Assembly: GCA_029884335.1 (NCBI GenBank)
Contig: JAOUIA010000012.1
Coordinates: 1 to 64,000, forward strand
Origin: Betaproteobacteria bacterium
Lineage (GTDB): Bacteria > Pseudomonadota > Gammaproteobacteria > Burkholderiales > Casimicrobiaceae
Direction: 5' to 3'
Length of the DNA stretch: 64,000 nucleotides
Position numbers and translations under genes: made by a program. Shown here piece by piece: positions 1 to 64,000 of this stretch (its first letter is position 1; every line of letters begins with the position of its first letter). The notes beneath the pieces are model-generated. The model did no database searches. It saw only the letters and a list, made by a program, of their open reading frames with translations, and was not told the origin of the DNA.

Positions 1-727
1 CGCGCACGCCCGCATTCGGCAGAGGCGGGGGCGCCGCGGGCTCGCCCCAGTCGGGAAACTCGGCGCCGCGCGGGAACGCCGCAACGAGGAAAGCGTCGTA
101 GTGGAAGTCGTGCGTGGAGGGGATCGCGCCGCAGGCGGCGAGCATCGCAAGCGGGCTGACTCGCGCCTTCTCGCACGCGGCGGACAGCGCCTTCCACTCG
201 ATCGCGTTGCGGTCCGGCTTGTGGAGCAGCATCGCGAGCTTCGGCGCGAACGCGTCGGGCAGCTTGTGCTGCGCGAGCTCGTCGGCCCAGGCCTGCGCCT
301 GCGCCGCCTCGCGGGCCTTGCGCTCGACGCTCGCCAGCGCCGCCTTGAGCGCGTCGGGTGGCGCCTTGCGGTAGCGCCCCTTGCCGCGCTTGTAGAAGTG
401 CATCGGCGAGGCGTGGAGCAGCATCGCCACCGCAACCTGCTCGACGGGTCGCGCCGCCGCGCCGTAGTACTCGCGCGCCAGTTCGTCGAAGCCGAAGTCG
501 CCCTCGCCGATCGCCTCCCACAGGAACCCCGGATCGAGTTCGGCGGCGAGCTTCTGCGCTTGCGCCATCGCGTCGGCAGGCGCCGGATCGGCGAACCGCA
601 GCAGCACGTTGCCGGCCTTGACCTTGAGCCGGCGACCCGAGGCCGCCTCGACCTGCAGCGAGGTGTCCTGGTCGGCAAGGACCGTCCCGGCCCGGAGCTG
701 GCCCTCCTCCTCGAACAGGACGTGCAT
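1..727 (-). CDS. RNase II-family exoribonuclease (RNB domain), N-terminal part, cut by left edge
   Basis: The minus strand reads from ATG at 727 without a stop to the window edge, about 242 codons. The product starts MHVLFEEEGQLRAGTVLADQ and continues with 'LQVEAASGRRLKVKAGNVLL', which I recognise as the N-terminal segment of betaproteobacterial RNB-domain (RNase II/VacB-like) 3'-5' exoribonucleases. The catalytic RNB core itself would lie beyond the window, so this rests on the N-terminal signature only. It follows aroD on the same strand, 162 bp downstream, and the gap is filled by four copies of the GTAGGGTCAGACTC repeat. The start is the only ATG at the head of the conserved segment; the repeat begins 8 bp upstream of it. 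Confidence 0.7.
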   Translation of the reverse strand, partial: MHVLFEEEGQLRAGTVLADQDTSLQVEAASGRRLKVKAGNVLLRFADPAPADAMAQAQKLAAELDPGFLWEAIGEGDFGFDELAREYYGAAARPVEQVAVAMLLHASPMHFYKRGKGRYRKAPPDALKAALASVERKAREAAQAQAWADELAQHKLPDAFAPKLAMLLHKPDRNAIEWKALSAACEKARVSPLAMLAACGAIPSTHDFHYDAFLVAAFPRGAEFPDWGEPAAPPPLPNAGVR

Positions 728-734
728 CGGCGCA

Positions 735-896
735 GAAATGAGGGTCAGACTCGAGTTTCGGGGGAGCGAGGGTCAGACTCGAATTTCCGCAAGCGCCAAG
801 CGTGGGCGCGGCGTCACCGCGCGAAATGCGAGTCTGACCCTCATTTCCGGGGCATGCGAACGGTCGCTCGACCAAAGTCGAGTCTGACCCTACTCT
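735..896. repeat. Cluster of four REP-like repeats (GGGTCAGACTCGA family)
   Basis: Four copies of a roughly 23-bp imperfect palindrome: plus orientation at 735-759 and 766-788, minus orientation at 823-848 and 873-896. The core is GGGTCAGACTCGA with A/T-rich ends (GAAAT or AAAGT at one side, ACTTT or ATTTC at the other) that pair with each other. The same family recurs at 40257-40380 and 56441-56561. The two-plus, two-minus arrangement lets the cluster fold into a larger stem. The last copy contains the TAG stop of aroD (890-892). It probably acts as an mRNA 3' structure between aroD and the RNase gene; no RAYT transposase is present in the window. Confidence 0.85.
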
Positions 897-1663
897 TGGG
901 CGCGGGCGAGCGCGGCGAACACGGCGGCAAGGTCGGCGATCGGCATCTGGCCGGGCGCGGAGGCGCCCTCGCCGATCGCGAACGACAGCGACGAGCCGAA
1001 CACGCCCCCGACCATGCGCGTCGCCACGCCGAGCGGCCCCATCGACATGCTGATCAGCGGGATGCGCGCCTTCGCTTCGGCGACCGCGGTGGCCTCGAGC
1101 AGCGCCAGGACGTCGGCGCGATCGCGCGGCATCGCCGCGACCTTCGCGACGTCGGCGCCGAGCCGGTCCGCCTCGAGGAAGCGGTCGACGAGGAAGTCGC
1201 GGCCGGGCGTGTAGCCGAAGTTGTGGTACGAGAGGATGAGCCGCGCGCCCTGCTCGCGCGAGCGCTCGCGCACGCGGCGCACCAGCGCGGGGGGGTTCGA
1301 CAACTCGAAGTCGAGGAAGTCGAACAGCCCCGCGGCGCCGACGGCGCCGTAGAGCTTCGCGATCCCTTCCGCGTCGAGCGCGATCGGCTGGCCGCCTTCG
1401 TGCGCGGCACGGCAGGTGAAGATGATCGGCGTCTCGCCGGCGGCGGCGCGCAGCGCGCGCCCGGACGCGAGCACGGCCGCGGCGTCGGCGACGCCTTCGA
1501 AGTAGTCGACGCGCCACTCGATCACGTCGGGGCGCTTGCCGAGCACTGCGGCGCTCTCCTCGGCGAGGCGCGTGGCGGTCTTCGCGACCAGCGGCGAGCA
1601 GATCAGCGGCGTCGCACCGCCGAGGCGGCGGCCGCGGACGTCGATCACCTTCTCCTGTTTCAT
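890..1663 (-). CDS. aroD: Type I 3-dehydroquinate dehydratase
   Basis: 257 residues, the usual length for the class I family (beta/alpha barrel, Schiff-base mechanism). The substrate-binding motif EWRVDYF lies at residues 49-55, the catalytic histidine in SYHNF at about 147, and the Schiff-base lysine in DVAKVAAMPR at about 174; the C-terminal SMGPLG segment is also present. It interconverts 3-dehydroquinate and 3-dehydroshikimate in the cytosol. Betaproteobacteria normally use the type II enzyme AroQ for biosynthesis, and class I copies are often tied to quinate catabolism, so a catabolic role is plausible (inference), in line with the other aro-like genes downstream. The TAG stop lies inside a repeat copy, so the last two or three codons are repeat-adjacent. 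Confidence 0.9.
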   Translation of the reverse strand: MKQEKVIDVRGRRLGGATPLICSPLVAKTATRLAEESAAVLGKRPDVIEWRVDYFEGVADAAAVLASGRALRAAAGETPIIFTCRAAHEGGQPIALDAEGIAKLYGAVGAAGLFDFLDFELSNPPALVRRVRERSREQGARLILSYHNFGYTPGRDFLVDRFLEADRLGADVAKVAAMPRDRADVLALLEATAVAEAKARIPLISMSMGPLGVATRMVGGVFGSSLSFAIGEGASAPGQMPIADLAAVFAALARAQE

Positions 1664-1793
1664 CGTCGGTTTCCAGTCCTCGCGCAGCCGGGCACGGCCC
1701 GCGTCATGGCCTGCATTCTATGCGACCCTGGCATGGCGCCCTTCGCCTCCGGGATCGTTGACGCTGCTGATGCAACGGGGTAGCGTCGGCCGC

Positions 1794-2771
1794 ATGGATC
1801 GCCGGCAGGTCATTGCTTCGGGCTTCGCGGCTGCGCTCCTCGCGCGCGGCGCGTACGCCGCCCCGCGATCCGGTGCGCGCGTCGGCTACCTCGAGTTCGT
1901 CAGCGCTCCCGACGGCGAGATGCTGTACCGGGATTTCGTCGAGGGACTGAAGAAGCACGGCTACGCCGAAGGCCGGAACCTGACCATCGTGCGCCGCTCT
2001 GCCGGCAATGCGAACGAGCGCCTGCCCGCGATGGCCGCGGAGCTGGCGGCGGCACGCGTGGAAGTGATCCTTGCCGCCTCTTCGGATGCGGCGCGCGGCG
2101 CGAAGTCCGGCGCGCCGAAGACGCCGACCGTCTTCGTGATGGGAGGGAACCCGGTCCTGGAAGGGCTGGTGACGAGCCTGTCCCGGCCCGGGGGTCAGCT
2201 CACCGGCATCGTCACGCAAGGCGAAGACCTCACCGCGAAGCGGCTCCAGCTGCTCAAGGAGGCTTTTCCCGCAATCCGCACGGTGGCGGTCGTGGGGTCG
2301 CCGCTCGCGCTGTCGCGCAGCGCCTACGACGACGCGGCGCAACGCCTGCAGCTGAGTGTCGTTGCATTGCGCCTCGTGGATCACAGCGATTTCCGCGACG
2401 TCGCCGCGACGATAGGTCGCGGCGCCGCGGATGCGGTGCTCGTCGTCGACGACGCCGACGCGGTGGCCGGCGTCTACAGTTACGCGAAGGTGCTGATGGC
2501 GACCCGCCGGCCGGTGATGTTCAACTCCGACGTGTTCGTCGAAGCCCACGGCCTGATGGCCTACGGCGCCAGCCTCCGCCAACAGTACCGTCGCGCCGCA
2601 GGCATCGTCGCGCAGCTCCTGGAGGGCGCGAAGGCCGCGCAGGTTCCCGTCCAGATGCCCGCGGGTTACGAGCTCTGGTTCAACCGCCGGGCCGGCGAGG
2701 AGTTCTCGATCGAGCTGCCGCGCGAGGTCCAGACGCGCGGCCAGGAGATCAACTCGCGCACGCTCGACTGA
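1794..2771 (+). CDS. ABC transporter substrate-binding protein, TrpX/ABC_sub_bind family
   Basis: 325 residues. Residues 1-22 form a signal peptide (MDRRQVIASG, hydrophobic stretch, cleavage near AYAAP). The mature part has the layout of PF04392-type binding proteins: 'ARVGYLEF', a GLKKHGYAEGRN helix, 'EVILAASSDAARGAK', the 'SRPGGQLTGI' loop, and a C-terminal FNRRAGEEFSIELP segment. Longer upstream in-frame codons exist, but the signal peptide begins at the ATG at 1794. No permease or ATPase lies next to it, so it is an orphan in this window. Ligand unknown; members of this family bind aromatic amino acids or other aromatic acids. It converges on the Gfo/Idh gene with a 17-bp gap. Confidence 0.8.
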   Translation: MDRRQVIASGFAAALLARGAYAAPRSGARVGYLEFVSAPDGEMLYRDFVEGLKKHGYAEGRNLTIVRRSAGNANERLPAMAAELAAARVEVILAASSDAARGAKSGAPKTPTVFVMGGNPVLEGLVTSLSRPGGQLTGIVTQGEDLTAKRLQLLKEAFPAIRTVAVVGSPLALSRSAYDDAAQRLQLSVVALRLVDHSDFRDVAATIGRGAADAVLVVDDADAVAGVYSYAKVLMATRRPVMFNSDVFVEAHGLMAYGASLRQQYRRAAGIVAQLLEGAKAAQVPVQMPAGYELWFNRRAGEEFSIELPREVQTRGQEINSRTLD

Positions 2772-2788
2772 CCGCGCCGCAGCGCGGG

Positions 2789-3841
2789 TCACAACCCCGG
2801 CAGCTCGACGACGCGTCCCGTGCTCGCGGCCTGCGCGATCGCCTCGGTGACGCGCAGGTTCGCGAGCCCGTCGCGCACGCTCACCCGGGGCGCGACCTCG
2901 CCGCGGGCCACGGCGCCGAAGTGCTCCATCTGGAGGGCCAGCGGGTCCTCGCGCACGACGTCGACCACGCCGGTCTCGTAGGGCTTCCACCACGAGCGGC
3001 CCTCTTCGCTGGCGTAGCGCTTGACGCGCATCGTCGGGATCGACAGCGAGCCGACCGTGCCGGCGATCACGTAGCAGTCCTCGTCCGCGTACGTCGGGTA
3101 CGCCGGGTTCTCGCGCGAGGTCTGTTCCCAGTTGCGGGCGCAGGCCGCGGTGTCGGAGAGCATGAACGTGCCCAGCGCCCCGCCCGCGAAGCGCAGGCTG
3201 ATCGCGACCGTGTCCTCGACCGGGAAGCCGCGCACCGCCCGCGAGGCGATCGCCTGCACCGCGACGATCTCGCCGCACAGCATGCGCAGGCTGTTGACCT
3301 CGTGGATCATGTTGATGAGGATCGGCCCGCCTCCGGGCTCCCGCCGCCACGGGCCGTCGTCGAAGTAGTGGTCGGGCTTGAGGAACACCGCGCTGCCCAT
3401 CGCCGCGACGATGCGCCCCAGGCGCCCTTCGTCGATCACCTGCTTCGCGCGGACCATGATCGGGCTGTGCGCGCGATGGTGGCCGACCAGCGCCCGCGCC
3501 CGCTTCGCCTCGACGGCCGCGAGCAGCCGCTCGCCCTCGGCCACGGTGGGGGCGACCGGCTTTTCTACCAGCACGGCCACGCCCGCGTCGATGCAGCGCA
3601 ACGCCTGCTCGACGTGCACCTGGTTGGGCGTGGCGAGCACGACGCCGTCGACTTCGGCCGCCGCGAACATCGCATCCAGCGTGGGGTACAGCGGCACGCC
3701 CGCGCGCTGCGCCTCCTCGCGCGCCGCCGGCGCGGGATCGACGACCGCGCACAGCGCGCACGTGGGGCTGCGCAAGGCGATGCCGATGTGCGTACGGCCG
3801 ATCAGCCCGGCGCCGGCGACTGCAATGCGCGTCTTCGCCAT
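2789..3841 (-). CDS. Gfo/Idh/MocA family NAD(P)-dependent oxidoreductase
   Basis: 350 residues. N-terminal Rossmann domain with the dinucleotide motif GAGLIGRTHIG near residue 10 and the family's EKP motif in VLVEKPVAP; the C-terminal alpha/beta domain carries 'GGGPILINMIHEVNSLRMLCG', equivalent to the H-containing catalytic helix of inositol-dehydrogenase-type enzymes. It would oxidise a sugar, cyclitol or similar alcohol. I chose the ATG at 3841 because the Rossmann strand MAKTRIAVAG starts there; an upstream ATG would read through the repeat. It follows dctM on the same strand across two tandem 82-bp repeats, so it is probably in the TRAP transporter operon and acts on the imported substrate. 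Confidence 0.85.
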   Translation of the reverse strand: MAKTRIAVAGAGLIGRTHIGIALRSPTCALCAVVDPAPAAREEAQRAGVPLYPTLDAMFAAAEVDGVVLATPNQVHVEQALRCIDAGVAVLVEKPVAPTVAEGERLLAAVEAKRARALVGHHRAHSPIMVRAKQVIDEGRLGRIVAAMGSAVFLKPDHYFDDGPWRREPGGGPILINMIHEVNSLRMLCGEIVAVQAIASRAVRGFPVEDTVAISLRFAGGALGTFMLSDTAACARNWEQTSRENPAYPTYADEDCYVIAGTVGSLSIPTMRVKRYASEEGRSWWKPYETGVVDVVREDPLALQMEHFGAVARGEVAPRVSVRDGLANLRVTEAIAQAASTGRVVELPGL

Positions 3842-3844
3842 GTC

Positions 3845-4008
3845 AGTGGCGCCGGGCCGTCCCAAGCCACTGACCCGCCCCCCCGGGGGGCAGCGAACGA
3901 AGTGAGCGTGGGGGTCGTTTCATCCTAGTGGCGCCGGGCCGCCCCAAGCCACTGACCCGCCCCCCCGGGGGGCAGCGAACGAAGTGAGCGTGGGGGTCGT
4001 TTCATCCT
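3845..4008. repeat. Two tandem copies of an 82-bp intercistronic repeat
   Basis: Near-identical units at 3845-3926 and 3927-4008, differing at a single base that I can see. Each contains a GC-only palindrome (CCCCCCGGGGGG), the block GCGAACGAAGTGAGCG and an end block reading TAGGATGAAACGACC on the minus strand. A shorter relative lies at 28081-28166 and an inverted variant inside 7190-7265. On the minus strand the module runs from the stop codon of dctM (4007-4009) to ACTGACATG, where ATG starts the next gene. I know this repeat type from Burkholderiales intergenic regions, where it may act as a processing or termination structure. Confidence 0.9.
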
Positions 4009-5308
4009 AGCCCTTGTAGCCCAGCAGACGGGGCAGCCAGAGGGTGAGGTCGGGCACGAGCGTGATCAACGCCAGCGCGCCGAACATCACGTAGAGGAAC
4101 GGCATCACCTCGCGCACCATGTCGCGCAAGGACACGTCCGCGATCTTCGTCATCATGAACAGCAGCAGGCCATAGGGCGGCGTGACCAAGCCTAGCATGA
4201 TGTTGACGACGGCCATCACGCCGAAGTGCACCGGGTCGATCCCCAGCGCCTGCGCCGTCGGGAGCATCACCGGCAGAATGACGAGAATGATCGTCGTCCC
4301 CTCGAGGAAGCACCCGAGGACCAGCAGCGTGAGGTTGACGAACAGCAGGAACGTCAGCGGCGAGAGCTCGTACGCCTGCAGCATCGCACTCAGCGTCCTG
4401 GGGATGTTCTCCGACGTGATGACGAAGTTGAACACCATCGCCCCGGCGATCAGCATGCCGAGCGACACGGTGACGCGCGCGCTGGTGGTGAGCGAGTGGT
4501 AGACGTCCTTCCAGCCGACCGTGCGATAGAGCAATGCGGACACGAGCAGCGCGTACAGCGCGGCCACCGCGGCGGCCTCGGTCGGCGTGGTGACGCCGCT
4601 GTAGAGGCAGCCGAGCAGGATCACGGGCATCAGCAGCGCGGGCAGGGCCTGCCAGGTGATGCGCGGCAGTTCCCGCAGCGCCACCTTCTCCTCGATCGGG
4701 AAGTTGCGGCGCCTGGCCGCGAGCGCGATCAGCGCCATCTGCACGACGCCCAGCAGCAATCCGGGAACGATGCCGCCCAGGAACAGGTAGCCGACAGACG
4801 TGTCCGAAACCAGCGCGTAGAGGACCAGCGGGATCGACGGCGGGACGATCGGACCGATGACGGACGACACGCAGGTCAGCGCGGCGGCGAACGCGGGCGT
4901 GTACTTGCCGTCCCGCGTCATCAGCGACTGCATCAGCTTGCCGGAGCCGGCCGCGTCGGCGAGTGCGGAGCCCGACATGCTGGCGAAGATGATGCTCTGC
5001 ACGACGTTGACCTGCGCGAGCCCGCCGCGGAAGCGCCCCACGATCGCGTTGCAGAAGCGCAGCAGCCTGTCCATGATGCTGCCGGCGTTCATGAACTCGG
5101 CAGCCAGGATGAACAGGGGGATCGCCAGCAGCAGCTGGCTGCTCATCATGCCGTTCAGCAGTTGCTCGGCCGCGGTGCCCATGTCGCGACCGGCGAGGAA
5201 GAGCCACAGGATCGAGCCGCCGATCATGGCGTGGCCGACCGGCAGTCCGAGCAGGCTCAGGCCGACGATGGCGATCAGCGCCAGGGAGAATGGACTGGTC
5301 AGGTTCAC
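4007..5308 (-). CDS. dctM: TRAP transporter large permease subunit (DctM)
   Basis: 433 residues, the normal DctM length, almost entirely hydrophobic with about 12-13 predicted membrane helices. Family landmarks are 'LGLPVGHAMIGGSILWLFLAG' near the N-terminus, 'SGSALADAAGSGKLM', 'GPIVPPSIPLVLYA', 'TPTEAAAVAALYALL' and 'LGCFLEGTTIILVILPV'. It is the ion-coupled translocating subunit of a tripartite (TRAP) importer for a carboxylate-type solute. The start is GTG at 5308, overlapping the dctQ stop as GTGA, which signals translational coupling. The TAG stop coincides with the border of the 82-bp repeat. Together with dctP and dctQ it forms a complete transporter. Confidence 0.93.
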   Translation of the reverse strand: MNLTSPFSLALIAIVGLSLLGLPVGHAMIGGSILWLFLAGRDMGTAAEQLLNGMMSSQLLLAIPLFILAAEFMNAGSIMDRLLRFCNAIVGRFRGGLAQVNVVQSIIFASMSGSALADAAGSGKLMQSLMTRDGKYTPAFAAALTCVSSVIGPIVPPSIPLVLYALVSDTSVGYLFLGGIVPGLLLGVVQMALIALAARRRNFPIEEKVALRELPRITWQALPALLMPVILLGCLYSGVTTPTEAAAVAALYALLVSALLYRTVGWKDVYHSLTTSARVTVSLGMLIAGAMVFNFVITSENIPRTLSAMLQAYELSPLTFLLFVNLTLLVLGCFLEGTTIILVILPVMLPTAQALGIDPVHFGVMAVVNIMLGLVTPPYGLLLFMMTKIADVSLRDMVREVMPFLYVMFGALALITLVPDLTLWLPRLLGYKG

Positions 5309-5823
5309 AGGCCGGAGCTCGTCTTGGTCGCGTCGATGGCCTCGGGCCCGGCCCCGCGCAGCAGCCGCCAGACGTCCCACGCGTAGCGGACGATCACGGC
5401 CGCCGCAAAGAGGAGGTACACCGAATAGAGGACGTCGAGGCGGATCTTGAGGTACGAGGTGCTCTCGACCTTCATGAACGTCACGTAGCTCCACGCCGCC
5501 GGGAACGACATCGCGAACAGGACGACGGTCGCGGCGGCGACGAGGATGCCGATGATGCGCCGGGCCCGGGGGCCGAGCGAGCCGGCGACGAGGTCGAAGC
5601 GGATCTCCTCGCCCTCCCTCAGCCAGAAGGCGGCGCCGATCAGCACCATGTACAGCCACGCGACCACCGACAGCTCGGACGACCAGCCGATCGGGAAGTT
5701 GAAGAAGTAGCGGAAGACGATCTGGACGATGAACGCGACGAACATGAGGCCGAGCAGGCCGGCGACCACGTTCTCCGCGCGGCGCCTTATCCAGTCGACG
5801 GCTCCCCGCATGAATGGATGCAC
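5305..5823 (-). CDS. dctQ: TRAP transporter small permease subunit (DctQ)
   Basis: 172 residues from GTG at 5823, with four hydrophobic segments and the family hallmark 'QIVFRYFFNFPIGWSSELS' followed by 'AAFWLREGEEIRFDLV'. It is the small membrane partner of DctM. The GTG start is preceded by GGAGGA at 5-6 nt spacing; an ATG 15 nt further in (5811) would leave that Shine-Dalgarno too distant, so I prefer GTG. It is separated from dctP by 120 bp that contain a strong hairpin, and it overlaps dctM by 4 bp. Confidence 0.9.
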   Translation of the reverse strand: MHPFMRGAVDWIRRRAENVVAGLLGLMFVAFIVQIVFRYFFNFPIGWSSELSVVAWLYMVLIGAAFWLREGEEIRFDLVAGSLGPRARRIIGILVAAATVVLFAMSFPAAWSYVTFMKVESTSYLKIRLDVLYSVYLLFAAAVIVRYAWDVWRLLRGAGPEAIDATKTSSGL

Positions 5824-5908
5824 GCTCTTCCTCCGCTCACTTCCCCGTCGCCAAGCCCGCACCGGCGTGCGAACGCCGCCGGGTTGCTGCGAGCTGGATT
5901 GCAGGGAT

Positions 5909-5934
5909 GCCGCGGGCCGGAGCCGGCCCGCGGC
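5909..5934. promoter_or_regulatory. Perfect 12-bp hairpin between dctP and dctQ
   Basis: GCCGCGGGCCGG (5909-5920) and CCGGCCCGCGGC (5923-5934) are perfect inverted arms separated by two bases, starting 10 nt after the dctP stop. There is no T-run. Hairpins at this place in TRAP and ABC operons often protect the upstream mRNA so that the binding protein is made in excess over the membrane subunits; that role is inferred here. Confidence 0.5.
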
Positions 5935-5943
5935 GTCGCATCG

Positions 5944-6933
5944 CTACTTGACCGCGGCGATCTTGTCGAGAATCCCCGGCGCCCAGGCCTTCGCCTCGTC
6001 GGAGGCGAGGTAGACCTTCTGCGCATAGGCGCGGAACGCGGCGATGTCCGGCGTGTTGATCTCGAGGCCCTGCTTCTTGAAGCCCTCGGCCAGTTCCGCC
6101 TCGCGCTTCAGGTGCTCCTGCGTGCTCCACGCAAGCGCCTTGTCGACCGCGGCCTGGAAGTTCCTCTGCTTCGCCGGGCTCATGGCGTTCCACGTCTTCA
6201 TGTTCATCGCCAGCACGTCGAAGGCGACGAGGTGCGAGGTCAGTACGATCTGCGACATCACCTCGTAGAACTTCACGGCCTGCACGTTCGGCAGCGGGTT
6301 GTCCTGGCCGTCCACCGCGCCGGTCTGCAGCGCCGTGTAGGTCTCGGCGAACGCCAGTGGCGTCGGGTTCGCGCCCAGCGAGCGGCCAAGCAGTTGCCAG
6401 GCATCGCCCGGCGGCATGCGCAGCTTGACGCCGGCGAGGTCGGCGGGCGTGGTGATCTTCTTCTTGGGCTTCAGGCCGACCTGGCGGGTGCCGAAGAACG
6501 TCGGGCCGAGGATCTTGATCTTCAGCTGGTCCTCGGCCTGCCTGATCATCTGCATGCCGACGTCGCTCTTGAAGAACGCGAGGACGTGGTTCGCGTCGCG
6601 GAACACGTAGGCCGCGGTCAGCACCGACCACGCCGGGACCTGCTTGGAGATGTCCTGCGGCGCGATGTTGCCCACTTCCAGGTTGTCGCGCTGCAGGGCG
6701 ACGAGCTCGGTGCCCTGCTTGAACAGCGTCCCCATGAAGTACTGCTCGACCTTGAAGTCGGCCTCGACGTCCTTGGCGATCATGCGGAACATGTCGGCGC
6801 GGATGTCCTTGTCCGAGAAAACCGCGGTCATGCGCAGCAGCGGCTTGTCCTGCGCCCAGGCAGGGACGACCTGCGCGGCTGCAAGCGCCACGCCGGCCTT
6901 CAGCGCGGTACGACGGTCGATCTTGGCGTGCAT
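5944..6933 (-). CDS. dctP: TRAP transporter substrate-binding protein (DctP)
   Basis: 329 residues starting MHAKIDRRTALKAGVALAAA, a twin-arginine-like or Sec signal ending near PAWAQD. The mature protein has the DctP features: 'TELVALQRDNLEVGNIAPQD', the conserved arginine-containing segment 'AGVKLRMPPGDAWQLLGRSL', 'PLAFAETYTALQTGAVDGQDNPL' and 'SHLVAFDVLAMN'. The arginine in VKLRMP is the usual contact for a substrate carboxylate. It delivers the solute to DctQM in the periplasm. The ATG at 6933 has an excellent Shine-Dalgarno (GAGGAGGA, 6 nt away). It is the first gene of dctPQM and lies directly downstream of an inverted-repeat element. Confidence 0.92.
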   Translation of the reverse strand: MHAKIDRRTALKAGVALAAAQVVPAWAQDKPLLRMTAVFSDKDIRADMFRMIAKDVEADFKVEQYFMGTLFKQGTELVALQRDNLEVGNIAPQDISKQVPAWSVLTAAYVFRDANHVLAFFKSDVGMQMIRQAEDQLKIKILGPTFFGTRQVGLKPKKKITTPADLAGVKLRMPPGDAWQLLGRSLGANPTPLAFAETYTALQTGAVDGQDNPLPNVQAVKFYEVMSQIVLTSHLVAFDVLAMNMKTWNAMSPAKQRNFQAAVDKALAWSTQEHLKREAELAEGFKKQGLEINTPDIAAFRAYAQKVYLASDEAKAWAPGILDKIAAVK

Positions 6934-6965
6934 GGATTCCTCCTCGTTGAAGAAAGTCACTGCTC

Positions 6966-7312
6966 AGGGCCTGTTCACGCTATGGCCGCGCGCGCGAGCG
7001 GGCCCATGGGCGTGTCCATCGCGACGCTCGCCGCCGCGAAGACCGGGTGTCTTCGCAAGGCGAGCAACAATGAGGGGCGCGCCCAGGGGCCCGCTCCCTC
7101 CGGGTTGCGGCTGGAAAGGCCATGCGCGGTGTTGCGAAGCCTCGCCGGGTTCCCGACCCGCCTTCGACTTCGCGCCTGCTTGCACGGCCCCCACGCTCCC
7201 TACGTTCGCTGCCCCCCCGGGGGGCTGGTCAGTCCCTCGGGGCGGCCCTTCGGGACTGGCATGGCCTTTCCGGCTTCGCAACGCGCACGTGTCCATAGCG
7301 TGAACAGGCCCT
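6966..7312. mobile_element. MITE-like element with 20-bp perfect terminal inverted repeats
   Basis: AGGGCCTGTTCACGCTATGG at 6966-6985 is repeated in perfect inverted form at 7293-7312, bounding 347 bp without a credible gene. The interior has further inverted pieces (GGAAAGGCCATG near 7110 against CATGGCCTTTCC near 7258; GTTGCGAAGCC near 7132 against GGCTTCGCAAC near 7272) and an inverted variant of the 82-bp repeat family at about 7190-7265. Flanks read TCA on the left and TAA on the right, possibly an imperfect 3-bp TNA target duplication of the IS5/IS1031 type (weak). The element fills the whole tetR-dctP gap, and its outer end overlaps the tetR stop. Confidence 0.65.
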
Positions 7313-7985
7313 AACCGGCCGGCTGCGGCCCGAGCCATTGCAGGATGATGTCCGCGACCATGGCGCGGCGGCGATCCACGTCCCCCTTCGCCCCCATCGG
7401 GCGCTGGAAAAGGGATCCGAACGTGTACTGATTGGTGACGTTGAACATGCCCAGCGCGGCGATCGCCATGTGCACGTCGATCGGGTCGGCGTCGGCGCGG
7501 AAGTCGCCGCGCGCCTGCCCGCGCGCGATGACGCGGCCCAGCATCTCGACGATCGGCCGGTTGACGGTGCGCAGCGCATGGGAGCGCTTCATGTGGCGGC
7601 CCTTCGCCTGGTTCTCGGCGACGACCAGCCGCACGAAGTCCTCGTGGTCGACGTAGTAGTCGTAGGTGAACTCGACGATGCGGCGGATGGCCTCGACCGG
7701 CTCGAGGTTCTCGACGTCGAGCCCGCTCTCCGCCTCGCGGATGTCCGCGTACACGCGCTCGAGCACCGCGAGGTACAGCGGCTCCTTGCCGCGGAAATAG
7801 TAATTGATCATCGCGCGCGTGGTGTTCGTGCGCGCGGCGATCGCGTCCATGCTGGCGCCGTCGTAGCCGCGCGAAGCGAACTCCGCGACGGCCGCGGCGA
7901 GGATGCGCGCGCGGTTCGCCTCCGGCGCCTTGGGCTTGCGCATCGCGGTGCTGCGGCCGGGGGAGAGCTGGACGGACGTCGCCAC
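7311..7985 (-). CDS. TetR/AcrR family transcriptional regulator
   Basis: 224 residues from GTG at 7985, or 210 from ATG at 7943. The N-terminal helix-turn-helix is clear: 'RARILAAAVAEFASRGYDGASMDAIAARTNTTRAMINYYF' in outline, the standard TetR arrangement. The C-terminal ligand domain contains 'IVEFTYDYYVDHEDFVRLVVAEN' of the RutR/TetR_C type. I favour GTG because AAGAGG lies 6 nt upstream of it, while the ATG has no visible Shine-Dalgarno. It is divergent from the acyl-CoA dehydrogenase (gap about 170 bp) and upstream of dctPQM on the same strand, so it could control either. The TAG stop overlaps the inverted repeat of the adjacent element. Confidence 0.85.
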   Translation of the reverse strand: MATSVQLSPGRSTAMRKPKAPEANRARILAAAVAEFASRGYDGASMDAIAARTNTTRAMINYYFRGKEPLYLAVLERVYADIREAESGLDVENLEPVEAIRRIVEFTYDYYVDHEDFVRLVVAENQAKGRHMKRSHALRTVNRPIVEMLGRVIARGQARGDFRADADPIDVHMAIAALGMFNVTNQYTFGSLFQRPMGAKGDVDRRRAMVADIILQWLGPQPAG

Positions 7986-8158
7986 GGGGAGCCTCTTATC
8001 GAGCGAACTTAACAAGGTCGTCAATTCCCGGCAATGCGCCGGCGGGCGATTTGGGCGAATAGCGCCCCATTTGTCCGTCCGGCGCCAATTTCGCATCGCC
8101 ACTGGTTTACATTCCTCGCCTCCGCGGCCTGGCGCGCGCCGCGTCCCCGGATCGCCCC

Positions 8159-9331
8159 ATGGAATTCGACCTGACCCCCGAGCAGCGGATGCTGGTGGAC
8201 ACCGTCCGCCGCTTCGTTGCCGCCGAACTGCTGCCGCTCGAAGACGAGATCGAGGCGACCGGGCAGCTGGACCCGGCGAAGGCACGCGCGATCTTCGAAA
8301 GGTCGCGGGCGCTCGGCTTCTACGCGATGAACATCCCCGAGCAGTACGGCGGGGGCGGCCTGTCCGCAGTCGACACCATGCTCGCCGAGGAGCAGTTCGG
8401 CCACGCGAAGGACATCCTGATCCGCCGCGCTTTCGGCAACGTCTACGAGTCGCTGCTCGAGGGCACCGACGAGCAGAAGCGGCGCTGGCTGCTGCCCGCG
8501 GTGCGCGGCGAGCGCACCTGCTCGATCGCGATCACCGAGCCCGGCGCCGGCTCGGACGCCGCGTCCATCGCGACGCGCGCGATGCGCGAGGGTGGCGGCT
8601 GGAAGCTCTTCGGCCAGAAGCACTTCGTCAGCGACGGCCTGTGCTCGGACTTCTTCATCGTCTCGGCGGTGACGAGCCCGGAGGCGCGCCCGCGACACGT
8701 CTCGCTCTTCCTCGTGGACAAGGACCTGCCCGGCGTCACCGTCGGACGCGACCAGCCGATGATGGGCCTGACCGGCACCAGCCACGTCGAGCTGTTCTTC
8801 GATGGCACAAGCCTCGGGCCGGAGCACCTGCTCGGCGCCGAGGGACGCGGGCTCGCGATCATGTACGGCACGCTCGGCCGCGTGCGCCTCGGCCAGGTGG
8901 GCGCGCGCGCCATCGGCAAGGCGTCCCGTCTCTGCAAGCTCATGACGGACTACGCGAACGAGCGCCAGCAGTTCGGCCGCCCGATCGGCGAGTTCCAGAT
9001 GGTCCAGCAGATGATCGCCGACAGCGTCATCGAGATCAACGGCGCGCGCCTGATGCTGCTGCGCGCCGCGTGGGAGATCGACCAGGGCCGCGACGCGCGC
9101 GAGTGGATCGCGATGGTCAAGGTCGAGGCCGCGGAGACGCTCGGGCGCGTCGCCGACCGCGCCGTGCAGGTGTTCGGCGGCATGGGCTACTGCGCCCGGA
9201 TGCCGATCGAGCGGCTGTACCGCGACGCGCGCATCTTCCGCATCTTCGACGGCACCTCGGAGATCCACCGCGGCGTCATCGCACGAAGCGCGCTGACGCT
9301 CGGCGCCCCGCTCTGGGACATCGGCGCGTAG
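8159..9331 (+). CDS. Acyl-CoA dehydrogenase family protein
   Basis: 390 residues, the standard length. N-terminal helical domain (FDLTPEQRMLVDTVRRFVA), the flavin/substrate loop 'CSIAITEPGAGSDAAS' and the C-terminal FAD-binding helices 'ERQQFGRPIGEFQMVQQMIAD' and 'QVFGGMGYCARMPIERLYRD'. It would introduce a 2,3-double bond in an acyl-CoA using FAD, passing electrons to ETF. At the position where medium-chain enzymes carry the catalytic Glu (YEGT), this protein has FDGTSEI with Asp, seen in some family members with unusual substrates. Divergent from tetR and convergent on the TIM-barrel gene. It may supply one CoA-dependent step of the neighbouring operon (inference). Confidence 0.88.
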   Translation: MEFDLTPEQRMLVDTVRRFVAAELLPLEDEIEATGQLDPAKARAIFERSRALGFYAMNIPEQYGGGGLSAVDTMLAEEQFGHAKDILIRRAFGNVYESLLEGTDEQKRRWLLPAVRGERTCSIAITEPGAGSDAASIATRAMREGGGWKLFGQKHFVSDGLCSDFFIVSAVTSPEARPRHVSLFLVDKDLPGVTVGRDQPMMGLTGTSHVELFFDGTSLGPEHLLGAEGRGLAIMYGTLGRVRLGQVGARAIGKASRLCKLMTDYANERQQFGRPIGEFQMVQQMIADSVIEINGARLMLLRAAWEIDQGRDAREWIAMVKVEAAETLGRVADRAVQVFGGMGYCARMPIERLYRDARIFRIFDGTSEIHRGVIARSALTLGAPLWDIGA

Positions 9332-9339
9332 CGCGGGAG

Positions 9340-9363
9340 GCCGCCACGCAACGGTCCGGCGGC
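9340..9363. terminator. Possible bidirectional terminator hairpin
   Basis: GCCGCC (9340-9345) and GGCGGC (9358-9363) form a 6-bp stem with a 12-nt loop between two convergent gene ends, 9331 and 9365. There is no T-run on either side, so this is only a weak candidate. Confidence 0.25.
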
Positions 9364-9364
9364 G

Positions 9365-10192
9365 CTAGACGGAAGTCCGCATCCGCTGCTTGATCGTGGC
9401 GATCACTTCGTCCGGCTCGCGCCGCCACCAGTTGCGCTGCGAGAAGATCTCGACCTCGACGTAGCCGTCGTAGCCGGCCTCCTCGACCGCGTGTCGCAGC
9501 GCCGGGAGGTCGATGATGCCGTCGCCCATCATCCCGCGGTCGAGGCGCAGGTCCTGCGTGTCGGCGAGCCAGTCGCTCACGTGGAACGAGATGATGCGCC
9601 GCCCCGCCCGGGCGATCGACTCGAGGAGCTGCGGATCCCACCACACCGCGTAGGTGTCCACGGCGATGCCGACGGCGTCGTCGGCGCCCAGCGCGTCGCA
9701 CCAGTCATTGGCCAGCCCCACCGTCGACAGGACCGAGCGGTTCGCGCACACCATCGGATGCAGCGGCTCGAGGGCGAGCTTCACGCCGACGGCGCGCGCG
9801 TGAGGCACGAGCTCGCCGAGCGCGTCGAGCGCGCGGCCGCGCGCGCCGCGGACATCCTTGTCGCGCGCGTCCACGCCGCCGGCGACGAACACGAGGCACG
9901 GCGCGCCCAGCGCGGCGGCCTCGTCGAGCGCTGCACGCACGTCGTCGAGCGCCTTCGCGCGCTCGCCGGGCTCAGGCGAGGTGACCAGGCCCGCGAAGCA
10001 ATAGCCGGACAGGCGCATGCCGCTGTCGGCGACGAGCTTGGCGGTGGCCGCGACCCCGTGCTCGCGCGTCTTCTCGCGCCACAGGCTGGTGCAGCGCAGG
10101 CCGTGGCGGGCGAGCGCCGCGACGAACTGCGGCGTCGTGCACTGCGGCGGCAGCGTCACCTGGTGGATCGAGATGCGGTCGTCGGCAACCAT
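9365..10192 (-). CDS. Sugar phosphate isomerase/epimerase (xylose isomerase-like TIM barrel)
   Basis: 275 residues with the AP_endonuc_2/IolE-like fold pattern: 'ISIHQVTLPPQCTTPQFVAALARHG', 'GVKLALEPLHPMVCANRSVLST' with the first metal-binding Glu, 'VGIAVDTYAVWWDP' with the Asp, 'IISFHVSDWLAD' with a His, and 'YDGYVEVEIFS' with the last Glu. It therefore keeps the usual metal ligands and should act on a keto/hydroxy sugar or cyclitol-like compound as an isomerase, epimerase or dehydratase. It is the last gene of the 11-gene operon that begins at 18231; its ATG overlaps the stop of a truncated SDR stub as TGATG. Confidence 0.85.
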   Translation of the reverse strand: MVADDRISIHQVTLPPQCTTPQFVAALARHGLRCTSLWREKTREHGVAATAKLVADSGMRLSGYCFAGLVTSPEPGERAKALDDVRAALDEAAALGAPCLVFVAGGVDARDKDVRGARGRALDALGELVPHARAVGVKLALEPLHPMVCANRSVLSTVGLANDWCDALGADDAVGIAVDTYAVWWDPQLLESIARAGRRIISFHVSDWLADTQDLRLDRGMMGDGIIDLPALRHAVEEAGYDGYVEVEIFSQRNWWRREPDEVIATIKQRMRTSV

Positions 10193-10260
10193 CAGCAGAC
10201 GCCCGGCGTGACGCCGCCGCCGGAGACCACGACCGCCCTGCCTGCGAATGCGTTGCCCAT
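10192..10260 (-). pseudogene. 22-codon stub resembling the start of an SDR gene
   Basis: An ATG at 10260 opens a 22-residue reading frame beginning MGNAFAGRAVVVSGGG, which looks like the first strand and glycine-rich turn of a short-chain dehydrogenase (usually followed by a GIG motif), and then stops. The stop overlaps the ATG of the TIM-barrel gene. The likeliest explanation is deletion of the rest of an SDR gene, leaving a leader that may now couple translation of the TIM-barrel gene to upstream translation. The match is short, so homology is tentative. Confidence 0.4.
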
Positions 10261-10270
10261 CTGCGCCCCT

Positions 10271-11065
10271 TCAGCGTCCGGTCCACTTCGGCTTGCGCTT
10301 CTCGGCGAACGCGCGCGGGCCTTCGCGCGCATCCTCGCTCGCGAGCATGCGCCGTGCCGCCGGATACTGCGCGCGCATCGCTGCCTCCAGGCTGGAGTGG
10401 TTCCCGCTCTGCAGCATCACCTGCTTCGAGGCTTCGAGTGCCAGCGGCGCACACGCGAGCAGCCCGCGCGCGACGTCCCTGGCCGCCGCAAGCGCCTGCC
10501 CGCGCGGCACCACGCGATTGACCAGCCCGATCCGGCGCGCTTCCTCGGCGTCGATGCGCTGCGCCGTCAGCACCAGCCACATCGCCTCCTTCATGGGCAG
10601 CTGCCGCGCGAGCCGCTGCAGGGCGCCGCCGCCGAGCGCTGCGAGCCCCACCAGCGGCTCCGGCAGCGCGAACTGCGCGTGCTCGGAGGCGACCGCGAGG
10701 TCGCACGCCGCGAGGATCTCGACGCCGCCGCCGAGGCACAGGCCGTTCACCGCGGCGACGACCGGCTTGAACAGGTCGAAGCGCTTCGTGATGCCGGCGA
10801 ACCCGCCCTTCGGGTACTCGTAGTCGCCGGTGACTGCCAGCGACTTGAGATCGGTGCCCACGCAAAACGCGCGATCGCCCGTGCCGGTGACGATCGCGAC
10901 CCGCAGTTCGGCGTCGTCGGCATACAGGTCGAACGCCCGCGACAGCTCGACGTGCGCAGGAAGGTGCAGGGCGTTCAGCACCTCGGGCCGGTCGAGCGTG
11001 ATCGTCAGGATGCCTTCCTCGCGCTCGAGGCGGATGAACTGGAAGCCGTCGAATGCCTTTCCCAT
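10271..11065 (-). CDS. Enoyl-CoA hydratase/isomerase family protein
   Basis: 264 residues with the crotonase pattern: 'GILTITLDRPEVLNALHLPA', the oxyanion-hole segment 'GDRAFCVGTDLK', 'KPVVAAVNGLCLGGGVEILAACD' and 'FALPEPLVGLAALGGGALQRLARQLP'. Crotonase-fold enzymes hydrate, isomerise or cleave acyl-CoA thioesters. Its position beside MaoC and a class III CoA-transferase in the same operon implies that part of the pathway runs on CoA esters. It lies 10 bp downstream of a Gfo/Idh gene. The specific reaction cannot be told from the sequence. Confidence 0.88.
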   Translation of the reverse strand: MGKAFDGFQFIRLEREEGILTITLDRPEVLNALHLPAHVELSRAFDLYADDAELRVAIVTGTGDRAFCVGTDLKSLAVTGDYEYPKGGFAGITKRFDLFKPVVAAVNGLCLGGGVEILAACDLAVASEHAQFALPEPLVGLAALGGGALQRLARQLPMKEAMWLVLTAQRIDAEEARRIGLVNRVVPRGQALAAARDVARGLLACAPLALEASKQVMLQSGNHSSLEAAMRAQYPAARRMLASEDAREGPRAFAEKRKPKWTGR

Positions 11066-11075
11066 CGCGCCCCCC

Positions 11076-12104
11076 TCACTTGCTGCCGAACTGCGCGCGG
11101 AACTCGCGCAGCGCCTCGTCGATGACCCACGCCGTCCGCACGGCGCTCTCGCCGTTGCTCGGGCAACGCCCGCGACCGTTCATCTCGTCGACGATCGTCT
11201 GGATCAGCGGTTCGTGGACATAAGGCGGATCCGCCACCGGGAACTCCTCGATCGCGCCGCCACGATGCACCCGGATCGGATCCGGCGGTCGGCCGGAAGG
11301 CGGCGACAACGGGGGGAACGTCGAGTAGCGGATGCGGCCTTCCGAGCCGACGATCTCGTTGTACTCGTCGTCCAGATCGGTCGTGAAGCACCACGAGCCG
11401 CTGCCGAGGACGCCCGAAGCGAAGCGGAACGACGCCGCGACGACATCCTCGGCAGGGTAGGCGCCGGCCTGGTTCGCCGCGAAAGCGCGTACTTCCGCGA
11501 TCGGTCCGAGCACGAAGTCGAGGATGTCCAGCGTGTGGCCGACCGCCTCGAAGAAGATGCCGCCGCCGGATTGCGTAGGGTCGAGCCGCCAGCTCCAGAA
11601 CGGCCCGCGCATGGCCTCCGGCGACGGAACGGCGTGGTGGTGGCGCATCGTCGCCATGCGCACTTCGCCGATCGCGCCCCCCTGCACGAGCTCGCGCAGC
11701 TTGAGAAAGCGCGGCAGCGCGCGGCGGTAATAGGCGACCCAGAGCGGAACGCCTGCCTTCGCGCACGCGTCGATCATGCGCAGGCACTGCGCGTGGCTCA
11801 TGGCCGCCGGCTTCTCGACCAGCACGGGCTTTCCCGCGGCGGCACAGCGCAGCACGTAGTCGCAGTGCGAGTCCGTGCGGGTCGCCACGTACACGGCGTC
11901 GACGTCCGGCGCGGCGATCACGTCCTCCGCGTCGGCGTGCCAGCGGGGCACGCCGTGCTTCGCCGCGAACGACTTTGCGCGATCGCCGTTGCGATCGGCC
12001 ACCGCGATCATCGTCGAGTCGCGTGCCCGCAGGAACCCCGGTCCGCTCTTCTGCTGCGCGACCTCGCCGCAGCCGATCATGCCCCAGCGGATCGTCCTCG
12101 CCAT
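11076..12104 (-). CDS. Gfo/Idh/MocA family oxidoreductase
   Basis: 342 residues beginning MARTIRWGMIGCGEVAQQKS, with Rossmann dinucleotide motif GCGEV, the EKP motif in VLVEKPAAM and a C-terminal domain with 'SGGGIFFEAVGHTLDILDF' (the catalytic His region). It is a clear paralogue of the protein encoded at 13317-14306, sharing 'WVAYYRRALPRF' and 'IGEVRM', so the operon holds a duplicated dehydrogenase pair. An alternative GTG at 12116 would overlap the aroQ stop as GTGA; I kept the ATG because the paralogue starts at the same conserved TIRWG. Likely oxidises a hydroxyl on a sugar- or cyclitol-like intermediate. Confidence 0.87.
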   Translation of the reverse strand: MARTIRWGMIGCGEVAQQKSGPGFLRARDSTMIAVADRNGDRAKSFAAKHGVPRWHADAEDVIAAPDVDAVYVATRTDSHCDYVLRCAAAGKPVLVEKPAAMSHAQCLRMIDACAKAGVPLWVAYYRRALPRFLKLRELVQGGAIGEVRMATMRHHHAVPSPEAMRGPFWSWRLDPTQSGGGIFFEAVGHTLDILDFVLGPIAEVRAFAANQAGAYPAEDVVAASFRFASGVLGSGSWCFTTDLDDEYNEIVGSEGRIRYSTFPPLSPPSGRPPDPIRVHRGGAIEEFPVADPPYVHEPLIQTIVDEMNGRGRCPSNGESAVRTAWVIDEALREFRAQFGSK

Positions 12105-12112
12105 CGAACCGC

Positions 12113-12556
12113 TCACGCGCCGCCCGCGGCGGAGACCGCCGCACGCAGGCCGAGCAGGTAGCTGTCGACGCCGAACCCGCAGATCTGCCCGCGGACGATC
12201 TCCCCGAACACCGAGTGGTGGCGGAACGCCTCGCGCGCGTGGATGTTCGACATGTGGATCTCGACCACCGGCACGGTCAGGATCGCCAGTGCGTCGCGCA
12301 ATCCGTAGCTGTAGTGCGTCCAGGCGCCGGCGTTGATCACCACCGCGTCGACGTTCTCGGCGAACGCCTGGTGGACGCGCTCGCACATCGCGCCCTCGTG
12401 GTTGGTCTGGAATGCGACGACCTCGACGCCAAGCTCCCGGCCCAGGGCGCGCATCTTCTCGTCGATCTCCGCGAGCGTGATCGTGCCGTACTGGACAGGG
12501 TCGCGCTTGCCGAACATGTTGTGGTTGATGCCGTGGAGCATGAGGATCTTCTTCAT
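12113..12556 (-). CDS. Type II 3-dehydroquinate dehydratase-like protein (AroQ family)
   Basis: 147 residues, the normal AroQ length. Conserved: KRDPVQYG with the active-site Arg and Tyr (about 18 and 23), 'FQTNHEGAM', 'INAGAWTHYSYGLRDAL' and 'HMSNIHAREAFRHHSV'. Divergent: the signature NGPNLN is HGINHN here, losing the Pro, and THTS is THYS. Real AroQ enzymes trans-dehydrate 3-dehydroquinate; the altered loop suggests a related keto-acid substrate or a specialised catabolic paralogue. It sits between an SDR and a Gfo/Idh gene rather than beside accB/accC, where betaproteobacterial aroQ is often found. Start ATG at 12556. Confidence 0.8.
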   Translation of the reverse strand: MKKILMLHGINHNMFGKRDPVQYGTITLAEIDEKMRALGRELGVEVVAFQTNHEGAMCERVHQAFAENVDAVVINAGAWTHYSYGLRDALAILTVPVVEIHMSNIHAREAFRHHSVFGEIVRGQICGFGVDSYLLGLRAAVSAAGGA

Positions 12557-12579
12557 GGCTAGCCCTTCCGCAGTGGACT

Positions 12580-13320
12580 TCAATACGTCGCGCGCCCGCC
12601 GGAGAGATCGAAGGCGAAGCCGGTGGTGAAGCTGCACTCGGGCCCGGCGATCCACGCCACCATCGCGGCGATCTCCCCGACCGTGAGGAACCGGCCCATC
12701 GGGATCTTGGCTTTCGCCGCGGCGATGTGCTCGGGGGTCATTTCCCTGAACAGGTCGGTCTCGGTGATGACCGGCGCGATCGCGTTCACCAGGACGCCCG
12801 TGCCGACCAGCTCGCGCGCAAGCGACTTGGTGAAGCCCAGCACGCCCGCCTTCGCCGCGGCGTACGCGGCGATGTACGGCGCGCCTTCCTTGCCGACGAT
12901 CGACGAGACGTTGACGATGCGGCCGTAGCCGGCGGCGCGCATCCTCGGCACGGCCACCCGGCAACAGTGGAAGACGCCGGTCAGGTCGACGCGCAGCACG
13001 CGATCCCATGCGTCGAGCGGGTAGTCCTGCACGGGCAGCACCGGGCCGTTGATGCCGGCGTTGTTGACCAGGATGTCGATCCGCTCGAGCGCGTTGCTCG
13101 TGGCTGCGAAGCCGCGCTCGACCGACGCGTAGTCGCCGACGTCGACGGCAACGCCAAGCGCCGGCCGGAATCCGGCGGCCGCTTCGTCCAGTCCCGAAAG
13201 GTCGCGATCCCACACGACGACCCGGCAACCCTCGGCCGCGAGGCGGGCCGCGATGCCTCGTCCGATGCCGCGTGCGCCGCCGGTGACGATCGCCACCTGC
13301 CCTGCCAGCGACCCGCTCAC
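12580..13320 (-). CDS. Short-chain dehydrogenase/reductase (SDR)
   Basis: 246 residues of classical SDR type. NAD(P) motif TGGARGIG near residue 14, 'LVNNAGI' in the middle, catalytic Ser in 'IVNVSSIVGKEG', and YxxxK in 'IAAYAAAKAGVLGFTKSLA'. The acidic WDRD after the second strand suggests NAD(H) preference. The GTG start at 13320 overlaps the stop of the upstream Gfo/Idh gene (GTGA), a coupled pair. It would interconvert an alcohol and a ketone in the operon's pathway. Confidence 0.9.
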   Translation of the reverse strand: MSGSLAGQVAIVTGGARGIGRGIAARLAAEGCRVVVWDRDLSGLDEAAAGFRPALGVAVDVGDYASVERGFAATSNALERIDILVNNAGINGPVLPVQDYPLDAWDRVLRVDLTGVFHCCRVAVPRMRAAGYGRIVNVSSIVGKEGAPYIAAYAAAKAGVLGFTKSLARELVGTGVLVNAIAPVITETDLFREMTPEHIAAAKAKIPMGRFLTVGEIAAMVAWIAGPECSFTTGFAFDLSGGRATY

Positions 13321-14306
13321 GCCGTCCTCCTCGTCGCGCCGAGGCGGTAATCGCGCAGCATCGCGTCGGCGACCGCGGTCGTGCGCAGCGCCGTCTCGCC
13401 CGTGCTCGGGCACGCCGCACTGCCATTCAGCTCGTCGACGATCGACTGGATCAGCGGCTGGTGCACGTGCGGCGGGTCGCCGACCGGCCGCTCCTCGACG
13501 GTTGTGCCGCGGCAGAGGCGGATGGGCACGGGCCGCGTGGTGCTGAAGACGATGCGCCCGCGCGAGCCGACGATCTCGTTGGCTTCGTCGTCGAACCCGG
13601 CCGCGAAGCACCACGCGCCGTTGCCGAGCACGCCGCCGGCGTGCCGCCAGCTTGCGGCGATCGAGTCCTCGGGAGCGTACGCGCCGGCCAGGTTGGCGGC
13701 GAACGCGCGCACCGTCTCGATGGGCCCGAGCAGAAAGTCGAGGAAGTCGAGCGTGTGGCTCGCGACGTCGAGGAAGAGGCCGCCGCCGGACACCGCCGGA
13801 TCGACGCGCCACGCCTGCGCGGGCGTGAGCGCGGCGCGGACGAAGTGGCGCACGGTGACCATCCGCACCTCGCCGATCGCGCCGTCGCGCACGAGGTCGC
13901 ACACGGCGCGGAAGCGCGGCAACGCGCGCCGGTAGTACGCCACCCACAGCGGAACGCGCGCCTGTCGGCAGGCCGCGATCATGGCCGCGCAGTCGGTGGC
14001 ATCCATGGCCATGGGCTTCTCTACCAGCACCGGCTTGCCCGCGGCCGCGCAGCGCTCGACGTACGTCCGATGCGTGCTCGGCGGCGTGGCGACGTACACC
14101 GCGTCGACGTCGCTCGCCCGGATGATCGCGTCCGCGTCGTCGGTCCAGCGCGGGACGCCGTGCCTGCGCGCGTAGTCGGCGGCGAGCGTGCCGTCGCGGC
14201 GCATGACCGCGACGAGCGCCGAGTGCGCGGCCTTCGCGAATCCCGGGCCGCTCTTCACCTCGGTCACGTCGCCGCAGCCGACGATGCCCCAGCGGATCGT
14301 CTTCAT
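13317..14306 (-). CDS. Gfo/Idh/MocA family oxidoreductase (paralogue of the 11076-12104 gene)
   Basis: 329 residues beginning MKTIRWGIVGCGDVTEVKSG. Rossmann motif GCGDV, EKP in VLVEKPMAM, and a C-terminal 'SGGGLFLDVASHTLDFLDFLLG' segment with the usual catalytic histidine region. It resembles the neighbouring Gfo/Idh protein closely along its length, which indicates tandem duplication with the SDR and AroQ-like genes now between the copies. It is 17 bp downstream of the aroE-like gene and overlaps the SDR gene by 4 bp. Confidence 0.87.
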   Translation of the reverse strand: MKTIRWGIVGCGDVTEVKSGPGFAKAAHSALVAVMRRDGTLAADYARRHGVPRWTDDADAIIRASDVDAVYVATPPSTHRTYVERCAAAGKPVLVEKPMAMDATDCAAMIAACRQARVPLWVAYYRRALPRFRAVCDLVRDGAIGEVRMVTVRHFVRAALTPAQAWRVDPAVSGGGLFLDVASHTLDFLDFLLGPIETVRAFAANLAGAYAPEDSIAASWRHAGGVLGNGAWCFAAGFDDEANEIVGSRGRIVFSTTRPVPIRLCRGTTVEERPVGDPPHVHQPLIQSIVDELNGSAACPSTGETALRTTAVADAMLRDYRLGATRRTA

Positions 14307-14323
14307 GACCGTCGCGGCGCGCG

Positions 14324-15142
14324 TCAGGCGAGCGGCACTGTCAGCTGCCGGATCAGCGGCGCGGAGTCCGGCCGCACGCCGCGCCACCACTCGAACGCCT
14401 CCACGGCCTGCTCGACCAGCATGCCCACCCCGTCGGCGACGGCGCGCGTGCGCCCGGTCTCGCTCGCGAGGCGCAGGAACGGCGTCAGACCCTTGCCGTA
14501 GACCAGGTCATAGGCAAGGCAGTCCTTGCCGAACTGCGCCGCGCCCACCGGGGGCAGTTCGCCCGTCATGCTGCACGAGGTCGCATTGACCACCACGTCG
14601 AACGCCTCGTCCCCGAGGTCGGGGTAGCCGCCGGTGACCACGTTGCCGTGGCGGCCGAATTCCTCGCCGAGCCGGGTGGCCTTTGCCACCGTGCGATTGG
14701 CGACGAACAGGAGCTTCGGCTCCGCCTGCAGGAACGGCAGCATCGCGCCGCGGGCAGCGCCTCCGGCGCCCAGCACCAGCACGCGCTTTCCCTTCATCGG
14801 GAAGCCCTGGTTGCGCTGGATGTCGTTGGCGAGCCCCACGCCGTCGTAGTTCTCGGCGATCGCCCGGTCGCCTTCGAACTTCACGCAGTTGACCGCGCCC
14901 GCGAGCCGGGCGCGCTCGCGACATTCTGTCGCGTACGCGAACGCGTCGAGCTTGAAGGGCTTGGTCACGTTGATGCCGCGCCCGCCCTCGGCGCGAAAGC
15001 GGTCGACGGCCGGCGCGAACGCATCCGCCTCGATCAGCTCGTAGGTCAGGTCCTGCGCGGTCTGGCGCGCGAAGGCGCCGTGCACGATCGGCGACTTCGA
15101 CTGCCCGAGCGGCTTGCCCACCAGTCCATACCGGTCCGTCAC
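14324..15142 (-). CDS. Shikimate dehydrogenase-like protein (AroE paralogue 1)
   Basis: 272 residues, standard AroE size. Shikimate-carboxylate serines are present in QSKSP (about 15 and 17), the catalytic Lys in NVTKPFK (about 64), Asn in GAVNC (about 85), Asp in NYDG (about 100), and the NADP motif GAGGAARG. It is close to betaproteobacterial housekeeping AroE, but NTDG is changed to NYDG and the NATSxGM motif to NATSCSM. The Thr replaced by Tyr normally contacts shikimate, so a shifted substrate is possible. GTG start overlaps the CoA-transferase stop (GTGA). The operon context favours a catabolic rather than biosynthetic role, though it could be the only active AroE in this window. Confidence 0.88.
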   Translation of the reverse strand: MTDRYGLVGKPLGQSKSPIVHGAFARQTAQDLTYELIEADAFAPAVDRFRAEGGRGINVTKPFKLDAFAYATECRERARLAGAVNCVKFEGDRAIAENYDGVGLANDIQRNQGFPMKGKRVLVLGAGGAARGAMLPFLQAEPKLLFVANRTVAKATRLGEEFGRHGNVVTGGYPDLGDEAFDVVVNATSCSMTGELPPVGAAQFGKDCLAYDLVYGKGLTPFLRLASETGRTRAVADGVGMLVEQAVEAFEWWRGVRPDSAPLIRQLTVPLA

Positions 15143-16389
15143 GCGCTCCTCGCTGGCTGCGGCAGCCGGTCCACGGCCGCTTCCGCATAGAGTACCCCGT
15201 CGCGCACCATCGCCTCGATCTCCGCGTCGCCAAAGCCGAGCTCGGCGGCGACCTCGCGATTGTGCTGGCCCATCAGCGGCGCCACGCGCCGCGGCGTCGC
15301 ATCGCAGTCGGAGAACTTGAACGGTATGTTGGCGAGCCGCACCTTGCCCATCACCGGGTGCTCCTGCTCGACGATCATGTTGCGCGCCCGGATCTGCGGG
15401 TCGGCGATGACCTCGTCGATGCGCGCCACCTTCGAGCACGGCACTTCCGCCGCGTCGAGCGCCTCGACGCACTGCGCCACCGTGCGGTCCTGCGTCCAGG
15501 CCTTCACGCGCGCGAGCGCCTCGAGCCGGTTTGCGTTGCGGTTCTCGGTGCCGTGGAAGCGCGGATCGGCCGCCAGCGCATCGCCGCCGATCAGCTTCGC
15601 GAGCCGCAGCCAGGCATCCTCGACCTGCGCGGCGATCACGAGGTCGCCGTCGCGCGCGGGGAACACGCCGTAGACGGTCGACTGCGGCAGGTCGTGGCCG
15701 GAACGCCTGGGGATCTCCTTGCCGACGCTCATCGTGTAGCACTGCACCGCGTAGTCGTGCATGCCGACCATGCAGTCGTAGAGCGCGATGTCGACGTGGC
15801 GGCCCTTGCCGCTGCCCGCGCGCCCGAGAAGCGCGGCGCACACGCCGGCCACGCCGTGGATGCCGGCGTACATGTCGGCGAGCGGCATGCGGAACAGCGG
15901 CGGCGGCTCGCCCGGCACGCCGATCAGGTCCATCGCGCCGCTGCGCGCCTCCGCGATCAGGCCGAAGCCGGGACGCTCCGAGTCGGGACCGGTGTGTCCG
16001 TAGGCCGACACCGAGCAGTAGACGAGTCGCGGATTGAGCGCGGCGAGTTGCTGGTAGCCGAGGCCGAGCTTGTCGAGCGCGCCGGGACGGTAGTTCTCCA
16101 CGAACACGTCGGCGCTGCTGACGAGCTTGTGCAGGAGGTCGAGACCGCGCGGGTCCTTCACGTTGACGCACAGCCCTCGCTTGCCCATGTTCTGCTGCAG
16201 GAAGTAGCCGCTCTGGCCCGGACCCGCGATCCAGGCGTGCACGCGGCCGGCGTCGCCCGCCTTCGGGCGCTCGACCTTGATCACGTCGGCGCCCAGCCCC
16301 GCGAGACAGCGCGAGAGATAGGGGCCGGCCAGGAAGTGCGTGTAGTCGACCACGCGGATGCCGGCCAGCGGCAGGGGTTGCGTTGACAT
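15139..16389 (-). CDS. CaiB/BaiF class III CoA-transferase
   Basis: 416 residues. Typical N-terminus 'LAGIRVVDYTHFLAGPYLSRCLAGLGADVIKVE', 'NMGKRGLCVNVKDPRG', the catalytic Asp region 'GEPPPLFRMPLADMYAGIHG', and 'HVDIALYDCMVGMHDY'. It moves CoA between carboxylic acids (formyl-, succinyl- or acetyl-CoA as donor), so it would activate the operon's acid substrate. ATG at 16389 with GGAG 6 nt upstream. It is coupled to the aroE-like gene (4-bp overlap) and follows the maoC-like gene. Confidence 0.92.
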   Translation of the reverse strand: MSTQPLPLAGIRVVDYTHFLAGPYLSRCLAGLGADVIKVERPKAGDAGRVHAWIAGPGQSGYFLQQNMGKRGLCVNVKDPRGLDLLHKLVSSADVFVENYRPGALDKLGLGYQQLAALNPRLVYCSVSAYGHTGPDSERPGFGLIAEARSGAMDLIGVPGEPPPLFRMPLADMYAGIHGVAGVCAALLGRAGSGKGRHVDIALYDCMVGMHDYAVQCYTMSVGKEIPRRSGHDLPQSTVYGVFPARDGDLVIAAQVEDAWLRLAKLIGGDALAADPRFHGTENRNANRLEALARVKAWTQDRTVAQCVEALDAAEVPCSKVARIDEVIADPQIRARNMIVEQEHPVMGKVRLANIPFKFSDCDATPRRVAPLMGQHNREVAAELGFGDAEIEAMVRDGVLYAEAAVDRLPQPARSA

Positions 16390-16421
16390 CGGATCTCCGG
16401 AGTGGAACGGAACTCGAGGGC

Positions 16422-16874
16422 TCAGCGAGCGTCGGGGCGGCGCGGGATCATCAGCTTGTGCTCGCCGAGCTGGACGACCTCGCCGTTCTGGTTGACGAGC
16501 TCGGAGGGCAGCGTGACGATGCCCCAGCCGGGCCGCTTCGTCGGTCGCATCGAGCCGACGCGGAAGCGCACGTGCAGCGTGTCGCCGATCCTGATGGGCA
16601 GCTTGAAATCCCACGTCCAGCCGAGCGACATGCCGGGCAGAAAGCGGTACTCGGCCTGGCACTTGAGGCCGTCGGCGATGGAGAGCCCGAGCAGGCCGTG
16701 GGCGACGCGCATACCGAAGTGCGACTTCCGCGCATAGTCCTCGTCGACGTGGATCGGCGTGCGGTCACCGGTGAGCTCGGCGTAGGTGTCGATCATCGCC
16801 CCGGTGACAGTGACGGACGGCGTGACCGCCTCGTCGCCGACCCTGGCATCGTCCCAGTACTTTTCGATGGTCAT
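16422..16874 (-). CDS. MaoC-like (R)-hydratase domain protein
   Basis: 150 residues, single hot-dog domain. The hydratase motif is visible as 'YAELTGDRTPIHVDEDYARKSHFGMRVAHGLL', with Asp and His in the family positions, then 'LPIRIGDTLHVRFRV'. Such proteins hydrate enoyl-CoA or dehydrate hydroxyacyl-CoA stereospecifically. Lies between the VOC gene and the CoA-transferase gene, so it probably acts on the CoA ester made by the latter. Confidence 0.9.
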   Translation of the reverse strand: MTIEKYWDDARVGDEAVTPSVTVTGAMIDTYAELTGDRTPIHVDEDYARKSHFGMRVAHGLLGLSIADGLKCQAEYRFLPGMSLGWTWDFKLPIRIGDTLHVRFRVGSMRPTKRPGWGIVTLPSELVNQNGEVVQLGEHKLMIPRRPDAR

Positions 16875-16888
16875 CGTCGTTCTTCCGT

Positions 16889-17278
16889 TCACTTGCGGGG
16901 ATCGATGGCCAGCGCGCGCGCCACCGCGTCGCCCTTGGCCTGGATCACTTCGACGCACAGCCCGTCGGGCAACTCGAGCCAGTTGCGTCCCTGCGGCAGG
17001 GCCTTCACCCCGTCCCAGGCACAGGCGCGCTCCAACACGGCCTCGAGATCCTCGGTCATCACGCCGAGGTGTGCGAGCCGCCCCTCGGGACCGGCGAACG
17101 ACGGGTCCGACATGAGCTGCATGCCGCCGAGCGTCCACAGCTGTCGCGGCGCATCCGCGCTGCCCTCGATCTCGCGCACGGTCATGCCCAGCACCTCGCG
17201 GAAGAAGCGGACGTGCCAGTGGATGTCCTTCACCCGCACGGCGACGTGCTCGACGTAGGAGCGCGGCGCGGCGGTCAC
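16889..17278 (-). CDS. VOC-family (glyoxalase/dioxygenase-like) protein
   Basis: 129 residues, one VOC domain of two beta-alpha-beta-beta-beta modules: 'YVEHVAVRVKDIHWHVRFFREVLGM' and 'RLAHLGVMTEDLEAVLERA' ending 'PDGLCVEVIQAKG'. Candidate metal ligands are the His in EHVAV, the His in AHLGV and the Glu in CVEVI. Small VOC proteins act as epimerases, isomerases or dioxygenases; no specific reaction can be given. The GTG at 17278 overlaps the PanE-like stop as GTGA. Confidence 0.82.
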   Translation of the reverse strand: MTAAPRSYVEHVAVRVKDIHWHVRFFREVLGMTVREIEGSADAPRQLWTLGGMQLMSDPSFAGPEGRLAHLGVMTEDLEAVLERACAWDGVKALPQGRNWLELPDGLCVEVIQAKGDAVARALAIDPRK

Positions 17279-18231
17279 GTCGACGCTCCCGGCAGCTTCT
17301 TGCCCTGCCCGGCTTGCCCGCGCTCGACGCCCTTGATGCAGGCGACCAGCGTCGCGTTGACCGGCGTGGCCACGCCGCAACGCGCGCCGGCGCGCACGAC
17401 CGCGCCATTGATGAAGTCGATCTCGGTGGGCAGGCTTTTTTCGAGGCTCTGCAGCATCGACGTCTTGAATTCAGGCGGCAATCCTTCCTTCGCGAGCAGC
17501 CACGCATCCTTCGGATTCGCGCTGGTCAGCGGAATACCGAGCGCCTTCGCGCAGTCGATCGCCTCCCGGATCGCCGCGAGCGCGGTCGCTTCGACTTCGG
17601 GAACGGCATAGAGGTCGCCGTAGGTCAGGCGCGTGATGCCGGCGAGCGCACCCGTGCCCACGTTGATCAGCAGCTTGTCCCACATCGTGCCGAGGATGTT
17701 GGGGCTGACCGTCGTCGCCACGCCCGCCGCCGACAGCGCCGCTGCGATCCGCTGCGCGCGCGGGCTCTCGTGCCCGTCCAGCTCGCCGATGATCGTGTGC
17801 TTCCCCTTCACGCCGGCGATCACGTGGCCCGGCCCCAGCACCACGCCGCCCGTGTACGTCTTGCCCGCCATCACGCGCCCGCGCCCGAGCACCTCGATCA
17901 GGATGTCCTCGTGGCCGAGCCCGTTCTGCAGCGACATCGCGACGGTGTCGGGACCGACGAGGCTACGCGCGGCCTCCATCGCCGCGCGCGTGTGGTACGA
18001 CTTGACCAGCACGATGACGAGGTCGACCGCGCCGAGGTCCTCGGCCGAGGTCTGCGCGCGAACGCGCACCGTGCGGTCGACGCCGCCCTCGCGCAACGAC
18101 AGCCCTTTCGTGTTGATGGCTTCGACGTGCGCGGGCCAGGCGTCGACCAGCACGACGTCGTGGCCGCCTTCGGCGAGCGTCCCGCCGATCGCGCTGCCGA
18201 GCGCGCCGGCACCGAGCATGCAGATCCTCAT
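17275..18231 (-). CDS. Ketopantoate reductase family protein (PanE/ApbA-like)
   Basis: 318 residues. NADPH motif GAGALGSAIGG at residues 7-17, 'VLVKSYHTRAAMEAA', and the C-terminal helical domain with 'MWDKLLINVGTGALAGITRLTYGDL' (the Lys and Asn of the family active site) and 'ANPKDAW'. Ketopantoate reductases reduce 2-keto acids with a branched hydroxyl group; paralogues in catabolic operons reduce other keto acids. It is the first gene of the long operon, and panE for CoA synthesis would not normally sit there. The 226 bp upstream hold no gene; I see no convincing promoter motif. Confidence 0.85.
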   Translation of the reverse strand: MRICMLGAGALGSAIGGTLAEGGHDVVLVDAWPAHVEAINTKGLSLREGGVDRTVRVRAQTSAEDLGAVDLVIVLVKSYHTRAAMEAARSLVGPDTVAMSLQNGLGHEDILIEVLGRGRVMAGKTYTGGVVLGPGHVIAGVKGKHTIIGELDGHESPRAQRIAAALSAAGVATTVSPNILGTMWDKLLINVGTGALAGITRLTYGDLYAVPEVEATALAAIREAIDCAKALGIPLTSANPKDAWLLAKEGLPPEFKTSMLQSLEKSLPTEIDFINGAVVRAGARCGVATPVNATLVACIKGVERGQAGQGKKLPGAST

Positions 18232-18457
18232 CCTGGTGTCCTTGCGAGGAGGGCCGGGGGCCCGGAGTGGCGCTTCGCGTTCATCGGCGCCAAGCCTAGC
18301 GACCGCAGGCGCCTCTTGTCCATGCAATGGATTGAACTTTCAGCGTTGCACATCGCAATGCGGCGCGCGCGCCATCCCCAGGACGCCGGCCGCCACTGGC
18401 TGCGCGCCGCGCGCGCGTCGCTGTCCGCGGCCGCGCACGCCCGCCGCCCGGCGCCGG

Positions 18458-19207
18458 TCAGGCGGTGCGTTTCTCGCCGCCGTGCGTCGCGTGCCCGCCG
18501 AGGAACAGCCTGTTGAGGTCGGGGACGCCGAGCAGCTCGGCGGCGGGGCGGTCGAGCGCGAGCCGCCCCATCTCGAGCACCAGCGCGCGGTCGGCATACT
18601 TGAGCGCCGTGCGCACGTTCTGCTCGACCATGAGGATCGTCGTGCCGCCGTCGGCGAGCTGGCGCAGCAGCGTCATCACGTCGCGCACCAGCACCGGCGA
18701 CAGCCCGATCGAGGGCTCGTCGATCAGCAGCACGCGCGGGCGCAGCAGGAGCGCCCGCCCGATCTCGAGCTGCTTCTGCTCGCCGCCGGACATCGTCGAG
18801 GCCTGGTTGTCGATGCGCTGGCGGATGCGCGGGAAGCGCTCCAGCACCTCCTCGATGCGCGCCGGCAGTTCGCCGCGCGGGAGCGTGATGCCGCCGAGCT
18901 CGAGGTTGTGCCGCACGGAAAGCGACGGGAACAGGTTGCGCCCCTGCGGCACGAACGCGATGCCTTCGGCCAGGAGCGAGCGCGGCGTGCGCCCGTTGAT
19001 GCGCTCGCCCCGGAAGCGCACCTCGCCTGCACGCGGCACCAGGATGCCGAAGAGCGTCTTGAGCACCGTCGACTTGCCGGCGCCGTTGGGCCCGATCAGC
19101 AGCGTGATCTCGCGTTCGCGCGCGTCGAGCGTCGTCTCGTTGAGGATCGTGAGGCTGGGCGAGTAGCCGGCCACGACCTTGTCGAACTCGATGATCGGCG
19201 CACTCAT
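18458..19207 (-). CDS. livF: Branched-chain amino acid-type ABC transporter ATPase (LivF)
   Basis: 249 residues. Walker A GPNGAGKST, Q-loop 'AFVPQGRNLFPSLSVRHNLELG' (hallmark of LivF), signature MSGGEQKQLEIGRAL, Walker B LLIDEPSIGLSP and the switch His region 'ILMVEQNVRTAL'. It is the second ATPase of a Liv/HAAT importer. It follows livG with a 1-bp gap and ends the livHMGF operon. Members of this family import amino acids, but also aromatic acids, amides or other carboxylates. Confidence 0.94.
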   Translation of the reverse strand: MSAPIIEFDKVVAGYSPSLTILNETTLDAREREITLLIGPNGAGKSTVLKTLFGILVPRAGEVRFRGERINGRTPRSLLAEGIAFVPQGRNLFPSLSVRHNLELGGITLPRGELPARIEEVLERFPRIRQRIDNQASTMSGGEQKQLEIGRALLLRPRVLLIDEPSIGLSPVLVRDVMTLLRQLADGGTTILMVEQNVRTALKYADRALVLEMGRLALDRPAAELLGVPDLNRLFLGGHATHGGEKRTA

Positions 19208-19208
19208 C

Positions 19209-19961
19209 TCAATTGCCCAAATACGCTTCGAGGACGGCGCGGTTCGCCTGCACCTCGGCGGGCACGCCCTCGGCGAGCACCTTGCCCTCGACCATGCAGA
19301 TGACGTGCGGGCAGAGCTTCATGATGAAGTCCATGTTGTGCTCGATCACCACGAAGCTGCCGCCCTGCGTGCGGTTGAGCGTCACCAGCAGCTCGCGCAG
19401 CTCTTCGACGAGGCTCGGGTTGACGCCCGCGCACGGCTCGTCGAGCAGCACGAGCCGCGGCGCGGGCATGAACGCCATCGCGATGTCGATGAGCTTCTGC
19501 TGGCCGTAGGAGAGCGTCCCGGCCTTGAGGTCGGCGACGTGCCCGAGGCGGAAGAGCTCGATCATCTCGTCGGCGCGCCGGCCCACGCCCGCGTCCGGCG
19601 CGGCGAACATGCGCCGGATCATCGAGCCCTGGAACTCCTGCGCGGCGGCGATCAGGTTGTCGCGCACCGAGAGCTGCCCGAACACCTGCAGCGTCTGGAA
19701 CGTGCGCCCCACGCCGCGCCGGGCCAGCTCGAGCGGCGCCATGCCGGTGACGTCCTCGCCGCGAAAAGCGACCGAGCCTGACGTCGGCCGTATCTGCCCG
19801 AGGATGCTGTTGAAGAGCGTGGTCTTGCCCGACCCGTTCGGGCCGATGACGCCGACGATCTCGCCGGGCGCGAGCGTGAACGTGACGCCGTCGACGGCGC
19901 GGATCGCGCCGTAGTGCTTGACGACGTCGCGGACCTCGAGGAAGCGCTCGGCGGCGCTCAT
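19209..19961 (-). CDS. livG: Branched-chain amino acid-type ABC transporter ATPase (LivG)
   Basis: 250 residues. Walker A GPNGSGKTTLFN, 'RRGVGRTFQTLQVFGQLSVRDNL' typical of LivG, signature LSYGQQKLIDIAMAF, Walker B LVLLDEPCAGVNPSL and 'VVIEHNMDFIMKLC'. The ATG at 19961 overlaps the livM stop as ATGA. Works with LivF on the cytoplasmic side of the LivHM pore. Confidence 0.94.
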   Translation of the reverse strand: MSAAERFLEVRDVVKHYGAIRAVDGVTFTLAPGEIVGVIGPNGSGKTTLFNSILGQIRPTSGSVAFRGEDVTGMAPLELARRGVGRTFQTLQVFGQLSVRDNLIAAAQEFQGSMIRRMFAAPDAGVGRRADEMIELFRLGHVADLKAGTLSYGQQKLIDIAMAFMPAPRLVLLDEPCAGVNPSLVEELRELLVTLNRTQGGSFVVIEHNMDFIMKLCPHVICMVEGKVLAEGVPAEVQANRAVLEAYLGN

Positions 19962-20920
19962 GGCTTGCCCGCCTTGCGCGCGAACCGCTCGGGAATCGAC
20001 AGCAGGCCGCCCGGCAGCCAGACCATCAGCAGCACGACTCCGACGCCGAACACGGCGAGGTACCACACCTGCATGAACTTGAGCCACGGCGCGCTGGAGC
20101 TGCGCAGCAGCTCGGGGACCAGGATGATGACGATCGTGCCGACCACCGGGCCGAAGAAGCGGCCCTGCCCGCCGACGATCACCGCCAGCAGCATCATCAG
20201 CGAGGTGGAGAAGTGGAACGGCCCCGGCTCGATGAACTCGACCAGCGAGGCGAAGTACACGCCGCCCACGCCGGCGCAGGCCGCGCCGATGGCGAACGCG
20301 AGCAGCGTGTACGCGGTGATGTTGATGCCGAGGCTCTCGGCGCGGATCGGGTTGTCGCGCAGCGCCGCGAACGCGCGTCCCCAGGGCGAGCGCAGCAGCC
20401 ACCACAGCAGGGCGCCGAGCGCGACGAGCGACCCCAGCGTGAACCAGTAGTAGGCGACGTGGCCGTTGAGGTCGACGCCGAGGATCGTCGGCCGGGGAAT
20501 CGCCGAGATGCCGTAGGTGCCGCCGGTGATCTTCTCCTCGTTGCGCATCACGAGGTAGACGAGCACGTTGAAGCCGAGCGTGGCGAAGGCGAGGTAGTGG
20601 TGCTGCACGCGCAGCGCCGGGAAGCCCAGCGCGAGGCCCACGAGGAAGCACACCACGGCCGCGACCAGCAGCACGAGCAGGAACGGCCAGCCGAGCTTGA
20701 GCAGGATCGCGGCGACGTACGCGCCGATGCCGAAGAACGCCGCCTGGCCCAGCGACATCTGCCCCGCGTAGCCGACCGTCAGGTTGAGGCCGAAGGTCGC
20801 CATCAGGTAGACGGCGTACAGCGAGAGCAGGTAGACGTCGCTGCGCTTGAGGTACAGCGCGGAGGCCGCCAGCGCGAGGATCGCCGCGCCGAGCAGCACG
20901 AGCTTGATCCCCGCCTTCAT
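19958..20920 (-). CDS. livM: Branched-chain amino acid-type ABC transporter permease (LivM)
   Basis: 320 residues, about 9-10 membrane helices. Family markers: 'TFGLNLTVGYAGQMSLGQAAFFGIGAYV', 'RVQHHYLAFATLGF', 'SPWGRAFAALRDNPIRAESLGIN' and 'MMLLAVIVGGQGRFFGPVVG'. Overlaps livH by 4 bp at its start and livG by 4 bp at its end, so the whole cassette is translationally coupled. Confidence 0.94.
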   Translation of the reverse strand: MKAGIKLVLLGAAILALAASALYLKRSDVYLLSLYAVYLMATFGLNLTVGYAGQMSLGQAAFFGIGAYVAAILLKLGWPFLLVLLVAAVVCFLVGLALGFPALRVQHHYLAFATLGFNVLVYLVMRNEEKITGGTYGISAIPRPTILGVDLNGHVAYYWFTLGSLVALGALLWWLLRSPWGRAFAALRDNPIRAESLGINITAYTLLAFAIGAACAGVGGVYFASLVEFIEPGPFHFSTSLMMLLAVIVGGQGRFFGPVVGTIVIILVPELLRSSSAPWLKFMQVWYLAVFGVGVVLLMVWLPGGLLSIPERFARKAGKP

Positions 20921-21792
20921 ACCTTGCGCTCCTCGACCTTGCCGAGCAGCCCCTCCGGACGCACGAGGATGACGCCGAGGAACAGCATCAGCGCCACCCC
21001 CTCCTTGTACGCGGGCGAGACGTAGAAGCCCACCAGGTTCTCCAGCACGCCGATCAGCACCCCGCCGAGCAGCGCCCCGCGCGTCTGGTTGAAGCCGCCG
21101 ATGATCGCGGCGAGGAACGCCTTGAGGCCGATCGAGTCGCCCATGTCGAACTTGGCGAGGTACGTCGGGGTGATCAGCAAGGCGGCCACGACCGCGAGCA
21201 CGGCGTTGATCAGGAACGTGTAGAGGACCATGCGCTTCACGTCGATGCCGAGCACGCGCGCGGCCTCGGTGTTCTGCGCGACTGCCTGCATCGCCCGTCC
21301 GGTCACCGTGCGCGTGACGAAGGTCTGCAAGGCGATGACGATGATGCCGGCGACGAGCAGGGTGCCGACGTCGGCCCAGGAGACGTTGATGCCCGCGATC
21401 CGGAAAACGCCGCCGGGGAAAGGGCTGCCGAACTGGTGCGCCTCCGCGCTGTAGCCGGCGCGGACCGTCGTCTTCAGGAACGTCGACAGCCCCAGCGTGG
21501 CGATCACCAGCGGGATGACGCCGTGGCGGATCAGCGGGTCGACGATCAACCGCTTGAAGCCCCAGCCCAGCACGATCATCGCCGCGGCGCAGGCCGCGAG
21601 GACGCCGAGCCACAGCGGCATGCCGGCGAGCACGCAGAAGAGCATCGCGAACGCCGGCAGCATCACGAACTCGCCCTGCGCGAAGTTGATCGTCCCCGAC
21701 GCCTGCCACAGCAGCGTGAAGCCGAGCGCGGCAAGCGAGTAGATGGCGCCGGTCGCCACCCCCGACACCACGAGCTGGACGAGCTCTCCCAT
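20917..21792 (-). CDS. livH: Branched-chain amino acid-type ABC transporter permease (LivH)
   Basis: 291 residues, about 8 membrane helices. Markers: 'GVATGAIYSLAALGFTLLWQASGTINFAQGEF', 'GRAMQAVAQNTEAARVLGIDV' and 'GLKAFLAAIIGGFNQTRGALLGG'. It is the first gene of livHMGF; the matching binding protein gene (livK) is not adjacent but lies 1.4 kb away at 23231-24376 between two aroE-like genes. Divergent from the glcG-like gene with an 89-bp gap that must hold both promoters. Confidence 0.94.
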   Translation of the reverse strand: MGELVQLVVSGVATGAIYSLAALGFTLLWQASGTINFAQGEFVMLPAFAMLFCVLAGMPLWLGVLAACAAAMIVLGWGFKRLIVDPLIRHGVIPLVIATLGLSTFLKTTVRAGYSAEAHQFGSPFPGGVFRIAGINVSWADVGTLLVAGIIVIALQTFVTRTVTGRAMQAVAQNTEAARVLGIDVKRMVLYTFLINAVLAVVAALLITPTYLAKFDMGDSIGLKAFLAAIIGGFNQTRGALLGGVLIGVLENLVGFYVSPAYKEGVALMLFLGVILVRPEGLLGKVEERKV

Positions 21793-21881
21793 CGATCGCC
21801 TCCCCTGCTCGGCTCGTATTAGACTTCGCTGCCCGGGCCGCGCGGCGCGCCCGCGCCACGCCAGTCCAACGGAGCCTCGCG

Positions 21882-22307
21882 ATGAAGACCGTTCCCGTCC
21901 TCGGCCACGCCGAAGCCCTCGCCTGCGTCGACGCGATCCGCGCCGAGCTCGCACGCCGGGGCCAGACCGCGGTGATCGCGGTGGCCGACGCGCACGGCGA
22001 GCTCGTCGTGCTGCTGCGCCTCGACGGCGCGCCGCTCTCGTCGATCGGCGTGGCGTCGAACAAGGCCTACACCGCCGCGCGCATGCAGCGCACCACGCGA
22101 GCGCTCGGACAGCGCATCCGCGACAACGGCACGGACATCGCGTTCTACGGCGATCCGCGCTACGTCGGCTTCGGCGGCGGCATGCCGGTGACGATCGACG
22201 GCGTGGTCGCCGGCAGCGTCGCGGTGAGCGGCCTCACCGACACCGAGGACGAGGAAGTCGCGGCGCTGGGGATCGCCGCGCTGCTGCGACACCGGCAGGG
22301 CGCGTGA
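21882..22307 (+). CDS. GlcG/HbpS family protein (heme-binding-like)
   Basis: 141 residues, the usual size for the GlcG/HbpS (DUF336) family. Characteristic stretches are 'TAVIAVADAHGELVVLLRLDGA', 'SIGVASNKAYTAARMQRTT', and 'YGGxxPV'-like 'GFGGGMPVTIDGVVAGSVAVSG'. Members occur beside glycolate oxidase or catabolic genes and some bind haem; biochemical role is generally unclear. Single gene between the divergent liv operon and the convergent aroE-like gene. No signal peptide, so cytosolic. Confidence 0.85.
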   Translation: MKTVPVLGHAEALACVDAIRAELARRGQTAVIAVADAHGELVVLLRLDGAPLSSIGVASNKAYTAARMQRTTRALGQRIRDNGTDIAFYGDPRYVGFGGGMPVTIDGVVAGSVAVSGLTDTEDEEVAALGIAALLRHRQGA

Positions 22308-22356
22308 GGGGCGGGTCGCGTCCGCTGCGCGCAGTCGCAGCACGTCCCGCCTCGTC

Positions 22357-23223
22357 CTAGAACGTCGCCTCGATCGCCCGGACGAGGTCCGGGCCGATCG
22401 CGGGCATCACGCCGAACCACGCGTGGAATGCCGGGCGCGCCTGGTTCAGCAGCAGCCCCAGCCCGTTCACCGTCGGGTGGCCGCGCTGGCGTGCCGCCGC
22501 GAGCAGCGGCGTCACCGGCGGCGTGTAGATGATGTCGCCGACGACGGCCTCGGCCGGAAGCAGCGCGAGATCGAGGTCGAGCGGGCCCTTCCCCGCCATG
22601 CCGCGGTCGGTCGCGTTCACGAGCAGCGCCGCGCCGGCGAGCACCCCGGCGCGCTCGACCCACGGATGGGCGCGCACCGGCGGGCCGAATTCCTCCGCGA
22701 GCGCGCTCGCCCGCGCGTCGGTGCGGTTGACCAGCCGGATCTCTCGCGCGCCCTGGTCGGCGAGGCTTGCGACGATGGCGCGACCCGCGGCGCCGGCCCC
22801 GACGACGACGATCGGCCCGCTGTCCGGCCGCCAGCCTGGCTTCGTGTCGCGCACGCTCTGGATGAACCCGTTGCCGTCGTTGTTGAAGCCGGCGAGCGAG
22901 CCGTCGGGCCGGACGACGATGGTGTTGACCGCGCCGATCCGCCGCGCGAGCGGGTCGACGTGCTCGACGAACGGCATCACCGCCTGTTTGTGCGGCGTGG
23001 TGACGTTGCAGCCGCGCAGCGAGAGCGCGGACAGGCCGCGCAGCGCGTCGCCCACGCGCTCGGGCGGCACCGGGAACAGCACGTAGCGGCCGGGGATGCC
23101 GTGCTCGCGCAGCCAGAAGTTGTGGATGACCGGCGAGCGCGAGTGCGCGACCGGCCAGCCGAGCAGCCCCGCGACGCCGAACGCGTGCGGGGATGCTCCG
23201 GGCGGAGTCGGGGCGCCCGCCAC
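22357..23223 (-). CDS. Shikimate/quinate dehydrogenase-like protein (AroE paralogue 2)
   Basis: 288 residues from GTG at 23223. Carboxylate-binding serines in AHSRSP (28 and 30), catalytic Lys in NVTTPHK (79), Asn in GAVNT (100), Asp in NNDG (116) where housekeeping AroE has NTDG, and a cofactor motif GAGAAGRA. The C-terminal Gln helix 'LGLLLNQARPAFHAWFG' is intact. It keeps all core catalytic residues but differs at the Thr that contacts substrate (Asn here). NTPH-type motifs and location next to livK suggest a catabolic quinate/shikimate-type dehydrogenase. Start lies 7 bp after the livK stop. Converges on glcG. Confidence 0.87.
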   Translation of the reverse strand: MAGAPTPPGASPHAFGVAGLLGWPVAHSRSPVIHNFWLREHGIPGRYVLFPVPPERVGDALRGLSALSLRGCNVTTPHKQAVMPFVEHVDPLARRIGAVNTIVVRPDGSLAGFNNDGNGFIQSVRDTKPGWRPDSGPIVVVGAGAAGRAIVASLADQGAREIRLVNRTDARASALAEEFGPPVRAHPWVERAGVLAGAALLVNATDRGMAGKGPLDLDLALLPAEAVVGDIIYTPPVTPLLAAARQRGHPTVNGLGLLLNQARPAFHAWFGVMPAIGPDLVRAIEATF

Positions 23224-23230
23224 GGCGCGG

Positions 23231-24376
23231 CTACTTCGCCGCGTTCGGCGGCAGCACGGCGAACACCACCTGCTTGCCGTTCTCCACGCGCGTCATGAAG
23301 CTCTCCCGGTCGACGTCGCCGTTCTGGTCGAAGGCCACGTCCATCAGCACGCCGGGGTGCTCCTTCGCCGAGATCCGCGCGCCCTTCATCGCGGCCGCGA
23401 ACGCCTTGCGGTCGAACTTGCCGACGCGCTCGGTGATCGCCTTGACGACGTAGACGGCCGTGTAGCCCTTGAGCCCGTTGTGGTCGGCCTTGTGCTTCCA
23501 CTCCTTCTGGAACTTCTCGTCGAACGCCTTCACGCTGGGGATCGGCGCGTCCGCGGTGAGGCCGACGTGCGCGATGGCGCCGTTGGCCGCCTCGCCGGCG
23601 AGCTCGATCACCTTCTGTCCGGTGAGCGTCGTCTCGCCGATCATCGGCTTGTCGTAACCCTGCTTGCGCAGCTCGCGCAGCGCGCGCGCCGACTCCTCCT
23701 CGTTCACGTAGAGGAACAGCGCGTCGGCGTTGGCCTGCTTGGCGCGCAGCACGGGCCCGGAGAAGTCGACCTGACCCTGGTCGGTGGAGATGTCGGCGAC
23801 GACCTTGATGCCGGCGGCGTCGAGCGACTTCATCATGACGTCGCGGCCGCCCTTGCCGAAGTCGTTGTTCACCCAGATCATCGCGATCGTCTTCGCCTTC
23901 ACGTTGTCCTTGAGGTAGCGCGCCACCTTGGGCATCGCGTTGGCCTGCGTGAACGACGTGCGGAAGATGTACGGGTTGCCCTGCATCGTGATCGCCGCGG
24001 CCTCGCCGCCGGTGAAGTTCGGCACCTCGGCGCGGCGCGTCTCCAGCATGGACACCAGCACCGAGCCCGAGAACACCGGCCCGAGCACGACGTAGGCGTC
24101 GTCGTCGATCGCCTTCTGCGCGAGCGCCTTGGCGATCTGCGGCTGCGACTGGGTGTCGCTGCTCGTGTAGTCGATCTTGCGGCCGAGGATGCCGCCGGCC
24201 GCGTTGATCTCCTTGACGGCGAGCTTCGCGCCTTCGTCGAAGTTCGTGCCCGACGTCGTGCCCGGCCCGGACAGCTCGACCAGGCCCGCGATCTTGACGC
24301 TGCCCTGCGCGGCGGCCAGCGCCGGCGCGCACAGCATGGCGAGCGCAAGCGCCCCCCTTCTCCATCCCTTGATCAT
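23231..24376 (-). CDS. ABC transporter substrate-binding protein (LivK-like)
   Basis: 381 residues, with a signal peptide (MIKGWRRGALALAMLCAPAL, cleaved after AAAQG). The mature part is Peripla_BP_6-like: 'VKIAGLVELSGPGTTSGTNFDEGAKLAVKEINAAGGILG', 'LGPVFSGSVLVSM', 'YIFRTSFTQANAMPKVARYL' and 'ALFLYVNEEESARALRELRKQGY'. It is the probable receptor for LivHMGF. ATG at 24376 has GAGGAGGA 6 nt upstream. Placement between two aroE-like genes links the imported solute to AroE-type oxidation (inference). Confidence 0.92.
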   Translation of the reverse strand: MIKGWRRGALALAMLCAPALAAAQGSVKIAGLVELSGPGTTSGTNFDEGAKLAVKEINAAGGILGRKIDYTSSDTQSQPQIAKALAQKAIDDDAYVVLGPVFSGSVLVSMLETRRAEVPNFTGGEAAAITMQGNPYIFRTSFTQANAMPKVARYLKDNVKAKTIAMIWVNNDFGKGGRDVMMKSLDAAGIKVVADISTDQGQVDFSGPVLRAKQANADALFLYVNEEESARALRELRKQGYDKPMIGETTLTGQKVIELAGEAANGAIAHVGLTADAPIPSVKAFDEKFQKEWKHKADHNGLKGYTAVYVVKAITERVGKFDRKAFAAAMKGARISAKEHPGVLMDVAFDQNGDVDRESFMTRVENGKQVVFAVLPPNAAK

Positions 24377-24459
24377 CTGCTCCTCCTCGATTGCGCTGCT
24401 CCGCCGTGCCCCGGCGCCGGGTGTCGGTTTGCCGACCGATCTGGAAACCGCGAAGCGTA

Positions 24460-24474
24460 CCGCCCAACGGGCGG
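24460..24474. terminator. Small hairpin downstream of the divergent aroE-like gene
   Basis: CCGCCC (24460-24465) and GGGCGG (24469-24474) enclose an AAC triloop, six bases after the stop codon at 24480. No T-run follows on the minus strand. Possibly an attenuator or mRNA-stabilising hairpin between aroE paralogue 3 and livK. Confidence 0.3.
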
Positions 24475-24479
24475 CCGCG

Positions 24480-25337
24480 CTATGCCCCCGCCTCGGCGGG
24501 AGCCTCGTGCGGAACCCGAGAGACCGCCCTCAGCTCCTCCGGCGAGGCCGTCCCGAAGCCGAAGAACTCGAGATAGGCGGGGATCATCTCGTAGAGCATG
24601 TCCGTGCCCACCAGGAAGCGACATCCGCGCGCGCGCGCCGCCGCCAGCAGCGGGGTGATCTCCTGCTTCATGACCACCTCGCCCACGAACGTCGTCGGCG
24701 CGACGCGCGCAGGGTCGAACGGCAGCGGATCGCCGGCCTTCATGCCCAGCGGCGTCGCGTTCACCACGAGGTCGTAGCCCGCAGGGTCGTTGGACGCGAG
24801 CCGGATCGCCGCGCCGGGGTGGTGCGCGCGCACGCGCGCCGCCAACCCTTCGGCCGCGTCCCGGTCGACGTCGAAGAGCCCGATCAGGCCGGCGCCCTCC
24901 GCCGCCAGCGATGCGACGATGGCACAGCCCACGCCGCCGGCGCCGACGACGAGACAGCGCGCGCCGCGGGTGCGGAAGCCCTTCCGCGCCAGCGCGCGCG
25001 TGAAGCCGACGCCGTCGAACATGTCGCCGGCGAGCGAGCCGTCGGGACGCTTGAGCAGCGCGTTGCACGAGCCGGCGATCTGCACCATCGTGCTCGCCTC
25101 GTCGAGCATCGCCACGGTCGCGACCTTGTGCGGCATCGTGACCAGCGCGCCGCGGAAGTTGGTGAGCCGCGCGAGCGCCGGCAGCACGGCGGCATAGTCC
25201 TCCGCCTTCACCGCCATGGGCACCACGACGGCGTTGATGCCCTTGCGCTCGAACCAGGGGTTGTAGATCAGCGGCGCCTTGAACGACGACGTCGGATAGC
25301 CGATGTGCGCGACGACCAGCGTGTTGCCGTCGATCAT
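24480..25337 (-). CDS. Divergent AroE-like dehydrogenase (paralogue 3)
   Basis: 285 residues with the AroE two-domain layout and cofactor motif GAGGVGCA at about 131, catalytic Lys in VTMPHK (71), Asn in SCNAL (92), Asp in MFDG (108), and 'NATPLGMKAGDPLP'. The shikimate-carboxylate SxS motif is lost: SSFKAP has Phe19 and Ala21 at the two serine positions, NVT is LVT, and the substrate-contact Thr is Phe. So the catalytic Lys/Asp pair is kept but the carboxylate pocket is rebuilt. The substrate is probably not shikimate; a ketone or alcohol made by the ThDP/TIM-barrel genes upstream in the same operon is a reasonable guess. Confidence 0.82.
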   Translation of the reverse strand: MIDGNTLVVAHIGYPTSSFKAPLIYNPWFERKGINAVVVPMAVKAEDYAAVLPALARLTNFRGALVTMPHKVATVAMLDEASTMVQIAGSCNALLKRPDGSLAGDMFDGVGFTRALARKGFRTRGARCLVVGAGGVGCAIVASLAAEGAGLIGLFDVDRDAAEGLAARVRAHHPGAAIRLASNDPAGYDLVVNATPLGMKAGDPLPFDPARVAPTTFVGEVVMKQEITPLLAAARARGCRFLVGTDMLYEMIPAYLEFFGFGTASPEELRAVSRVPHEAPAEAGA

Positions 25338-25359
25338 GGCGTCCGCCGCTCCGCAGCCG

Positions 25360-26232
25360 TCACGCGGACACGCGGGCGGGCCTGGCGCTGCGCCCCCGGG
25401 CCGCCGCCTGCGCGGGCTGCCAGCGCTCCCCGTCGAGCTCGGCGCGGCACGCCAGCACCGCGAGCCGCGCGACCTCGTAGGGGCCGACGGCGTGCGTGAG
25501 CGTCATGCGCGGGATCTCCAGCGAGTACGGGATGTCCGGCGGCAGCGCGGCGAGGATGCCCTTCACGTCGATCGTCCCCTCGCCGGGGAAGCAGCGCTCG
25601 TCGCGGGCGGTGCGGATGATGCCCTCCATCGTGTCGGGGCAGCGCGCGTCGGCGTCGCAGACGTGCGCGAAGCGGAACCACTCGCGCGGCAGCCGCGCCA
25701 GCTCCGCGGCGCTCGAGTTCGATCGGCCCATGTGCAGCATGTCGATGAGGATGCCGCCGTTGTCCTTGCCCGCCGCGCGCACGACGCGCGCTGCTTCGGT
25801 CAGGTTTCCCGTCTCGGTCCAGTGCGGGAACTCGAGGCTCACGAAGATGCCGAGCGGCTTCGCCATGTCGCACAGCCGGGCGAAGCGCGCATCGGCGCGA
25901 GCGCGGTCGGGGTCGGGCAGCTGGCAGATGATGTGCTTCGCGCCCAGCTCCGCGGTCGCGTCGAGCTCGGCGGCGAAGTGCTCGGGCTCGAGCGTCGGGT
26001 CCATGCGGAACAGCTCGACGTCGTGGACGCGCACTCCGGTCGCGGCCATGCGCGCCTTCGTCTCGCGCATCAGCGCGCGATCGCGGCCGAGGTCGTAGAG
26101 CGGCTCGGCGGGCGTCACGCGCGTCACGCGCAGGCTGGCGTACGCGTAGCCGGCGCGCGCCGCAGCGTCGATCACCTGCGGCGGCGTGAGCGACAGGACC
26201 GTCAGGTGGGCGAGCGCGTAGTCGTGCTTCAT
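25360..26232 (-). CDS. TIM-barrel sugar phosphate isomerase/epimerase-like protein
   Basis: 290 residues of the AP_endonuc_2 family. Strands with metal-ligand residues are visible: 'GIFVSLEFPHWTETGNL' (Glu), 'GGILIDMLHMGRSNSS' (Asp and His), 'FRFAHVCDADAR' (His), 'CFPGEGTIDVKGILAAL', and 'PYSLEIPRM' (Glu). The CFPGEG segment resembles the loop of dehydroshikimate dehydratase and IolE/IolI proteins, and all expected metal ligands are present. It is the better candidate of the window for an active dehydratase or isomerase on a dehydroshikimate- or inosose-like ligand. Sits between the ThDP gene and aroE paralogue 3 in one operon. Confidence 0.83.
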   Translation of the reverse strand: MKHDYALAHLTVLSLTPPQVIDAAARAGYAYASLRVTRVTPAEPLYDLGRDRALMRETKARMAATGVRVHDVELFRMDPTLEPEHFAAELDATAELGAKHIICQLPDPDRARADARFARLCDMAKPLGIFVSLEFPHWTETGNLTEAARVVRAAGKDNGGILIDMLHMGRSNSSAAELARLPREWFRFAHVCDADARCPDTMEGIIRTARDERCFPGEGTIDVKGILAALPPDIPYSLEIPRMTLTHAVGPYEVARLAVLACRAELDGERWQPAQAAARGRSARPARVSA

Positions 26233-26256
26233 GCCGTCGTCTCCCTTGCGTGCGGA

Positions 26257-28080
26257 TCAGGACTTGGCCGGCGTGCCGGTCGCCACGTGGTGCACCTTCC
26301 GGCCCGGCGAATAGATGTCCATGATGTTCCAGTGCCCGGCGGTGGGCACCGGTTCGTTCTGCATCTCGACGTCGATCACCACCGGCTTGCCCGACTTGAT
26401 CGCCTTCTCGAGCGCGGGCCGGAACTCGGCGGCCGAGCGTACCTTCACCCCGTCGACGCCGTAGGCGCGCGCGATCGCCGCGTAGTCGGGCGAGTACGGC
26501 TTGCCGTCCTTCTCGAACACCGTGGCGAACGTGGTGCCGAAGTGGGCCTTCTCGAGCCCGGCGATCGTCCCGAACGCGAAGTTGTTCATGATCACCCACA
26601 CCACGGCGATGTCCGCCTCGAACGCCGTGGCGAGCATCGCCGGGTTCTGCCCGAAGCCGCCGTCGCCCACCAGCGCGACGACGACGCGGTCGGGCCGCGC
26701 GACCTTGGCACCGAGCGCCGCCGGCGCGCCGAAGCCCATCGTCGCGTACCCGCCGGGGGTGAAGATCGTGCCCGGCTCGAGGATGGGGAACTGCTGCCCG
26801 ACGCCGTTCTTGTTCCAGCCCACGTCGGTGGTGATGAGCGCGTCGCGCGGCAGCGCCGCGCGCACGTCGGCCAGGATGCGCTCGGGGCGCATGGGCCACG
26901 CGGCGCTCGTCGCGTGCGCCAGGTTGCCGGCGACGAAGGCCTTGCGCGCGGCGGCGATCTCCGCGACCGCCTCGGGGCGCTTCACGCCCTGCGGCGCCAG
27001 CGCCTTCGCGGCGCGGGTCAGCGCAGCAAGCGCCTGCTTGAGATCGGCGACCGCGCCGATCTCGACCGGGTAGTTGCGGCCGATCTCGGCAGGGTCGATG
27101 TCGATGTGGATGAGCTTCGAGGGCGGGAAGCTGAACGTGTACTCCGACTCCCACGAGCTGCAGTCCGCCTCGGAGAACCGGGTGCCGACGCCGAGGATCC
27201 AGTCGGCGCCGCGCGTCTTCTCGTTGATGAACTTCGTGCCCCAGAAGCCCGTCATGCCGAGCACCAGCGGGTGGTCGTCGGGCAGCGCGCCCTTGCCCAT
27301 CAGCGTGTGCGCGACCGGCAGCTGCAGGTGGTCGACGAGCTCGGCGAGCTCGCGCGTGGCGTGGGCGAGCATGACGCCGCCGCCGGCGTAGAGCACCGGC
27401 CGCTTCGCCTCCAGCAGCTTGCGCACGATCGCGGTCGCGGTCGCCTCGTCCAGCGAGGGCTTCGCGAGCGCCTTGGAGTTGAGCCGCAGCCGCTCGAAGC
27501 GCGCGACGTCGACATCGCGGCTGAAGACGTCCATCGGCACGTCGACCAGCACCGGGCCCGGACGCCCGCTCTCGGCGAGCGCGAACGCCTTCTCGATGAT
27601 CTCGGGGAACAGGTCCGGCGAGTCGACGCGCCACGCACGCTTGACGAACGGCCGGTAGATCTCGTACTGCGAAGCGTCGGCGTGCAGGTTCACTTCCTGG
27701 TGCGGATGCTTGCCGAAATAGTGCGTCGGCACGTCGCCGGCGATCACCACCATCGGGATCGAGTCCAGCGCGGCGTTGGCCACGCCGGTCGCCGCATTCG
27801 TGAGGCCGGGCGACAGGTGCGACAGCAGCACCGACGTCCCGCCCGAGGCGCGCGCGTAGCCGTCGGCCATGTGCGCGGCGATCTGCTCGTGGCGCGTGTT
27901 CACGAACGTGATCTTCGTGCTCTTCGACAGCGCGGCCAGCACGGCGATGTTCGTGTGGCCGCACAGGCCGAACACGTGCTTCACTCCGCGCGCCTCGAGA
28001 TAGCGGACCAGCTGGTTGGCGACGGTGTCGCGCGTCGCGACGTGGCCGGCGGGGCGGGTGGTCTTGGTGTCGTCGGGCAT
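26257..28080 (-). CDS. Thiamine diphosphate-dependent enzyme, acetolactate synthase-like
   Basis: 607 residues with the three ThDP-fold domains: N-terminal PYR domain carrying the activating Glu in NTRHEQIAAHMADGYARA (about residue 65), a central TPP_enzyme_M domain, and a C-terminal PP domain with the ThDP/Mg motif GDGGFGQNPAMLATA ending in NN. The usual GxxG turn is FGLCGHTN, different from acetolactate synthase. Family members are ligases, decarboxylases, or ring-opening hydrolases such as IolD. Beside an acylating aldehyde dehydrogenase, it probably releases or transfers a C-C fragment to give an aldehyde (inference). The ATG at 28080 abuts the intercistronic repeat. Confidence 0.85.
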   Translation of the reverse strand: MPDDTKTTRPAGHVATRDTVANQLVRYLEARGVKHVFGLCGHTNIAVLAALSKSTKITFVNTRHEQIAAHMADGYARASGGTSVLLSHLSPGLTNAATGVANAALDSIPMVVIAGDVPTHYFGKHPHQEVNLHADASQYEIYRPFVKRAWRVDSPDLFPEIIEKAFALAESGRPGPVLVDVPMDVFSRDVDVARFERLRLNSKALAKPSLDEATATAIVRKLLEAKRPVLYAGGGVMLAHATRELAELVDHLQLPVAHTLMGKGALPDDHPLVLGMTGFWGTKFINEKTRGADWILGVGTRFSEADCSSWESEYTFSFPPSKLIHIDIDPAEIGRNYPVEIGAVADLKQALAALTRAAKALAPQGVKRPEAVAEIAAARKAFVAGNLAHATSAAWPMRPERILADVRAALPRDALITTDVGWNKNGVGQQFPILEPGTIFTPGGYATMGFGAPAALGAKVARPDRVVVALVGDGGFGQNPAMLATAFEADIAVVWVIMNNFAFGTIAGLEKAHFGTTFATVFEKDGKPYSPDYAAIARAYGVDGVKVRSAAEFRPALEKAIKSGKPVVIDVEMQNEPVPTAGHWNIMDIYSPGRKVHHVATGTPAKS

Positions 28081-28166
28081 GTCAGTTCCGATGGGCCGTC
28101 CCGAGGGACTGACCCGCCCCCTCCGGGGGCAGCGAACGAAGTGAGCGTGGGGGTCGTTTCATCCTA
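28081..28166. repeat. Single copy of the intercistronic repeat (82-bp family)
   Basis: Same family as 3845-4008: it has the GCGAACGAAGTGAGCG block and, read on the minus strand, begins TAGGATGAAACGACC at the stop of the citrate synthase-like gene (28164-28166) and ends ACTGACATG, with ATG the start of the ThDP gene. It therefore spans the gap exactly from stop codon to start codon, with no ordinary Shine-Dalgarno visible before the ThDP start. Central GC palindrome is shorter than in the 3.9-kb copies. Confidence 0.88.
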
Positions 28167-29030
28167 ATCTCGCTTGGTCGCACCGCGCATCGCGAACGCA
28201 TCGGGCAGGTCGCGCCGCGCCGGGCCGCTGTACTTGAACGGGATGGCGGGCGGCATCGGCCCCATGATCCGGCGGCCGCGCTGCTTCTGCTCCCACGCAT
28301 GGGCGAGGATGCCGACCGAGCGCGAGAGGATGAAGAGGCCGCGGCCGAGCTCCGGCTCGAAGCCCAGCTCGCAGAAGATCACGGCGGTGATGCCGTCGAT
28401 GTTCATCGGGATCAGCTTGCCCTTGTGCGCCTTCAGGGCTTCCTCGACGGCGCGGCCGATGCGCGCGTAGCGGCCGCCGATCGCGCCCGCGGCCTGAGCA
28501 CGCTGCAGCAGTGCGTACAGCGGCGCGACGCGCGGATCGACCGGGTGGAAGCGGTGGCCGAAGCCGGGCATGATCTTCTCGCCTTCGGCGCGGTGCTTCG
28601 CGAGCACGGAGGCCGCCGCCGCGACGAGGTCGCCGTCGGGACCCGCGAGCGCGTCGATCTCGCGATAGCGCTCCATGCACTGCTGGCCGGCGCCGCCGTG
28701 GATGTCGTCGAGCACGTTGATCGCCGAGGCCATCGCGCCGTTGACCGGCAGGCCGCAGGTCACCGCCATGCGCGAGATCGCGATCGACGGCGCGTGCGGG
28801 CCGTGGTCCACGCCCGGCACCAGCGCGGCCTCGAGCAGCTCCGCCTGGTCGGGCGCGGGCAGCTCGCCCCGCAGCATCAGCCAGATCATCTCGGGGAAGC
28901 GCACGCGGCCGATCAGCTGCTCGACCGGGTAGCCGCGGATGTCGATCTGCCCCGGGTGGATGTCGATGATCGACGTGTCCCACCACGCGGAGGCGTCGGC
29001 GATCGTCTGGTCGGCGGTCCGTTCGGTCAT
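28164..29030 (-). CDS. Citrate synthase-like protein (citryl-CoA lyase type)
   Basis: 288 residues, about 100 shorter than full citrate synthase. The citrate synthase signature is present as GFGHRFHPVDPR with the catalytic His, preceded by 'GLPVNGAMASAINVLDDIHGGAGQQCMERY' (the second His region in DIHGGAG). The short form is known from citryl-CoA lyase-like proteins, which cleave a 3-hydroxy-3-carboxyacyl-CoA into acetyl-CoA and a keto acid or run the reverse. Together with the acylating aldehyde dehydrogenase upstream, it could process an acyl-CoA made by that enzyme. Start ATG at 29030. Its TAG stop is the first three bases of the repeat. Confidence 0.83.
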   Translation of the reverse strand: MTERTADQTIADASAWWDTSIIDIHPGQIDIRGYPVEQLIGRVRFPEMIWLMLRGELPAPDQAELLEAALVPGVDHGPHAPSIAISRMAVTCGLPVNGAMASAINVLDDIHGGAGQQCMERYREIDALAGPDGDLVAAAASVLAKHRAEGEKIMPGFGHRFHPVDPRVAPLYALLQRAQAAGAIGGRYARIGRAVEEALKAHKGKLIPMNIDGITAVIFCELGFEPELGRGLFILSRSVGILAHAWEQKQRGRRIMGPMPPAIPFKYSGPARRDLPDAFAMRGATKRD

Positions 29031-29046
29031 GGTGTCGGCAGTTTCA

Positions 29047-29122
29047 GCGTCAATCCCGCGCAGGCGGGAATCCAGCGCCGTTCCGCAAGACACTGGGTCC
29101 CCGCATGGGCGGGGGCGACGAG
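29047..29122. repeat. Inverted pair of REP-like elements (CCCGCnnnnGCGGG family)
   Basis: TCCCGCGCAGGCGGGAATCC at about 29052-29071 with flanks CGTCA and CAG, then the opposite orientation CTGGGTCCCCGCATGGGC at about 29093-29110 with GGGGGCGACG after it. The family (GTC..CCCGC, short loop, GCGGG..CCAG) is common in proteobacterial intergenic DNA and recurs at 63074-63164. It lies between the aldehyde dehydrogenase and the citrate synthase-like gene. Confidence 0.85.
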
Positions 29123-29151
29123 TGCGGCGGGTCGGGAGCGGCTCCGGTGAG

Positions 29152-30600
29152 TCACGTCGTAATAGTCTCGACGATGCCTTCCAGCGCGGGGTCGTAGAAG
29201 TCGCCGAAGAGCTCCTCGTCGGAGGGCTTGTCCTCCTTGATCGGCACCGAAACCCACGTCGTGTTCATGTAGTGCTTGAGGTGGACGTTCTCCGAGACGA
29301 TGTTGCCGCCCCACGTTCCGCAGCCGAGGCTCGAGGTCATGGGCATGCCGTTGTTGAACGCGCCGGCGTTCGCCTTCGACTGCGGCTGGCGGACCATGAT
29401 CCGCGACACCGGCGCGGCCATCGCGAGGCGGTGGATGTGGTCGTTGTCGAACGAGTAGATGCCGCAGGAGTGGCCCTTGCCGCCGACCTCGTAGATGCCG
29501 CGCATCATCTCCAGCGCCTGGTCGAACGACTCGTACTTGTAGAGCGCGAGCAGCGTGGTCAGCTTTTCGCCGGAGTACGCGTGCTCCTTGCCGATGCCGT
29601 CGCCGTGGACCATGAGGAACCTGCGGTCCGCGGGGATCTCGAAGCCGGCGATCTTCGCGAGCTGCTGCGGCGCGATCGCCACGGTGTCCGGCGTGCGGTG
29701 GCCCTCGGCGTCCCACATCGCCTTGCGCAGCATCGCCTTCTGCTCCGGCGTGGCGAGGTGGCCGCCTTCCTTCTGCAACTGGGCGACGAGCTTGTCGAAG
29801 ATCGACGCCTGGATGATCAGGTTGCCGTCGGCCGAGCACCCCGAGCCGTAGTCGGAGGTCTTGGAGAGCCGCGTGTTGCGCGCCGCCTCCTCGATGTTCG
29901 CGGTCTCGTCGATGATCATCGTGGAGTTGCCCGCGCCCACGCCGTAGGCCGGCGTTCCCGAGCTGTAGGCCGCGCGGACCATCGGCTGGCCGCCGGTCGC
30001 GATGATGAGGTCGGCGCGCGCCATCAGCGCCTGCGACATCGGGATGTTGACCTTCGTGAGGCACTGCAGGATGTCGGCGGGCGCGCCCTCGCGCGCGAGC
30101 GCCTCGCGCATCAGGCGCACCGTCTCGTAAGACGTCTTCTTCGAGCGCGGGTGCGGCGAGAAGATCACGCAATTGCGCGCCTTGATCGCGTAGATCGCGT
30201 TGCCGGCCGGCGTCAGGTCGGGATTCGTCGTCGGCACGATGCACGCGATGACGCCGACCGGCTTGCCGTACTTGACGATGCCCTTCTCGGGGATCTCCTC
30301 GATGACGCCCACGCTCTTCTGGCGCAGCGCGTCGCGCAGCACGCCGCGGATCTTCATCCGCTTGCCCATGCGGCTGTCGGGATCGCCCAGCCCCGACTCC
30401 TCGATGCCCATGTCGACCAGCCGCGTGAACGTCGTCTTGTTCGCCACCGCCCAGGCCACGGCCTGGCACAGGCGGTCGACGCGCGCCTGATCGTAGGTCT
30501 CGATGATTGCGAGCGCCTTGCGCGCCCGGACGAAACACTCGTCCAGTTCGGCTTGCTGCTCGGGGGTGATGCCCTTCTTCGGTTCGTCGGGGGTGGCCAT
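29152..30600 (-). CDS. CoA-acylating aldehyde dehydrogenase (SauS/EutE-like)
   Basis: 482 residues, matching the non-ALDH-superfamily-length acylating enzymes related to AdhE N-domains, EutE and sulfoacetaldehyde dehydrogenase SauS. Motifs: 'KYGKPVGVIACIVPTTNPDLTP', 'NCVIFSPHPRSKKTSYETV', 'ADLIIATGGQPMVRAAYSSGTPAYGVGAGN', and a likely catalytic Cys in DYGSGCSADGN. It converts an aldehyde to its acyl-CoA with NAD(P)+ and CoA. No xsc or sulfonate-transport gene is nearby, so I do not assign sulfoacetaldehyde as substrate. First gene of the operon that runs to 22357, divergent from iclR. Confidence 0.85.
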   Translation of the reverse strand: MATPDEPKKGITPEQQAELDECFVRARKALAIIETYDQARVDRLCQAVAWAVANKTTFTRLVDMGIEESGLGDPDSRMGKRMKIRGVLRDALRQKSVGVIEEIPEKGIVKYGKPVGVIACIVPTTNPDLTPAGNAIYAIKARNCVIFSPHPRSKKTSYETVRLMREALAREGAPADILQCLTKVNIPMSQALMARADLIIATGGQPMVRAAYSSGTPAYGVGAGNSTMIIDETANIEEAARNTRLSKTSDYGSGCSADGNLIIQASIFDKLVAQLQKEGGHLATPEQKAMLRKAMWDAEGHRTPDTVAIAPQQLAKIAGFEIPADRRFLMVHGDGIGKEHAYSGEKLTTLLALYKYESFDQALEMMRGIYEVGGKGHSCGIYSFDNDHIHRLAMAAPVSRIMVRQPQSKANAGAFNNGMPMTSSLGCGTWGGNIVSENVHLKHYMNTTWVSVPIKEDKPSDEELFGDFYDPALEGIVETITT

Positions 30601-30689
30601 CGGGTTCGTCCTGGCGGGAATACTCCGGGTGGGCCGCCGCGCGGGCAGCTTCTTGCCGGGACGATAGGAGTCCGGGCATCTCGGGTCAA

Positions 30690-30723
30690 GGGCGCTATAC
30701 GACGAAGCGTGCGCGTATCGCCC
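30690..30723. promoter_or_regulatory. Imperfect inverted repeat in the iclR-aldehyde dehydrogenase gap
   Basis: GGGCGCTATACG (30690-30701) and CGTATCGCCC (30714-30723) form arms GGGCG.TATACG and CGTAT.CGCCC within the 229-bp divergent promoter region. IclR-type regulators usually bind imperfect palindromes of about this size between their own gene and the target operon. Position fits; sequence match to a defined operator is not established. Confidence 0.35.
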
Positions 30724-30829
30724 AACAAATACACCGGCCGCCGAAGTTCGGGTATCGTTGGTTCTAAGGCCGCGCCGCGCGAAGGGTCTCGGTGCGCCCC
30801 GTTCCCGCGAGACGCCGCGCCCGTACGCC

Positions 30830-31699
30830 ATGGACACCAGCGAAGCTCCCGCCGACACAGTCGCCTCTGCGAACCCGCGCGCGTCGCCTGCCGCGACGGA
30901 CCACCACGCGCTGCCGGCGGAGACGATCGACAGGCACGGCGAGGACCCGGACTTCGTCACCGCGCTTGCCCGCGGGCTCGCCGTGCTGCTCTCGTTGTCG
31001 GACAAGCGCCGTCACATGTCGATCGCGCAGGTCGCGCACCTGACCGGCATCCCCCGCGCCGCGGCGCGCCGCAGCCTGCACACGCTCGCCAAGCTCGGCT
31101 TCGTCGCGGTCGACGACGCGCGCCGCTTCTACCTGCGCCCGCGCGTGCTTTCGTTCAGCCACGCTTACCTGTCGTCATCGCCGGTGGCCGTAGCAGCGCA
31201 GCCGATCCTCGACCGCCTCGGCGAGTCGCTGCACGAGGCCTGCTCGCTCGCGATGCTCGACGGCGACGAGATCGTCTATGTCGCCCGCTCGACCACCTCG
31301 CGGATCATGTCGCCGGCGCTCAACGTCGGCCGGCGCCTGCCCGCCTACTGCACGTCCATCGGCCACGTGCTGCTCGCGCATCTGCCGCCCGAGGACCTCG
31401 ACGCCTATCTCGCCCGCGCGCGCTTCCATCCGTACACCGAGCACACGCCGACCACGCCCGCGCGGGTGCGCGCCATCGTGAAGGCGGCGCACGACAAGGG
31501 CTACGCGTTTGCGAGCCAGCTGATGGAGCCGCGGCTGTGCACGCTGGCGGTGCCGGTGCGCGACGCCGGCGGGCACTACGTCGCCGGCATCAACGTCATC
31601 GTGCAGGGGCGGCTGATGAGCGACGCGGAGATGGCCGAGCGCTACCTGCGGCCGATGCAGCAGGCGGCGCTGGAGCTGGGGGCTCTGCTGCTGCCCTGA
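30830..31699 (+). CDS. IclR family regulator, PcaR/PobR-like
   Basis: 289 residues. After a 45-residue polar, probably disordered N-terminus comes 'DPDFVTALARGLAVLLSLSDKRRHMSIAQVAHLTGIPRAAARRSLHTL', the winged helix-turn-helix of IclR with the ARGLAVL signature typical of the PcaR/PobR/PcaU branch that responds to protocatechuate-pathway compounds. The C-terminal effector domain includes 'YCTSIGHVLLAHLP' and 'VAGINVIVQG'. It lies between the divergent aldehyde dehydrogenase operon and the co-oriented VOC/TIM/AKR genes (59-bp gap), so it probably controls both. The branch supports an aromatic/hydroaromatic inducer (inference). Confidence 0.88.
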   Translation: MDTSEAPADTVASANPRASPAATDHHALPAETIDRHGEDPDFVTALARGLAVLLSLSDKRRHMSIAQVAHLTGIPRAAARRSLHTLAKLGFVAVDDARRFYLRPRVLSFSHAYLSSSPVAVAAQPILDRLGESLHEACSLAMLDGDEIVYVARSTTSRIMSPALNVGRRLPAYCTSIGHVLLAHLPPEDLDAYLARARFHPYTEHTPTTPARVRAIVKAAHDKGYAFASQLMEPRLCTLAVPVRDAGGHYVAGINVIVQGRLMSDAEMAERYLRPMQQAALELGALLLP

Positions 31700-31758
31700 C
31701 CTGTTGTCTGCGCTATGATCGTTCGCGTGCAGCGCCGCAGCCTTCACGAGGACATCGG

Positions 31759-32643
31759 ATGACCGACGCGACCAGCCGCGAGGCGATCCCCGAACCGCAG
31801 AATCCGCTCGGGATCGACGGCATCGAGTTCGTCGAGTTCGCCACCTCGCGCCCGCAGGCGCTCGGGGGCGTGCTCGAGCGCATGGGCTTCCGCCCGGTGG
31901 CGCGGCACCGGTCGCGCGAGGTGGAGCTCTACCGCCAGGGCTCGCTCAACGTCATCGTCAACGCGCAGCCCGCCGACGTGCCGCGCACCGTGCAGCCGGT
32001 CGAGCGCCCCGTGATCAGCGCGTTCGCGCTGCGCGTGCGCGACGCGCAGGCTGCGTTCCGCCGCGCGCTCGAGCTCGGCGCGTGGGAGATCCCGGTGCGC
32101 GCGCAGGCGATGGAGCTCAACATCCCCGCGATCCACGGCGTCGGCGAGAGCCTGATCTACTTCGTCGACCGCTACGACGAGTTCTCGATCTACGACATCG
32201 ACTTTCGCGCGATCCCCACCGTCGACCCGCACCCGCCCGCGCTCGCCGGCCTGCACTTCTTCGGCATCGTCCAGTACGTCGGGCCCGACCGCACGGCGGA
32301 CTGGGTCGAGTTCTACTCGCGGCTGTTCGGCTTCCGCAAGCTGCCCGAGGAGACGCACTTCGGCATCATGCCCAAGGGCCTGCTGCTCGAGAGCCCGTGC
32401 CGCACGTTCCTGCTGCAGCTGATCGAGCCCGAGGACACCGCGCGCTTCGCGCCGATGGAGGAGCACCTCCAGCGCATCGGGTTGGGCGCGCCGGACGTGC
32501 CGGCCGCGGTCGCCGCGCTGGAGAAGCGCGGCATCGAGTTCTTCGCCACCGAGCGCGTCCGCTCGAACGAGCGCGGCGCGCTCACCAAGCCGCTTGTCGG
32601 CAGCGTGATGTTCGAGCTGGTCAAGAGCGAAGCGCGCCGATGA
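31759..32643 (+). CDS. HPPD-like two-domain VOC protein
   Basis: 294 residues with two VOC modules, the second like the catalytic half of 4-hydroxyphenylpyruvate dioxygenase: 'ALAGLHFFGIVQYVGPDRTADWVEFYSRLFGF' (first metal His at 166) and C-terminal 'GSVMFELVKS' (metal Glu at 286). At the second metal His, where HPPD has QHVAF, this protein reads QRIGL with Arg239, so a normal Fe(II) facial triad is not complete. A shortened loop before it supports the change. In QuiC dehydroshikimate dehydratases an HPPD-like domain is fused behind a TIM barrel; here the equivalents are separate genes overlapping as ATGA. Confidence 0.8.
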   Translation: MTDATSREAIPEPQNPLGIDGIEFVEFATSRPQALGGVLERMGFRPVARHRSREVELYRQGSLNVIVNAQPADVPRTVQPVERPVISAFALRVRDAQAAFRRALELGAWEIPVRAQAMELNIPAIHGVGESLIYFVDRYDEFSIYDIDFRAIPTVDPHPPALAGLHFFGIVQYVGPDRTADWVEFYSRLFGFRKLPEETHFGIMPKGLLLESPCRTFLLQLIEPEDTARFAPMEEHLQRIGLGAPDVPAAVAALEKRGIEFFATERVRSNERGALTKPLVGSVMFELVKSEARR

Positions 32644-33527
32644 TCTTCCACGACTTCGGGATGGACACCGCGTCGCTCGCGGGCCCGCTGGAGGCCAAGC
32701 TCGCGGCGATCCGCGACGCGGGCTTCTCGCAGGTGATGATCTCGGCCGCCGACGTCGTCGCGCACCCGGCAGGGACCGCGGCCGGCATCGCCGCGGTGCG
32801 CGGCAGCGGGCTCGAGGTGACTGGGCTCGAGGCGCTGCGCGATTTCGAGGGGCTCGACGGCGCGATGCACGCGTACAAGGTCGACGTGGCGAAGTCGATG
32901 CTCGAGCTCTGCGCCGCGCTCGGCGGCCGCCTGCTGCTCGTCGAGGCGTCGGCGTCGCGGCACGCGAGCGTCGACGCCGGCGCGCTCGGCCGCGACCTCG
33001 CGAAGCTCGCCACGCTGGCCGTGCCGCTCGGCATCCGCGTCGCGTTCAAGGGCCAGCCGTGGAGCCGCGCGGCGCGCGACTTCCGCGCCGCGGCCGACCT
33101 CGCGATGCGCGCGGAGAGTCCGAACCTCGGTGTCGCGGTGGACGCCTTCGACGTGCTCGCCACGGGGGTCCCGCTGGACGACCTCGACATCCTCGACCCC
33201 GCGCAGACGTTCCTCGTGCAGCTCTCGGACTACATGTGGCAGGACGCGCGCACGCCCGAGGAGCAGACCGCGGCGGCGACGCACTTCCGCGTGTTTCCGG
33301 CCGAGGGCGCGCACGGCGAACTGCTCGCGCAGTTCATCGCGCGTCTCGACTCGCTCGGCTACTGCGGCAACTACAGCTTCGACGTCTACAACGACGACTA
33401 CCTGCAGATGCCGCCCGAGGCCGTCGCCGCGCGGGCGCGCCGCTCGGCGGAGTGGCTGGCCGAGACGGTCCTGCGGCGCGCGCTGCCGGTTCCCAACCTC
33501 GAGCGGCTGCGCGCGCAGCCGCAGTGA
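32640..33527 (+). CDS. QuiC-like TIM barrel (3-dehydroshikimate dehydratase-related)
   Basis: 295 residues resembling the N-terminal domain of QuiC: RDFEG at 67-71, 'LGVAVDAFDVL' (165-ish), 'TFLVQLSDYMWQD', 'THFRVFPAEGAHGELLAQFIARLDSLGY' and 'YSFDVYNDDY'. Compared with QuiC from memory, Asp168 and Gln194 of the metal site are kept, but the strand Glu (YEALAW) is FKGQPW, a His is Asp171, and the final Glu is Asp248. So the metal site is altered. It may be a dehydratase with a changed ligand set, or a repurposed homologue. Translationally coupled to the HPPD-like gene (ATGA overlap). Confidence 0.8.
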   Translation: MIFHDFGMDTASLAGPLEAKLAAIRDAGFSQVMISAADVVAHPAGTAAGIAAVRGSGLEVTGLEALRDFEGLDGAMHAYKVDVAKSMLELCAALGGRLLLVEASASRHASVDAGALGRDLAKLATLAVPLGIRVAFKGQPWSRAARDFRAAADLAMRAESPNLGVAVDAFDVLATGVPLDDLDILDPAQTFLVQLSDYMWQDARTPEEQTAAATHFRVFPAEGAHGELLAQFIARLDSLGYCGNYSFDVYNDDYLQMPPEAVAARARRSAEWLAETVLRRALPVPNLERLRAQPQ

Positions 33528-33531
33528 CTCC

Positions 33532-34545
33532 ATGAACCTGCCCGAATACCGACGCCTCGGCCGCTCCGGCCTCGAGGTCTCGCCGCTGTGCCTCGGAACG
33601 ATGATGTTCGGCGACCGCACGGATGCGTCCGAGTCGCGCCGCATCGTCGACTCCGCGTTCGACGCCGGGGTCAACTTCATCGACACCGCCGACGCCTACG
33701 CGAACGGCGCCTCGGAGCGCATCGTCGGCGAGGCGATCGGCGCGCAGCGCCGCCGCTGGATCCTCGCGACCAAGGTCGCGAACCCGCTGCAGGGCCGCCC
33801 GCACGACGGGGGGCTGTCGCGGCGCTGGATGTTCATGGCCTGCGACGACAGCCTGCGAAGGCTACGCACCGACTGGATCGACGTCTACTACCTGCACAAG
33901 GACGACCAGGTCACGCCGATGGCCGAGACCGTCGCCGCGATGGGCGCGCTGATCGCCAGCGGCAAGGTGCGCTACTTCGGCGTGTCCAACTTCCGCGGCT
34001 GGCGCATCGCCGAGGTGGTCCGCGAGTGCGACGCGCAGCGCGTGCCGCGGCCGGTCGTCTGCCAGCCGTACTACAACCTGCTCAACCGCCAGCCCGAGGT
34101 CGAGATCCTGCCGGCCTGCGACCACTACGGCATCGGCGTCGCGCCGTACTCGCCGGTCGCGCGCGGCGTGCTCACCGGCAAGTACGTTGGCGGCGGCGGC
34201 GCGCCGGCGGACTCGCGCGCCGGGCGCGCCGACCGCCGCTACATGGAGACGGAGCACCGACCGGAGTCGCTGGCGATCGCGGAGAAGTTGCGCGCGCACG
34301 CCGAGGCGACCGGCCGCACGCTTACGCAGTTCGCGCTCGCGTGGCTGCTCGCCAATCGCATCGTCACCTCGGTGATCGCCGGCCCGCGCACGCTCGCGCA
34401 GTGGACCGACTACCTCTCCGGTCCTGGCACGCCGTGGTCGGAGGAGGACGAGAAGCTCGTCGACTCGCTGGTGACGCCGGGCTACGCGTCCACGTTCGGC
34501 TACCACGACCCGGCCTACCCGTTCTTCGGGCGGCGCCTTGCATGA
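33532..34545 (+). CDS. Aldo/keto reductase
   Basis: 337 residues of the AKR superfamily. N-terminal 'YRRLGRSGLEVSPLCLGTMMFG', catalytic Asp in IDTADAY and Tyr in the same loop (DAYANG), catalytic Lys in 'ILATKVAN', His in 'YYLHKDD', then 'GKVRYFGVSNFRGW' and the C-terminal nucleotide-binding 'VIAGPRTLAQWTDYL'. Reduces or oxidises a carbonyl/alcohol with NADP(H). It lies 4 bp after the QuiC-like gene and belongs to the iclR-linked plus-strand group. Confidence 0.9.
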   Translation: MNLPEYRRLGRSGLEVSPLCLGTMMFGDRTDASESRRIVDSAFDAGVNFIDTADAYANGASERIVGEAIGAQRRRWILATKVANPLQGRPHDGGLSRRWMFMACDDSLRRLRTDWIDVYYLHKDDQVTPMAETVAAMGALIASGKVRYFGVSNFRGWRIAEVVRECDAQRVPRPVVCQPYYNLLNRQPEVEILPACDHYGIGVAPYSPVARGVLTGKYVGGGGAPADSRAGRADRRYMETEHRPESLAIAEKLRAHAEATGRTLTQFALAWLLANRIVTSVIAGPRTLAQWTDYLSGPGTPWSEEDEKLVDSLVTPGYASTFGYHDPAYPFFGRRLA

Positions 34546-34613
34546 CCCGCCGAGCGCGGCCACGATGAGCGAAGTCGACGTGGCATCGCCCTCCAAACCG
34601 ACGCAAACCTGCC

Positions 34614-35768
34614 ATGCATGACGACTTCGCCTTCACGTTCGGGATTGAGGAAGAGTTCTTCCTCGCGCACCCGAAATCGCGCTCGCTTGCCACACACGTC
34701 CCGGCTTCGGTCCTGCGTGCCTGCCGCCGGCGCTTCGGCGACGCGGTCGCGCCGGAACTCCTGCGCTCACAGGTCGAGCTCGTGTCGCCCGTGTTCGACC
34801 ATCATGCGCAGGCGCTGGAGACGATGACGCGGCTGCGCCGCGGCGTGGCGGAGATCGCGATCGAGAAGGACCTGCGGCTGTTTGCCGCCGGCACGCCACC
34901 GATCGCCGCATGGGGCGAGCAGACCGAGACGCCCAAGGCACGCTACCGCGGCTTGATGGACCTGTTCCAGATCGTCGGGCGGCGCAACGTGCTCTGCGGG
35001 CTGCACGTGCACGTCGCGGTCCCCGCCGGGGTGGACCGCGTGCAGCTGATGAATCGCGTGATGCCGTGGCTGCCGGCGTTCCTCGCGCTCAGCACGTCCT
35101 CGCCGATCTGGAATCGCAGCCCCACGGGACTGATGAGCTATCGGCAGGCGGCCTACGACGAGTGGCCCCGCACCGGCATTCCGGACCACTTCCGGGACGA
35201 GGCGGAGTACGCGCGATTCGTCGAGCTGCTCGCCGCCGGCGGCGCGGCGAAGGACGCAAGCTTCCTCTGGTGGGCGATCCGGCCCGCGCTGCGCTACCCG
35301 ACGCTGGAACTTCGCATTTGCGACGTCTGCACGCGCGTCGTGGACGCCGTGGCGATCGCGTCGCTCTATCGCTGCCTGGTCAGTCGCATGGTGCGCCATC
35401 CGGAGACCGCCGCGGCATGGACGCCGTTCACGCGCCGGCTGATCGACGAGAATCGCTGGCGGGCAAAGCGTTCCGGGCTGGAAGCGGAGTTCCTGACGCT
35501 CGACGGCCAACCGCCGATGGCCTGCCGCACCGTGGTGCTCGCTCTGCTCGACGACATCGCCGAGGATGCCGCGCGCCTGGGTTGCGAGCCCGCGCTCGCG
35601 CGCATCCGGCGGCTCCTCGACGAAGGCACCAGCGCGCACTTCCAGATCAAGCTGTTCGAGCAGCGCCGCGCACTGGGCGACAGCGTCACGCAGGCCATGC
35701 AATACGTCGTCGACTGGCTGGTCGCCGCCACCTACGCCGGGACGGACAGCGGCGCCCTGCCGCCGTAG
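34614..35768 (+). CDS. YbdK-family carboxylate-amine ligase (glutamate-cysteine ligase type 2)
   Basis: 384 residues. The GCS2 signature FGIEEEFFLAHP stands at the N-terminus, followed by 'LCGLHVHVAVPAGVDRVQLMNRVMPWLPAFLALSTSSPIW', 'YPTLELRICDVCTRVVDA' and 'RWRAKRSGLEAEFLT'. YbdK proteins make weak gamma-glutamylcysteine-like amide bonds using ATP; true substrates are generally unknown. It is apparently a single gene, followed by decayed genes. ATG at 34614 chosen because the conserved ExExF motif begins ten residues in. Confidence 0.85.
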   Translation: MHDDFAFTFGIEEEFFLAHPKSRSLATHVPASVLRACRRRFGDAVAPELLRSQVELVSPVFDHHAQALETMTRLRRGVAEIAIEKDLRLFAAGTPPIAAWGEQTETPKARYRGLMDLFQIVGRRNVLCGLHVHVAVPAGVDRVQLMNRVMPWLPAFLALSTSSPIWNRSPTGLMSYRQAAYDEWPRTGIPDHFRDEAEYARFVELLAAGGAAKDASFLWWAIRPALRYPTLELRICDVCTRVVDAVAIASLYRCLVSRMVRHPETAAAWTPFTRRLIDENRWRAKRSGLEAEFLTLDGQPPMACRTVVLALLDDIAEDAARLGCEPALARIRRLLDEGTSAHFQIKLFEQRRALGDSVTQAMQYVVDWLVAATYAGTDSGALPP

Positions 35769-35795
35769 CCGCACAAGCGGAGAACCAGCGTCTCT

Positions 35796-36165
35796 TTGCG
35801 TTTGGCGACGCTGGATTCTCACTGTCGCGGGAGCGCGGACGCGCACGCCCTCGACCGCGTCGATCTCGAGGTCCGCGACGGCGAGTTCATCGCCTTGCTC
35901 GGGCCTTCGGGATGCGGCAAGAGCACGCTGATGCGCCCCGTCGCCGGCCTGGTCCCGGCCACGACCGGCCGGATCGCCAGCGCCGGCACGAAGGTCGATG
36001 GGCCGCACACCGGCTTCGGCATAGTCTTCCAGGCAGCTTCGCTGCTCGAGTGGCGCACCGTGCTCGGCAACGTGCTGCTGCAACTCGAACTGCGCGGACT
36101 CGACCCGAGGGCTCTTGAGGCGAGCGCGATCGCACGCCTGAAGGCGGTCGGGCTCGATTGCGCGT
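35796..36165 (+). pseudogene. Truncated ABC transporter ATPase (nitrate/sulfonate/taurine type)
   Basis: The frame from 35796 reads an ABC ATPase N-terminal half: 'ALDRVDLEVRDGEFIALLGPSGCGKSTLMRPVAGL' with Walker A, then 'GFGIVFQAASLLEWRTVLGNVLLQLELRGLDP', the Q-loop region of SsuB/TauB-type proteins. After 'IARLKAVGLD' (near 36155) the sequence abruptly changes to a Gfo/Idh/MocA-like segment; the ABC signature and Walker B are absent. It cannot hydrolyse ATP. End position is approximate. No partner permease is present. Confidence 0.75.
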
Positions 36166-36846
36166 TCGTTTCCGGTCCGCACCGCGACATGCCGACGCAC
36201 GCGCGAGCCGCGCTGGCCCGACGCGCTCGAAAAGCCGTGCGTCCGCACGGCGGACGAGGTGGCGGCGCTGCGCGAAGAAGCACGGGCCGCCGGCGTGCCG
36301 CTCGCGGCACCCTTGCGCAGTGCCTCGCCGAACTCGGCCGCCACCTCATGGCGGTCGCCCGCTACAACCCGCCGCACGAGATCGCGGTGCGCTTCATCGC
36401 CGCCCCCCCGCGCGTTGCGACCGCTGGCGCAACGCCTGGATGCTCGATCCGGCGCAAAGCGGCGGTGGCGCGGCGATCAACCTCGCGGCGCACTACGTCG
36501 ATCTCGCGATCGTGCTGGCCGGGAACCCGGTAGCGGAAGTCACGGGCTGGACGAGCGCGGCGCAGCGCGGCCGCGCCGTTGAGGGCCTCGCTGTGCTCAC
36601 CCTGCTGCACGGCAACGGCGCTGTCGCGAACGTCACCTTCCGCCACCGCTTTCCCGACGCCGCGCCGTTCCGGGATTTCCGGCTGACGATGAGCGGGCGG
36701 CGCAGCTGCGTCGAGACCGCCGCCGGCGGCCTGATCCTGCGTGACGCGAAGGGTGCGGCGCAGCACGTGCCGGCATCGTGTGACACCGACGCCTTCCATG
36801 CCGATTTCGCCCGGCGCGCGAGGGGCGAAGGGTCGAGGTCCCCGCA
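36166..36846 (+). pseudogene. Frameshifted remnant of a Gfo/Idh/MocA oxidoreductase
   Basis: Pieces of one Gfo/Idh protein are spread over the three plus frames: 'PHRDMPTHARAALARR' in the frame of the ABC fragment, 'EKPCVRTADEVAALREEARAAG' in another (about 36232-36300), and 'WMLDPAQSGGGAAINLAAHYVDLAIVLAG' through 'AAPFRDFRLTMSGRR' (about 36435-36710) in the third. Order is right for the family (EKP motif, then the SGGGA-H-D catalytic region), but at least two frameshifts and the loss of the Rossmann start make it non-functional. It is joined directly to the ABC remnant. Confidence 0.75.
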
Positions 36847-36848
36847 AG

Positions 36849-37904
36849 CTACCGCGGGACCGATACGGGATTGGTCGCATCCAGCGCGTAGCCGCGCAGT
36901 CCCGCCACCACCTGCCGCGTCCGCGCGCTGCCGAGCTCGCGCCGGAAGGCGCGGATCGCCGCCGTGTCGAGCCGCTCGCGGCGGCAGACGAAGAGGTAGC
37001 GCTCGCGGAGCAACGGGACGAACGCGAGCCCGTGGCGCGCTGCCGCGGCCTCGACGCCGATCCCCACGTCGGCGCCGCCGCTCGCCACCGTCGCCGCGAC
37101 CGCGGCGTGCGTGAATTCCTCGATGCCGTAGCCGAGTATCCGTGACGGAGCGATCGCGTCGCGTGCCAGCAGCGCATCGACGATCGCTCGCGTGCCGGAG
37201 CCCTGCTGCCGGTTCACGAACCGAAGCCCCTTCCTCGCCACGTCCACGAGCGAGCGCACGCGCCGCGGATTGCCCTTCGGCAGCAGCAGCCCCTGCGTGC
37301 GCACGAGGAACGGTATCGCGGCGTCACGCGCCGGATCGAGCGGGAGTCCGGCGCCGGCTCCGGGGAGATCGGCGTCGCGCACGACGTGAAAGCCCGCGAG
37401 ATCGGCCTCGCCGCGTGCGTAGTCTGCGAGGCTGTCGAGGCTCCCCTTGAAGCGCACGTCCGCGAGGCCGTCCGCGTGCCAGGACTCGCGCAGCGCGGCG
37501 AGTGCGAGGTCGTGGCTCGCGACGACAAGCAACGCGCCCGCCGCATCCGGCGCCGCCGGCAGGGCAACCACGAAGGCACCCTGGCGCCGGTCGAGCCACG
37601 CCTGCGCCTCGCGATCACATTCGAGGAGCGCCCGTCCCAACCGTGCGAGACGCGCGCCACGCCCGCGCGACAGCTCGAGGAGCGGCGCTCGAAGCGCCCG
37701 CTCCGCTTCGTCGAACAGGCCCCAGGCTGAGCGATAGGCGATGCCGGCGGCCACGGCGGCATCGGCGAGCGTGCCGCCCGCCGCGACCCGTCGGAGCATA
37801 GTCAGCAAGCGCAGATCGAGCGCCTCGACCGGCTCGCCGGCAGGGCCTTCCGTGAACCAGCGGATCGCCGGAACGAGGCGCCAGCCATTGGTACCTTGTT
37901 GCAT
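36849..37904 (-). CDS. ModE-type HTH regulator fused to a periplasmic-binding-like domain
   Basis: 351 residues from ATG at 37904. Residues ~20-110 are a LysR/ModE-like winged helix ('LLTMLRRVAAGGTLADAAVAAGIAYRSAWGLFDEAERALRAPLLEL'). The rest is a PBP_like domain with 'LVVASHDLALAALRE', 'GEADLAGFHVV' and 'NRQQGSGTRAIVDALLARDAIAPSRILGYGIEEFTHAAVAATVASGGADVG' in outline, known from molybdate/tungstate-responsive regulators that carry no TOBE domain. It is divergent from tupBCA and most likely controls it in response to tungstate or molybdate. Converges on the pseudogenes with a 2-bp gap from their end. Confidence 0.87.
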   Translation of the reverse strand: MQQGTNGWRLVPAIRWFTEGPAGEPVEALDLRLLTMLRRVAAGGTLADAAVAAGIAYRSAWGLFDEAERALRAPLLELSRGRGARLARLGRALLECDREAQAWLDRRQGAFVVALPAAPDAAGALLVVASHDLALAALRESWHADGLADVRFKGSLDSLADYARGEADLAGFHVVRDADLPGAGAGLPLDPARDAAIPFLVRTQGLLLPKGNPRRVRSLVDVARKGLRFVNRQQGSGTRAIVDALLARDAIAPSRILGYGIEEFTHAAVAATVASGGADVGIGVEAAAARHGLAFVPLLRERYLFVCRRERLDTAAIRAFRRELGSARTRQVVAGLRGYALDATNPVSVPR

Positions 37905-37964
37905 ATTTTTATGGCGTTTCGGTTGAGCTAGGATGCACGCCGGCGTCCCGGGACATATATGCAA
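37899..37964. promoter_or_regulatory. TTGCATAT / ATATGCAA inverted repeat flanking the tup-regulator divide
   Basis: TTGCATAT (37899-37906) overlaps the start codon of the regulator, and ATATGCAA (37957-37964) lies 54 bp upstream of the tupB start. The second is part of CATATATGCAATAC, which also contains the palindrome CATATATG. The pair is AT-rich in a GC-rich genome, as ModE-type sites are. They are good candidates for operators controlling both directions; no experimental support. Confidence 0.4.
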
Positions 37965-38017
37965 TACTTTGCCAGTATAGCGCCCGTTCGCGCAAGCGTC
38001 CCCGCACGGACCGCGCC

Positions 38018-38722
38018 GTGAGCACGTTCGGCGCCGTGTTCGGCGAGGCGTTCCGGCTGATCGGCGCGCTCGATCTCGCGCTCCTCGACATCGTCTGGCT
38101 GTCGTTGCGCGTCAGCCTGTCAGCGGTGCTGATCTCGACCGTCGTCGCGCTCCCGTTCGGCGCCGCGCTCGCGGTCACCCGCTTTCCGGGTCGCGACGCG
38201 CTGGTCGTCACCGTCAACGCGTTGCTGGGACTGCCGGCGGTGGTCGTCGGTCTCGCGATCTACCTGCTGCTCTCGCGCGCCGGCCCGCTCGGCACCTTCG
38301 GCATCCTGTTCACGCCGGCGGCGATGGTCGTCGCGCAGGCCGTGCTCATCTTCCCGCTGATCGCGGCCCTCGCACGGCAGGCGGTCGCCGATGCATGGCG
38401 CGAGTACGCGGAGCAGATGCGCTCGCTCGGCGCAGGCCCGGTGGCGTCGTCGCTCGCGCTGCTGCACGACCTGCGCTTCTCGCTGGTGACGATCGTGCTC
38501 GCCGCCTTCGGTCGCGCGATCGCCGAGGTCGGCGCGGTGATGATCGTCGGCGGCAACATCGACGGCGTGACCCGCGTGATGACCACCGCCATCGCGCTCG
38601 AGACCTCGAAGGGGGACCTGCCGTTGGCGCTCGGTCTCGGCATCGTGCTGTTGGGCATCGTCCTTCTGCTCAACGTCGGCGCGCATCTGCTCAAGGAACG
38701 CGCGCAGCGCCATCATGCGTGA
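38018..38722 (+). CDS. tupB: Tungstate ABC transporter permease
   Basis: 234 residues, 5-6 membrane helices, and the binding-protein-dependent permease loop 'RQAVADAWREYAEQMRSLGAGPVASSLALLHDLRFSLVTIVLAAFGRAIAEVGAVMIVGGNI' in outline, characteristic of TupB/WtpB-like permeases (EAA motif variant followed by GRAIAEVGA). GTG start at 38018; a 6-bp shift upstream gives no better codon. Overlaps tupC by 8 bp. Gene order permease-ATPase-binding protein is the usual tup arrangement with tupA last here. Confidence 0.9.
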   Translation: MSTFGAVFGEAFRLIGALDLALLDIVWLSLRVSLSAVLISTVVALPFGAALAVTRFPGRDALVVTVNALLGLPAVVVGLAIYLLLSRAGPLGTFGILFTPAAMVVAQAVLIFPLIAALARQAVADAWREYAEQMRSLGAGPVASSLALLHDLRFSLVTIVLAAFGRAIAEVGAVMIVGGNIDGVTRVMTTAIALETSKGDLPLALGLGIVLLGIVLLLNVGAHLLKERAQRHHA

Positions 38723-39446
38723 GCCCGGCCCCCCGATGCTGCCGCTCGTGCTCGAAGGCATCGGCTTCTCGGCCGGTGGACGCGACATCCTGTCCGGCAT
38801 CGATCTGGTGCTCGAGGCGGGTCCGCGGACGGTGATCCTCGGGCCGAACGGTGCCGGCAAGAGCGTGCTGATGCGCATCTGCCATGGCCTGCTCGCCCCG
38901 ACCTCGGGACGCGTGCTGTGGTCGCATCGCGAGCGTCCGGGCGAGCCGCGCCGGCAGGCGATGGTGTTCCAGCGCCCCGTCCTGCTGAGGCGCAGCGTGC
39001 TCGGCAACCTGACGTTCGCGCTCGCCGTCGTGGGCGTGCCGCACTACGAGCGCGAAGCCCGCGCGGTCGCCGCGCTGGGCCGCGTCGGGCTGGCCGCGCA
39101 CGCGCGCCGGCCCGCGCGCGTCCTCTCCGGCGGCGAGCAGCAGCGCCTCGCGCTCGCGCGCGCGTGGATGCTCGAGCCCGAGGTGCTGTTCCTCGACGAG
39201 CCGACCGCGAACCTCGACCCCGGGGCCGTCCGCGAGATCGAGGCGATCGTGCAGTCGATCCACGCCTCGGGCACGAAGGTCGTGATGGTCACGCACAACC
39301 TCGGCCAGGCGCGCCGGCTCGGCGACGAAGTCGTGTTCCTCGACCGCGGGAGAATCGTCGAGCGCTCGGCGATCGACCGCTTCTTCCGCACGCCTGCGAC
39401 CGCGCAGGCGGACGCGTTCCTCAAGGGAGAGCTGCCATGGCACTGA
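38715..39446 (+). CDS. tupC: Tungstate ABC transporter ATP-binding protein
   Basis: 243 residues. Walker A GPNGAGKSVLMR, Q-loop 'MVFQRPVLLRRSVLGNLTFAL', signature LSGGEQQRLALARAW, Walker B VLFLDEPTANLDP and switch 'VVMVTHNLGQARRL'. 'QRPVLLRRS' is typical for TupC. It powers TupB. Its end overlaps tupA by 10 bp. Confidence 0.9.
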   Translation: MREPGPPMLPLVLEGIGFSAGGRDILSGIDLVLEAGPRTVILGPNGAGKSVLMRICHGLLAPTSGRVLWSHRERPGEPRRQAMVFQRPVLLRRSVLGNLTFALAVVGVPHYEREARAVAALGRVGLAAHARRPARVLSGGEQQRLALARAWMLEPEVLFLDEPTANLDPGAVREIEAIVQSIHASGTKVVMVTHNLGQARRLGDEVVFLDRGRIVERSAIDRFFRTPATAQADAFLKGELPWH

Positions 39447-40258
39447 ACCGCCGCCGCGTCGCGGCCGCGTTCCTCGCAACTGCGCTCGCGCTCGGCGCGC
39501 AGGCACAGGAGAAGTCGATCGTCGTCGCGTCCACGACTTCGACCGAGCAGTCGGGGCTGTTCGGCCACATCCTGCCGGCATTCGCGAAGAGCACCGGCAT
39601 CGCTGTGCGGGTGGTGGCCCTCGGCACCGGCCAGGCGCTCGACGTCGGCCGCCGCGGGGACGCCGACGTGGTGTTCGTGCACGACAGAGCCGCCGAGGAC
39701 AGGTTCGTCGCCGAGGGCTACGGCGTCGACCGTCGCGACGTCATGTACAACGACTTCGTGCTGATCGGCCCGAAGTCGGATCCGGCGAAGGTCGCCGGCG
39801 GCAGGGACGTCGCCGCGGCGCTCAAGGCCATCGCCGCCGCGAGGGCGCCGTTCGTCTCGCGGGGCGACAAGAGCGGCACGCACGCGGCGGAGCTGCGCTA
39901 CTTCAAGGACGCCGGCGTCGATCCGGGCGAGGGCAAGGGCTCGTGGTACCGCGAGACGGGCTCCGGCATGGGCCCGGCGCTCAACACCGCGTCGTCGATG
40001 AACGCCTACGTCCTCGCCGACCGCGGCACGTGGCTCGCGTTCCGCAACCGCGGCGAGCTTCGCATCGTCGTCGAGGGCGACACCAGGATGTTCAACCCCT
40101 ACGGCGTCATCCTGGTCAATCCGGCGAAGCACCCGCACGTGAAGCAAGCCGAGGGCCGCGCGTTCATGGACTGGATCGTCGCCGCCGAAGGGCAGGCCGC
40201 GATCGCGGGCTATAAGGTCGGCGGCGAGCAGCTTTTCTTCCCGGACGCGAAGCGCTGA
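39437..40258 (+). CDS. tupA: Tungstate-binding periplasmic protein
   Basis: 273 residues with a signal peptide (MALNRRRVAAAFLATALALG, cleaved near AQAQE). The mature protein opens with the TupA hallmark VVASTTSTEQSGLF, which supplies oxyanion-binding Thr/Ser residues, then 'ALGTGQALDVGRRGDADVVFVHD', 'FVSRGDKSGTHAAELRYF' and 'WYRETGSGMGPALNTASSMNAYVLADRGTW'. High-affinity tungstate receptor in the periplasm. Its TGA stop overlaps a degenerate REP-like repeat. Confidence 0.93.
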   Translation: MALNRRRVAAAFLATALALGAQAQEKSIVVASTTSTEQSGLFGHILPAFAKSTGIAVRVVALGTGQALDVGRRGDADVVFVHDRAAEDRFVAEGYGVDRRDVMYNDFVLIGPKSDPAKVAGGRDVAAALKAIAAARAPFVSRGDKSGTHAAELRYFKDAGVDPGEGKGSWYRETGSGMGPALNTASSMNAYVLADRGTWLAFRNRGELRIVVEGDTRMFNPYGVILVNPAKHPHVKQAEGRAFMDWIVAAEGQAAIAGYKVGGEQLFFPDAKR

Positions 40259-40380
40259 AATGAGGGTCGGAGTCGCATTTCGCCAGTCCGCGGAAAAGTA
40301 GGGTCAGACTCGACTTTCCAGATGCGCCAAGGACAGGCCGACGGTCGTGGCGGGAAAGTCGAGTCTGACCCTACTTTTCC
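40257..40380. repeat. REP-like repeat: one degenerate copy plus a 28-bp inverted pair
   Basis: A degenerate copy (GAAATGAGGGTCGGAGTCGC) at 40257-40281 is followed by perfect 28-bp inverted arms at 40292-40319 and 40353-40380 with a 33-bp loop. Each arm contains GTAGGGTCAGACTCGAC. The structure lies between convergent tupA and the 5'-nucleotidase gene and would form a strong hairpin in either transcript. The right arm supplies the TAG stop and the last two codons of the nucleotidase gene. Same family as 735-896 and 56441-56561. Confidence 0.9.
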
Positions 40381-41273
40381 TCGTTGGCGACGCCGTGCGG
40401 CACGTGGCCCGCGGGCACGTGGCGCGAGGCGCTCTCGACGTGACGCGTCTGGTCGTCGAAGTAGAAGTCGGGCTCGAACTCGCGCAGGAACGGCCCCTTC
40501 TCGAGGCCGCCGAGGAACATCGCCTCGTCGATCGCGATGTTCCAGTCCATCAGCGTGCGGATGGCGCGCTCGTGCGCCGGCGCGCTGCGCGCCGTCACCA
40601 GCGCGGTGCGCAGCTTCATGCGGCCCGCCTTCGAGTCGACCTGCAGGCGGTGCAGCGCCTCGAGCAGCGGCTTGAACGGTCCCGGCGGCAGCGGCCGCTC
40701 GGCGTGCCGCGCCTCGTGGCTCTGGAACGCGGTGAGCCCCTCCGACTGGTAGACGCGCTCGGCCTCGTCGGCGAACAGCACAGCGTCGCCGTCGAACGCA
40801 ATGCGCACTTCCTCCGTGTGCGAGTCCTCGGTCGGCGAGTGCGTGTAGACCAGCGCCGCGGGGAAGCCGGCCGCAAGCGCCGCGCGCACGTCCTCGGCGT
40901 TCGCCGACAGGAACAGGTTCGCCGCGAGCGGCGACAGGTAGCTGTACGGCGCGCGGCCGCGCGTGAAGACGCCGCGCTCGATCGGCAGGGAGGCGCCGCG
41001 CACCGAGCGGAACACGCGCAGTCCGGACACCGGGTCGTTGCGCGACAGGATGACCACCTCGACGCGCTTCGCCTGCGGCGTGTTGAACGCGAGAAGCTTG
41101 CGCACCAGGCGATAGGCGACCCCGGGCTTCGCCGGCTGCTCGATCCGCTCGAGCTGCAGGCCCATGTAGGCGCGGTCGTCCGCGGTCTCGAAGACCTGGT
41201 TCTCCTCCTCGAAGTCGAACAGCGCGCGCGAGCTGATCGCGACGACGAGCTGGTCGGCGAGCGAGGCGGGCAT
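40371..41273 (-). CDS. Cytosolic 5'-nucleotidase (PF06189-like)
   Basis: 300 residues. Characteristic pieces: 'LVVAISSRALFDFEEENQVFE' (first strand with the phosphatase-like Asp region), 'AYRLVRKLLAFNTPQAKRVEVVILSRNDPVSGLRVFRSV', 'RIAFDGDAVLFADEAERVYQSEGL', 'TALVTARSAPAHERAIRTLMDWNI' and 'ALFLGGLEKGPFL'-like 'EAMFLGGLEKGPFL'. This is the bacterial relative of vertebrate cN-I, hydrolysing nucleoside 5'-monophosphates. ATG at 41273. The C-terminal residues EEK and the stop are encoded in the repeat arm. Apparently a single gene. Confidence 0.88.
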   Translation of the reverse strand: MPASLADQLVVAISSRALFDFEEENQVFETADDRAYMGLQLERIEQPAKPGVAYRLVRKLLAFNTPQAKRVEVVILSRNDPVSGLRVFRSVRGASLPIERGVFTRGRAPYSYLSPLAANLFLSANAEDVRAALAAGFPAALVYTHSPTEDSHTEEVRIAFDGDAVLFADEAERVYQSEGLTAFQSHEARHAERPLPPGPFKPLLEALHRLQVDSKAGRMKLRTALVTARSAPAHERAIRTLMDWNIAIDEAMFLGGLEKGPFLREFEPDFYFDDQTRHVESASRHVPAGHVPHGVANEEK

Positions 41274-41381
41274 GCGACGAGTATACGCGCGCCACACTGG
41301 GCGATCGCCGCGCGCGGCCGGCGGGTTGGTATGATCGCCGGGACGCCGCGCGTCGCGGCGAGCGGATGACGGAGCCCCACG

Positions 41382-42386
41382 ATGGCCCCAGACGAAAGCG
41401 TGGCGCCCGCGCCGGCGGCGCAAACGCGCAGCGCGCCGTGGCTCGTGCGCGTACCGGCGGGGCTGTTCGCGATGCCGGTCGGCCTGTTCGGTCTCGCGGG
41501 CGCGTGGCGGCGCGCGGCGGCGTTCGGCTGGCCGGTCGCCGCCACGACGGGCGACGCGCTCGCGCTCGTCGCGTCGACGCTGCTCGCGCTGCTGCTCGCG
41601 GCCTACGCGGCCAAGGCGCTGCGCTACCCGCAGTCGATCGTCGGCGAGTTCCAGCACCCGGTCGCGGGCGCGCTGGTGGCGCTGGTGCCGCTCGCGCTGC
41701 TGCTGTTCGTCGTGAGCTACGGCGTCCCCCGCGATCCGGCGTGGATCGCGCTCGTGCTGGGCGCGCTCGCGCTGCAGGGCGTGGTCGCGATGCGCGTGGT
41801 CCGCACGCTCGCCACGGGAGAGCTGCCCGAGACCGCCGTGACCCCGGCGCTGTACCTGCCGCCCGTCGCCGGCGGATTCGTCGGCGCGATGGCGCTCGGC
41901 ACCCTCGCGTACCCGGGCTGGGCGGCGTTGCTGTTCGGCATGGGGCTCGCGAGCTGGGCCCTGCTCGAGGTCCGGGTGCTCAACCGCCTCTTCGAGGGGC
42001 CGATGCCGGAGGCGCTGCGCCCCACGATCGGCGTCGAGATCGCGCCGCCGTCGGTCGCAACGCTTGCCGCCGGCGTCATCTGGCCCACGCTGCCCGGCGA
42101 GGTGCTCATCGTCGGCCTCGGCGTCGCGGCGGGGCCGGTCGTCGCCGTGATGGCGCGCTACAGGTGGTGGAGCCGCGCGCCGTTCGGCGTCGGCTTCTGG
42201 TCGTTCTCGTTCCCCCTCGCCGCGCTGGCGGGCGCGGTGGTCGAGGTCGTGCGCCGCGGCGGCTGGCCGTCGCTCGTCGGCGGCATCGCGCTCGCCGTCG
42301 CGTCGCTCGTCATCGCCTACCTCGCCGTGCGCACGATCGCGCTGCTGGCGCGCGGACGCCTGCTGCCCGCGCCGGTCGCAGGCTGA
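41382..42386 (+). CDS. TehA/SLAC1-family anion channel-like protein
   Basis: 334 residues, about 10 membrane helices. N-terminal 'VRVPAGLFAMPVGLFGLAGAWRRAA' corresponds to the first helix of TehA/SLAC1 transporters, and 'TPALYLPPVAGGFVG', 'EIAPPSVATLAAG' and 'GFWSFSFPLAALAGAVV' are the internal landmarks. These proteins conduct small anions; tellurite resistance is one reported effect. Start ATG at 41382. It converges on the TPR membrane protein gene with only 3 bp between stop codons. Confidence 0.82.
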   Translation: MAPDESVAPAPAAQTRSAPWLVRVPAGLFAMPVGLFGLAGAWRRAAAFGWPVAATTGDALALVASTLLALLLAAYAAKALRYPQSIVGEFQHPVAGALVALVPLALLLFVVSYGVPRDPAWIALVLGALALQGVVAMRVVRTLATGELPETAVTPALYLPPVAGGFVGAMALGTLAYPGWAALLFGMGLASWALLEVRVLNRLFEGPMPEALRPTIGVEIAPPSVATLAAGVIWPTLPGEVLIVGLGVAAGPVVAVMARYRWWSRAPFGVGFWSFSFPLAALAGAVVEVVRRGGWPSLVGGIALAVASLVIAYLAVRTIALLARGRLLPAPVAG

Positions 42387-42389
42387 GCG

Positions 42390-43712
42390 TCAGCGGCCGC
42401 CTAGCGCGTCTAGGTTCGCCCGCGCGCGGAAGTTCGCCGGATCGAGTTCCAGCGCCCGCGCGTATGCCGCGCGCGCGCCGTCGCGGTCGCCTGCCTGCTG
42501 CAGCGCCCAGCCGAGGTTGTTCCACGGCCGCGACTTGTGCGGCGAGGCGCGCACCGTGGCTTCCCACAGGTCGCGCTCGCTTTGGTAGTCGGTGTTGCGC
42601 ACCAGCGTCGCCGTGACCAGCGCCACGCACAGCGCGCCCGCCGCGACGGCGCGCGCGCGCGCCGAGGCCAGGCGCGCAAGCGCGAAGCCGGCGATCAGCG
42701 CGGGGCCGGCGAGCGCCAGGTAGAGCTGGCGGTCGTTGGCGAGGTCGTAGCGCGCGATCGGGCCGTTCGTCGGCGCGAGGTGGACGAAGAACCACAGCAC
42801 GCCGAAGCCCAGCCACGGCAGCCTGCGCAGCGTGGCGAAGCCCAGCGCGATCGCGAGGGCGAGTCCGATTGCGGCGAGCCCCCAGCCGGCGTCGGGCGGC
42901 CACGCGGCGGCGACGTCGGGGTCGAAGTTGACGCGCAGCGTCAGCAACGGGTGGGTGACGAGGTAGGCGACGCCGTCGACCTGCGCGCGCAGGTTCTCCA
43001 GCGGCACGCGCGTCGCGAGGCTCTCGCGCAGCAGCCTTGCGTAGGTCGGCGACAGCGCGATCGCCGCCAGCGCCGCTGCCAGCACGGCAAGATGCGCCCC
43101 CGCGCGCCGCAGCGCGTCGCGCCACGACGCGCCGCGCGCCGCCTCCACCAGCAGCAGCGCGAACGGCAGCGCCACTGCCGTCTCGCGCGCGGCGATCGCG
43201 AGCGCGAACGCCACGAGCGAAGCGGCCAGCGTCCATCGGCCTCCGCCCTCGCGCCGGAGCTCCCATGCGAGCAGCGATGCCAGGCTGAAGAAGCCCGCGA
43301 GCGCGACCGAACGGCCCGAGACGTAGGTCACGGCCTCGGTCTGCGCCGGGTGCAGCGCGAAGACGAGCGCGGCGATCAGCGCGCCGATCCCCGCGCGTCG
43401 CGCGTCCAGCCCGAAGTCGCGCAGCCACCGCCGGGCGAGCGCGAGCAGGACGACCGCGCTCGCGGCGTGCAGCAGGACGCTGCCGAGCACGTAGCTCCAC
43501 GGCTGCGGCGACAGCGCGTGGCTCGCCACGTAGCTCAACTTGGTCGCTGCGCGTATCGCGGGCAGCGAAGCCGCCCACGCCGCCCACGACCGCGCGGCGG
43601 GATCGGCAAGCACCGCGTGCGCGTCGTCGTACTGGAACGTCGCCGCGAACGCCGTCACGTACGCCGCGACGACCGCGGCGAGCGCCAGCAGGGCGGCGCC
43701 GCGCTCACCCAC
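42390..43712 (-). CDS. Polytopic membrane protein with C-terminal TPR (GT-C glycosyltransferase-like)
   Basis: 440 residues. About 9-11 membrane helices, with the luminal-loop start 'FQYDDAHAVLADPA' that resembles the acidic loop of PMT/TMTC-like GT-C glycosyltransferases, 'FALHPAQTEAVTYVSGRSVALAGFF', and a C-terminal TPR unit ('SRPWNNLGWALQQAGDRDGARAAYARALELDPANFRARANL'). In this family the N-terminal acidic residues are catalytic, but no acceptor is known. GTG start at 43712, overlapping the carboxypeptidase stop by 8 bp. Last gene of a three-gene run starting with the DUF3617 gene. Confidence 0.75.
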   Translation of the reverse strand: MGERGAALLALAAVVAAYVTAFAATFQYDDAHAVLADPAARSWAAWAASLPAIRAATKLSYVASHALSPQPWSYVLGSVLLHAASAVVLLALARRWLRDFGLDARRAGIGALIAALVFALHPAQTEAVTYVSGRSVALAGFFSLASLLAWELRREGGGRWTLAASLVAFALAIAARETAVALPFALLLVEAARGASWRDALRRAGAHLAVLAAALAAIALSPTYARLLRESLATRVPLENLRAQVDGVAYLVTHPLLTLRVNFDPDVAAAWPPDAGWGLAAIGLALAIALGFATLRRLPWLGFGVLWFFVHLAPTNGPIARYDLANDRQLYLALAGPALIAGFALARLASARARAVAAGALCVALVTATLVRNTDYQSERDLWEATVRASPHKSRPWNNLGWALQQAGDRDGARAAYARALELDPANFRARANLDALGGR

Positions 43713-44538
43713 CCTTGGGTGCGCGCGGCGCCGCCGTGAGCCGCGGGTCGAACGCCTGCTCGATCATCGCGACGGCGTCCCACCAGCGGTCGGCGCCGCG
43801 CAGCAGCACGACGAGCACGTCGCGGCCGTCGCGCTTCGCGTAGGCGACGAGGCAGTGACCGGCGCGCGAGGTGTACCCGGTCTTGACGCCCGCGAGCCCC
43901 TGCACGACGCCGAACAGCAGGTTCGTGTTGGCGAGCGCGTAGCGGCGCCCGTCGGCACCGGTAATCTGCAGCTTCTCCAGCGCGACGAGCCGCGCAAGCC
44001 CGGGCACGGCGAGCACGCGGCGCGCGAGCGCAGCGAGGTCGCGCGCGCTCGCGTGGTGACCGGGCGCGTCGAACCCGCAGGCGTTGGCGTAGCGCGTGGC
44101 CGAAAGACCCCATGCGCGGGCGCGCTCGTTCATGCGCGCCACGAACTGCGCCTCGCTGCCGGCGACGTGCTCCGCGAGCGCGACGCACGCGTCGTTGCCG
44201 GAGCGCAGCAGCAGCCCGGCGAGCAGGTCGTCGACGGAGAGCCGCGCGCCCGCCGCGAGGCCCATGCGCGCGCCGGTCGCCCGCGCGGCCGTGCGGCTCA
44301 CGGTGACCACGCTCTCGCCGCGCGCGGACTCGGCGACCACGAGCGCGGTCATCAGCTTGGTCAGCGATGCCGAAGGCAGCGGCTTGTCGGGCTCGGCCGC
44401 CCACAGCGGCTGGCCGTCCGCGATCACGAGGTACGCGGCGGCGGCGCCGGGAAAGCGATCGGCGAGCGCGCCGTGCGCCGCGCACGCCCACGCGAGCGTC
44501 GCCGCCACAGCCGCCGCCGCGGCGAGCGCCCGGCGCAT
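43705..44538 (-). CDS. D-alanyl-D-alanine carboxypeptidase (S11 family)
   Basis: 277 residues with signal peptide (ending near AAHGALA). All penicillin-binding motifs are present: SxxK in SASLTKLMTA (about 57-60), SxN in RSGNDACVAL, and KTG in GVKTGYTSRAG. It trims the terminal D-Ala of peptidoglycan in the periplasm. It lacks the C-terminal membrane anchor of DacA/DacC, and at this length it consists of the catalytic domain only. Upstream neighbour DUF3617 gene ends 8 bp before its start. Confidence 0.9.
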   Translation of the reverse strand: MRRALAAAAAVAATLAWACAAHGALADRFPGAAAAYLVIADGQPLWAAEPDKPLPSASLTKLMTALVVAESARGESVVTVSRTAARATGARMGLAAGARLSVDDLLAGLLLRSGNDACVALAEHVAGSEAQFVARMNERARAWGLSATRYANACGFDAPGHHASARDLAALARRVLAVPGLARLVALEKLQITGADGRRYALANTNLLFGVVQGLAGVKTGYTSRAGHCLVAYAKRDGRDVLVVLLRGADRWWDAVAMIEQAFDPRLTAAPRAPKGG

Positions 44539-44546
44539 CGTGCCGA

Positions 44547-45575
44547 TCAGAAGGGCAGCAGCCTTCGTACCGCGTCCACGCCAGACTTCACCGGATCCGG
44601 CGCGGCCGGCTTGGGCGCCTCCGCCTGCGGCGGCGCCGCGGCAGGCGTCGCGTCGCCGCCGGTCCGCGTGCCGCGCGTCAGCGCAGCGTAACGCGCGCAG
44701 AGCGCGGCGTACTGCTCGTCGGGGCTCTTGTTCGGGCCGACGTTGCAGTACTGCGGCCCGTGCTTGCGCACTTCGTCGTCGCAGTTGCCGCTGCCGACGA
44801 AGTTCCAGTTGCGCTGGGCCGCGGCCGCCTGGCATGCCGTCATGCGCACCGCCGCGTAGTCGAGGTTGCAGGCCTGCATCGCGCGCTGCACGGTGTTGGG
44901 GTACTTGCGCCGGGCGGCGGTGAAGCCCGCCGGCTGCCGCATCCCGGCGGTCTCGGCCGCCACCTTGTCGCAGAACTGCTTCCTCTGCGCCGCACAGGGG
45001 CTGCCGCCCTCGAACAGCGAGGGCTCGAGCGTGTCCATGCCTTCGGCGCAGGTCTTGGCCACCATCGCCCGCGAGTCGGCCTCGGCTTTCGCGACCACCT
45101 GCTCGGAGAGGTCGGTGCAGGTCCCGATGCGCTTGCTGGAGAACGTCTGCACCATCGTCATCTCCTCGCCGCGCCGCGTCGAGCGCAACGTCATGCGCCC
45201 GCTGTTCGAGTTCGGCGTCGAGGTGATGTCGCCCGTGCCGGTCATCGGCGGGTCGCCCTTGCACACCATGGAAAACGTCGTGCGGTTGCCCGAGGTGCGC
45301 ACGTCCGTCGTCGTGCACTCATCGCTCTTCGGCACCTTGTCGGCGTCGCCGCGGCCCTTCCTGATGCACACCTGCTGCGTGTCGCCGCCCATCGTCATGC
45401 CCGCCATCTCCATCTTCATCGTGGTCTCCCACAGCTCGTCCGGCCCCGGGCCGGGCTTGAACATGGGAGGGCCTCCGCGCCCCGCGCCCATCATCGGGTT
45501 CTGCGCAAACGCGGGCGCGGCGAGCGCGGCGGCGAGTGCGAGGGCCCCGGCGAGGGGCAGGCGAGCGACGGGCAT
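44547..45575 (-). CDS. DUF3617-family secreted protein with Cys-rich C-terminal extension
   Basis: 342 residues with a signal peptide (cleaved near AFAQNP). The DUF3617 part is 'PDELWETTMKMEMAGMTMGGDTQQVCIRKG' onward with 'GTGDITSTPNSNSGRMTLRSTRRG'. DUF3617 proteins are usually about 150-200 residues; this one has an extra region of about 150 residues with further cysteines, 12 in the mature protein in total, so several disulfides are likely. Function unknown. The tail is Pro/Ala-rich (APPQAEAPKPAAPDP) and ends DAVRRLLPF. First gene of the run with the D,D-carboxypeptidase. Confidence 0.75.
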   Translation of the reverse strand: MPVARLPLAGALALAAALAAPAFAQNPMMGAGRGGPPMFKPGPGPDELWETTMKMEMAGMTMGGDTQQVCIRKGRGDADKVPKSDECTTTDVRTSGNRTTFSMVCKGDPPMTGTGDITSTPNSNSGRMTLRSTRRGEEMTMVQTFSSKRIGTCTDLSEQVVAKAEADSRAMVAKTCAEGMDTLEPSLFEGGSPCAAQRKQFCDKVAAETAGMRQPAGFTAARRKYPNTVQRAMQACNLDYAAVRMTACQAAAAQRNWNFVGSGNCDDEVRKHGPQYCNVGPNKSPDEQYAALCARYAALTRGTRTGGDATPAAAPPQAEAPKPAAPDPVKSGVDAVRRLLPF

Positions 45576-45658
45576 GGCAGGTTCCTTCGACGGATCCGGT
45601 CAGTGGCGATGCTACCGCAGGACGGCGAAAGCGTCGCGCGGGGCGACCTGCGGCAGGC

Positions 45659-47086
45659 TCATTCGCCGCGCACGACGCACGCCTCGGCATCGGCGCGCGA
45701 CGGCCACGCCGCGACTTCCGCAAGCGTGACGGGACGCAGCGGAAAGCGTATCGACGGCGGCGCGAGCGCCGCGCAGTCCGCGCCCAGCTCGTCGGCCAGC
45801 AACTCGGCCGCGGTCGCGAGGCACGAGCGGCCCTGGCAGGGCCCCATCCCGCACCGCGTGGCGGACTTGAGCGCGTGCAGCGTGACCGCGCCGTCGCGCA
45901 CGGCCTCGCGCGCCGCGTCGGCGGTCACCTCCTCGCAGCGGCACACGGGCACGGCACCGCGCGGGCGCAGGAACTCCGGCGAGGGACGGTACAGCGCGTC
46001 GAGGAAGCGGCGCCCGCGCAGCGCCGTCGCCAGCGCGCGCTGCGCCGGCGCGGCCAGCGCGTCGCGCCGCGCGGCGTCGATGCGGCCGAGCGCGTTCGCG
46101 ATCGCCAGCGCGGCGAGCCGCCCGCGCGCTTCCGCAGCCTGCGCGCCGGCGATGCCCGCGACGTCGCCGGCCACGTACACGCCCTCCTCGGTCGTGCCGC
46201 CCCACGCGTCCGCCACGGGCTGGAACGCCGACTGATCGGGATTCCACTCCAGGCCGCAGCCGAGCGCCGCCGGCAGGTGGACGTTAGGCACCACGCCGTG
46301 CGATATGACGACGAGGTCGGCCGGGACCTCGGTCCACTCGCCGTCGACGGCGAAGCGCACGGACTCGACGCGCCCGTCGCCGCGCGCCTGAAGCTCCGCG
46401 ACGTGCTCGACCACGTCCGTGCGGCGCCGCACCGCGCGGATCAGCTCCAGCCCACGCGCGAGGTAGGTCGAGAACATGAAGCCCGGCGCGTGGCGCATCG
46501 CCTCGGCGAGGCGGCCGCGCGGGATCGTCTCCAGCACGCGGTCGATGGCAACCCCGGCGCTGGCAAGCTGCCAGGCGACCTGCCACAACAGCGGTCCCGA
46601 GCCCGCGAGCACGACGCGCCCCGCCGGCACGAGCGCCGAGGACTTGAGCAGGCCCTGCACCGCGCCCGCCGTCATCACGCCCGGCAGCGTCCAGCCGGGG
46701 AACGGCAGCGGCCGCTCGATCGCGCCGGTCGCGACGAGCAGCGTGCGCGCCGCGAAAGTCCCGCCGATGCGCGTGCCGGGACGCCCCCCCGAGACGCCCA
46801 GATCGAACGCCTCCGCGCCGCGCGCAGCGGCCCAGACCGTCGTGGCCGGAAGGTACTCGGCGCCGCTGGCGCGAAACGGCCTCACGAGGTTCGCGCCGTG
46901 CCAGTAGTCGACGCCGAGCAGTTCGGGCCGGCGCACGGGCGTGGTCGTCACCGCGCGGTAGATCTGCCCGCCCGGCGAGGCCGACTCGTCGAACACGGTC
47001 GCCGAGAGCCCCAGCGACGTGGCCGTCGTCGCGGCGACCAGGCCCGCGGGCCCGGCGCCGATCACCGCGACGTCGCAGGTCTTCAC
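45659..47086 (-). CDS. FAD/NAD(P)-binding subunit of an HcnB-like amine/opine oxidase complex
   Basis: 475 residues. N-terminal FAD motif GAGPAGLVAATTA, 'FDESASPGGQIYRAV', a second dinucleotide site 'VVLAGSGPLLWQVAWQLASAG', 'EEGVYVAGDVAGIAGAQAAEARG', and a C-terminal BFD-like Cys motif 'VCRCEEVTADAAREAV' plus 'CGMGPCQGRSC'. This is the large NAD(P)-site flavoprotein of heterotrimeric oxidases such as HcnABC, opine oxidase and hydroxyproline dehydrogenase. GTG start overlaps the ferredoxin-like subunit stop (GTGA). Encoded in one operon with the other two subunits. Confidence 0.88.
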   Translation of the reverse strand: MKTCDVAVIGAGPAGLVAATTATSLGLSATVFDESASPGGQIYRAVTTTPVRRPELLGVDYWHGANLVRPFRASGAEYLPATTVWAAARGAEAFDLGVSGGRPGTRIGGTFAARTLLVATGAIERPLPFPGWTLPGVMTAGAVQGLLKSSALVPAGRVVLAGSGPLLWQVAWQLASAGVAIDRVLETIPRGRLAEAMRHAPGFMFSTYLARGLELIRAVRRRTDVVEHVAELQARGDGRVESVRFAVDGEWTEVPADLVVISHGVVPNVHLPAALGCGLEWNPDQSAFQPVADAWGGTTEEGVYVAGDVAGIAGAQAAEARGRLAALAIANALGRIDAARRDALAAPAQRALATALRGRRFLDALYRPSPEFLRPRGAVPVCRCEEVTADAAREAVRDGAVTLHALKSATRCGMGPCQGRSCLATAAELLADELGADCAALAPPSIRFPLRPVTLAEVAAWPSRADAEACVVRGE

Positions 47087-47388
47087 GCGGCACCCGTGCC
47101 GAGCGGCGGCGCGCCCTGTTGCGTGTCGATCCGCATCCCGGGCGCGACCTCGACCATGCACGCGCGCTGGTTCGGCACGCCATCGATGGTGATGAGGCAG
47201 TCGAAGCACACGCCCATCAGGCAGAACGGTCCGCGCGGGGCGCCCGAAACGGGCGTGGCACGCGAGGCGAGCCGACCGCTCGCGAGCAGCGCGGCAGCCA
47301 CGCTGTCGCCGGCGCGCGCCTCGAAGTCCGCGCCGTCGATCGCGACGACGACGGCTTCCGCGCCCGTCTCAGGCAGCCGCGCGAACAT
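47083..47388 (-). CDS. [2Fe-2S]-binding small subunit (HcnA-like)
   Basis: 101 residues, the typical size of the small iron-sulfur subunit in HcnABC/opine oxidase-type enzymes. The cluster cysteines are in FCLMGVCFDCLITIDG and then NQRAC, matching the Cx4-5CxxC...C plant ferredoxin pattern of this subunit. It would shuttle electrons between the two flavoproteins. The start overlaps the catalytic oxidase gene by 20 bp. Confidence 0.88.
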   Translation of the reverse strand: MFARLPETGAEAVVVAIDGADFEARAGDSVAAALLASGRLASRATPVSGAPRGPFCLMGVCFDCLITIDGVPNQRACMVEVAPGMRIDTQQGAPPLGTGAA

Positions 47389-48484
47389 GGTCGAAGCGCC
47401 CGCTTGCGAACGGGGCGAGCGCCGCCGGCAGGCTGCCGCCGAGGATCGCCGGGGCCAGCTCCAGCGCGTGCGCCGCGGCGAGCGTCACGCCGCTGTGGCA
47501 CGCCACGGCGAACGCCCCCGGGTACGCGGCCGACTGCGCGTAGACCGGGAAGCCGTCCGGCGTGAGCACGCGCGATGCCGCCCACGCCCGCACGACCTGC
47601 GCGGAGGCGAGCGCGGGAATCACGCGCAGCGCGCGCCGCGCGATCGCGCCCAGCACGGCGACGTCGAGCGCGGCGTCGGTCCGCGGCTCGTGGGAGTCGC
47701 CGAGCAGCACCGCGCCCTCGTCGGTCTGGCGAATGGTCTCCAGCGCGAACGGCAGGAAGCGGCGCATGCGCTCGAGCACCAGCACCTCACCGCTGTTCTC
47801 GACCAGCGGCACGCTGAGCCCCACCATCCCCGCGAGCCGCTGCGTGCCGCGCCCGGCGGCGACGACGACGCGCTCCGCCGCCACCTCGCCGCGGTCGGTG
47901 AGGAGGCGAAACCCGTCGGCGGAAGGAGCCATCGCCTCGACGCGGCAGTGCGTGCGCACCACGCCCGCGCGACGCAAACCCGTACGCAACGCGGCCAGCA
48001 GCCGCAGCGGGTTGCAGTGGCCGTCGAGCGCGCCGAAGCTGCCGCCGGCGACGTCCGGCCCCAGCGCGGGCAGCCGCGCGAGCGCCTCGTCGCGCGTGAG
48101 CATCCGCACGTCGCAGCGCTCCACGCCCGCCTGCGCGTGCAGGCGCTCCAGCCTGTCGGCGCGCGACTCCATCTCGCGCTGCGAGAGGCACGGGTGCAGT
48201 CCGCCGGTCTGCTCGAGCGCGACGTCCACGCCGGCGTGAGTGCGGAGCTCGTGGGCGAGCTGCGGCCACGCGCGCGCCGAGCCGATCGTCCAGCCGACGT
48301 ACGCCGGCATGCCGAGCCCCTTGCCCTGCGCCCACACGAGGCCGAAGTTGCCCTGCGAGGCCGCGTGCGCATCGCTGGCGTCGAGCACCGCGAGCCGGGG
48401 CCCCAGTGCGCGCATGCCCCAGGCCAGCGCCGAGCCGACGAGCCCGCCGCCTACGATCGCGATGTCGATGCGCTGCGTCGTCAC
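47369..48484 (-). CDS. FAD-dependent catalytic oxidoreductase subunit (HcnC/DadA-like)
   Basis: 371 residues. FAD motif 'IAIVGGGLVGSALAWGM' at the N-terminus, 'SQGNFGLVWAQGKG', 'LEQTGGLHPCLSQREMES', 'ALDGHCNPLRLLAALRTG', and the C-terminal FAD loop 'GFPVYAQSAAYPGAFAVACHSGVTLAAAHALELA'. DAO-family subunit oxidising an amino acid, opine or amine, passing electrons to the other two subunits. Start is GTG at 48484 (GTGA overlap with the esterase gene). Substrate not evident. Confidence 0.88.
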   Translation of the reverse strand: MTTQRIDIAIVGGGLVGSALAWGMRALGPRLAVLDASDAHAASQGNFGLVWAQGKGLGMPAYVGWTIGSARAWPQLAHELRTHAGVDVALEQTGGLHPCLSQREMESRADRLERLHAQAGVERCDVRMLTRDEALARLPALGPDVAGGSFGALDGHCNPLRLLAALRTGLRRAGVVRTHCRVEAMAPSADGFRLLTDRGEVAAERVVVAAGRGTQRLAGMVGLSVPLVENSGEVLVLERMRRFLPFALETIRQTDEGAVLLGDSHEPRTDAALDVAVLGAIARRALRVIPALASAQVVRAWAASRVLTPDGFPVYAQSAAYPGAFAVACHSGVTLAAAHALELAPAILGGSLPAALAPFASGRFDHVRAAA

Positions 48485-49080
48485 GGGGTCGGCACGCGGG
48501 CGAAACGCAACAGCTCGGGAACGTGCGCGGCGAAGTTCGCGAATCCGTGGTCGCCGCCGCCCTCGACCAGCTGGAACGCGCCGCCGAAGTACGCCACCGC
48601 TTCGCGCCAGTCGAGCACCTCGTCGCCCGTCTGCACCATCAGGAAGTACCGTTCGGGCAGCGTGATTCGCGGCACGGCGAGCGCGCGCAGCTCGTCGAAG
48701 TGCGACGCGGTGACTTCGAACGCCTCGCCGGTATAGAGGTTCCTCTGCGTGCCGGCGTACTGCGAGAGGTCGTCGTAGGGACGGATCGCGGGGTTGATCA
48801 GCACCGCCCGCGCGCCGAAGCGCTCGGCGAGGTGCACGGCGTAGAAGCCGCCGAGCGAGCTGCCGACGAACGTGAGCCCGCGCGGCGCACCGGGAACCTC
48901 GTCGCGCACCAGCGCAGCGACGCGCTCGATCGCCTCGCGCGGCGAGAACTGCAACGCGGGGACCAGCAGGCGCGGGCGCAGCGCCGCCGGCAGCGCCTCG
49001 ACGCACCCGGCGAGCGCGCGCGCCTTGACGCTCGCCGGCGAGCTCGCGAAGCCGTGCAGGTAGACGATCGTCGGAGCCAC
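48481..49080 (-). CDS. YqiA/YcfP-family alpha/beta hydrolase (esterase)
   Basis: 199 residues, the normal size. N-terminal 'IVYLHGFASSPASVKA', nucleophile elbow GSSLGG, a conserved 'INPAIRPYDDL', and C-terminal 'LMVQTGDEVLDWREAVAYF' with the catalytic Asp, then 'GGGDHGFANF' with His. Small cytosolic esterase/thioesterase family. The GTG start at 49080 lies directly behind the tandem repeat array; the repeat's GAGGG is the only Shine-Dalgarno-like sequence. Coupled to the oxidase operon by a 4-bp overlap. Confidence 0.87.
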   Translation of the reverse strand: MAPTIVYLHGFASSPASVKARALAGCVEALPAALRPRLLVPALQFSPREAIERVAALVRDEVPGAPRGLTFVGSSLGGFYAVHLAERFGARAVLINPAIRPYDDLSQYAGTQRNLYTGEAFEVTASHFDELRALAVPRITLPERYFLMVQTGDEVLDWREAVAYFGGAFQLVEGGGDHGFANFAAHVPELLRFARVPTP

Positions 49081-49333
49081 GGGCCCTCACCCCCGGCCCC
49101 TCTCCCGCGCCGCGGGAGAGGGGGGAGACACTCTCCCCTCGCCCACCGTCAGGTGGGAGAGGGGCCGGGGGTGAGGGCGCCTTCTCCCCTCGCCCACCGT
49201 CAGGTGGGAGAGGGGCCGGGGGTGAGGGCGCCATCTCCCCTCGCCCACCGTCAGGTGGGAGAGGGGCCGGGGGTGAGGGCGCCATCTCCCCTCGCCCACC
49301 GTCAGGTGGGAGAGGGGCCGGGGGTGAGGGCAG
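49081..49333. repeat. Tandem array of a 51-bp repeat (CCCTCACCCC / GGTGGGCGAGGGG family)
   Basis: The unit starting GAGAGGGGCCGGGGG occurs at 49157, 49208, 49259 and 49310, a 51-bp period with almost no divergence, preceded by a variant unit from 49081. Each unit contains an inverted pair, CCCTCACCCCCGGCC against the AGGTGGGAGAGGGG side, so each can fold. Because 51 is a multiple of 3, all six frames stay open across it. It belongs to the widespread GGGTGAGGG intergenic family, also at 55491-55524 and 59449-59585. It separates mpl from the esterase gene. Confidence 0.92.
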
Positions 49334-50734
49334 CTACGCGACCGCACGATCGGCCTGCCCCGCAAGCCGCGCGAGCAGCTTCGCGTGCACGTCGCCGAAG
49401 CCGCCGTTGCTCATCACCAGCACGTGGTCGCCGGCGCGCGCGAAGGCGACGATCGCCGCGACCATCGCGTCCAGGTCGTCGTGCACCGAGAAGCGGTAGC
49501 CCAGCGGCGCGAGGGCCTCGCGCGGATCCCACTCCAGGGCCTTCGCGTAGCAGAACACGTGGTCGGCCTCGGCAAGGCTGCCCGGCAGCAGCGCCTTCAT
49601 CGCGCCGAGCTTCATCGTGTTCGAGCGCGGCTCGAGCACGGCGACGACGCGCTGCGCGCCCACGCGGCGGCGCAGGCCCGCGATCGTGGCGGCGATAGCG
49701 GTGGGATGGTGCGCGAAGTCGTCGTACACGGTGACGTCCCTGGCGACGCCGCGCACCTCCATGCGCCGGCGCACGCCGCGGAAGCTTGCGAGCGCGGTGA
49801 GGCTCACGTCCACCGGCACGCCGGCGTGCCGGGCCGCGGCGATCGCGGCCAGCGCGTTGAGGCGGTTGTGGCGGCCCGCGAGCGGCGCGTCGGCGAGCCA
49901 GCGCACGTGGCCCTGCGGCGCGCCCGCGTGCGTCACCTTGCCGTCGGCGGCGACGCGCCACTCCGCCGGCGGTCCCTCGCCGCTGGCGATCTCGGCGCCG
50001 GCGAAGCGCTCCACGCCCGACCAGCAGCCGCGCGCGAGCACGCGTGCGAGCGCGGGCTCCTCGGCGTTGACGACGATCTTCCCCGCGGCGGGAATCGTGC
50101 GCACGAAGTGGTGGAACTGCGTCTCGATCGCGGCGAGGTCGGGGAAGATGTCGGCGTGGTCGAACTCGAGGTTGTTGAGGATCGCCGTGCGCGGCCGGTA
50201 GTGGACGAACTTCGAGCGCTTGTCGAAGAACGCGGTGTCGTACTCGTCGGCCTCGATGACGAAGAACGCGCTGTCCGAGTGGCGCGCCGAGACGCCGAAG
50301 TCGAGCGGCACGCCGCCGATGAGGAAGCCGGGAGCGAGCCCAGCGTGCTCGAGGATCCACGCCAGCATCGACGCCGTCGTCGTCTTGCCGTGCGTTCCGG
50401 CCACCGCGAGCACGTGGCGGCCGGCGAGCGCGTGATCGCGCAGCCACTCCGGCCCCGACGCGTACGGCAGGCCGCGGTCGAGGATCGCCTCGATCGCCGG
50501 CATGCCGCGGACGATCGCGTTGCCGACGACGAAGAGGTCCGCGCCCGCCGCCTCGCCGTCGAGCTGCTCGGCGCCGTAGCCCTCGACGAGCGCGATGCCC
50601 AGCGCGCGCAGCTGCGTCGACATCGGCGGGTAGACGTTGGCGTCGCAGCCGGTGACCTTGTGGCCGGAGGCCTGCGCGATGGCCGCGAGCCCGCCCATGA
50701 ACGTGCCGCAGATGCCGAGGACGTGGATGTGCAT
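49334..50734 (-). CDS. mpl: UDP-N-acetylmuramate:L-Ala-gamma-D-Glu-meso-DAP ligase
   Basis: 466 residues, the normal Mpl size. N-terminal 'HIHVLGICGTFMGGLAAIAQASGHKVTGCDANVYPPMS' is diagnostic for Mpl versus MurC. ATP site AGTHGKTTTASML, 'VIEADEYDTAFFDKRSKFVHYRP', 'LNNLEFDHADIFPDL' and 'RMEVRGVARDVTVYDDFAHHPTAI'. It recycles the murein tripeptide in the cytosol. Start ATG at 50734. Confidence 0.95.
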   Translation of the reverse strand: MHIHVLGICGTFMGGLAAIAQASGHKVTGCDANVYPPMSTQLRALGIALVEGYGAEQLDGEAAGADLFVVGNAIVRGMPAIEAILDRGLPYASGPEWLRDHALAGRHVLAVAGTHGKTTTASMLAWILEHAGLAPGFLIGGVPLDFGVSARHSDSAFFVIEADEYDTAFFDKRSKFVHYRPRTAILNNLEFDHADIFPDLAAIETQFHHFVRTIPAAGKIVVNAEEPALARVLARGCWSGVERFAGAEIASGEGPPAEWRVAADGKVTHAGAPQGHVRWLADAPLAGRHNRLNALAAIAAARHAGVPVDVSLTALASFRGVRRRMEVRGVARDVTVYDDFAHHPTAIAATIAGLRRRVGAQRVVAVLEPRSNTMKLGAMKALLPGSLAEADHVFCYAKALEWDPREALAPLGYRFSVHDDLDAMVAAIVAFARAGDHVLVMSNGGFGDVHAKLLARLAGQADRAVA

Positions 50735-50744
50735 GGCAGTTGGG

Positions 50745-52016
50745 TCAGGCCGCGGCCTGCGCAGGAACGTGGATGGCGAAGCGCTTCCAGCCGAGCGCGA
50801 ACCACGCGATCGTGCACAATTCGAGCGCGAGGACGCATGCGAATGCGTAGCGCAGGCCGGTCGCGGTGTCGAACCCGTGCCATGCGCGCAGCAGGTCGAC
50901 GACCACGCCGATGCCCCACTGCGCGGCGAACGAGCCGGCGAACATGACGAGGTTCACCGCGGTGTTCGCGCGCCCGACCAGCTCGCGCGGGAAGCCCTCG
51001 TTCAGCACGGCGAAGGCGAGGACGTTGACCGCGGCACCGAGGCCGTAGAGCGTCCACCAGACCGCGCCCGCGGGCGCGCGCAGCACGATGAGCGCCATCG
51101 CCGCGACGTTGAGCCCAAAGCCCGCCGCGAACAGGTGCCGCGGGCGGATGCCGCGGCGGTTGAGCCGCGTTCCGAACACGCCGAGGACGAGGTAGCCGGC
51201 GAGGATCGCCACGCCCATGACGAGCAGGTGGCCGGCTGCCGCCGCGCGCGTCATGCCCTCCACTTCCATCATCCACGGCACGGCCCACAGGCCCTGGATG
51301 GCCATGAACGCCCCCATCGCGAAGCCGCCGAGCGGTGCGATCCACCAGAACCGCGGGTGGCGGAACACCTGCGTGACGCCCGCCCACTGCGCGGCGAAGC
51401 CCGTCGCGTGCGACGGCTTCGGCGTGTCGGGCACGCGCAGCCACATCCACACGGCGACCGCGAGCGTGAGCGCCGCCAGCGCGACGAAGATCTCCCGCCA
51501 CGTCGCCACGCGCAGCGCCATCTCGACCGGGATGGTGGCGACCAGCGCACCGACGCCGCCGGCGACCATCACCCACCCCGCGTACGACGCGTGGCGCTCG
51601 GGCGGATACCACATCGCGATGCCCTTGAGCGGCGCCATCAGGCACGCGGACACGCCGGCTCCGATGATCGCCCGGCCGACCGTCAGCGCCGGCAGGCCGT
51701 CGGCGAGCGCGAACGCGAGCGCTCCCAGCGCCGCCACCGCCAGCAGCACGGGCTCGACGCGCCGCGGGCCGTAGCGGTCGAGCAGCATGCCGACGGGGAT
51801 CTGCATCGCCGCGAACGCGACGAAGTACGCGCTCGTGAGCAGCCCGAGCGAGCCGGGCTCGAGCGCCAGGTCGCGCGTGAGCTCGGGCGAGATGACGGCG
51901 TTGACCGTGCGGAACAGGTAGGAGAGCAGGTAGCCGGCGGCGAAGGCCACGTACAGCGGGCCGAACAGGGGCGGGTGAACGGCCCCCACGCTCGCCGCCG
52001 GCGCCCCTGCGCTCAT
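50745..52016 (-). CDS. Major facilitator superfamily permease
   Basis: 423 residues with about 12 membrane helices. MFS motif A region 'QIPVGMLLDRYGPRRVEPVL' between helices 2 and 3, 'GRAIIGAGVSACLMAPLKGIAMWYPPERHA' and a second-half 'GVFGTRLNRRGIRPRHL'. Related to the nitrate/sugar-acid/OPA-like permeases used for metabolites, with no resistance-pump signature. Substrate unknown. The ATG overlaps the DUF486 gene stop (ATGA), and mpl follows 10 bp downstream, so the three are probably cotranscribed. Confidence 0.88.
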   Translation of the reverse strand: MSAGAPAASVGAVHPPLFGPLYVAFAAGYLLSYLFRTVNAVISPELTRDLALEPGSLGLLTSAYFVAFAAMQIPVGMLLDRYGPRRVEPVLLAVAALGALAFALADGLPALTVGRAIIGAGVSACLMAPLKGIAMWYPPERHASYAGWVMVAGGVGALVATIPVEMALRVATWREIFVALAALTLAVAVWMWLRVPDTPKPSHATGFAAQWAGVTQVFRHPRFWWIAPLGGFAMGAFMAIQGLWAVPWMMEVEGMTRAAAAGHLLVMGVAILAGYLVLGVFGTRLNRRGIRPRHLFAAGFGLNVAAMALIVLRAPAGAVWWTLYGLGAAVNVLAFAVLNEGFPRELVGRANTAVNLVMFAGSFAAQWGIGVVVDLLRAWHGFDTATGLRYAFACVLALELCTIAWFALGWKRFAIHVPAQAAA

Positions 52017-52375
52017 CGGAAGATGAAGTAGACCGCGCCCATCAGGCACAGCCCCGCCCACAGGAAGTCGAGCTTGACCGGCTCGCCCATGTACATGACC
52101 GCGAACGGCACGAACACGGCAAGCGCGATCGCCTCCTGGACGATCTTGAGCTGCGCGAGCGTGAGGGCGGTGAAGCCGATGCGGTTGGCCGGCACCTGCA
52201 GCAGGTACTCGAACAGGGCGATGCCCCACGACACGAGCGCGGCTATCCACCAGGGCTTCGCCTGCAGGTGCTTCAGGTGCCCGTACCACGCGAACGTCAT
52301 GAAGAGGTTCGACACGGTGAGCAGCGCCGCGCACGTGAACGCGGGGTAGGCTACGATGGGAGCGGAGGGCAGCAT
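52013..52375 (-). CDS. DUF486 / DMT-like small membrane protein
   Basis: 120 residues, four hydrophobic helices. Matches the DUF486 family: 'LLTVSNLFMTFAWYGHLKHLQAKPWWIAALVSWGIALFEYLLQVPANRIGF' in outline and the C-terminal 'LTLAQLKIVQEAIALAVFVPFAVMYM'. The family resembles half of a drug/metabolite transporter and its role is unknown. Start ATG at 52375; longer in-frame extension lacks hydrophobic pattern. Confidence 0.85.
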   Translation of the reverse strand: MLPSAPIVAYPAFTCAALLTVSNLFMTFAWYGHLKHLQAKPWWIAALVSWGIALFEYLLQVPANRIGFTALTLAQLKIVQEAIALAVFVPFAVMYMGEPVKLDFLWAGLCLMGAVYFIFR

Positions 52376-52446
52376 GGCTCGGCCGGCAGGCGCGGATCGG
52401 GCAGCCCGCGTGCCAGCCATTATCGCCGACGCCGCCCCCGGCAACC

Positions 52447-53058
52447 GTGAAAGCCCGCAGCCGACGAACCGCCGTCCGCCTGGTCCTGCTCTGGGCCGCG
52501 GCCGCGTCGCTCGTCGCCGTCTGCCCGGCGCGCGCGGAGGACCCCCACGCGGACGTGCGCATCAGCCGGCAGGGCCGGACGTTCGTGGTCGAGGCCACGC
52601 TCGAGGCCCCGGTGACGCCGGCGCTGGCGTGGGAGGTGCTGACCGACTTCGAGCGCATGGAGAAGTTCGTGCCCAACCTCGCCGACAGCCGGATCGTCGC
52701 GCGCGACGGCAACCGGCTCACGATCCTGCAGCACGGCGTGGCGCGCTTCGGGCCGTTCACCCTGCGCTTCGAGTCGGAGCGCGTCGTCACGCTCGCGCCG
52801 CCGTCCTCGATCCGCTCGACGCAGATCCGCGGGACGATGGAGCAGCTCGACTCGCTGACCACGTTCGCCGCCTCTCCCGGCGGAACGCGCCTCGACTACC
52901 ACGTCGAGGCGATCCCCGGCGTGCTCTACCCCGACGCGCTCACGCGCCGCTTCCTGCAGCACGAGATCGCCGAGCAGTTCGAGGCGATCGTGCGCGAGAT
53001 GGTGCGGCGGCGCGACGCCGCGCGCCCGGGAGCCCCGCCGCCGGCGCTCAACGGTTGA
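52447..53058 (+). CDS. Secreted or periplasmic SRPBCC-family protein
   Basis: 203 residues from GTG at 52447, with a signal peptide (basic KARSRR, then VLLWAAAASLVAVCPARA, cleavage near RAEDP). The mature part is a START/SRPBCC (Coq10-like) fold: 'VEATLEAPVTPALAWEVLTDFERMEKFVPNLADSRIV', 'RFGPFTLRFESERVV' and 'LDYHVEAIPGVLYP'. It likely binds a hydrophobic ligand in the periplasm. Its 3' end overlaps the convergent cnoX gene by 11 bp. Confidence 0.8.
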   Translation: MKARSRRTAVRLVLLWAAAASLVAVCPARAEDPHADVRISRQGRTFVVEATLEAPVTPALAWEVLTDFERMEKFVPNLADSRIVARDGNRLTILQHGVARFGPFTLRFESERVVTLAPPSSIRSTQIRGTMEQLDSLTTFAASPGGTRLDYHVEAIPGVLYPDALTRRFLQHEIAEQFEAIVREMVRRRDAARPGAPPPALNG

Positions 53059-53920
53059 TGAGCGCGGCCAGCTCGCGCCGATAGCGGCGCACGAGGTCGC
53101 CGTCGTTGCCCAGCGCGGCGAAGACGGTCAGCATGCCCTTGCGGCCGGCGTCGTCGCCGAAGGCGCGGTCGGCCGCAACCAGCGCGAGATACTCGGCCAG
53201 CGCCGCCTCGTAGTCGCCGCGCGCGGCCAGCGCCTGCGCATAGGCGAGTTTCGCCGCGCCATCGGGCGGGACCGCGGCGGCGGCGCGCGCGAGCGCGACG
53301 AGGTCCGCGGAGGCCGGCCCGGCGAGCGCCAGCTTCGCCTTGAGCCCCGCCAGGCGGCGCGCGTCGCGCAGCGGCCGCGTCCGTGCGCGGTGCGGCGACT
53401 CCAGCTCGTCGACGATCGCCTGCGCCTCGTCCGCGCGGCCGAGCAGCGCGAGCGCTTCGACGCGCGCGAGCAGCAGGGACTCGTCGGAGGGGTCGAGGGC
53501 CGCGCCGCGGTCGAGGTCGGCGAGCGCGCCGTGGGCGTCTCCCGCGGCGAGCCGGCCGAGCGCCGACGCGACGTGCGGCCCCGCCCGCGACGGCAGCGCG
53601 TTGTCCAGCCAGTCGCGCAGCTGCCGCTCGGGGAGCGCGCCGGTGAACTCGTCGGCGACGCGGCCGTCGACGAACAGCTTGCAGTTGGGGATGCCGCGCA
53701 CGCCGTAGCGTCCGGCGACATCGGGGGCCTGGTCGGTGTCGAGCTTGGCGAGCGTGAAGCGCCCGGCGAACTCGGCGGCGAGCTTGTCGAGCACCGGCGC
53801 GAGCGCACGGCACGGCGCGCACCAGGGCGCCCAGAAGTCGACGAGGACGGGGAGCCGATGCGAGCCCTCGACGACGACGGCCTCGAAATCGGCGGCGGTG
53901 ACGGCGATCGCGGCGGACAT
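53048..53920 (-). CDS. cnoX: Thioredoxin-TPR protein, CnoX (YbbN)-like co-chaperone
   Basis: 290 residues. N-terminal thioredoxin domain with WCAPC (residues about 32-36) and cis-Pro region VRGIPNCKLF, followed by tetratricopeptide-like repeats through the C-terminus ('ALAEYLALVAADRAFGDDAGRKGMLTVFAALGNDGDLVRRYRRELAALI'). CnoX/YbbN helps GroEL and protects proteins from chlorine damage. E. coli CnoX lacks the first active-site Cys; this one keeps a full CxxC, so thiol-disulfide exchange is possible. Start ATG at 53920, 5 bp after the sensor kinase stop. Confidence 0.88.
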   Translation of the reverse strand: MSAAIAVTAADFEAVVVEGSHRLPVLVDFWAPWCAPCRALAPVLDKLAAEFAGRFTLAKLDTDQAPDVAGRYGVRGIPNCKLFVDGRVADEFTGALPERQLRDWLDNALPSRAGPHVASALGRLAAGDAHGALADLDRGAALDPSDESLLLARVEALALLGRADEAQAIVDELESPHRARTRPLRDARRLAGLKAKLALAGPASADLVALARAAAAVPPDGAAKLAYAQALAARGDYEAALAEYLALVAADRAFGDDAGRKGMLTVFAALGNDGDLVRRYRRELAALINR

Positions 53921-53925
53921 GCCGC

Positions 53926-55482
53926 TCAGGATAGCGGAAGCGGGAGCGTGACGGCGACCACCACGCCGCTGCCGTCGGCGCGATTGTCGGCGCGCACCGT
54001 GCCGCGATGCGCCTGGGCGATCAGGCGCACGATGTACAGCCCGAGCCCGAGGTGCACGCGCTCGCCGCGTTGCCCTTCCTCGCGCACCGACACCATCGAG
54101 TCGAAAAGCCGCTCGCGCAGCCCCTCGGGAAGCGGCGGCCCCTCGTTGGCGACCGACAGCACCGCCGCGTCGCCGGCGCGCTCGATGCGCACGACGACGG
54201 GCCGGTCGGGCCGGCCGAACTCGACGGCGTTCGCGCACAGCTTGTCGAGCATCTGCGCGCAGAGGTCCGGCGCGCCGTCGAACGCGACCGTTCCGGCGGC
54301 AGCCTCGAGGACGAACTCGCGCGGCGCGTACGCCGAGCGGTAGCCTTCCACGCACCCGCGCACCAGCGCGACCAGGTCGAAGCGCTCGAAGTCGGCGCGA
54401 TCCATGCTCTGCTCGAGTCGCGCCGCCTCGCTCATGCGCGTGAGGATCTGCGCGAGGCGGTCGAGCCCGCCCTGGGCGCGCTCGACGTACACCTTCGCGC
54501 CCGGCTCCAGCGCGTTGCCCTGCAGGTTGTCGAGCGAGCTTCGCACCACGGCGATCGGCGTGCGCAGCTCGTGCGACAGGCGGCTCGCCAGCTCCTCGCG
54601 GTGCTTGGCCGAGTCGGCGAGGCGCGAGAGCACCGACGAGAAGCTGCGCGAGAGGTCGCCGATCTCGTCGCCGGCGTGCGAGCCGGCCGCGATGCGCCGC
54701 ACGCGGCCCTTGGCGTCGATCGCCTGCTCGACCTCGTCGCGCAGCCGGCGGATGCGCGTCGACAGCCGGGTGGCGAAGACGGTCAGCGCGACGGCGCCGA
54801 CCAGCGTGACGCCGAGCACCAGCGTGAACAGCCGCTCGAACGCGCGGTTGCGCTCGGCGAGCACGGCATTGGTCGTCTCCTCGACGACGACCGCGCCATG
54901 CACGCGGTCGCCGACCCAGATCGGGTGGGCCGCCGCCACGATCGTGACGCGGCCGTCGCCCGACGGCCGGCGGTCGGTGGTGAGGATGCCGGCGAGCGCG
55001 CCGTCGACTTCCTTCGCGAACGGCAGCGGCCGGCCGAGGAAGTCGTCGCTGAAGTCCTCGGTGGGCTGCTTCAGCAGGAGCGCGTAGAGCGGGTGCAGCG
55101 CGTAGCGCTCGATCCACGCGCCCAGCCGCGCGAGGCCGTGGGGTTCGCGCGCTTCCGCCGGCGGCGGGCGCCGCAGGCTTCCGGCCCGCGCGAGCACCTG
55201 CCCCTGCGCGTCGACCACGAAGATGCGCGCCGTCGTGCGCGAAAGCGCCTGCAGGATCTCGTCGATCTCGGGCACCGCGGCGCCCTCGCGCGCGAACAGC
55301 GCGGGCCGGTCGTGCAGCGCGGTGGCCACGGCCTGCGCGGTGCCGGCCAGCGTGCGCTCCTGCGCCTCGCGCAGGAAGCGCTCGAGCTCGGCCACGTACG
55401 CGTAGCCGAGCCACGGTATGACGAGGAACACGGACAGCACCGCGAGGAGCTTGCCGCGGATGCCGAGGCGCGCCGGCGTCAT
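53926..55482 (-). CDS. pdsS: Proteobacterial dedicated sortase system histidine kinase
   Basis: 518 residues. TM1 at about 10-28, a periplasmic sensor region to about 215, TM2 at 218-238, HAMP, then the H box SHELRTP with His304 and the ATPase domain (NEGPP... and LGLGLYIVRLIAQAH). The periplasmic segment (RPLPFAKEVDGALAGILTTDRRPSGDGRV) matches the dedicated-sortase-system sensor of this size (TIGR family, from memory), and the gene order with pdsR, the VIT/VWA target and the sortase confirms it. It probably autophosphorylates in response to envelope or sorting status and acts on PdsR. Confidence 0.9.
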   Translation of the reverse strand: MTPARLGIRGKLLAVLSVFLVIPWLGYAYVAELERFLREAQERTLAGTAQAVATALHDRPALFAREGAAVPEIDEILQALSRTTARIFVVDAQGQVLARAGSLRRPPPAEAREPHGLARLGAWIERYALHPLYALLLKQPTEDFSDDFLGRPLPFAKEVDGALAGILTTDRRPSGDGRVTIVAAAHPIWVGDRVHGAVVVEETTNAVLAERNRAFERLFTLVLGVTLVGAVALTVFATRLSTRIRRLRDEVEQAIDAKGRVRRIAAGSHAGDEIGDLSRSFSSVLSRLADSAKHREELASRLSHELRTPIAVVRSSLDNLQGNALEPGAKVYVERAQGGLDRLAQILTRMSEAARLEQSMDRADFERFDLVALVRGCVEGYRSAYAPREFVLEAAAGTVAFDGAPDLCAQMLDKLCANAVEFGRPDRPVVVRIERAGDAAVLSVANEGPPLPEGLRERLFDSMVSVREEGQRGERVHLGLGLYIVRLIAQAHRGTVRADNRADGSGVVVAVTLPLPLS

Positions 55483-55490
55483 GTCACGCC

Positions 55491-55524
55491 CTCACCCCGA
55501 CCCTCTCCCGCATGCGGGAGAGGG
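55491..55524. repeat. GGGTGAGGG-family repeat with a perfect 24-bp palindrome
   Basis: CCCTCACCCCGA is followed at 55501-55524 by CCCTCTCCCGCA and its exact complement TGCGGGAGAGGG. It lies in the 75-bp gap between the pdsR stop and the pdsS start, so it probably acts as an mRNA hairpin that tunes kinase relative to regulator levels. Same family as 49081-49333 and 59449-59585. Confidence 0.85.
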
Positions 55525-55557
55525 AGCAATGCCCCCAGCTTCATCGCCGATCACTTG

Positions 55558-56259
55558 TCACGTAGCGCCCGGCTCGCTCCAGCGATAGCCCATGCCGTAG
55601 ACGGTCGCGACGTGGTCGAACGCGGGGTCCACCGCCTGGAACTTGCGCCGGATGCGCTTGACGTGCGAGGTGATCGTGCTGTCGTCGACGACGATGTCGG
55701 CGTCGCGCATCAGCGCGTCGCGGTCGCGCACGTGCCCCGGGTGGCGCGCGAGCGAGTGCACCATCCAGAACTCGGTGAGCGTGAGCGGCACGCTCGCGCC
55801 CTTCCAGCGCGCGGTCAGGCGCTTGAGGTCGAGCGCGAGGTCGCCGCGCTGCATCACGTCCTCCGCCGACGGCGGGTGTGCGACGAGGTCGCTGCGGCGG
55901 AACAGCGCGGCGATGCGCGCGGTCAGCTGGTGCAGGCTCGCGTCCTTCGTCAGGTAGTCGTCGGCGCCGATGCGCAGGCCGGCGACGATGTCGAAGTCGG
56001 AGTCGCGAGCGGACAGGAAGATGATCGGCAGCGTGGCCGACATCGCGCGAAGGTCGCGGCAGAGCGTGAAGCCCCCGTCGGGCTCGTCGCCCAGCCCGAC
56101 GTCGATCACCGCGAGGTCGGGCAGGCGCGTGGCGAACGCCGCCATCGCCTCGGGTCGCGAGGCGTGCGCCGACACCTCGTAGCCGTGGCGGCGCAGCGCC
56201 TCCGCGTAGTTGGCGCGGATCGAGGGTTCGTCCTCGACGATGGCGATGCGGCGTGACAT
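55558..56259 (-). CDS. pdsR: Proteobacterial dedicated sortase system response regulator
   Basis: 233 residues. Receiver domain with acidic pocket (VEDEP), phosphoacceptor Asp53 in AVIDVGLGD, and Lys in LTKDAS; then a winged-helix OmpR-type DNA-binding domain ('LTLTEFWMVHSLARHPGHVRDRDALMRDADIVVDDSTITSHVKRIRRKFQ', 'VYGMGYRWSE'). OmpR-class transcription factor paired with the downstream pdsS gene. ATG at 56259; an adjacent GGATACGTATCC palindrome 30 bp upstream is a likely autoregulatory site. Confidence 0.92.
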   Translation of the reverse strand: MSRRIAIVEDEPSIRANYAEALRRHGYEVSAHASRPEAMAAFATRLPDLAVIDVGLGDEPDGGFTLCRDLRAMSATLPIIFLSARDSDFDIVAGLRIGADDYLTKDASLHQLTARIAALFRRSDLVAHPPSAEDVMQRGDLALDLKRLTARWKGASVPLTLTEFWMVHSLARHPGHVRDRDALMRDADIVVDDSTITSHVKRIRRKFQAVDPAFDHVATVYGMGYRWSEPGAT

Positions 56260-56282
56260 GACGGGGTCGATGTTGCCACGAC

Positions 56283-56318
56283 GGGGTCGGATACGTATCC
56301 GGATGCGCATCCGACCCC
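56283..56318. promoter_or_regulatory. Double 12-bp palindrome upstream of pdsR
   Basis: Two perfect palindromes stand back to back, GGATACGTATCC (56289-56300) and GGATGCGCATCC (56301-56312), flanked symmetrically by GGGGTC (56283-56288) and GACCCC (56313-56318), so the whole 36 bp is an inverted repeat. It begins 24 bp before the pdsR start codon. A site for two dimers of an OmpR-type regulator such as PdsR is the simplest reading; an mRNA leader hairpin is the alternative. Confidence 0.6.
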
Positions 56319-56440
56319 GGGGACTTGCCAGCGCTTTGCCACATTTCCCCGCCGCCTTGCCCGATTGGCGCCCGCGCTTGGCACCAATCGCGGCGCGGAA
56401 TGCGATCCGTGGCGCTCCGGCAGCCGGCGCGGGGCCCAGG

Positions 56441-56561
56441 GGAAAGTAGGGTCAGACTCGACTTTCCCAGCGGGAAGCGGGAGCGGACGAAAGTCGAGTC
56501 TGACCCTACTTTCCCAGCGGGAAGCGGGAGCGGACGAAAGTCGAGTCTGACCCTACTTTTC
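56441..56561. repeat. Three REP-like repeats with a 47-bp tandem duplication
   Basis: One plus copy at 56441-56467 and two minus copies at 56489-56515 and 56536-56561, all with GTAGGGTCAGACTCGAC or its complement. The spacer-plus-repeat starting CCCAGCGGGAAGCGG is duplicated at 56466 and 56513 (47-bp period). It lies in the 370-bp divergent region between pdsR and the sortase target gene; the rest of this gap holds the palindrome at 56283 and no gene. Confidence 0.9.
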
Positions 56562-56629
56562 GGAACGGCCGGCGATGCGCGTCGCCGCCGGGGCTCCACC
56601 CCCCGGCGGCGACTCTCCAAGGGGAAACG

Positions 56630-58735
56630 ATGGGCACGCACGCACCGAAGCTCCTCCACCACGGCGGCATGCGCGAGTTTGCCCGCCTCGCCGCCGAGGC
56701 CGTGGGCATCGGCGTCGTCGCCGCCTTCATCCTGCTGCTCGCCGCGTTCGCGATCGCCGCGAGCGCCGAAGCGGCGACGACGGAGGCCCCCCGCGCCGGC
56801 ACGCTGCGCTTCAGGGCAGCCGGCGGACTCATCGACGCGCCGCTCGTCGCCACGCACGTGGAGATCGACGTGGCCGGCGTGGTGGCGCGCACCCGCGTCA
56901 CGCAGCGCTTCGTCAACCCCGGCAGCGATTGGCGCGAGGGCGTCTACGTCTTCCCGCTGCCGGAGGCCGCCGCCGTCGACCACCTCGACCTCGCCATCGG
57001 CGAGCGGCGGATCGTCGGCGTGATCCGCGAGCGCGCGCAGGCGCGGCGCGAGTACGAGCAGGCGAAGACGGAGGGGCGCAAGGCGGCGCTCGTCGAGCAG
57101 GAGCGGCCCAACATCTTCACGACCAGCGTCGCGCCCATAGGGCCGGACGAGGAGGTCGTCGTCGCCATCGAGTACCAGCAGACGCTCCGCTACGACGGCG
57201 GCGCGTTCTCGCTCCGCTTCCCGCTGGCGATCACGCCGCGCTACATCCCCGGCGTGCCCGACATGATCCTGCCGGTCGGCACGGGGTGGTCGCCCGACAC
57301 CGACCGCGTGCCCGACGCCTCGCGCATCACGCCGCCGGTCGCGCACCCTGCAACGGGCAAGGTGTTGCCGGTGACGATGACGCTCGAACTGGACGCCGGC
57401 ATGCCGCTGGCGGCGCTCGAGAGCCGCTACCACGAGGTGAGGGTGACCGAGCGGCCGGGCCATCGCTACGTCGTCGAACTCGCGGGGCCGGTGCCCGCCG
57501 ACCGCGACTTCGAGCTCGCGTGGGTGCCCGAGCTGGGCCACGCGCCCGCCGCTGCCGTGTTCGGCGAAACGCGCGAGGGACGCGGCTACGCGCTCGCGAT
57601 GCTGATGCCGACGCTGCCGGACGCGGGAGCACCGCGCGTCGCACGCGAGGTCACGTTCGTCATCGACACCTCGGGCTCGATGGCCGGGAGCCCGATCGTG
57701 CAGGCGAAGGCCGCACTGGCGCTGGCGCTCGAGCGGCTGCGTCCCGGCGACCGCTTCAACGTCGTCGAGTTCAACTCGCACGCCCGCGCGCTCTTCGCGG
57801 CGCCGCTGCCCGCCGACCCCGCCACGCTGGGACGCGCGCGCTCGTTCGTGAACGGCCTCGCCGCCAACGGCGGCACCGAGATGCACAAGGCGCTCGCCCT
57901 CGCGCTCAAGCCGGGGGAGGCGGCGCCCGGACTCGTCCGGCAGGTCGTGTTCCTCACCGACGGCGCGGTCGGCAACGAAGACGAGCTCTTCGCGCTGATC
58001 CGCGAGCGGCTGGGAGAGCGGCGCCTGTTCACCGTGGGCATCGGCTCGGCGCCCAACGCGCACTTCATGCGCAAGGCCGCGCAATTCGGCCGCGGCACGC
58101 ACACGATGATCGGCGACCTCAACGAGGTGGAGGCGCGGATGGCGGGGCTGTTCCGCAAGCTCGAGAGCCCCGTGCTGACCGACGTCGCGATCGACTGGCC
58201 CGCGGGAAGCGAGGCCTGGCCGCGGCAGCTGCCCGATCTCTACGCCGGCGAGCCGATCGTCGCCAGCGCGAGCCTGCCCTCGCTGGACGGCGAGGTCGTG
58301 GTGCGCGGCAACTTCGCCGGCCAGCCCTGGCGCGCTGCGCTGCCGCTTTCTGCGTCCGGCGGGCACGAGGGTGTGCACGCGCTGTGGGCGCGCGCGAAGA
58401 TCGAAGCACTGGCGGACGCGCAGGTCGCTGGCGCTGACGCCGGCGAGATCCGCGCGGCGATCGTGCAAGTCGCGCTTGCGCACCACCTCGTGAGCAAGCA
58501 CACGAGCCTCGTCGCCGTCGACGTGACGCCGACGATGCCGCCGGGCACGCTGCTTGCGCGCACCGCGATTCCGGGCAACCTGCCGCACGGCACCGAGTAC
58601 GAGGCGTTCTTCGGCGACCTGCCGCAGACCGCCACGCCCGCCGCGCTCCACCTCGCCGTTGCGCTCGCCGCGCTGCTGGCCGCCACGCTGCTCTTCGCGT
58701 GGAGCCGCGTCCCGGCCGTCCGCAGGCACGCGTGA
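56630..58735 (+). CDS. Sortase target protein with VIT and VWA domains
   Basis: 701 residues: signal/TM segment near residues 20-48, VIT domain ('RVTQRFVNPGSDWREGVYVFPLPEAAAVDHLDLAIGERRIVGVI'), VWA domain with MIDAS DTSGSMAG at 346 and 'FLTDGAVGNEDELF', and a C-terminal sorting signal LPQTATP at 664-670 followed by a hydrophobic helix and basic tail (RRHA). This is the dedicated substrate of the class GN sortase encoded next (marine-type sortase target family). It should be cleaved and held or attached at the cell envelope. Located between divergent pdsRS and the sortase gene. Confidence 0.92.
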   Translation: MGTHAPKLLHHGGMREFARLAAEAVGIGVVAAFILLLAAFAIAASAEAATTEAPRAGTLRFRAAGGLIDAPLVATHVEIDVAGVVARTRVTQRFVNPGSDWREGVYVFPLPEAAAVDHLDLAIGERRIVGVIRERAQARREYEQAKTEGRKAALVEQERPNIFTTSVAPIGPDEEVVVAIEYQQTLRYDGGAFSLRFPLAITPRYIPGVPDMILPVGTGWSPDTDRVPDASRITPPVAHPATGKVLPVTMTLELDAGMPLAALESRYHEVRVTERPGHRYVVELAGPVPADRDFELAWVPELGHAPAAAVFGETREGRGYALAMLMPTLPDAGAPRVAREVTFVIDTSGSMAGSPIVQAKAALALALERLRPGDRFNVVEFNSHARALFAAPLPADPATLGRARSFVNGLAANGGTEMHKALALALKPGEAAPGLVRQVVFLTDGAVGNEDELFALIRERLGERRLFTVGIGSAPNAHFMRKAAQFGRGTHTMIGDLNEVEARMAGLFRKLESPVLTDVAIDWPAGSEAWPRQLPDLYAGEPIVASASLPSLDGEVVVRGNFAGQPWRAALPLSASGGHEGVHALWARAKIEALADAQVAGADAGEIRAAIVQVALAHHLVSKHTSLVAVDVTPTMPPGTLLARTAIPGNLPHGTEYEAFFGDLPQTATPAALHLAVALAALLAATLLFAWSRVPAVRRHA

Positions 58736-59451
58736 GCGCCGCGATGGACGCGATGGGCGGACGCGGGAGGACCGGAAGCCGCGGCAGCGTCCTGGCGCTC
58801 GCGTTCGCGGAGTCGGAGGGCGCAGCGCCGGGGACCGAGCTGCGTCTTCCGGCACGCGCGACCGCGCGCGGCGCAAGCAGCCGGCGCGCGCTCGTCGCGC
58901 TGGCCGTCCTCTGCGCGATCCTCGCCGCGTGGCACGGCGGGCAGGCGGCCTACCTGCACGCGAAGGCGGCGCTCGGGCAGTGGCTGCTGTCGCGTGCGTG
59001 GGACGAAGCCCGGGCCCGCGGCGTCGCCGCAAAGCCCTGGCCGTGGGCCGACACGCGCCCGGTCGCCCGGCTCACGGCGCCTGCGCACGGCGTGGACCTG
59101 CTCGTGCTCGATGGCGCGAGCGGCCGCACGCTTGCGTGGGGCCCCGCCCATGTCGCGGGCACGACCGCCCCCGGCGCGGCAGGCAACGCGATCGTCACCG
59201 GCCACCGCGACACGCACTTCGCGTTCCTGCGCGATCTGCGCGACGGGGATGCTTTGGTCGTCGAGACGGCGGACGGAAGGACGCTTCGCTACCGCGTCGA
59301 GCGCGCGTTCGTCGCCGACCGCACGCAGCTGAAGCTGCCCGCCGACTCGCGCTCGACGACGCTCGCGCTGGTGACGTGCTACCCGTTCGACGCGATCGAC
59401 CCCGGCACGCCGTTGCGCTATGCGGTCGTCGCGCGCGCCGAGGCGCAGTGA
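58732..59451 (+). CDS. Class GN sortase
   Basis: About 239 residues from GTG at 58732, which overlaps the target gene stop as GTGA; ATG at 58744 gives 235. N-terminal cytoplasmic extension of about 45 residues, one membrane helix, then the sortase fold. Numbered from the ATG, the catalytic triad is His154 in TGHRDTHF, Cys212 in VTCYPF and Arg225 in TPLRYAV. It is expected to cleave the LPQTA signal of the preceding protein. Its TGA stop is the first three bases of a repeat shared with the convergent gene. Confidence 0.93.
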   Translation: MSAAMDAMGGRGRTGSRGSVLALAFAESEGAAPGTELRLPARATARGASSRRALVALAVLCAILAAWHGGQAAYLHAKAALGQWLLSRAWDEARARGVAAKPWPWADTRPVARLTAPAHGVDLLVLDGASGRTLAWGPAHVAGTTAPGAAGNAIVTGHRDTHFAFLRDLRDGDALVVETADGRTLRYRVERAFVADRTQLKLPADSRSTTLALVTCYPFDAIDPGTPLRYAVVARAEAQ

Positions 59452-59585
59452 CCCCTCACCCCCGCCCCCTCTCCCGCCTGACGGCCCTCACCCCCGCCCC
59501 CTCTCCCGCCTGACGGCGGGAGAGGGGAGAGAGACACTCCCCTCGCCCCGCGGAAGCGGGGAGAGGGGTCGGGGGTGAGGGGTCA
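59449..59585. repeat. GGGTGAGGG-family inverted repeat with stop codons at both ends
   Basis: TGACCCCTCACCCCCG begins at 59449 (the TGA is the sortase stop), and its near-perfect inverted copy ends at 59585 (the complement TGA is the stop of the hydratase-like gene, 59583-59585). A 39-bp duplication of the left arm (CCCTCACCCCCGCCC at about 59454 and again at about 59485) and an inner inverted pair lie between. The arms pair over about 26 bp and would act on both convergent transcripts. Confidence 0.9.
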
Positions 59586-60407
59586 AAGCACGACCAGCTC
59601 GAAGCCGCGCACGGGCAGGATGCCGTAGCTCGCGCGCCAGGTCTCGCCCGGGCGCAACGGGTGCGCGTCCGTGAGCGTTCCCGTGGTGACGACCTCCCCT
59701 GCAGCGAGCGGCGGCGCCCACGGCTGCGCGGCGAGCACGTCGCGCAGGTGCGCGAGCGCGCGCAGCGGGCTGCCGAGCACGTTGGCGCCGGCGCCACGCT
59801 CGACGACGTCGTCGCCGCGCAGCAGCTCGACCTCGAACGAGGGCATCGCAGCGGCGAGCGCCGCGCGGTTCGCGTCGCTCACGGCGACCGGCTCGCCGAC
59901 GACCAGCCGCCCGTGCAGGCCGAGCGCGGCGGCGCAGTCGGCCGCCGTGAACTTCCAGCCGCGATACACGCTGTGCACGATCTCGAAGGCGGGCGCGACC
60001 CAGGCGATCGCGCGCAACAGCTCGACCGGATCGTCGCCGGGAGGCAGCGGAGCCGCGAGCCCGAAGGCCACTTCCGGCTCGATGCGCGGCTCCATCAGGC
60101 CGTCGAGCGCGACCCCGGCGCGGCCGTCGCGCGCGCGGATCAGCGTCGTGTCCCAGACGTGCGACCACATCGAGCGGTCGACGCCGTAGCGCTCCCAGAT
60201 CGTGGTGTTGGTGAAGCCGATCTTGCGCCCGACCGGCCGCAGGCCGCGGGCGACGCGCCGCGCGTGCAGCTCCTCGAGCACCTCGTAGGCCTGCACGACA
60301 TCGAACGCAGGATCCGTGGCGCCGATGCCGGGGAGCTGCGTCGCGCTGCCGAACGCCGCGTCGAGGCGGTCGGCGATCGCGGCGAGGCGCGGCGTCAGGC
60401 CAGCCAT
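59583..60407 (-). CDS. 2-keto-4-pentenoate hydratase/fumarylacetoacetase-fold protein
   Basis: 274 residues. 'VGRKIGFTNTTIWERYGVDRSMWSHVWDTTL', the metal-binding triad 'MEPRIEPEVAFGL' (two Glu), 'PAFEIVHSVYRGWKFTAADCAAA' and 'VVTTGTLTDAHPLRPGE' all fit MhpD/HpaH-type hydratases that add water to a 2-hydroxy-dienoate in meta-cleavage pathways. No other meta-cleavage gene is nearby. Start ATG at 60407 overlaps the small membrane protein gene's stop region by 13 bp. Confidence 0.86.
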   Translation of the reverse strand: MAGLTPRLAAIADRLDAAFGSATQLPGIGATDPAFDVVQAYEVLEELHARRVARGLRPVGRKIGFTNTTIWERYGVDRSMWSHVWDTTLIRARDGRAGVALDGLMEPRIEPEVAFGLAAPLPPGDDPVELLRAIAWVAPAFEIVHSVYRGWKFTAADCAAALGLHGRLVVGEPVAVSDANRAALAAAMPSFEVELLRGDDVVERGAGANVLGSPLRALAHLRDVLAAQPWAPPLAAGEVVTTGTLTDAHPLRPGETWRASYGILPVRGFELVVL

Positions 60408-60604
60408 CCGGCCTTGCGCGCCAGCGCGATGCCGAGCGCGAACGCCAGCGTCGCGACGACCATGCCGGTGAACACCGCGGCAATCGCGGCGGGAACGCCG
60501 GCGAGGCCCAGCAGGTCCGCGATCGCGACGCCGCAGAGCGCACCGAGCGCGCCGCAGACGAGGATGTAGCCGAGCTTGAGCGCAAGTTCGAGCGGCGAAC
60601 CCAT
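60395..60604 (-). CDS. Small two-helix membrane protein
   Basis: 69 residues, MGSPLELALKLGYILVCGAL and a second helix AAVFTGMVVATLAFALGIAL. Hydrophobic with a small cytoplasmic C-terminus (RKAGWLA). ATG at 60604 is preceded by GGAGGG. It overlaps the hydratase gene's start, so translation is coupled. I do not recognise a family. Confidence 0.55.
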   Translation of the reverse strand: MGSPLELALKLGYILVCGALGALCGVAIADLLGLAGVPAAIAAVFTGMVVATLAFALGIALARKAGWLA

Positions 60605-60707
60605 GGCGGCCCTCCTGTCGGAACGGACTGCCATGATAGCGCCCGCCGCGGTTGGCGCCGAAGCGGTTGCGGCGGTATAACGGCGCGTCGCCAACCGAGG
60701 ACTCGCC

Positions 60708-62486
60708 GTGGTCCATCCCGCCGCCATCGCCGCCCTCCTGCTCGCCGCCGCGGCGGCGGTCGCGCCATGTGCTGCTCAGGGTCCGACTGCCGGCACGCTG
60801 CGCGTGGCGATGCCCGTCGCCGAGAACGGGTTCGACCCGCAGGCCGTGTACGACGCGTACTCCTCGCGCATCTGCGACGCGATCTTCGACGCGCTGTACA
60901 CCTACGACTACTTCGCGCGGCCGGCCAAGCTGGTGCCCAACACCGCCGACGGCCTGCCGCAGATCGCCGACGGCGGCCGCACCTACACGCTGAAGGTGCG
61001 GCGGGGCATCTTCTTCGCGCCTCACCCCGCCTTCGGAGGCAAACCGCGCGAGCTCACCGCCGAGGACTACGTCTACAGCTTCAAGCGCATCCTCGACCCG
61101 GCCGTGCGCTCGTACTCGCTTCACCTGCTCGAAGGGCGGCTCGCCGGCCTCGATCCCGTGCTCGCCCAGGCGCGCAAGGCCGGCAAGCTCGACTACGCCG
61201 CGCCGATCGAGGGCTTGAAGGCGCTGGACCGCCACACGCTGCAGGTGAAGTTCATCGAGCCGAACTATTCGTTCCAGCACGTGCTCGCCACGACCGCCTT
61301 TGCCGCGGTGGCGAAGGAGGTCGTCGCGGCGAAAGGCGACAGCGCGGGCCGCGTGATGGAGGACCCGGTCGGCACGGGGCCCTACCGCCTCGCCGAATGG
61401 CGGCGCAGCCAGCGCATCGTGCTGGAGGCGAATCCGTCGTTCCGCGACGTGCGCTTCCCCGCGCCGCCGGCGGGCGAGCCGGGCGATGCCGCCATCGCGA
61501 AGGGCCTCGCCGGCCGCCGGCTGCCGCTCACCCCGCGCATCGAGGTCTCCATCATCGAGGAAGCGCAGCCGCGGCTGCTCGCGTTCCGCCGCGGCGAGCT
61601 CGACTACGTCGACGTGCCCTCGTCGCTCGCCGAGACCGTGCTCGACGGCGACAAGCTGAAGCCCGATCTCGCCGCGACGGGCGTGCGCCTGCTGCGCCAG
61701 GTCGATCCGTCGCTCGCGTTCACGTTCTTCAACATGGAGGACCCGGTCGTCGGCGGCTACACCCCGGAGAAGATCGCGCTGCGCCGCGCGATCACCATGG
61801 CCAACGACCGCGGCTCGGCGGTGCGCATCCTGCAGAACGGGCAGGCGATGCTCGCGACCCAGATGATCCCGCCACCGGTGCCCGGCCACTCGGACGCGCT
61901 CGCGATGAAGGACCCGTTCGACCCGGCCGGCGCGCGCGCGCTGCTCGACCGCTTCGGCTACAAGGATCGCGACGGCGACGGCTTCCGGGAGCTTCCGGAC
62001 GGCAGGCCGCTGGTGCTGAAGAAGGGCATGACGCCCACGGCGGCGGACCGCGCCGCGAGCGAGCTGTGGACGAAGAACCTCGCCGCGATCGGCATCCGCA
62101 CCGAGTTCGTCGTGCAGAAGTGGCCGGAGCTCAACAAGATGGCCGAGGCCGGCCAGCTGCAGGTCTGGAACCTCGCGTGGATCGCCAGCATCCCCGACGT
62201 CGACGCGTTCTACTCGCCGCTGTTCAGCCCGAACGTCGGCACCTCGAACGACGCGCGCCTGAAGCTCGCCGACTACGACCGCGCCTACGAGCGCATGCGC
62301 GCGTTGCCCGACGGGCCGGAGCGGCGCGCGCTCTACAAGCGGATGAACGAGCTGGTCGCCGCCTACGCCCCCTGGATCCTCGAGACCTACAGCTACCAGA
62401 ACCGGCTGGCGCAGCCGTGGCTGAAGGGCGTGAAGCTGCACCCGTTCCGCGGCGCGCCGTGGGCGTACTACGAGGCCGCGCGGTGA
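60708..62486 (+). CDS. ABC transporter substrate-binding protein, oligopeptide-type (SBP_bac_5)
   Basis: 592 residues with signal peptide (ending near APCAAQGP), start GTG at 60708. The mature part has the DppA/OppA landmarks 'GTLRVAMPVAENGFDPQAVYDAYSSRICDAIFDALYTYDY', 'YVYSFKRILDPAVRSYSLHLL', 'EDPVGTGPYRLAEWRRSQRIVLEANPSF', and 'SEIIEEAQPRLLAFRRGELDYVDVP'-like segments. A short internal 'GYKDRDGDGFRELPDGRPL' loop is seen in several family members. Without a neighbouring permease or ATPase it is an orphan in this window; ligand may be peptides, sugars or other solutes. Confidence 0.85.
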   Translation: MVHPAAIAALLLAAAAAVAPCAAQGPTAGTLRVAMPVAENGFDPQAVYDAYSSRICDAIFDALYTYDYFARPAKLVPNTADGLPQIADGGRTYTLKVRRGIFFAPHPAFGGKPRELTAEDYVYSFKRILDPAVRSYSLHLLEGRLAGLDPVLAQARKAGKLDYAAPIEGLKALDRHTLQVKFIEPNYSFQHVLATTAFAAVAKEVVAAKGDSAGRVMEDPVGTGPYRLAEWRRSQRIVLEANPSFRDVRFPAPPAGEPGDAAIAKGLAGRRLPLTPRIEVSIIEEAQPRLLAFRRGELDYVDVPSSLAETVLDGDKLKPDLAATGVRLLRQVDPSLAFTFFNMEDPVVGGYTPEKIALRRAITMANDRGSAVRILQNGQAMLATQMIPPPVPGHSDALAMKDPFDPAGARALLDRFGYKDRDGDGFRELPDGRPLVLKKGMTPTAADRAASELWTKNLAAIGIRTEFVVQKWPELNKMAEAGQLQVWNLAWIASIPDVDAFYSPLFSPNVGTSNDARLKLADYDRAYERMRALPDGPERRALYKRMNELVAAYAPWILETYSYQNRLAQPWLKGVKLHPFRGAPWAYYEAAR

Positions 62487-62541
62487 GCGCTTGGCAATAG
62501 GCTGGCCATGACTTACTGTCAGCGAAAGCTTGCCCGGAACT

Positions 62542-63030
62542 ATGGCCACGCGCCCCGCCGCATTCGCCGAGATCGCGCCCATCGTCGTCGACCTCGTCGT
62601 CGGCTGCCCGCCGCAGCGCGCGTTCGACTACTTCACGCGCGACGTCGGCCGCTGGTGGCCGCTCGAATCGCACTCGGTCGGCGGCGAGGCGGCGCACGGC
62701 GTCCGCTTCGAGCTGCGCAAGGGCGGCCGCCTCGTCGAGACGCTGCCCGGCGGCAGCGAGACGACGTGGGGGACCGTGGAGGACTGGCGACCCGGCGAGC
62801 GCGTGCGCTTCACGTGGCACCCGGGCCGCGAGGCGGCGACCGCGCAGTGGGTCGAAGTGGCGTTCGCCGCGAATCCCGCCGGCACGCGCGTGACGCTCAC
62901 GCACGGCGGCTGGGAAGCACTGGGCAATGCCGCGGCCGCGACGCGCGGCAACTACGTCACGGGCTGGCAGCTCGTCTTCGGTGAGCGCTTCGGCGGCTAC
63001 TGCACATCGAACTTGGCCAGCCGGGCTTGA
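62542..63030 (+). CDS. SRPBCC / AHSA1-like protein
   Basis: 162 residues from ATG at 62542. 'IVVDLVVGCPPQRAFDYFTRDVGRWWPLESHSVGG', 'VRFELRKGGRLVETLPGGSETTWGTVEDWRPGERVRFTWHPG' and 'RVTLTHGGWEALG' are characteristic of the AHSA1/START fold used for small-molecule binding or stress. An earlier TTG at 62530 is possible but has no Shine-Dalgarno. Single gene after the binding protein; cytosolic (no signal peptide). Confidence 0.82.
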   Translation: MATRPAAFAEIAPIVVDLVVGCPPQRAFDYFTRDVGRWWPLESHSVGGEAAHGVRFELRKGGRLVETLPGGSETTWGTVEDWRPGERVRFTWHPGREAATAQWVEVAFAANPAGTRVTLTHGGWEALGNAAAATRGNYVTGWQLVFGERFGGYCTSNLASRA

Positions 63031-63073
63031 CCCGTCGAGGCACCGCGGGCAAGCGCACCTGAGTGCCCCACAT

Positions 63074-63164
63074 CGTCGTCCCCGCGAAAGCGGGGACCCA
63101 GCGTCGTTGTAGTGCCGGTCGCGGAACTGAAAGTCACTGGGTTCCCGCCTGCGCGGGAACGACG
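63074..63164. repeat. Inverted pair of REP-like elements (CCCGCnnnnGCGGG family)
   Basis: Copies CGTCGTCCCCGCGAAAGCGG at about 63074-63103 and, inverted, CACTGGGTTCCCGCCTGCGC at about 63135-63164. Each is a hairpin and the two pair with each other over about 30 bp. The right copy encodes the last residues (VVPAQAGTQ) and stop of the M20 gene on the minus strand. Same family as 29047-29122. Confidence 0.9.
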
Positions 63165-64000
63165 AAACGACGCCGCGGCAGCGCGGCCGCCTGATCGCCC
63201 AGGTCCCACCACAGCCCGGCCATGATGGCGAGCGCCTCGCGCACGACAGGTGCGAGCAGGTGCTCGTCCGGCGCGTGCTGGCTGCACGCCGCGTAGCTGT
63301 GCGGCACCCACACCGTGGGGAGCCCGAGGATGTCGGCGAACACGTCGTTGGGCAGCGACCCGCCGAGGTTCGGCAGCAGCGCCGGCGGGCTTCCCGTCGT
63401 GCGCAGGATCGAGTCCTGCGCGAAGCGCACCCACGCGTTGTCCGGATCGAGACGCGTGGCCGCCATGACCACCGGCTCGCTCACGTCGACGTCGCCGAAG
63501 CCGTGCTGCGCGAGGTGGTCGCGCACGACTGCGCGCAACCGCGACACGTCGGTGCCGACCACGAAGCGCATGTGCATCGCCGCCTTCGCCGAGGGCGGGA
63601 TCGCGTTGACCGGGTGATCGGGATTGCCCGCGCGACAGGCGAGCACTTCCAGCGTGTTCCACGCGATCACGCGCTCGGCGGGTGTCAGGCCCGGCTCGCC
63701 CCATTCGGCGTCGACGGCCGGATCGCCGGCGTCGCCGCCGAACGTGAGGCCGGCCAGCGCAGCGCGAACGTTGGCAGGGATCGGGGGCGGGCGCAGCGCG
63801 GGCACGAGGATGCGCCCGCGGCCGTCGACCATGCTCGCGATCGCGTTGGCGAGCACCGTGCCGGGATTGCGCAGCAGTCCGCCCCAGTTGCCCGAGTGGT
63901 GGGCGCCGTCGCGCAGGTCCAGCGACAGGTCGAAGTTGGCCACGCCGCGCGATCCGAGGAAGAGCGTCGGCCGGTCGCGCGATATGCGCGGACCGTCGCT
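63134..64000 (-). CDS. M20-family metallopeptidase, C-terminal part, cut by right edge
   Basis: The frame is open from the right edge to the stop at 63134, at least 289 codons; the first residues in view are SDGPRISRDRPTLFLGSRGV. 'ANFDLSLDLRDGAHHSGNWGGLLRNPGTVL' is the dimerisation-domain start of M20 dipeptidase-like enzymes, with later 'MHMRFVVGTDVSRLRAVV' and 'VWVPHSYAACSQHAPDEHLL' (a metal-binding His of the family is in the last). Zinc ligands of the catalytic domain lie mainly beyond the window. The last nine residues, VVPAQAGTQ, are encoded by the REP-like repeat and are absent from the family, so the original C-terminus was replaced. Confidence 0.85.
   Translation of the reverse strand, partial: SDGPRISRDRPTLFLGSRGVANFDLSLDLRDGAHHSGNWGGLLRNPGTVLANAIASMVDGRGRILVPALRPPPIPANVRAALAGLTFGGDAGDPAVDAEWGEPGLTPAERVIAWNTLEVLACRAGNPDHPVNAIPPSAKAAMHMRFVVGTDVSRLRAVVRDHLAQHGFGDVDVSEPVVMAATRLDPDNAWVRFAQDSILRTTGSPPALLPNLGGSLPNDVFADILGLPTVWVPHSYAACSQHAPDEHLLAPVVREALAIMAGLWWDLGDQAAALPRRRFVVPAQAGTQ

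Follow-up and report, generated by a model that had tools for sequence, protein, structure and literature searches.

Repeats at gene ends in a Casimicrobiaceae genome: REPIN-derived stop codons and a putative translational relay element

Repeat families in the window

We analysed a window of 64,000 nucleotides (positions 1 to 64,000 of contig JAOUIA010000012.1, assembly GCA_029884335.1, a Betaproteobacteria bacterium of the Casimicrobiaceae), in which copies of five repeat families, R1 to R5, are found at or near the ends of genes (Table 1). A preliminary description had listed nine gene ends at which the stop codon lies in a repeat or is its first triplet. All nine stops are at the positions given there, and the same nine were returned by an independent codon-model ORF caller. 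The stop lies in or at the repeat for the R1 and R2 sites and for tetR (R5), while the M20-like gene runs through the R4 palindrome. At the two R3 sites, i.e. the sortase and the hydratase-like gene, the TGA is located one base outside the repeat, which therefore does not supply the stop. The families had also been said to start with TAG or TGA; this does not apply to R3, which begins CCCTCACC, nor to R4, which is a palindrome. Overall, placement at stops held for three of the five families, and not in the form of a single common module.

Table 1. Repeats and adjoining genes in the window (strand "." for features without assigned strand).
Feature	Position	Strand	Remark
R1 REP block, 4 units	735..897	.	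minus-strand edge is the TAG stop of aroD, 890-892
aroD, type I 3-dehydroquinase (PF01487)	890..1663	-	protein ends ...ARAQE
Gene starting at R2 terminal ATG	2789..3841	-	ORF call
R2 copy 2	3839..3927	-	ATG, 26-codon ORF, TGA C ATG; last ATG starts gene 2789-3841
R2 copy 1	3921..4009	-	dctM stop TAG, G, ATG, 26-codon ORF, then TAG G ATG of copy 2
dctM (PF06808)	4007..5308	-	stop TAG (4007-4009) in R2, first triplet
R5 inverted-repeat element, GGGCCTGTTCACGCTATGG ends	6967..7311	.	beside TA; TA plus G is the tetR stop, 7311-7313
Diverged R2 copy nested in R5	7175..7263	+	directly before GCATGG of R5
Gene with ATG as last R2 triplet	26257..28080	-	ORF call
R2 single copy	28078..28166	-	fills the gap from the stop of 28164-29030 to the start of 26257-28080
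Citrate synthase-like gene (PF00285)	28164..29030	-	stop TAG (28164-28166) is the first triplet of R2
Degenerate R1 unit	40252..40282	+	tupA stop 40256-40258 at unit edge
R1 REPIN, inverted pair	40294..40378	.	minus-strand edge gives the 5'-nucleotidase gene its TAG stop, 40371-40373
5'-nucleotidase (PF06189)	40371..41273	-	...ANE-EK; EK-TAG encoded by R1
R3 array, 51-bp tandem units	49084..49330	.	stop of gene 49334-50734 is 3 nt outside
Further R1 block	56434..56561	.	edges face gene 5' ends
R3 block	59453..59581	.	sortase stop 59449-59451 on one side and that of the FAA-hydrolase-like gene, 59583-59585, on the other; neither comes from R3
R4 palindrome TTCCCGCCTGCGCGGGAA	63142..63159	.	read through by M20-like gene 63134-63943 (stop 63134-63136)

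R1 has the features of a REPIN with a RAYT partner

R1 (GTAGGGTCAGACTC) is a short palindrome with a GTAG-like head: ahead of AGGG a G stands in 94 of 109 units and a T in 87 of 109. The units form inverted pairs, and 64 of the 67 that face the 3' end of a gene turn their GTAG side outward. Exact R1 cores occur 126 times in the genome, compared to none in a reversed-sequence control. For the REPIN at the 5'-nucleotidase gene a hairpin of -54.6 kcal/mol was predicted (z -9.7). The genome (95.6% complete) provided a single match to Y1_Tnp (RAYT) transposases, which scored above the cut-off for PF01797 (42.9 vs 23) and below that for NF047646 REP_Tyr_transpos (63.5 vs 80). This gene is flanked on both sides by inverted R1 copies (C101:4266 and 5092). 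Among 80 RAYT loci from other species, 46 contain the R1 core with at most one mismatch. Judged from these sequence features R1 is a REP/REPIN, a non-autonomous element that would depend on the single RAYT (Y1) transposase detected in the genome.

As far as they are described in PMC2817692 and PMC3733652, GTAG REPs and REPINs associated with RAYTs resemble R1 in the GTAG head, the palindrome, a copy number above 100, the inverted pairs, the flanking of the RAYT gene, the location near gene 3' ends and the provision of TAG stops, the latter being reported for GTAG REPs in PMC3733652. Many RAYT relatives of other species carry the head TGGGGTC instead of the GTAG of R1. In E. coli, translation is lowered by REPs that lie no more than 15 nt from a stop codon (PMC12306157). 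These are likewise hairpin repeats very near stops; in the cases described there, however, the stop precedes the REP, whereas here R1 itself often is the stop. RU-1 of enterobacteria, also a small mobile element joined to the 3' end of a gene, removes the normal stop and in the amidase example lengthens the protein by about 35 residues (PMC2759123), while for R1 the difference is about two residues in the genes compared.

Position and phase of R1 relative to stop codons

At 49 of 65 R1-facing gene 3' ends the stop codon was located within -8 to +5 nt of the repeat, and at 17 of the R1-facing ends the TAG of the R1 GTAG is the stop in use. The stricter of two insertion nulls predicts a fraction of 0.295 for distances of 0 to 5 (p = 3e-14). 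With stops inside the repeat set aside, 29 of the remaining 43 ends were still within -4 to +5 (p = 3e-7). Two edges inside a long open frame and two blocks at stretch ends were dropped from these counts. The phase that gives a stop was found for 17 of 19 genes, i.e. the 17 stopped at GTAG as opposed to 2 that read through a first unit, where one third is expected (p = 6e-7; 3 genes stopped by a TGA variant and 2 edges within a long open frame were left out).

Called genes flank 48 R1 blocks on both sides; 21 of these are in convergent, 25 in co-directional and 2 in divergent arrangement. Within co-directional pairs without an overlapped start, R1 is closer to the stop than to the following start in 18 of 21. 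The flanks of the non-stop edges contained no target motif, so that the sequence leaves the landing near stops unexplained. For R1-like REPs near the RAYTs of other species the anchoring was weak (15/65 vs 12.9% at random positions, using a crude ORF rule).

Since the outward ends of R1 read [G/A]AAAGTAG, a copy landing in frame about two codons from the native stop would supply a replacement TAG, usually preceded by a repeat-encoded Gly-Lys or Glu-Lys. A GK or EK C-terminus was indeed found in 14 of the 17 proteins stopped at the R1 GTAG. Inserts out of frame are presumably removed by selection. The preliminary description had proposed that insertion is preferred because the repeats carry an in-frame stop. 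For part of R1 the phase bias agrees with this; the 29 further R1-linked stops at the repeat edge (-4 to +5) do not, such that the in-frame stop acts as a filter and is not the whole cause.

Protein lengths remained nearly constant. The 5'-nucleotidase is 2 residues longer here than in 10 of 16 relatives, which mostly end ...ANE. For hemH no difference was found in 20 of 21 relatives, the remaining copy being broken, and for gshB the median difference was 0 (range -3 to +13; 18 complete sequences of 20 relatives). At locus L123 the C-terminus of the right-hand gene product falls inside the range over which its orthologues vary; no orthologues were available for the left-hand gene. Truncation by R1 of more than about two residues was not seen at the orthologue ends of any gene tested. 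The comparison with relatives mostly excluded truncation; aroD is 1-2 residues shorter here than in all 11 relatives compared.

R5, R3 and R4

R5 has terminal inverted repeats of 19 bp and measures 273 or 351-352 nt here, counting three flanking bases on each side, a length insufficient for a transposase gene. An R2-like copy nested inside the window copy makes it 78 bp longer than R5 usually is; the GCATGG that follows this nested copy is located outside any called gene start. Most R5 ends are flanked by TA, and CA is found at the left ends of the window copy and the C56 copy. The flanking TA and the first G of R5 together read TAG. In a set of nine elements, 6 of 10 R5 ends facing a 3' end were anchored at the stop.

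R3 mostly abuts stops: the stop was within 0 to 5 nt at 28 of 64 ends (p = 0.011), these counts leaving out 5 edges inside called genes, including L054 where the stop is inside R3. Only two of the 69 facing ends, L094 and L054, have the stop in use within R3. For R4 the median distance to the stop was 80 nt, and 0 of 71 ends facing a 3' end were within -8 to +5. The open reading frame of the M20-like gene passes through the R4 palindrome as claimed, and this is the only such case among the 71 ends. R4 had been counted among the stop-anchored families wrongly.

R2 is located between co-directional genes

The 82-bp family R2 has a characteristic layout: the upstream stop in TAG-G-ATG is followed by a 26-codon ORF and TGA-C-ATG, the last ATG of which begins the next co-directional gene. 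We found R2 between genes on its own strand in 42 of 48 blocks (p = 5e-12 against 0.39), counts that are not independent, with 22 blocks from this genome, 16 from relatives and 10 from other replicons, three of the latter being one sdh locus. Not counted were duplicated blocks, those less than 250 nt from a stretch end and those not flanked by called genes on both sides. In the 32 blocks of the genus that share the strand of both neighbours, the upstream stop was within -8 to +5 in 22 and elsewhere in 10. The downstream start was likewise within -5 to +10 in 22 and elsewhere in 10, and in 16 of the 32 it was exactly at the R2 ATG. There was no exact pair of a filled and an empty site at a gene.

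Of the 36 copies headed by an ATG, 27 carry an ORF of exactly 26 codons and 9 do not. In copies with the head shifted by +1, -1 or -2 nt the 26 codons were kept in 4/5, 4/6 and 2/2 cases, i.e. in three internal frames, although, because the copies are related, these classes represent only some four independent cases. A Shine-Dalgarno-like motif precedes 0 of 16 R2-linked starts of the genus compared to 205 of 565 starts of this genome. In Burkholderia and Paraburkholderia, GGAGG stands shortly before the terminal ATG of some copies (L373, L378, L382), so that the missing motif holds for this genus only.

The terminal stem of R2 covaries: in the 25 of 50 listed copies that were taken, 22 cells were changed on both sides compared to 10.0 in shuffles, with 0 of 500 shuffles as high. 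Two other measures were unexceptional, namely 6 double-changed pairs (104/500 shuffles as high) and 11 pair types (112/500). One R2 copy of the window folds little better than its own shuffles (z -0.85).

At the dctM junction the protein has the same length in 11/11 relatives, all of which use TGA where TAG is found here. In two relatives with a repeat-free junction (G001, G008) the ATG of the 2789-3841 homologue overlaps the dctM stop (ATGA, TGATG). Homologues in Variovorax, Burkholderia and Paraburkholderia show the R2 layout. In the record of Variovorax WDL1 the first R2 triplet is the stop of gnd and the last is the start of zwf, and public annotation places the zwf start as well as an ABC-transporter start on the R2 ATG.

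A stop-restart model for R2

Its position between co-directional genes, usually ending in a start codon, makes R2 a candidate stop-plus-restart cassette. Translation of the upstream gene would terminate on the R2 head (TAG-G-ATG or ATGA), and the ribosome would restart at the R2 ATG. It would then translate the 26 codons through the GC-rich hairpins, end at the TGA and restart one base further, at the ATG of the next gene. With a stop-restart at both ends, insertion into an operon junction could keep the two genes coupled, as we propose. R2 itself may have inserted at ATG.

MIRUs of mycobacteria lie between co-directional genes, oriented with them, and form tandem arrays; R2 shares the location between co-directional genes. 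We read R2 as a translational relay that probably works like a MIRU. As far as the review PMC12548453 describes them, MIRUs contain a short ORF coupled to the start of the next gene at -4 spacing and are apparently mobile, with insertion at start codons. R2 is likewise a short repeat with a short ORF, and it may resemble them in coupling, mobility and insertion site. R2 differs in its Burkholderiales host, its covarying terminal hairpin and its usual spacing of +1 (TGA-C-ATG), and it is likened to MIRUs by layout and not by sequence. The full reading, in which R2 copies are mobile relays across the Burkholderiales, with insertion at start codons, a stop-start of their own, a frame-buffered ORF, a stem melted by the ribosome and an independent invention of the MIRU strategy, is tentative, and we put it at slightly less than even. 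Literature searches on repeats with stops, starts or coupling listed no R2-like element of Burkholderiales, although one may still have been published.

Alternative explanations

Survival alone could have placed repeats beside stops: insertion would occur anywhere, protein-sparing inserts would remain, and wherever the gap is short these would come to lie close to a stop. The gaps between genes are indeed short, with medians of 35 nt for convergent and 19 nt for co-directional pairs, and the phase bias of R1 fits such a filter. However, the null exceeded by the 49/65 anchored R1 ends was already built on real gap lengths, 29/43 ends are anchored even without stops inside the repeat, R1 prefers the stop over the next start (18/21), and R4 in the same genome reaches 0/71. 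We consider a pure filter unlikely. Portable stop-plus-terminator modules, kept for ending transcription and translation at 3' ends, had been offered as the common explanation. Such modules would account for the very stable hairpin of the R1 REPIN and for only 2 of 48 R1 blocks being divergent. They are hard to reconcile with R2, which is located between co-directional genes and mostly ends in a start codon, with R3, holding a used stop at 2/69 ends, and with the unanchored R4, and we regard this proposal as highly improbable. Any one explanation for all families is ruled out because R4 is unanchored and R3 seldom contains the used stop. Probably we are dealing with separate elements: the R1 REPIN, the R2 relay, R5 at TA, R3 mostly abutting stops and R4 unrelated to them.

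R2 might also be merely an intergenic repeat, its ORF and flanking ATG being by-products of a GC-rich sequence and the called start simply the first in-frame ATG. High GC keeps ORFs open, a quarter of the copies with an ATG head (9/36) have no 26-codon ORF, and start calls here hinge on the scoring rule. Against this stand the exact length in 27/36 copies over several internal frames, the zwf and ABC-transporter starts that public annotation sets on the R2 ATG, and the downstream gene of G001 and G008, which begins at the dctM stop without R2. A by-product appears quite unlikely to us.

Implications

R1 illustrates how precisely REPINs can replace native stops while leaving the protein almost unchanged in length. 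This has been published before; new over the published GTAG REPs are the position and phase counts and the orthologue test. R2 matters more: if the coupling is real, evolution would have produced a repeat that hardly disturbs the translation of an operon, a MIRU-like design with different spacing, and it could act as a natural stop-restart linker. It can displace start calls and is therefore a warning to annotators.

The whole window gave no Rfam match at gathering thresholds. A displaced start call of this kind is found in Paraburkholderia largidicola F2, where the gene for the SDH assembly factor has its annotated start, position 1494 of L376, ahead of the R2 terminal ATG.

Repeat families at the gene ends

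The preliminary description had placed the stop codons of nine gene ends in, or at the first triplet of, repeats. All nine were present, and independent ORF calling returned each of them as the stop of its gene. The proposal attached to them, that the repeats are portable stop-plus-terminator modules or inserts preferring 3' ends, resolved into a mixture. The GTAG-headed REP/REPIN family at aroD and the 5'-nucleotidase gene (R1) is a known phenomenon, the stop at the inverted-repeat element at tetR (R5) follows from its TA flank, the family at the sortase and hydratase genes (R3) is a near-miss, and the palindrome at the M20 gene (R4) is a coincidence. The 82-bp family at dctM and the citrate synthase-like gene (R2), which we read as a translational relay, is likely a new variant.

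Copies were located by pattern search in G000, the genome to which the window belongs (3,659,727 bp, 120 contigs, 95.6% complete), and 133 stretches around listed copies were then read. The window makes up bases 1-64,000 of contig C111. For R2 and R5 every match to the search patterns is included. R1 and R3 are represented by large samples rather than whole sets, namely the first 100 of 126 and of 124 copies, respectively. For R4, 134 strand hits of the palindrome correspond to 67 places; with the first 100 hits listed, 50 places were used for choosing stretches. By copy-to-stop distances in G000, R1 is anchored to stops and R3 often begins near them; for R4 the distances were spread.

Features discussed in the text and their coordinates
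Feature	Location	Coordinates	Remark
R2 tandem pair	window		links dctM to gene 2789-3841, occupying the stop-to-start gap
R2 single copy	window		links 28164-29030 to 26257-28080, occupying the stop-to-start gap
R5 copy with nested R2-like copy	window	6967-7311	one of two such copies; L278 and L371 belong to the same observation on R5
R3 tandem array	window	49084-49330	51-bp unit
M20-like gene	window	63134-63943	weak match, to peptidase dimerisation domain only
Gene reading through a REP unit	L033	756-2036	stop in later unit; tail ...RVRLDFSGTEK
Gene reading through a REP unit	L039	3-1907	stop in later unit; tail ...GSGSTFRK
Predicted 3.6-kb open frame	L082 (own contig C68)	1606-5211	encloses two R1 blocks and one R3 unit
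Annotated start of SDH assembly factor gene	L376 (Paraburkholderia largidicola F2)	1494	upstream of R2 terminal ATG

R2 often joins the stop of one gene to the start of the next

R2 reads TAG-G-ATG, 26 codons, TGA-C-ATG. In G000 and its relatives 32 of 38 R2 blocks are flanked by genes on the element's own strand; the stretches from the relatives were picked by R2 similarity or were incidental to other searches, not chosen by gene context at R2. Among these 32 blocks, 22 have the upstream stop within -8..+5 nt. The downstream gene starts precisely on the R2 ATG in 16, and its start falls within -5..+10 in 22; stop and start are both so placed in 15. Where the TAG is missing, the upstream gene often ends at the TGA contained in the ATGA of the element itself, or at a stop (TAG or TGA) immediately before the ATG.

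Full-length copies whose head is ATG number 36, and in 27 of them the internal ORF has exactly 26 codons. Head and core lie 14 nt apart in 23 copies, 17 of which have the 26-codon ORF, and 15 nt apart in five (four with it), 13 nt in six (four) and 12 nt in two (both). Since the 26 codons are kept at differing distances, the length and openness of the ORF are retained while the peptide frame changes. A Shine-Dalgarno-like motif (GGAG, GAGG, AGGA or AAGG) precedes none of the 16 R2-linked starts of the genus, compared to 205 of 565 starts of G000. GGAGG is present ahead of the R2-linked start in some Burkholderia and Paraburkholderia copies. The 3' stem of R2 holds the TGA and ends right before the ATG. 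In the 25 of 50 copies with gap-free tails, pairing was found in 86.6% of cells and both sides were changed in 22 cells versus 10.0 in shuffles (0/500 as high); double-changed pairs (104/500 shuffles) and pair types (112/500) were unexceptional.

The dctM junction is also found without R2. In the relatives G001 and G008 the next gene after dctM is the same as in G000, with its ATG overlapping the dctM stop (ATGA, TGATG), so that R2 occupies a site where both overlap in these relatives; with R2 present, there is stop-start contact at both its ends. The length of dctM is unchanged in 11 of 11 relatives, and its stop is TGA in all of them and TAG in G000.

R2 also matches 14 records of plasmids or second replicons, five from Burkholderia, four from Paraburkholderia, three from Variovorax and one each from Azoarcus and Acidovorax. 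Ten of these, from the first three genera, were examined, three of them being one sdh locus in close relatives. In all ten R2 lies between same-strand genes. Nine have the upstream stop within -8..+5, and in eight the downstream gene starts at the R2 ATG, with an offset of -3 or -2. According to the gene table of Variovorax WDL1 the first R2 triplet is the gnd stop and the last the zwf start, the R2 head there being GTG. In that of Variovorax PBL-E5 the upstream stop lies three bases ahead of R2 and a transporter gene starts at the last R2 triplet. In the third record, that of P. largidicola F2, annotation puts the start of the downstream gene (SDH assembly factor) ahead of the terminal ATG of R2, and the annotated protein would open with R2-encoded residues.

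MIRUs, according to a review (PMC12548453), insert at start codons and contain an ORF for which the coupling distance is -4 nt. R2 would be alike in its proposed working but differs in spacing, and therefore we do not class it as a MIRU.

R1 is anchored to stop codons

Pattern search returned 126 exact R1 cores in G000, while a reversed control of the core gave no match there. The single Y1 transposase match of this genome carries inverted R1 copies on both flanks, and the core was found at 46 of 80 loci of RAYT relatives from other species. In other species (L183-L262) the RAYT stop lies -16 to +2 nt from a REP at 23 of 24 readable RAYT ends, and the 3' REP holding or adjoining this stop is often CGAGTCTGACCC.

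The 50 R1 blocks have between them 67 edges that face the 3' end of a gene; two inside a long open frame were left out, such that 65 were counted. Among the matches listed, the stop lies within -8..+5 nt of the unit at 49 of these 65 ends: 17 at the TAG of GTAG, 3 at the TGA of the AAATGAGGG variant and 29 at -4..+5. For distances of 0..5 nt a uniform placement over intergenic DNA predicts 7.4%, and a null that weights all gaps equally 29.5%. Compared with this second null the anchoring has p = 3e-14; without the stops inside the repeat it amounts to 29/43 (p = 3e-7). Genes that enter R1 (n = 22) stop at the TAG (17) or the TGA (3), or pass the first unit and end in a later one (2). A repeat-encoded C-terminal GK or EK is common to 14 of the 17 GTAG-stopped proteins.

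According to PMC3733652, GTAG REPs often supply the TAG stop of flanking ORFs, which makes R1 known in kind already; in two species the REPs located between convergent genes are mostly no more than 20 bp from both. Further repeats close to stops are described in PMC12306157, PMC2817692, PMC2759123 and PMC4692102.

Longer C-termini in orthologues, a suggested check on the role of the repeats, were found only in part. For aroD 11 of 11 relatives are longer, by 1-2 residues. For hemH the length is identical in 20 of 21 relatives, the remaining copy being broken by two internal stops. gshB varies from -3 to +13 residues (median 0) across 18 complete orthologues, two further ones being cut by contig ends. 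The 5'-nucleotidase is mostly shorter: 10 of 16 relatives end directly ahead of the repeat-encoded EK and six extend past that point. REP-like sequence also lies 3' of the stops of aroD in G015, the 5'-nucleotidase in G003 and hemH in G008, all relatives, so that sites of this kind are either recurrent or shared.

R3, R4 and R5

Among the matches listed, 64 facing ends were counted for R3; it begins 0-10 nt past the stop at 38 of them and within 0..5 nt at 28 (p = 0.011), and the used stop lies inside R3 at only 2 of 69 ends (L094 and L054). Handled in the same way as R1, R4 gave no stop within -8..+5 at 71 ends among the matches listed. Its distances to stops are spread (median 80), and the M20 gene is one case in 71. 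The M20-like gene itself may be a fragment.

R5 has 19-bp ends and occurs at nine places in G000, with TA preceding most ends. Of the 10 gene 3' ends that face R5, five have as their stop the TAG formed by this TA and the terminal G of the element; at a sixth, TAG lies directly ahead of the element. In the sampled, repeat-enriched DNA 203 TA dinucleotides lie within stop codons and 657 are intergenic, from which about a quarter of tolerated TA sites would be expected in stops. Where an R2-like copy is nested in R5 it adds 78-79 bp, directly ahead of GCATGG (GCATGA in one). One R5 copy of G015 has a series of GCGCCTT-like tandem units in its place.
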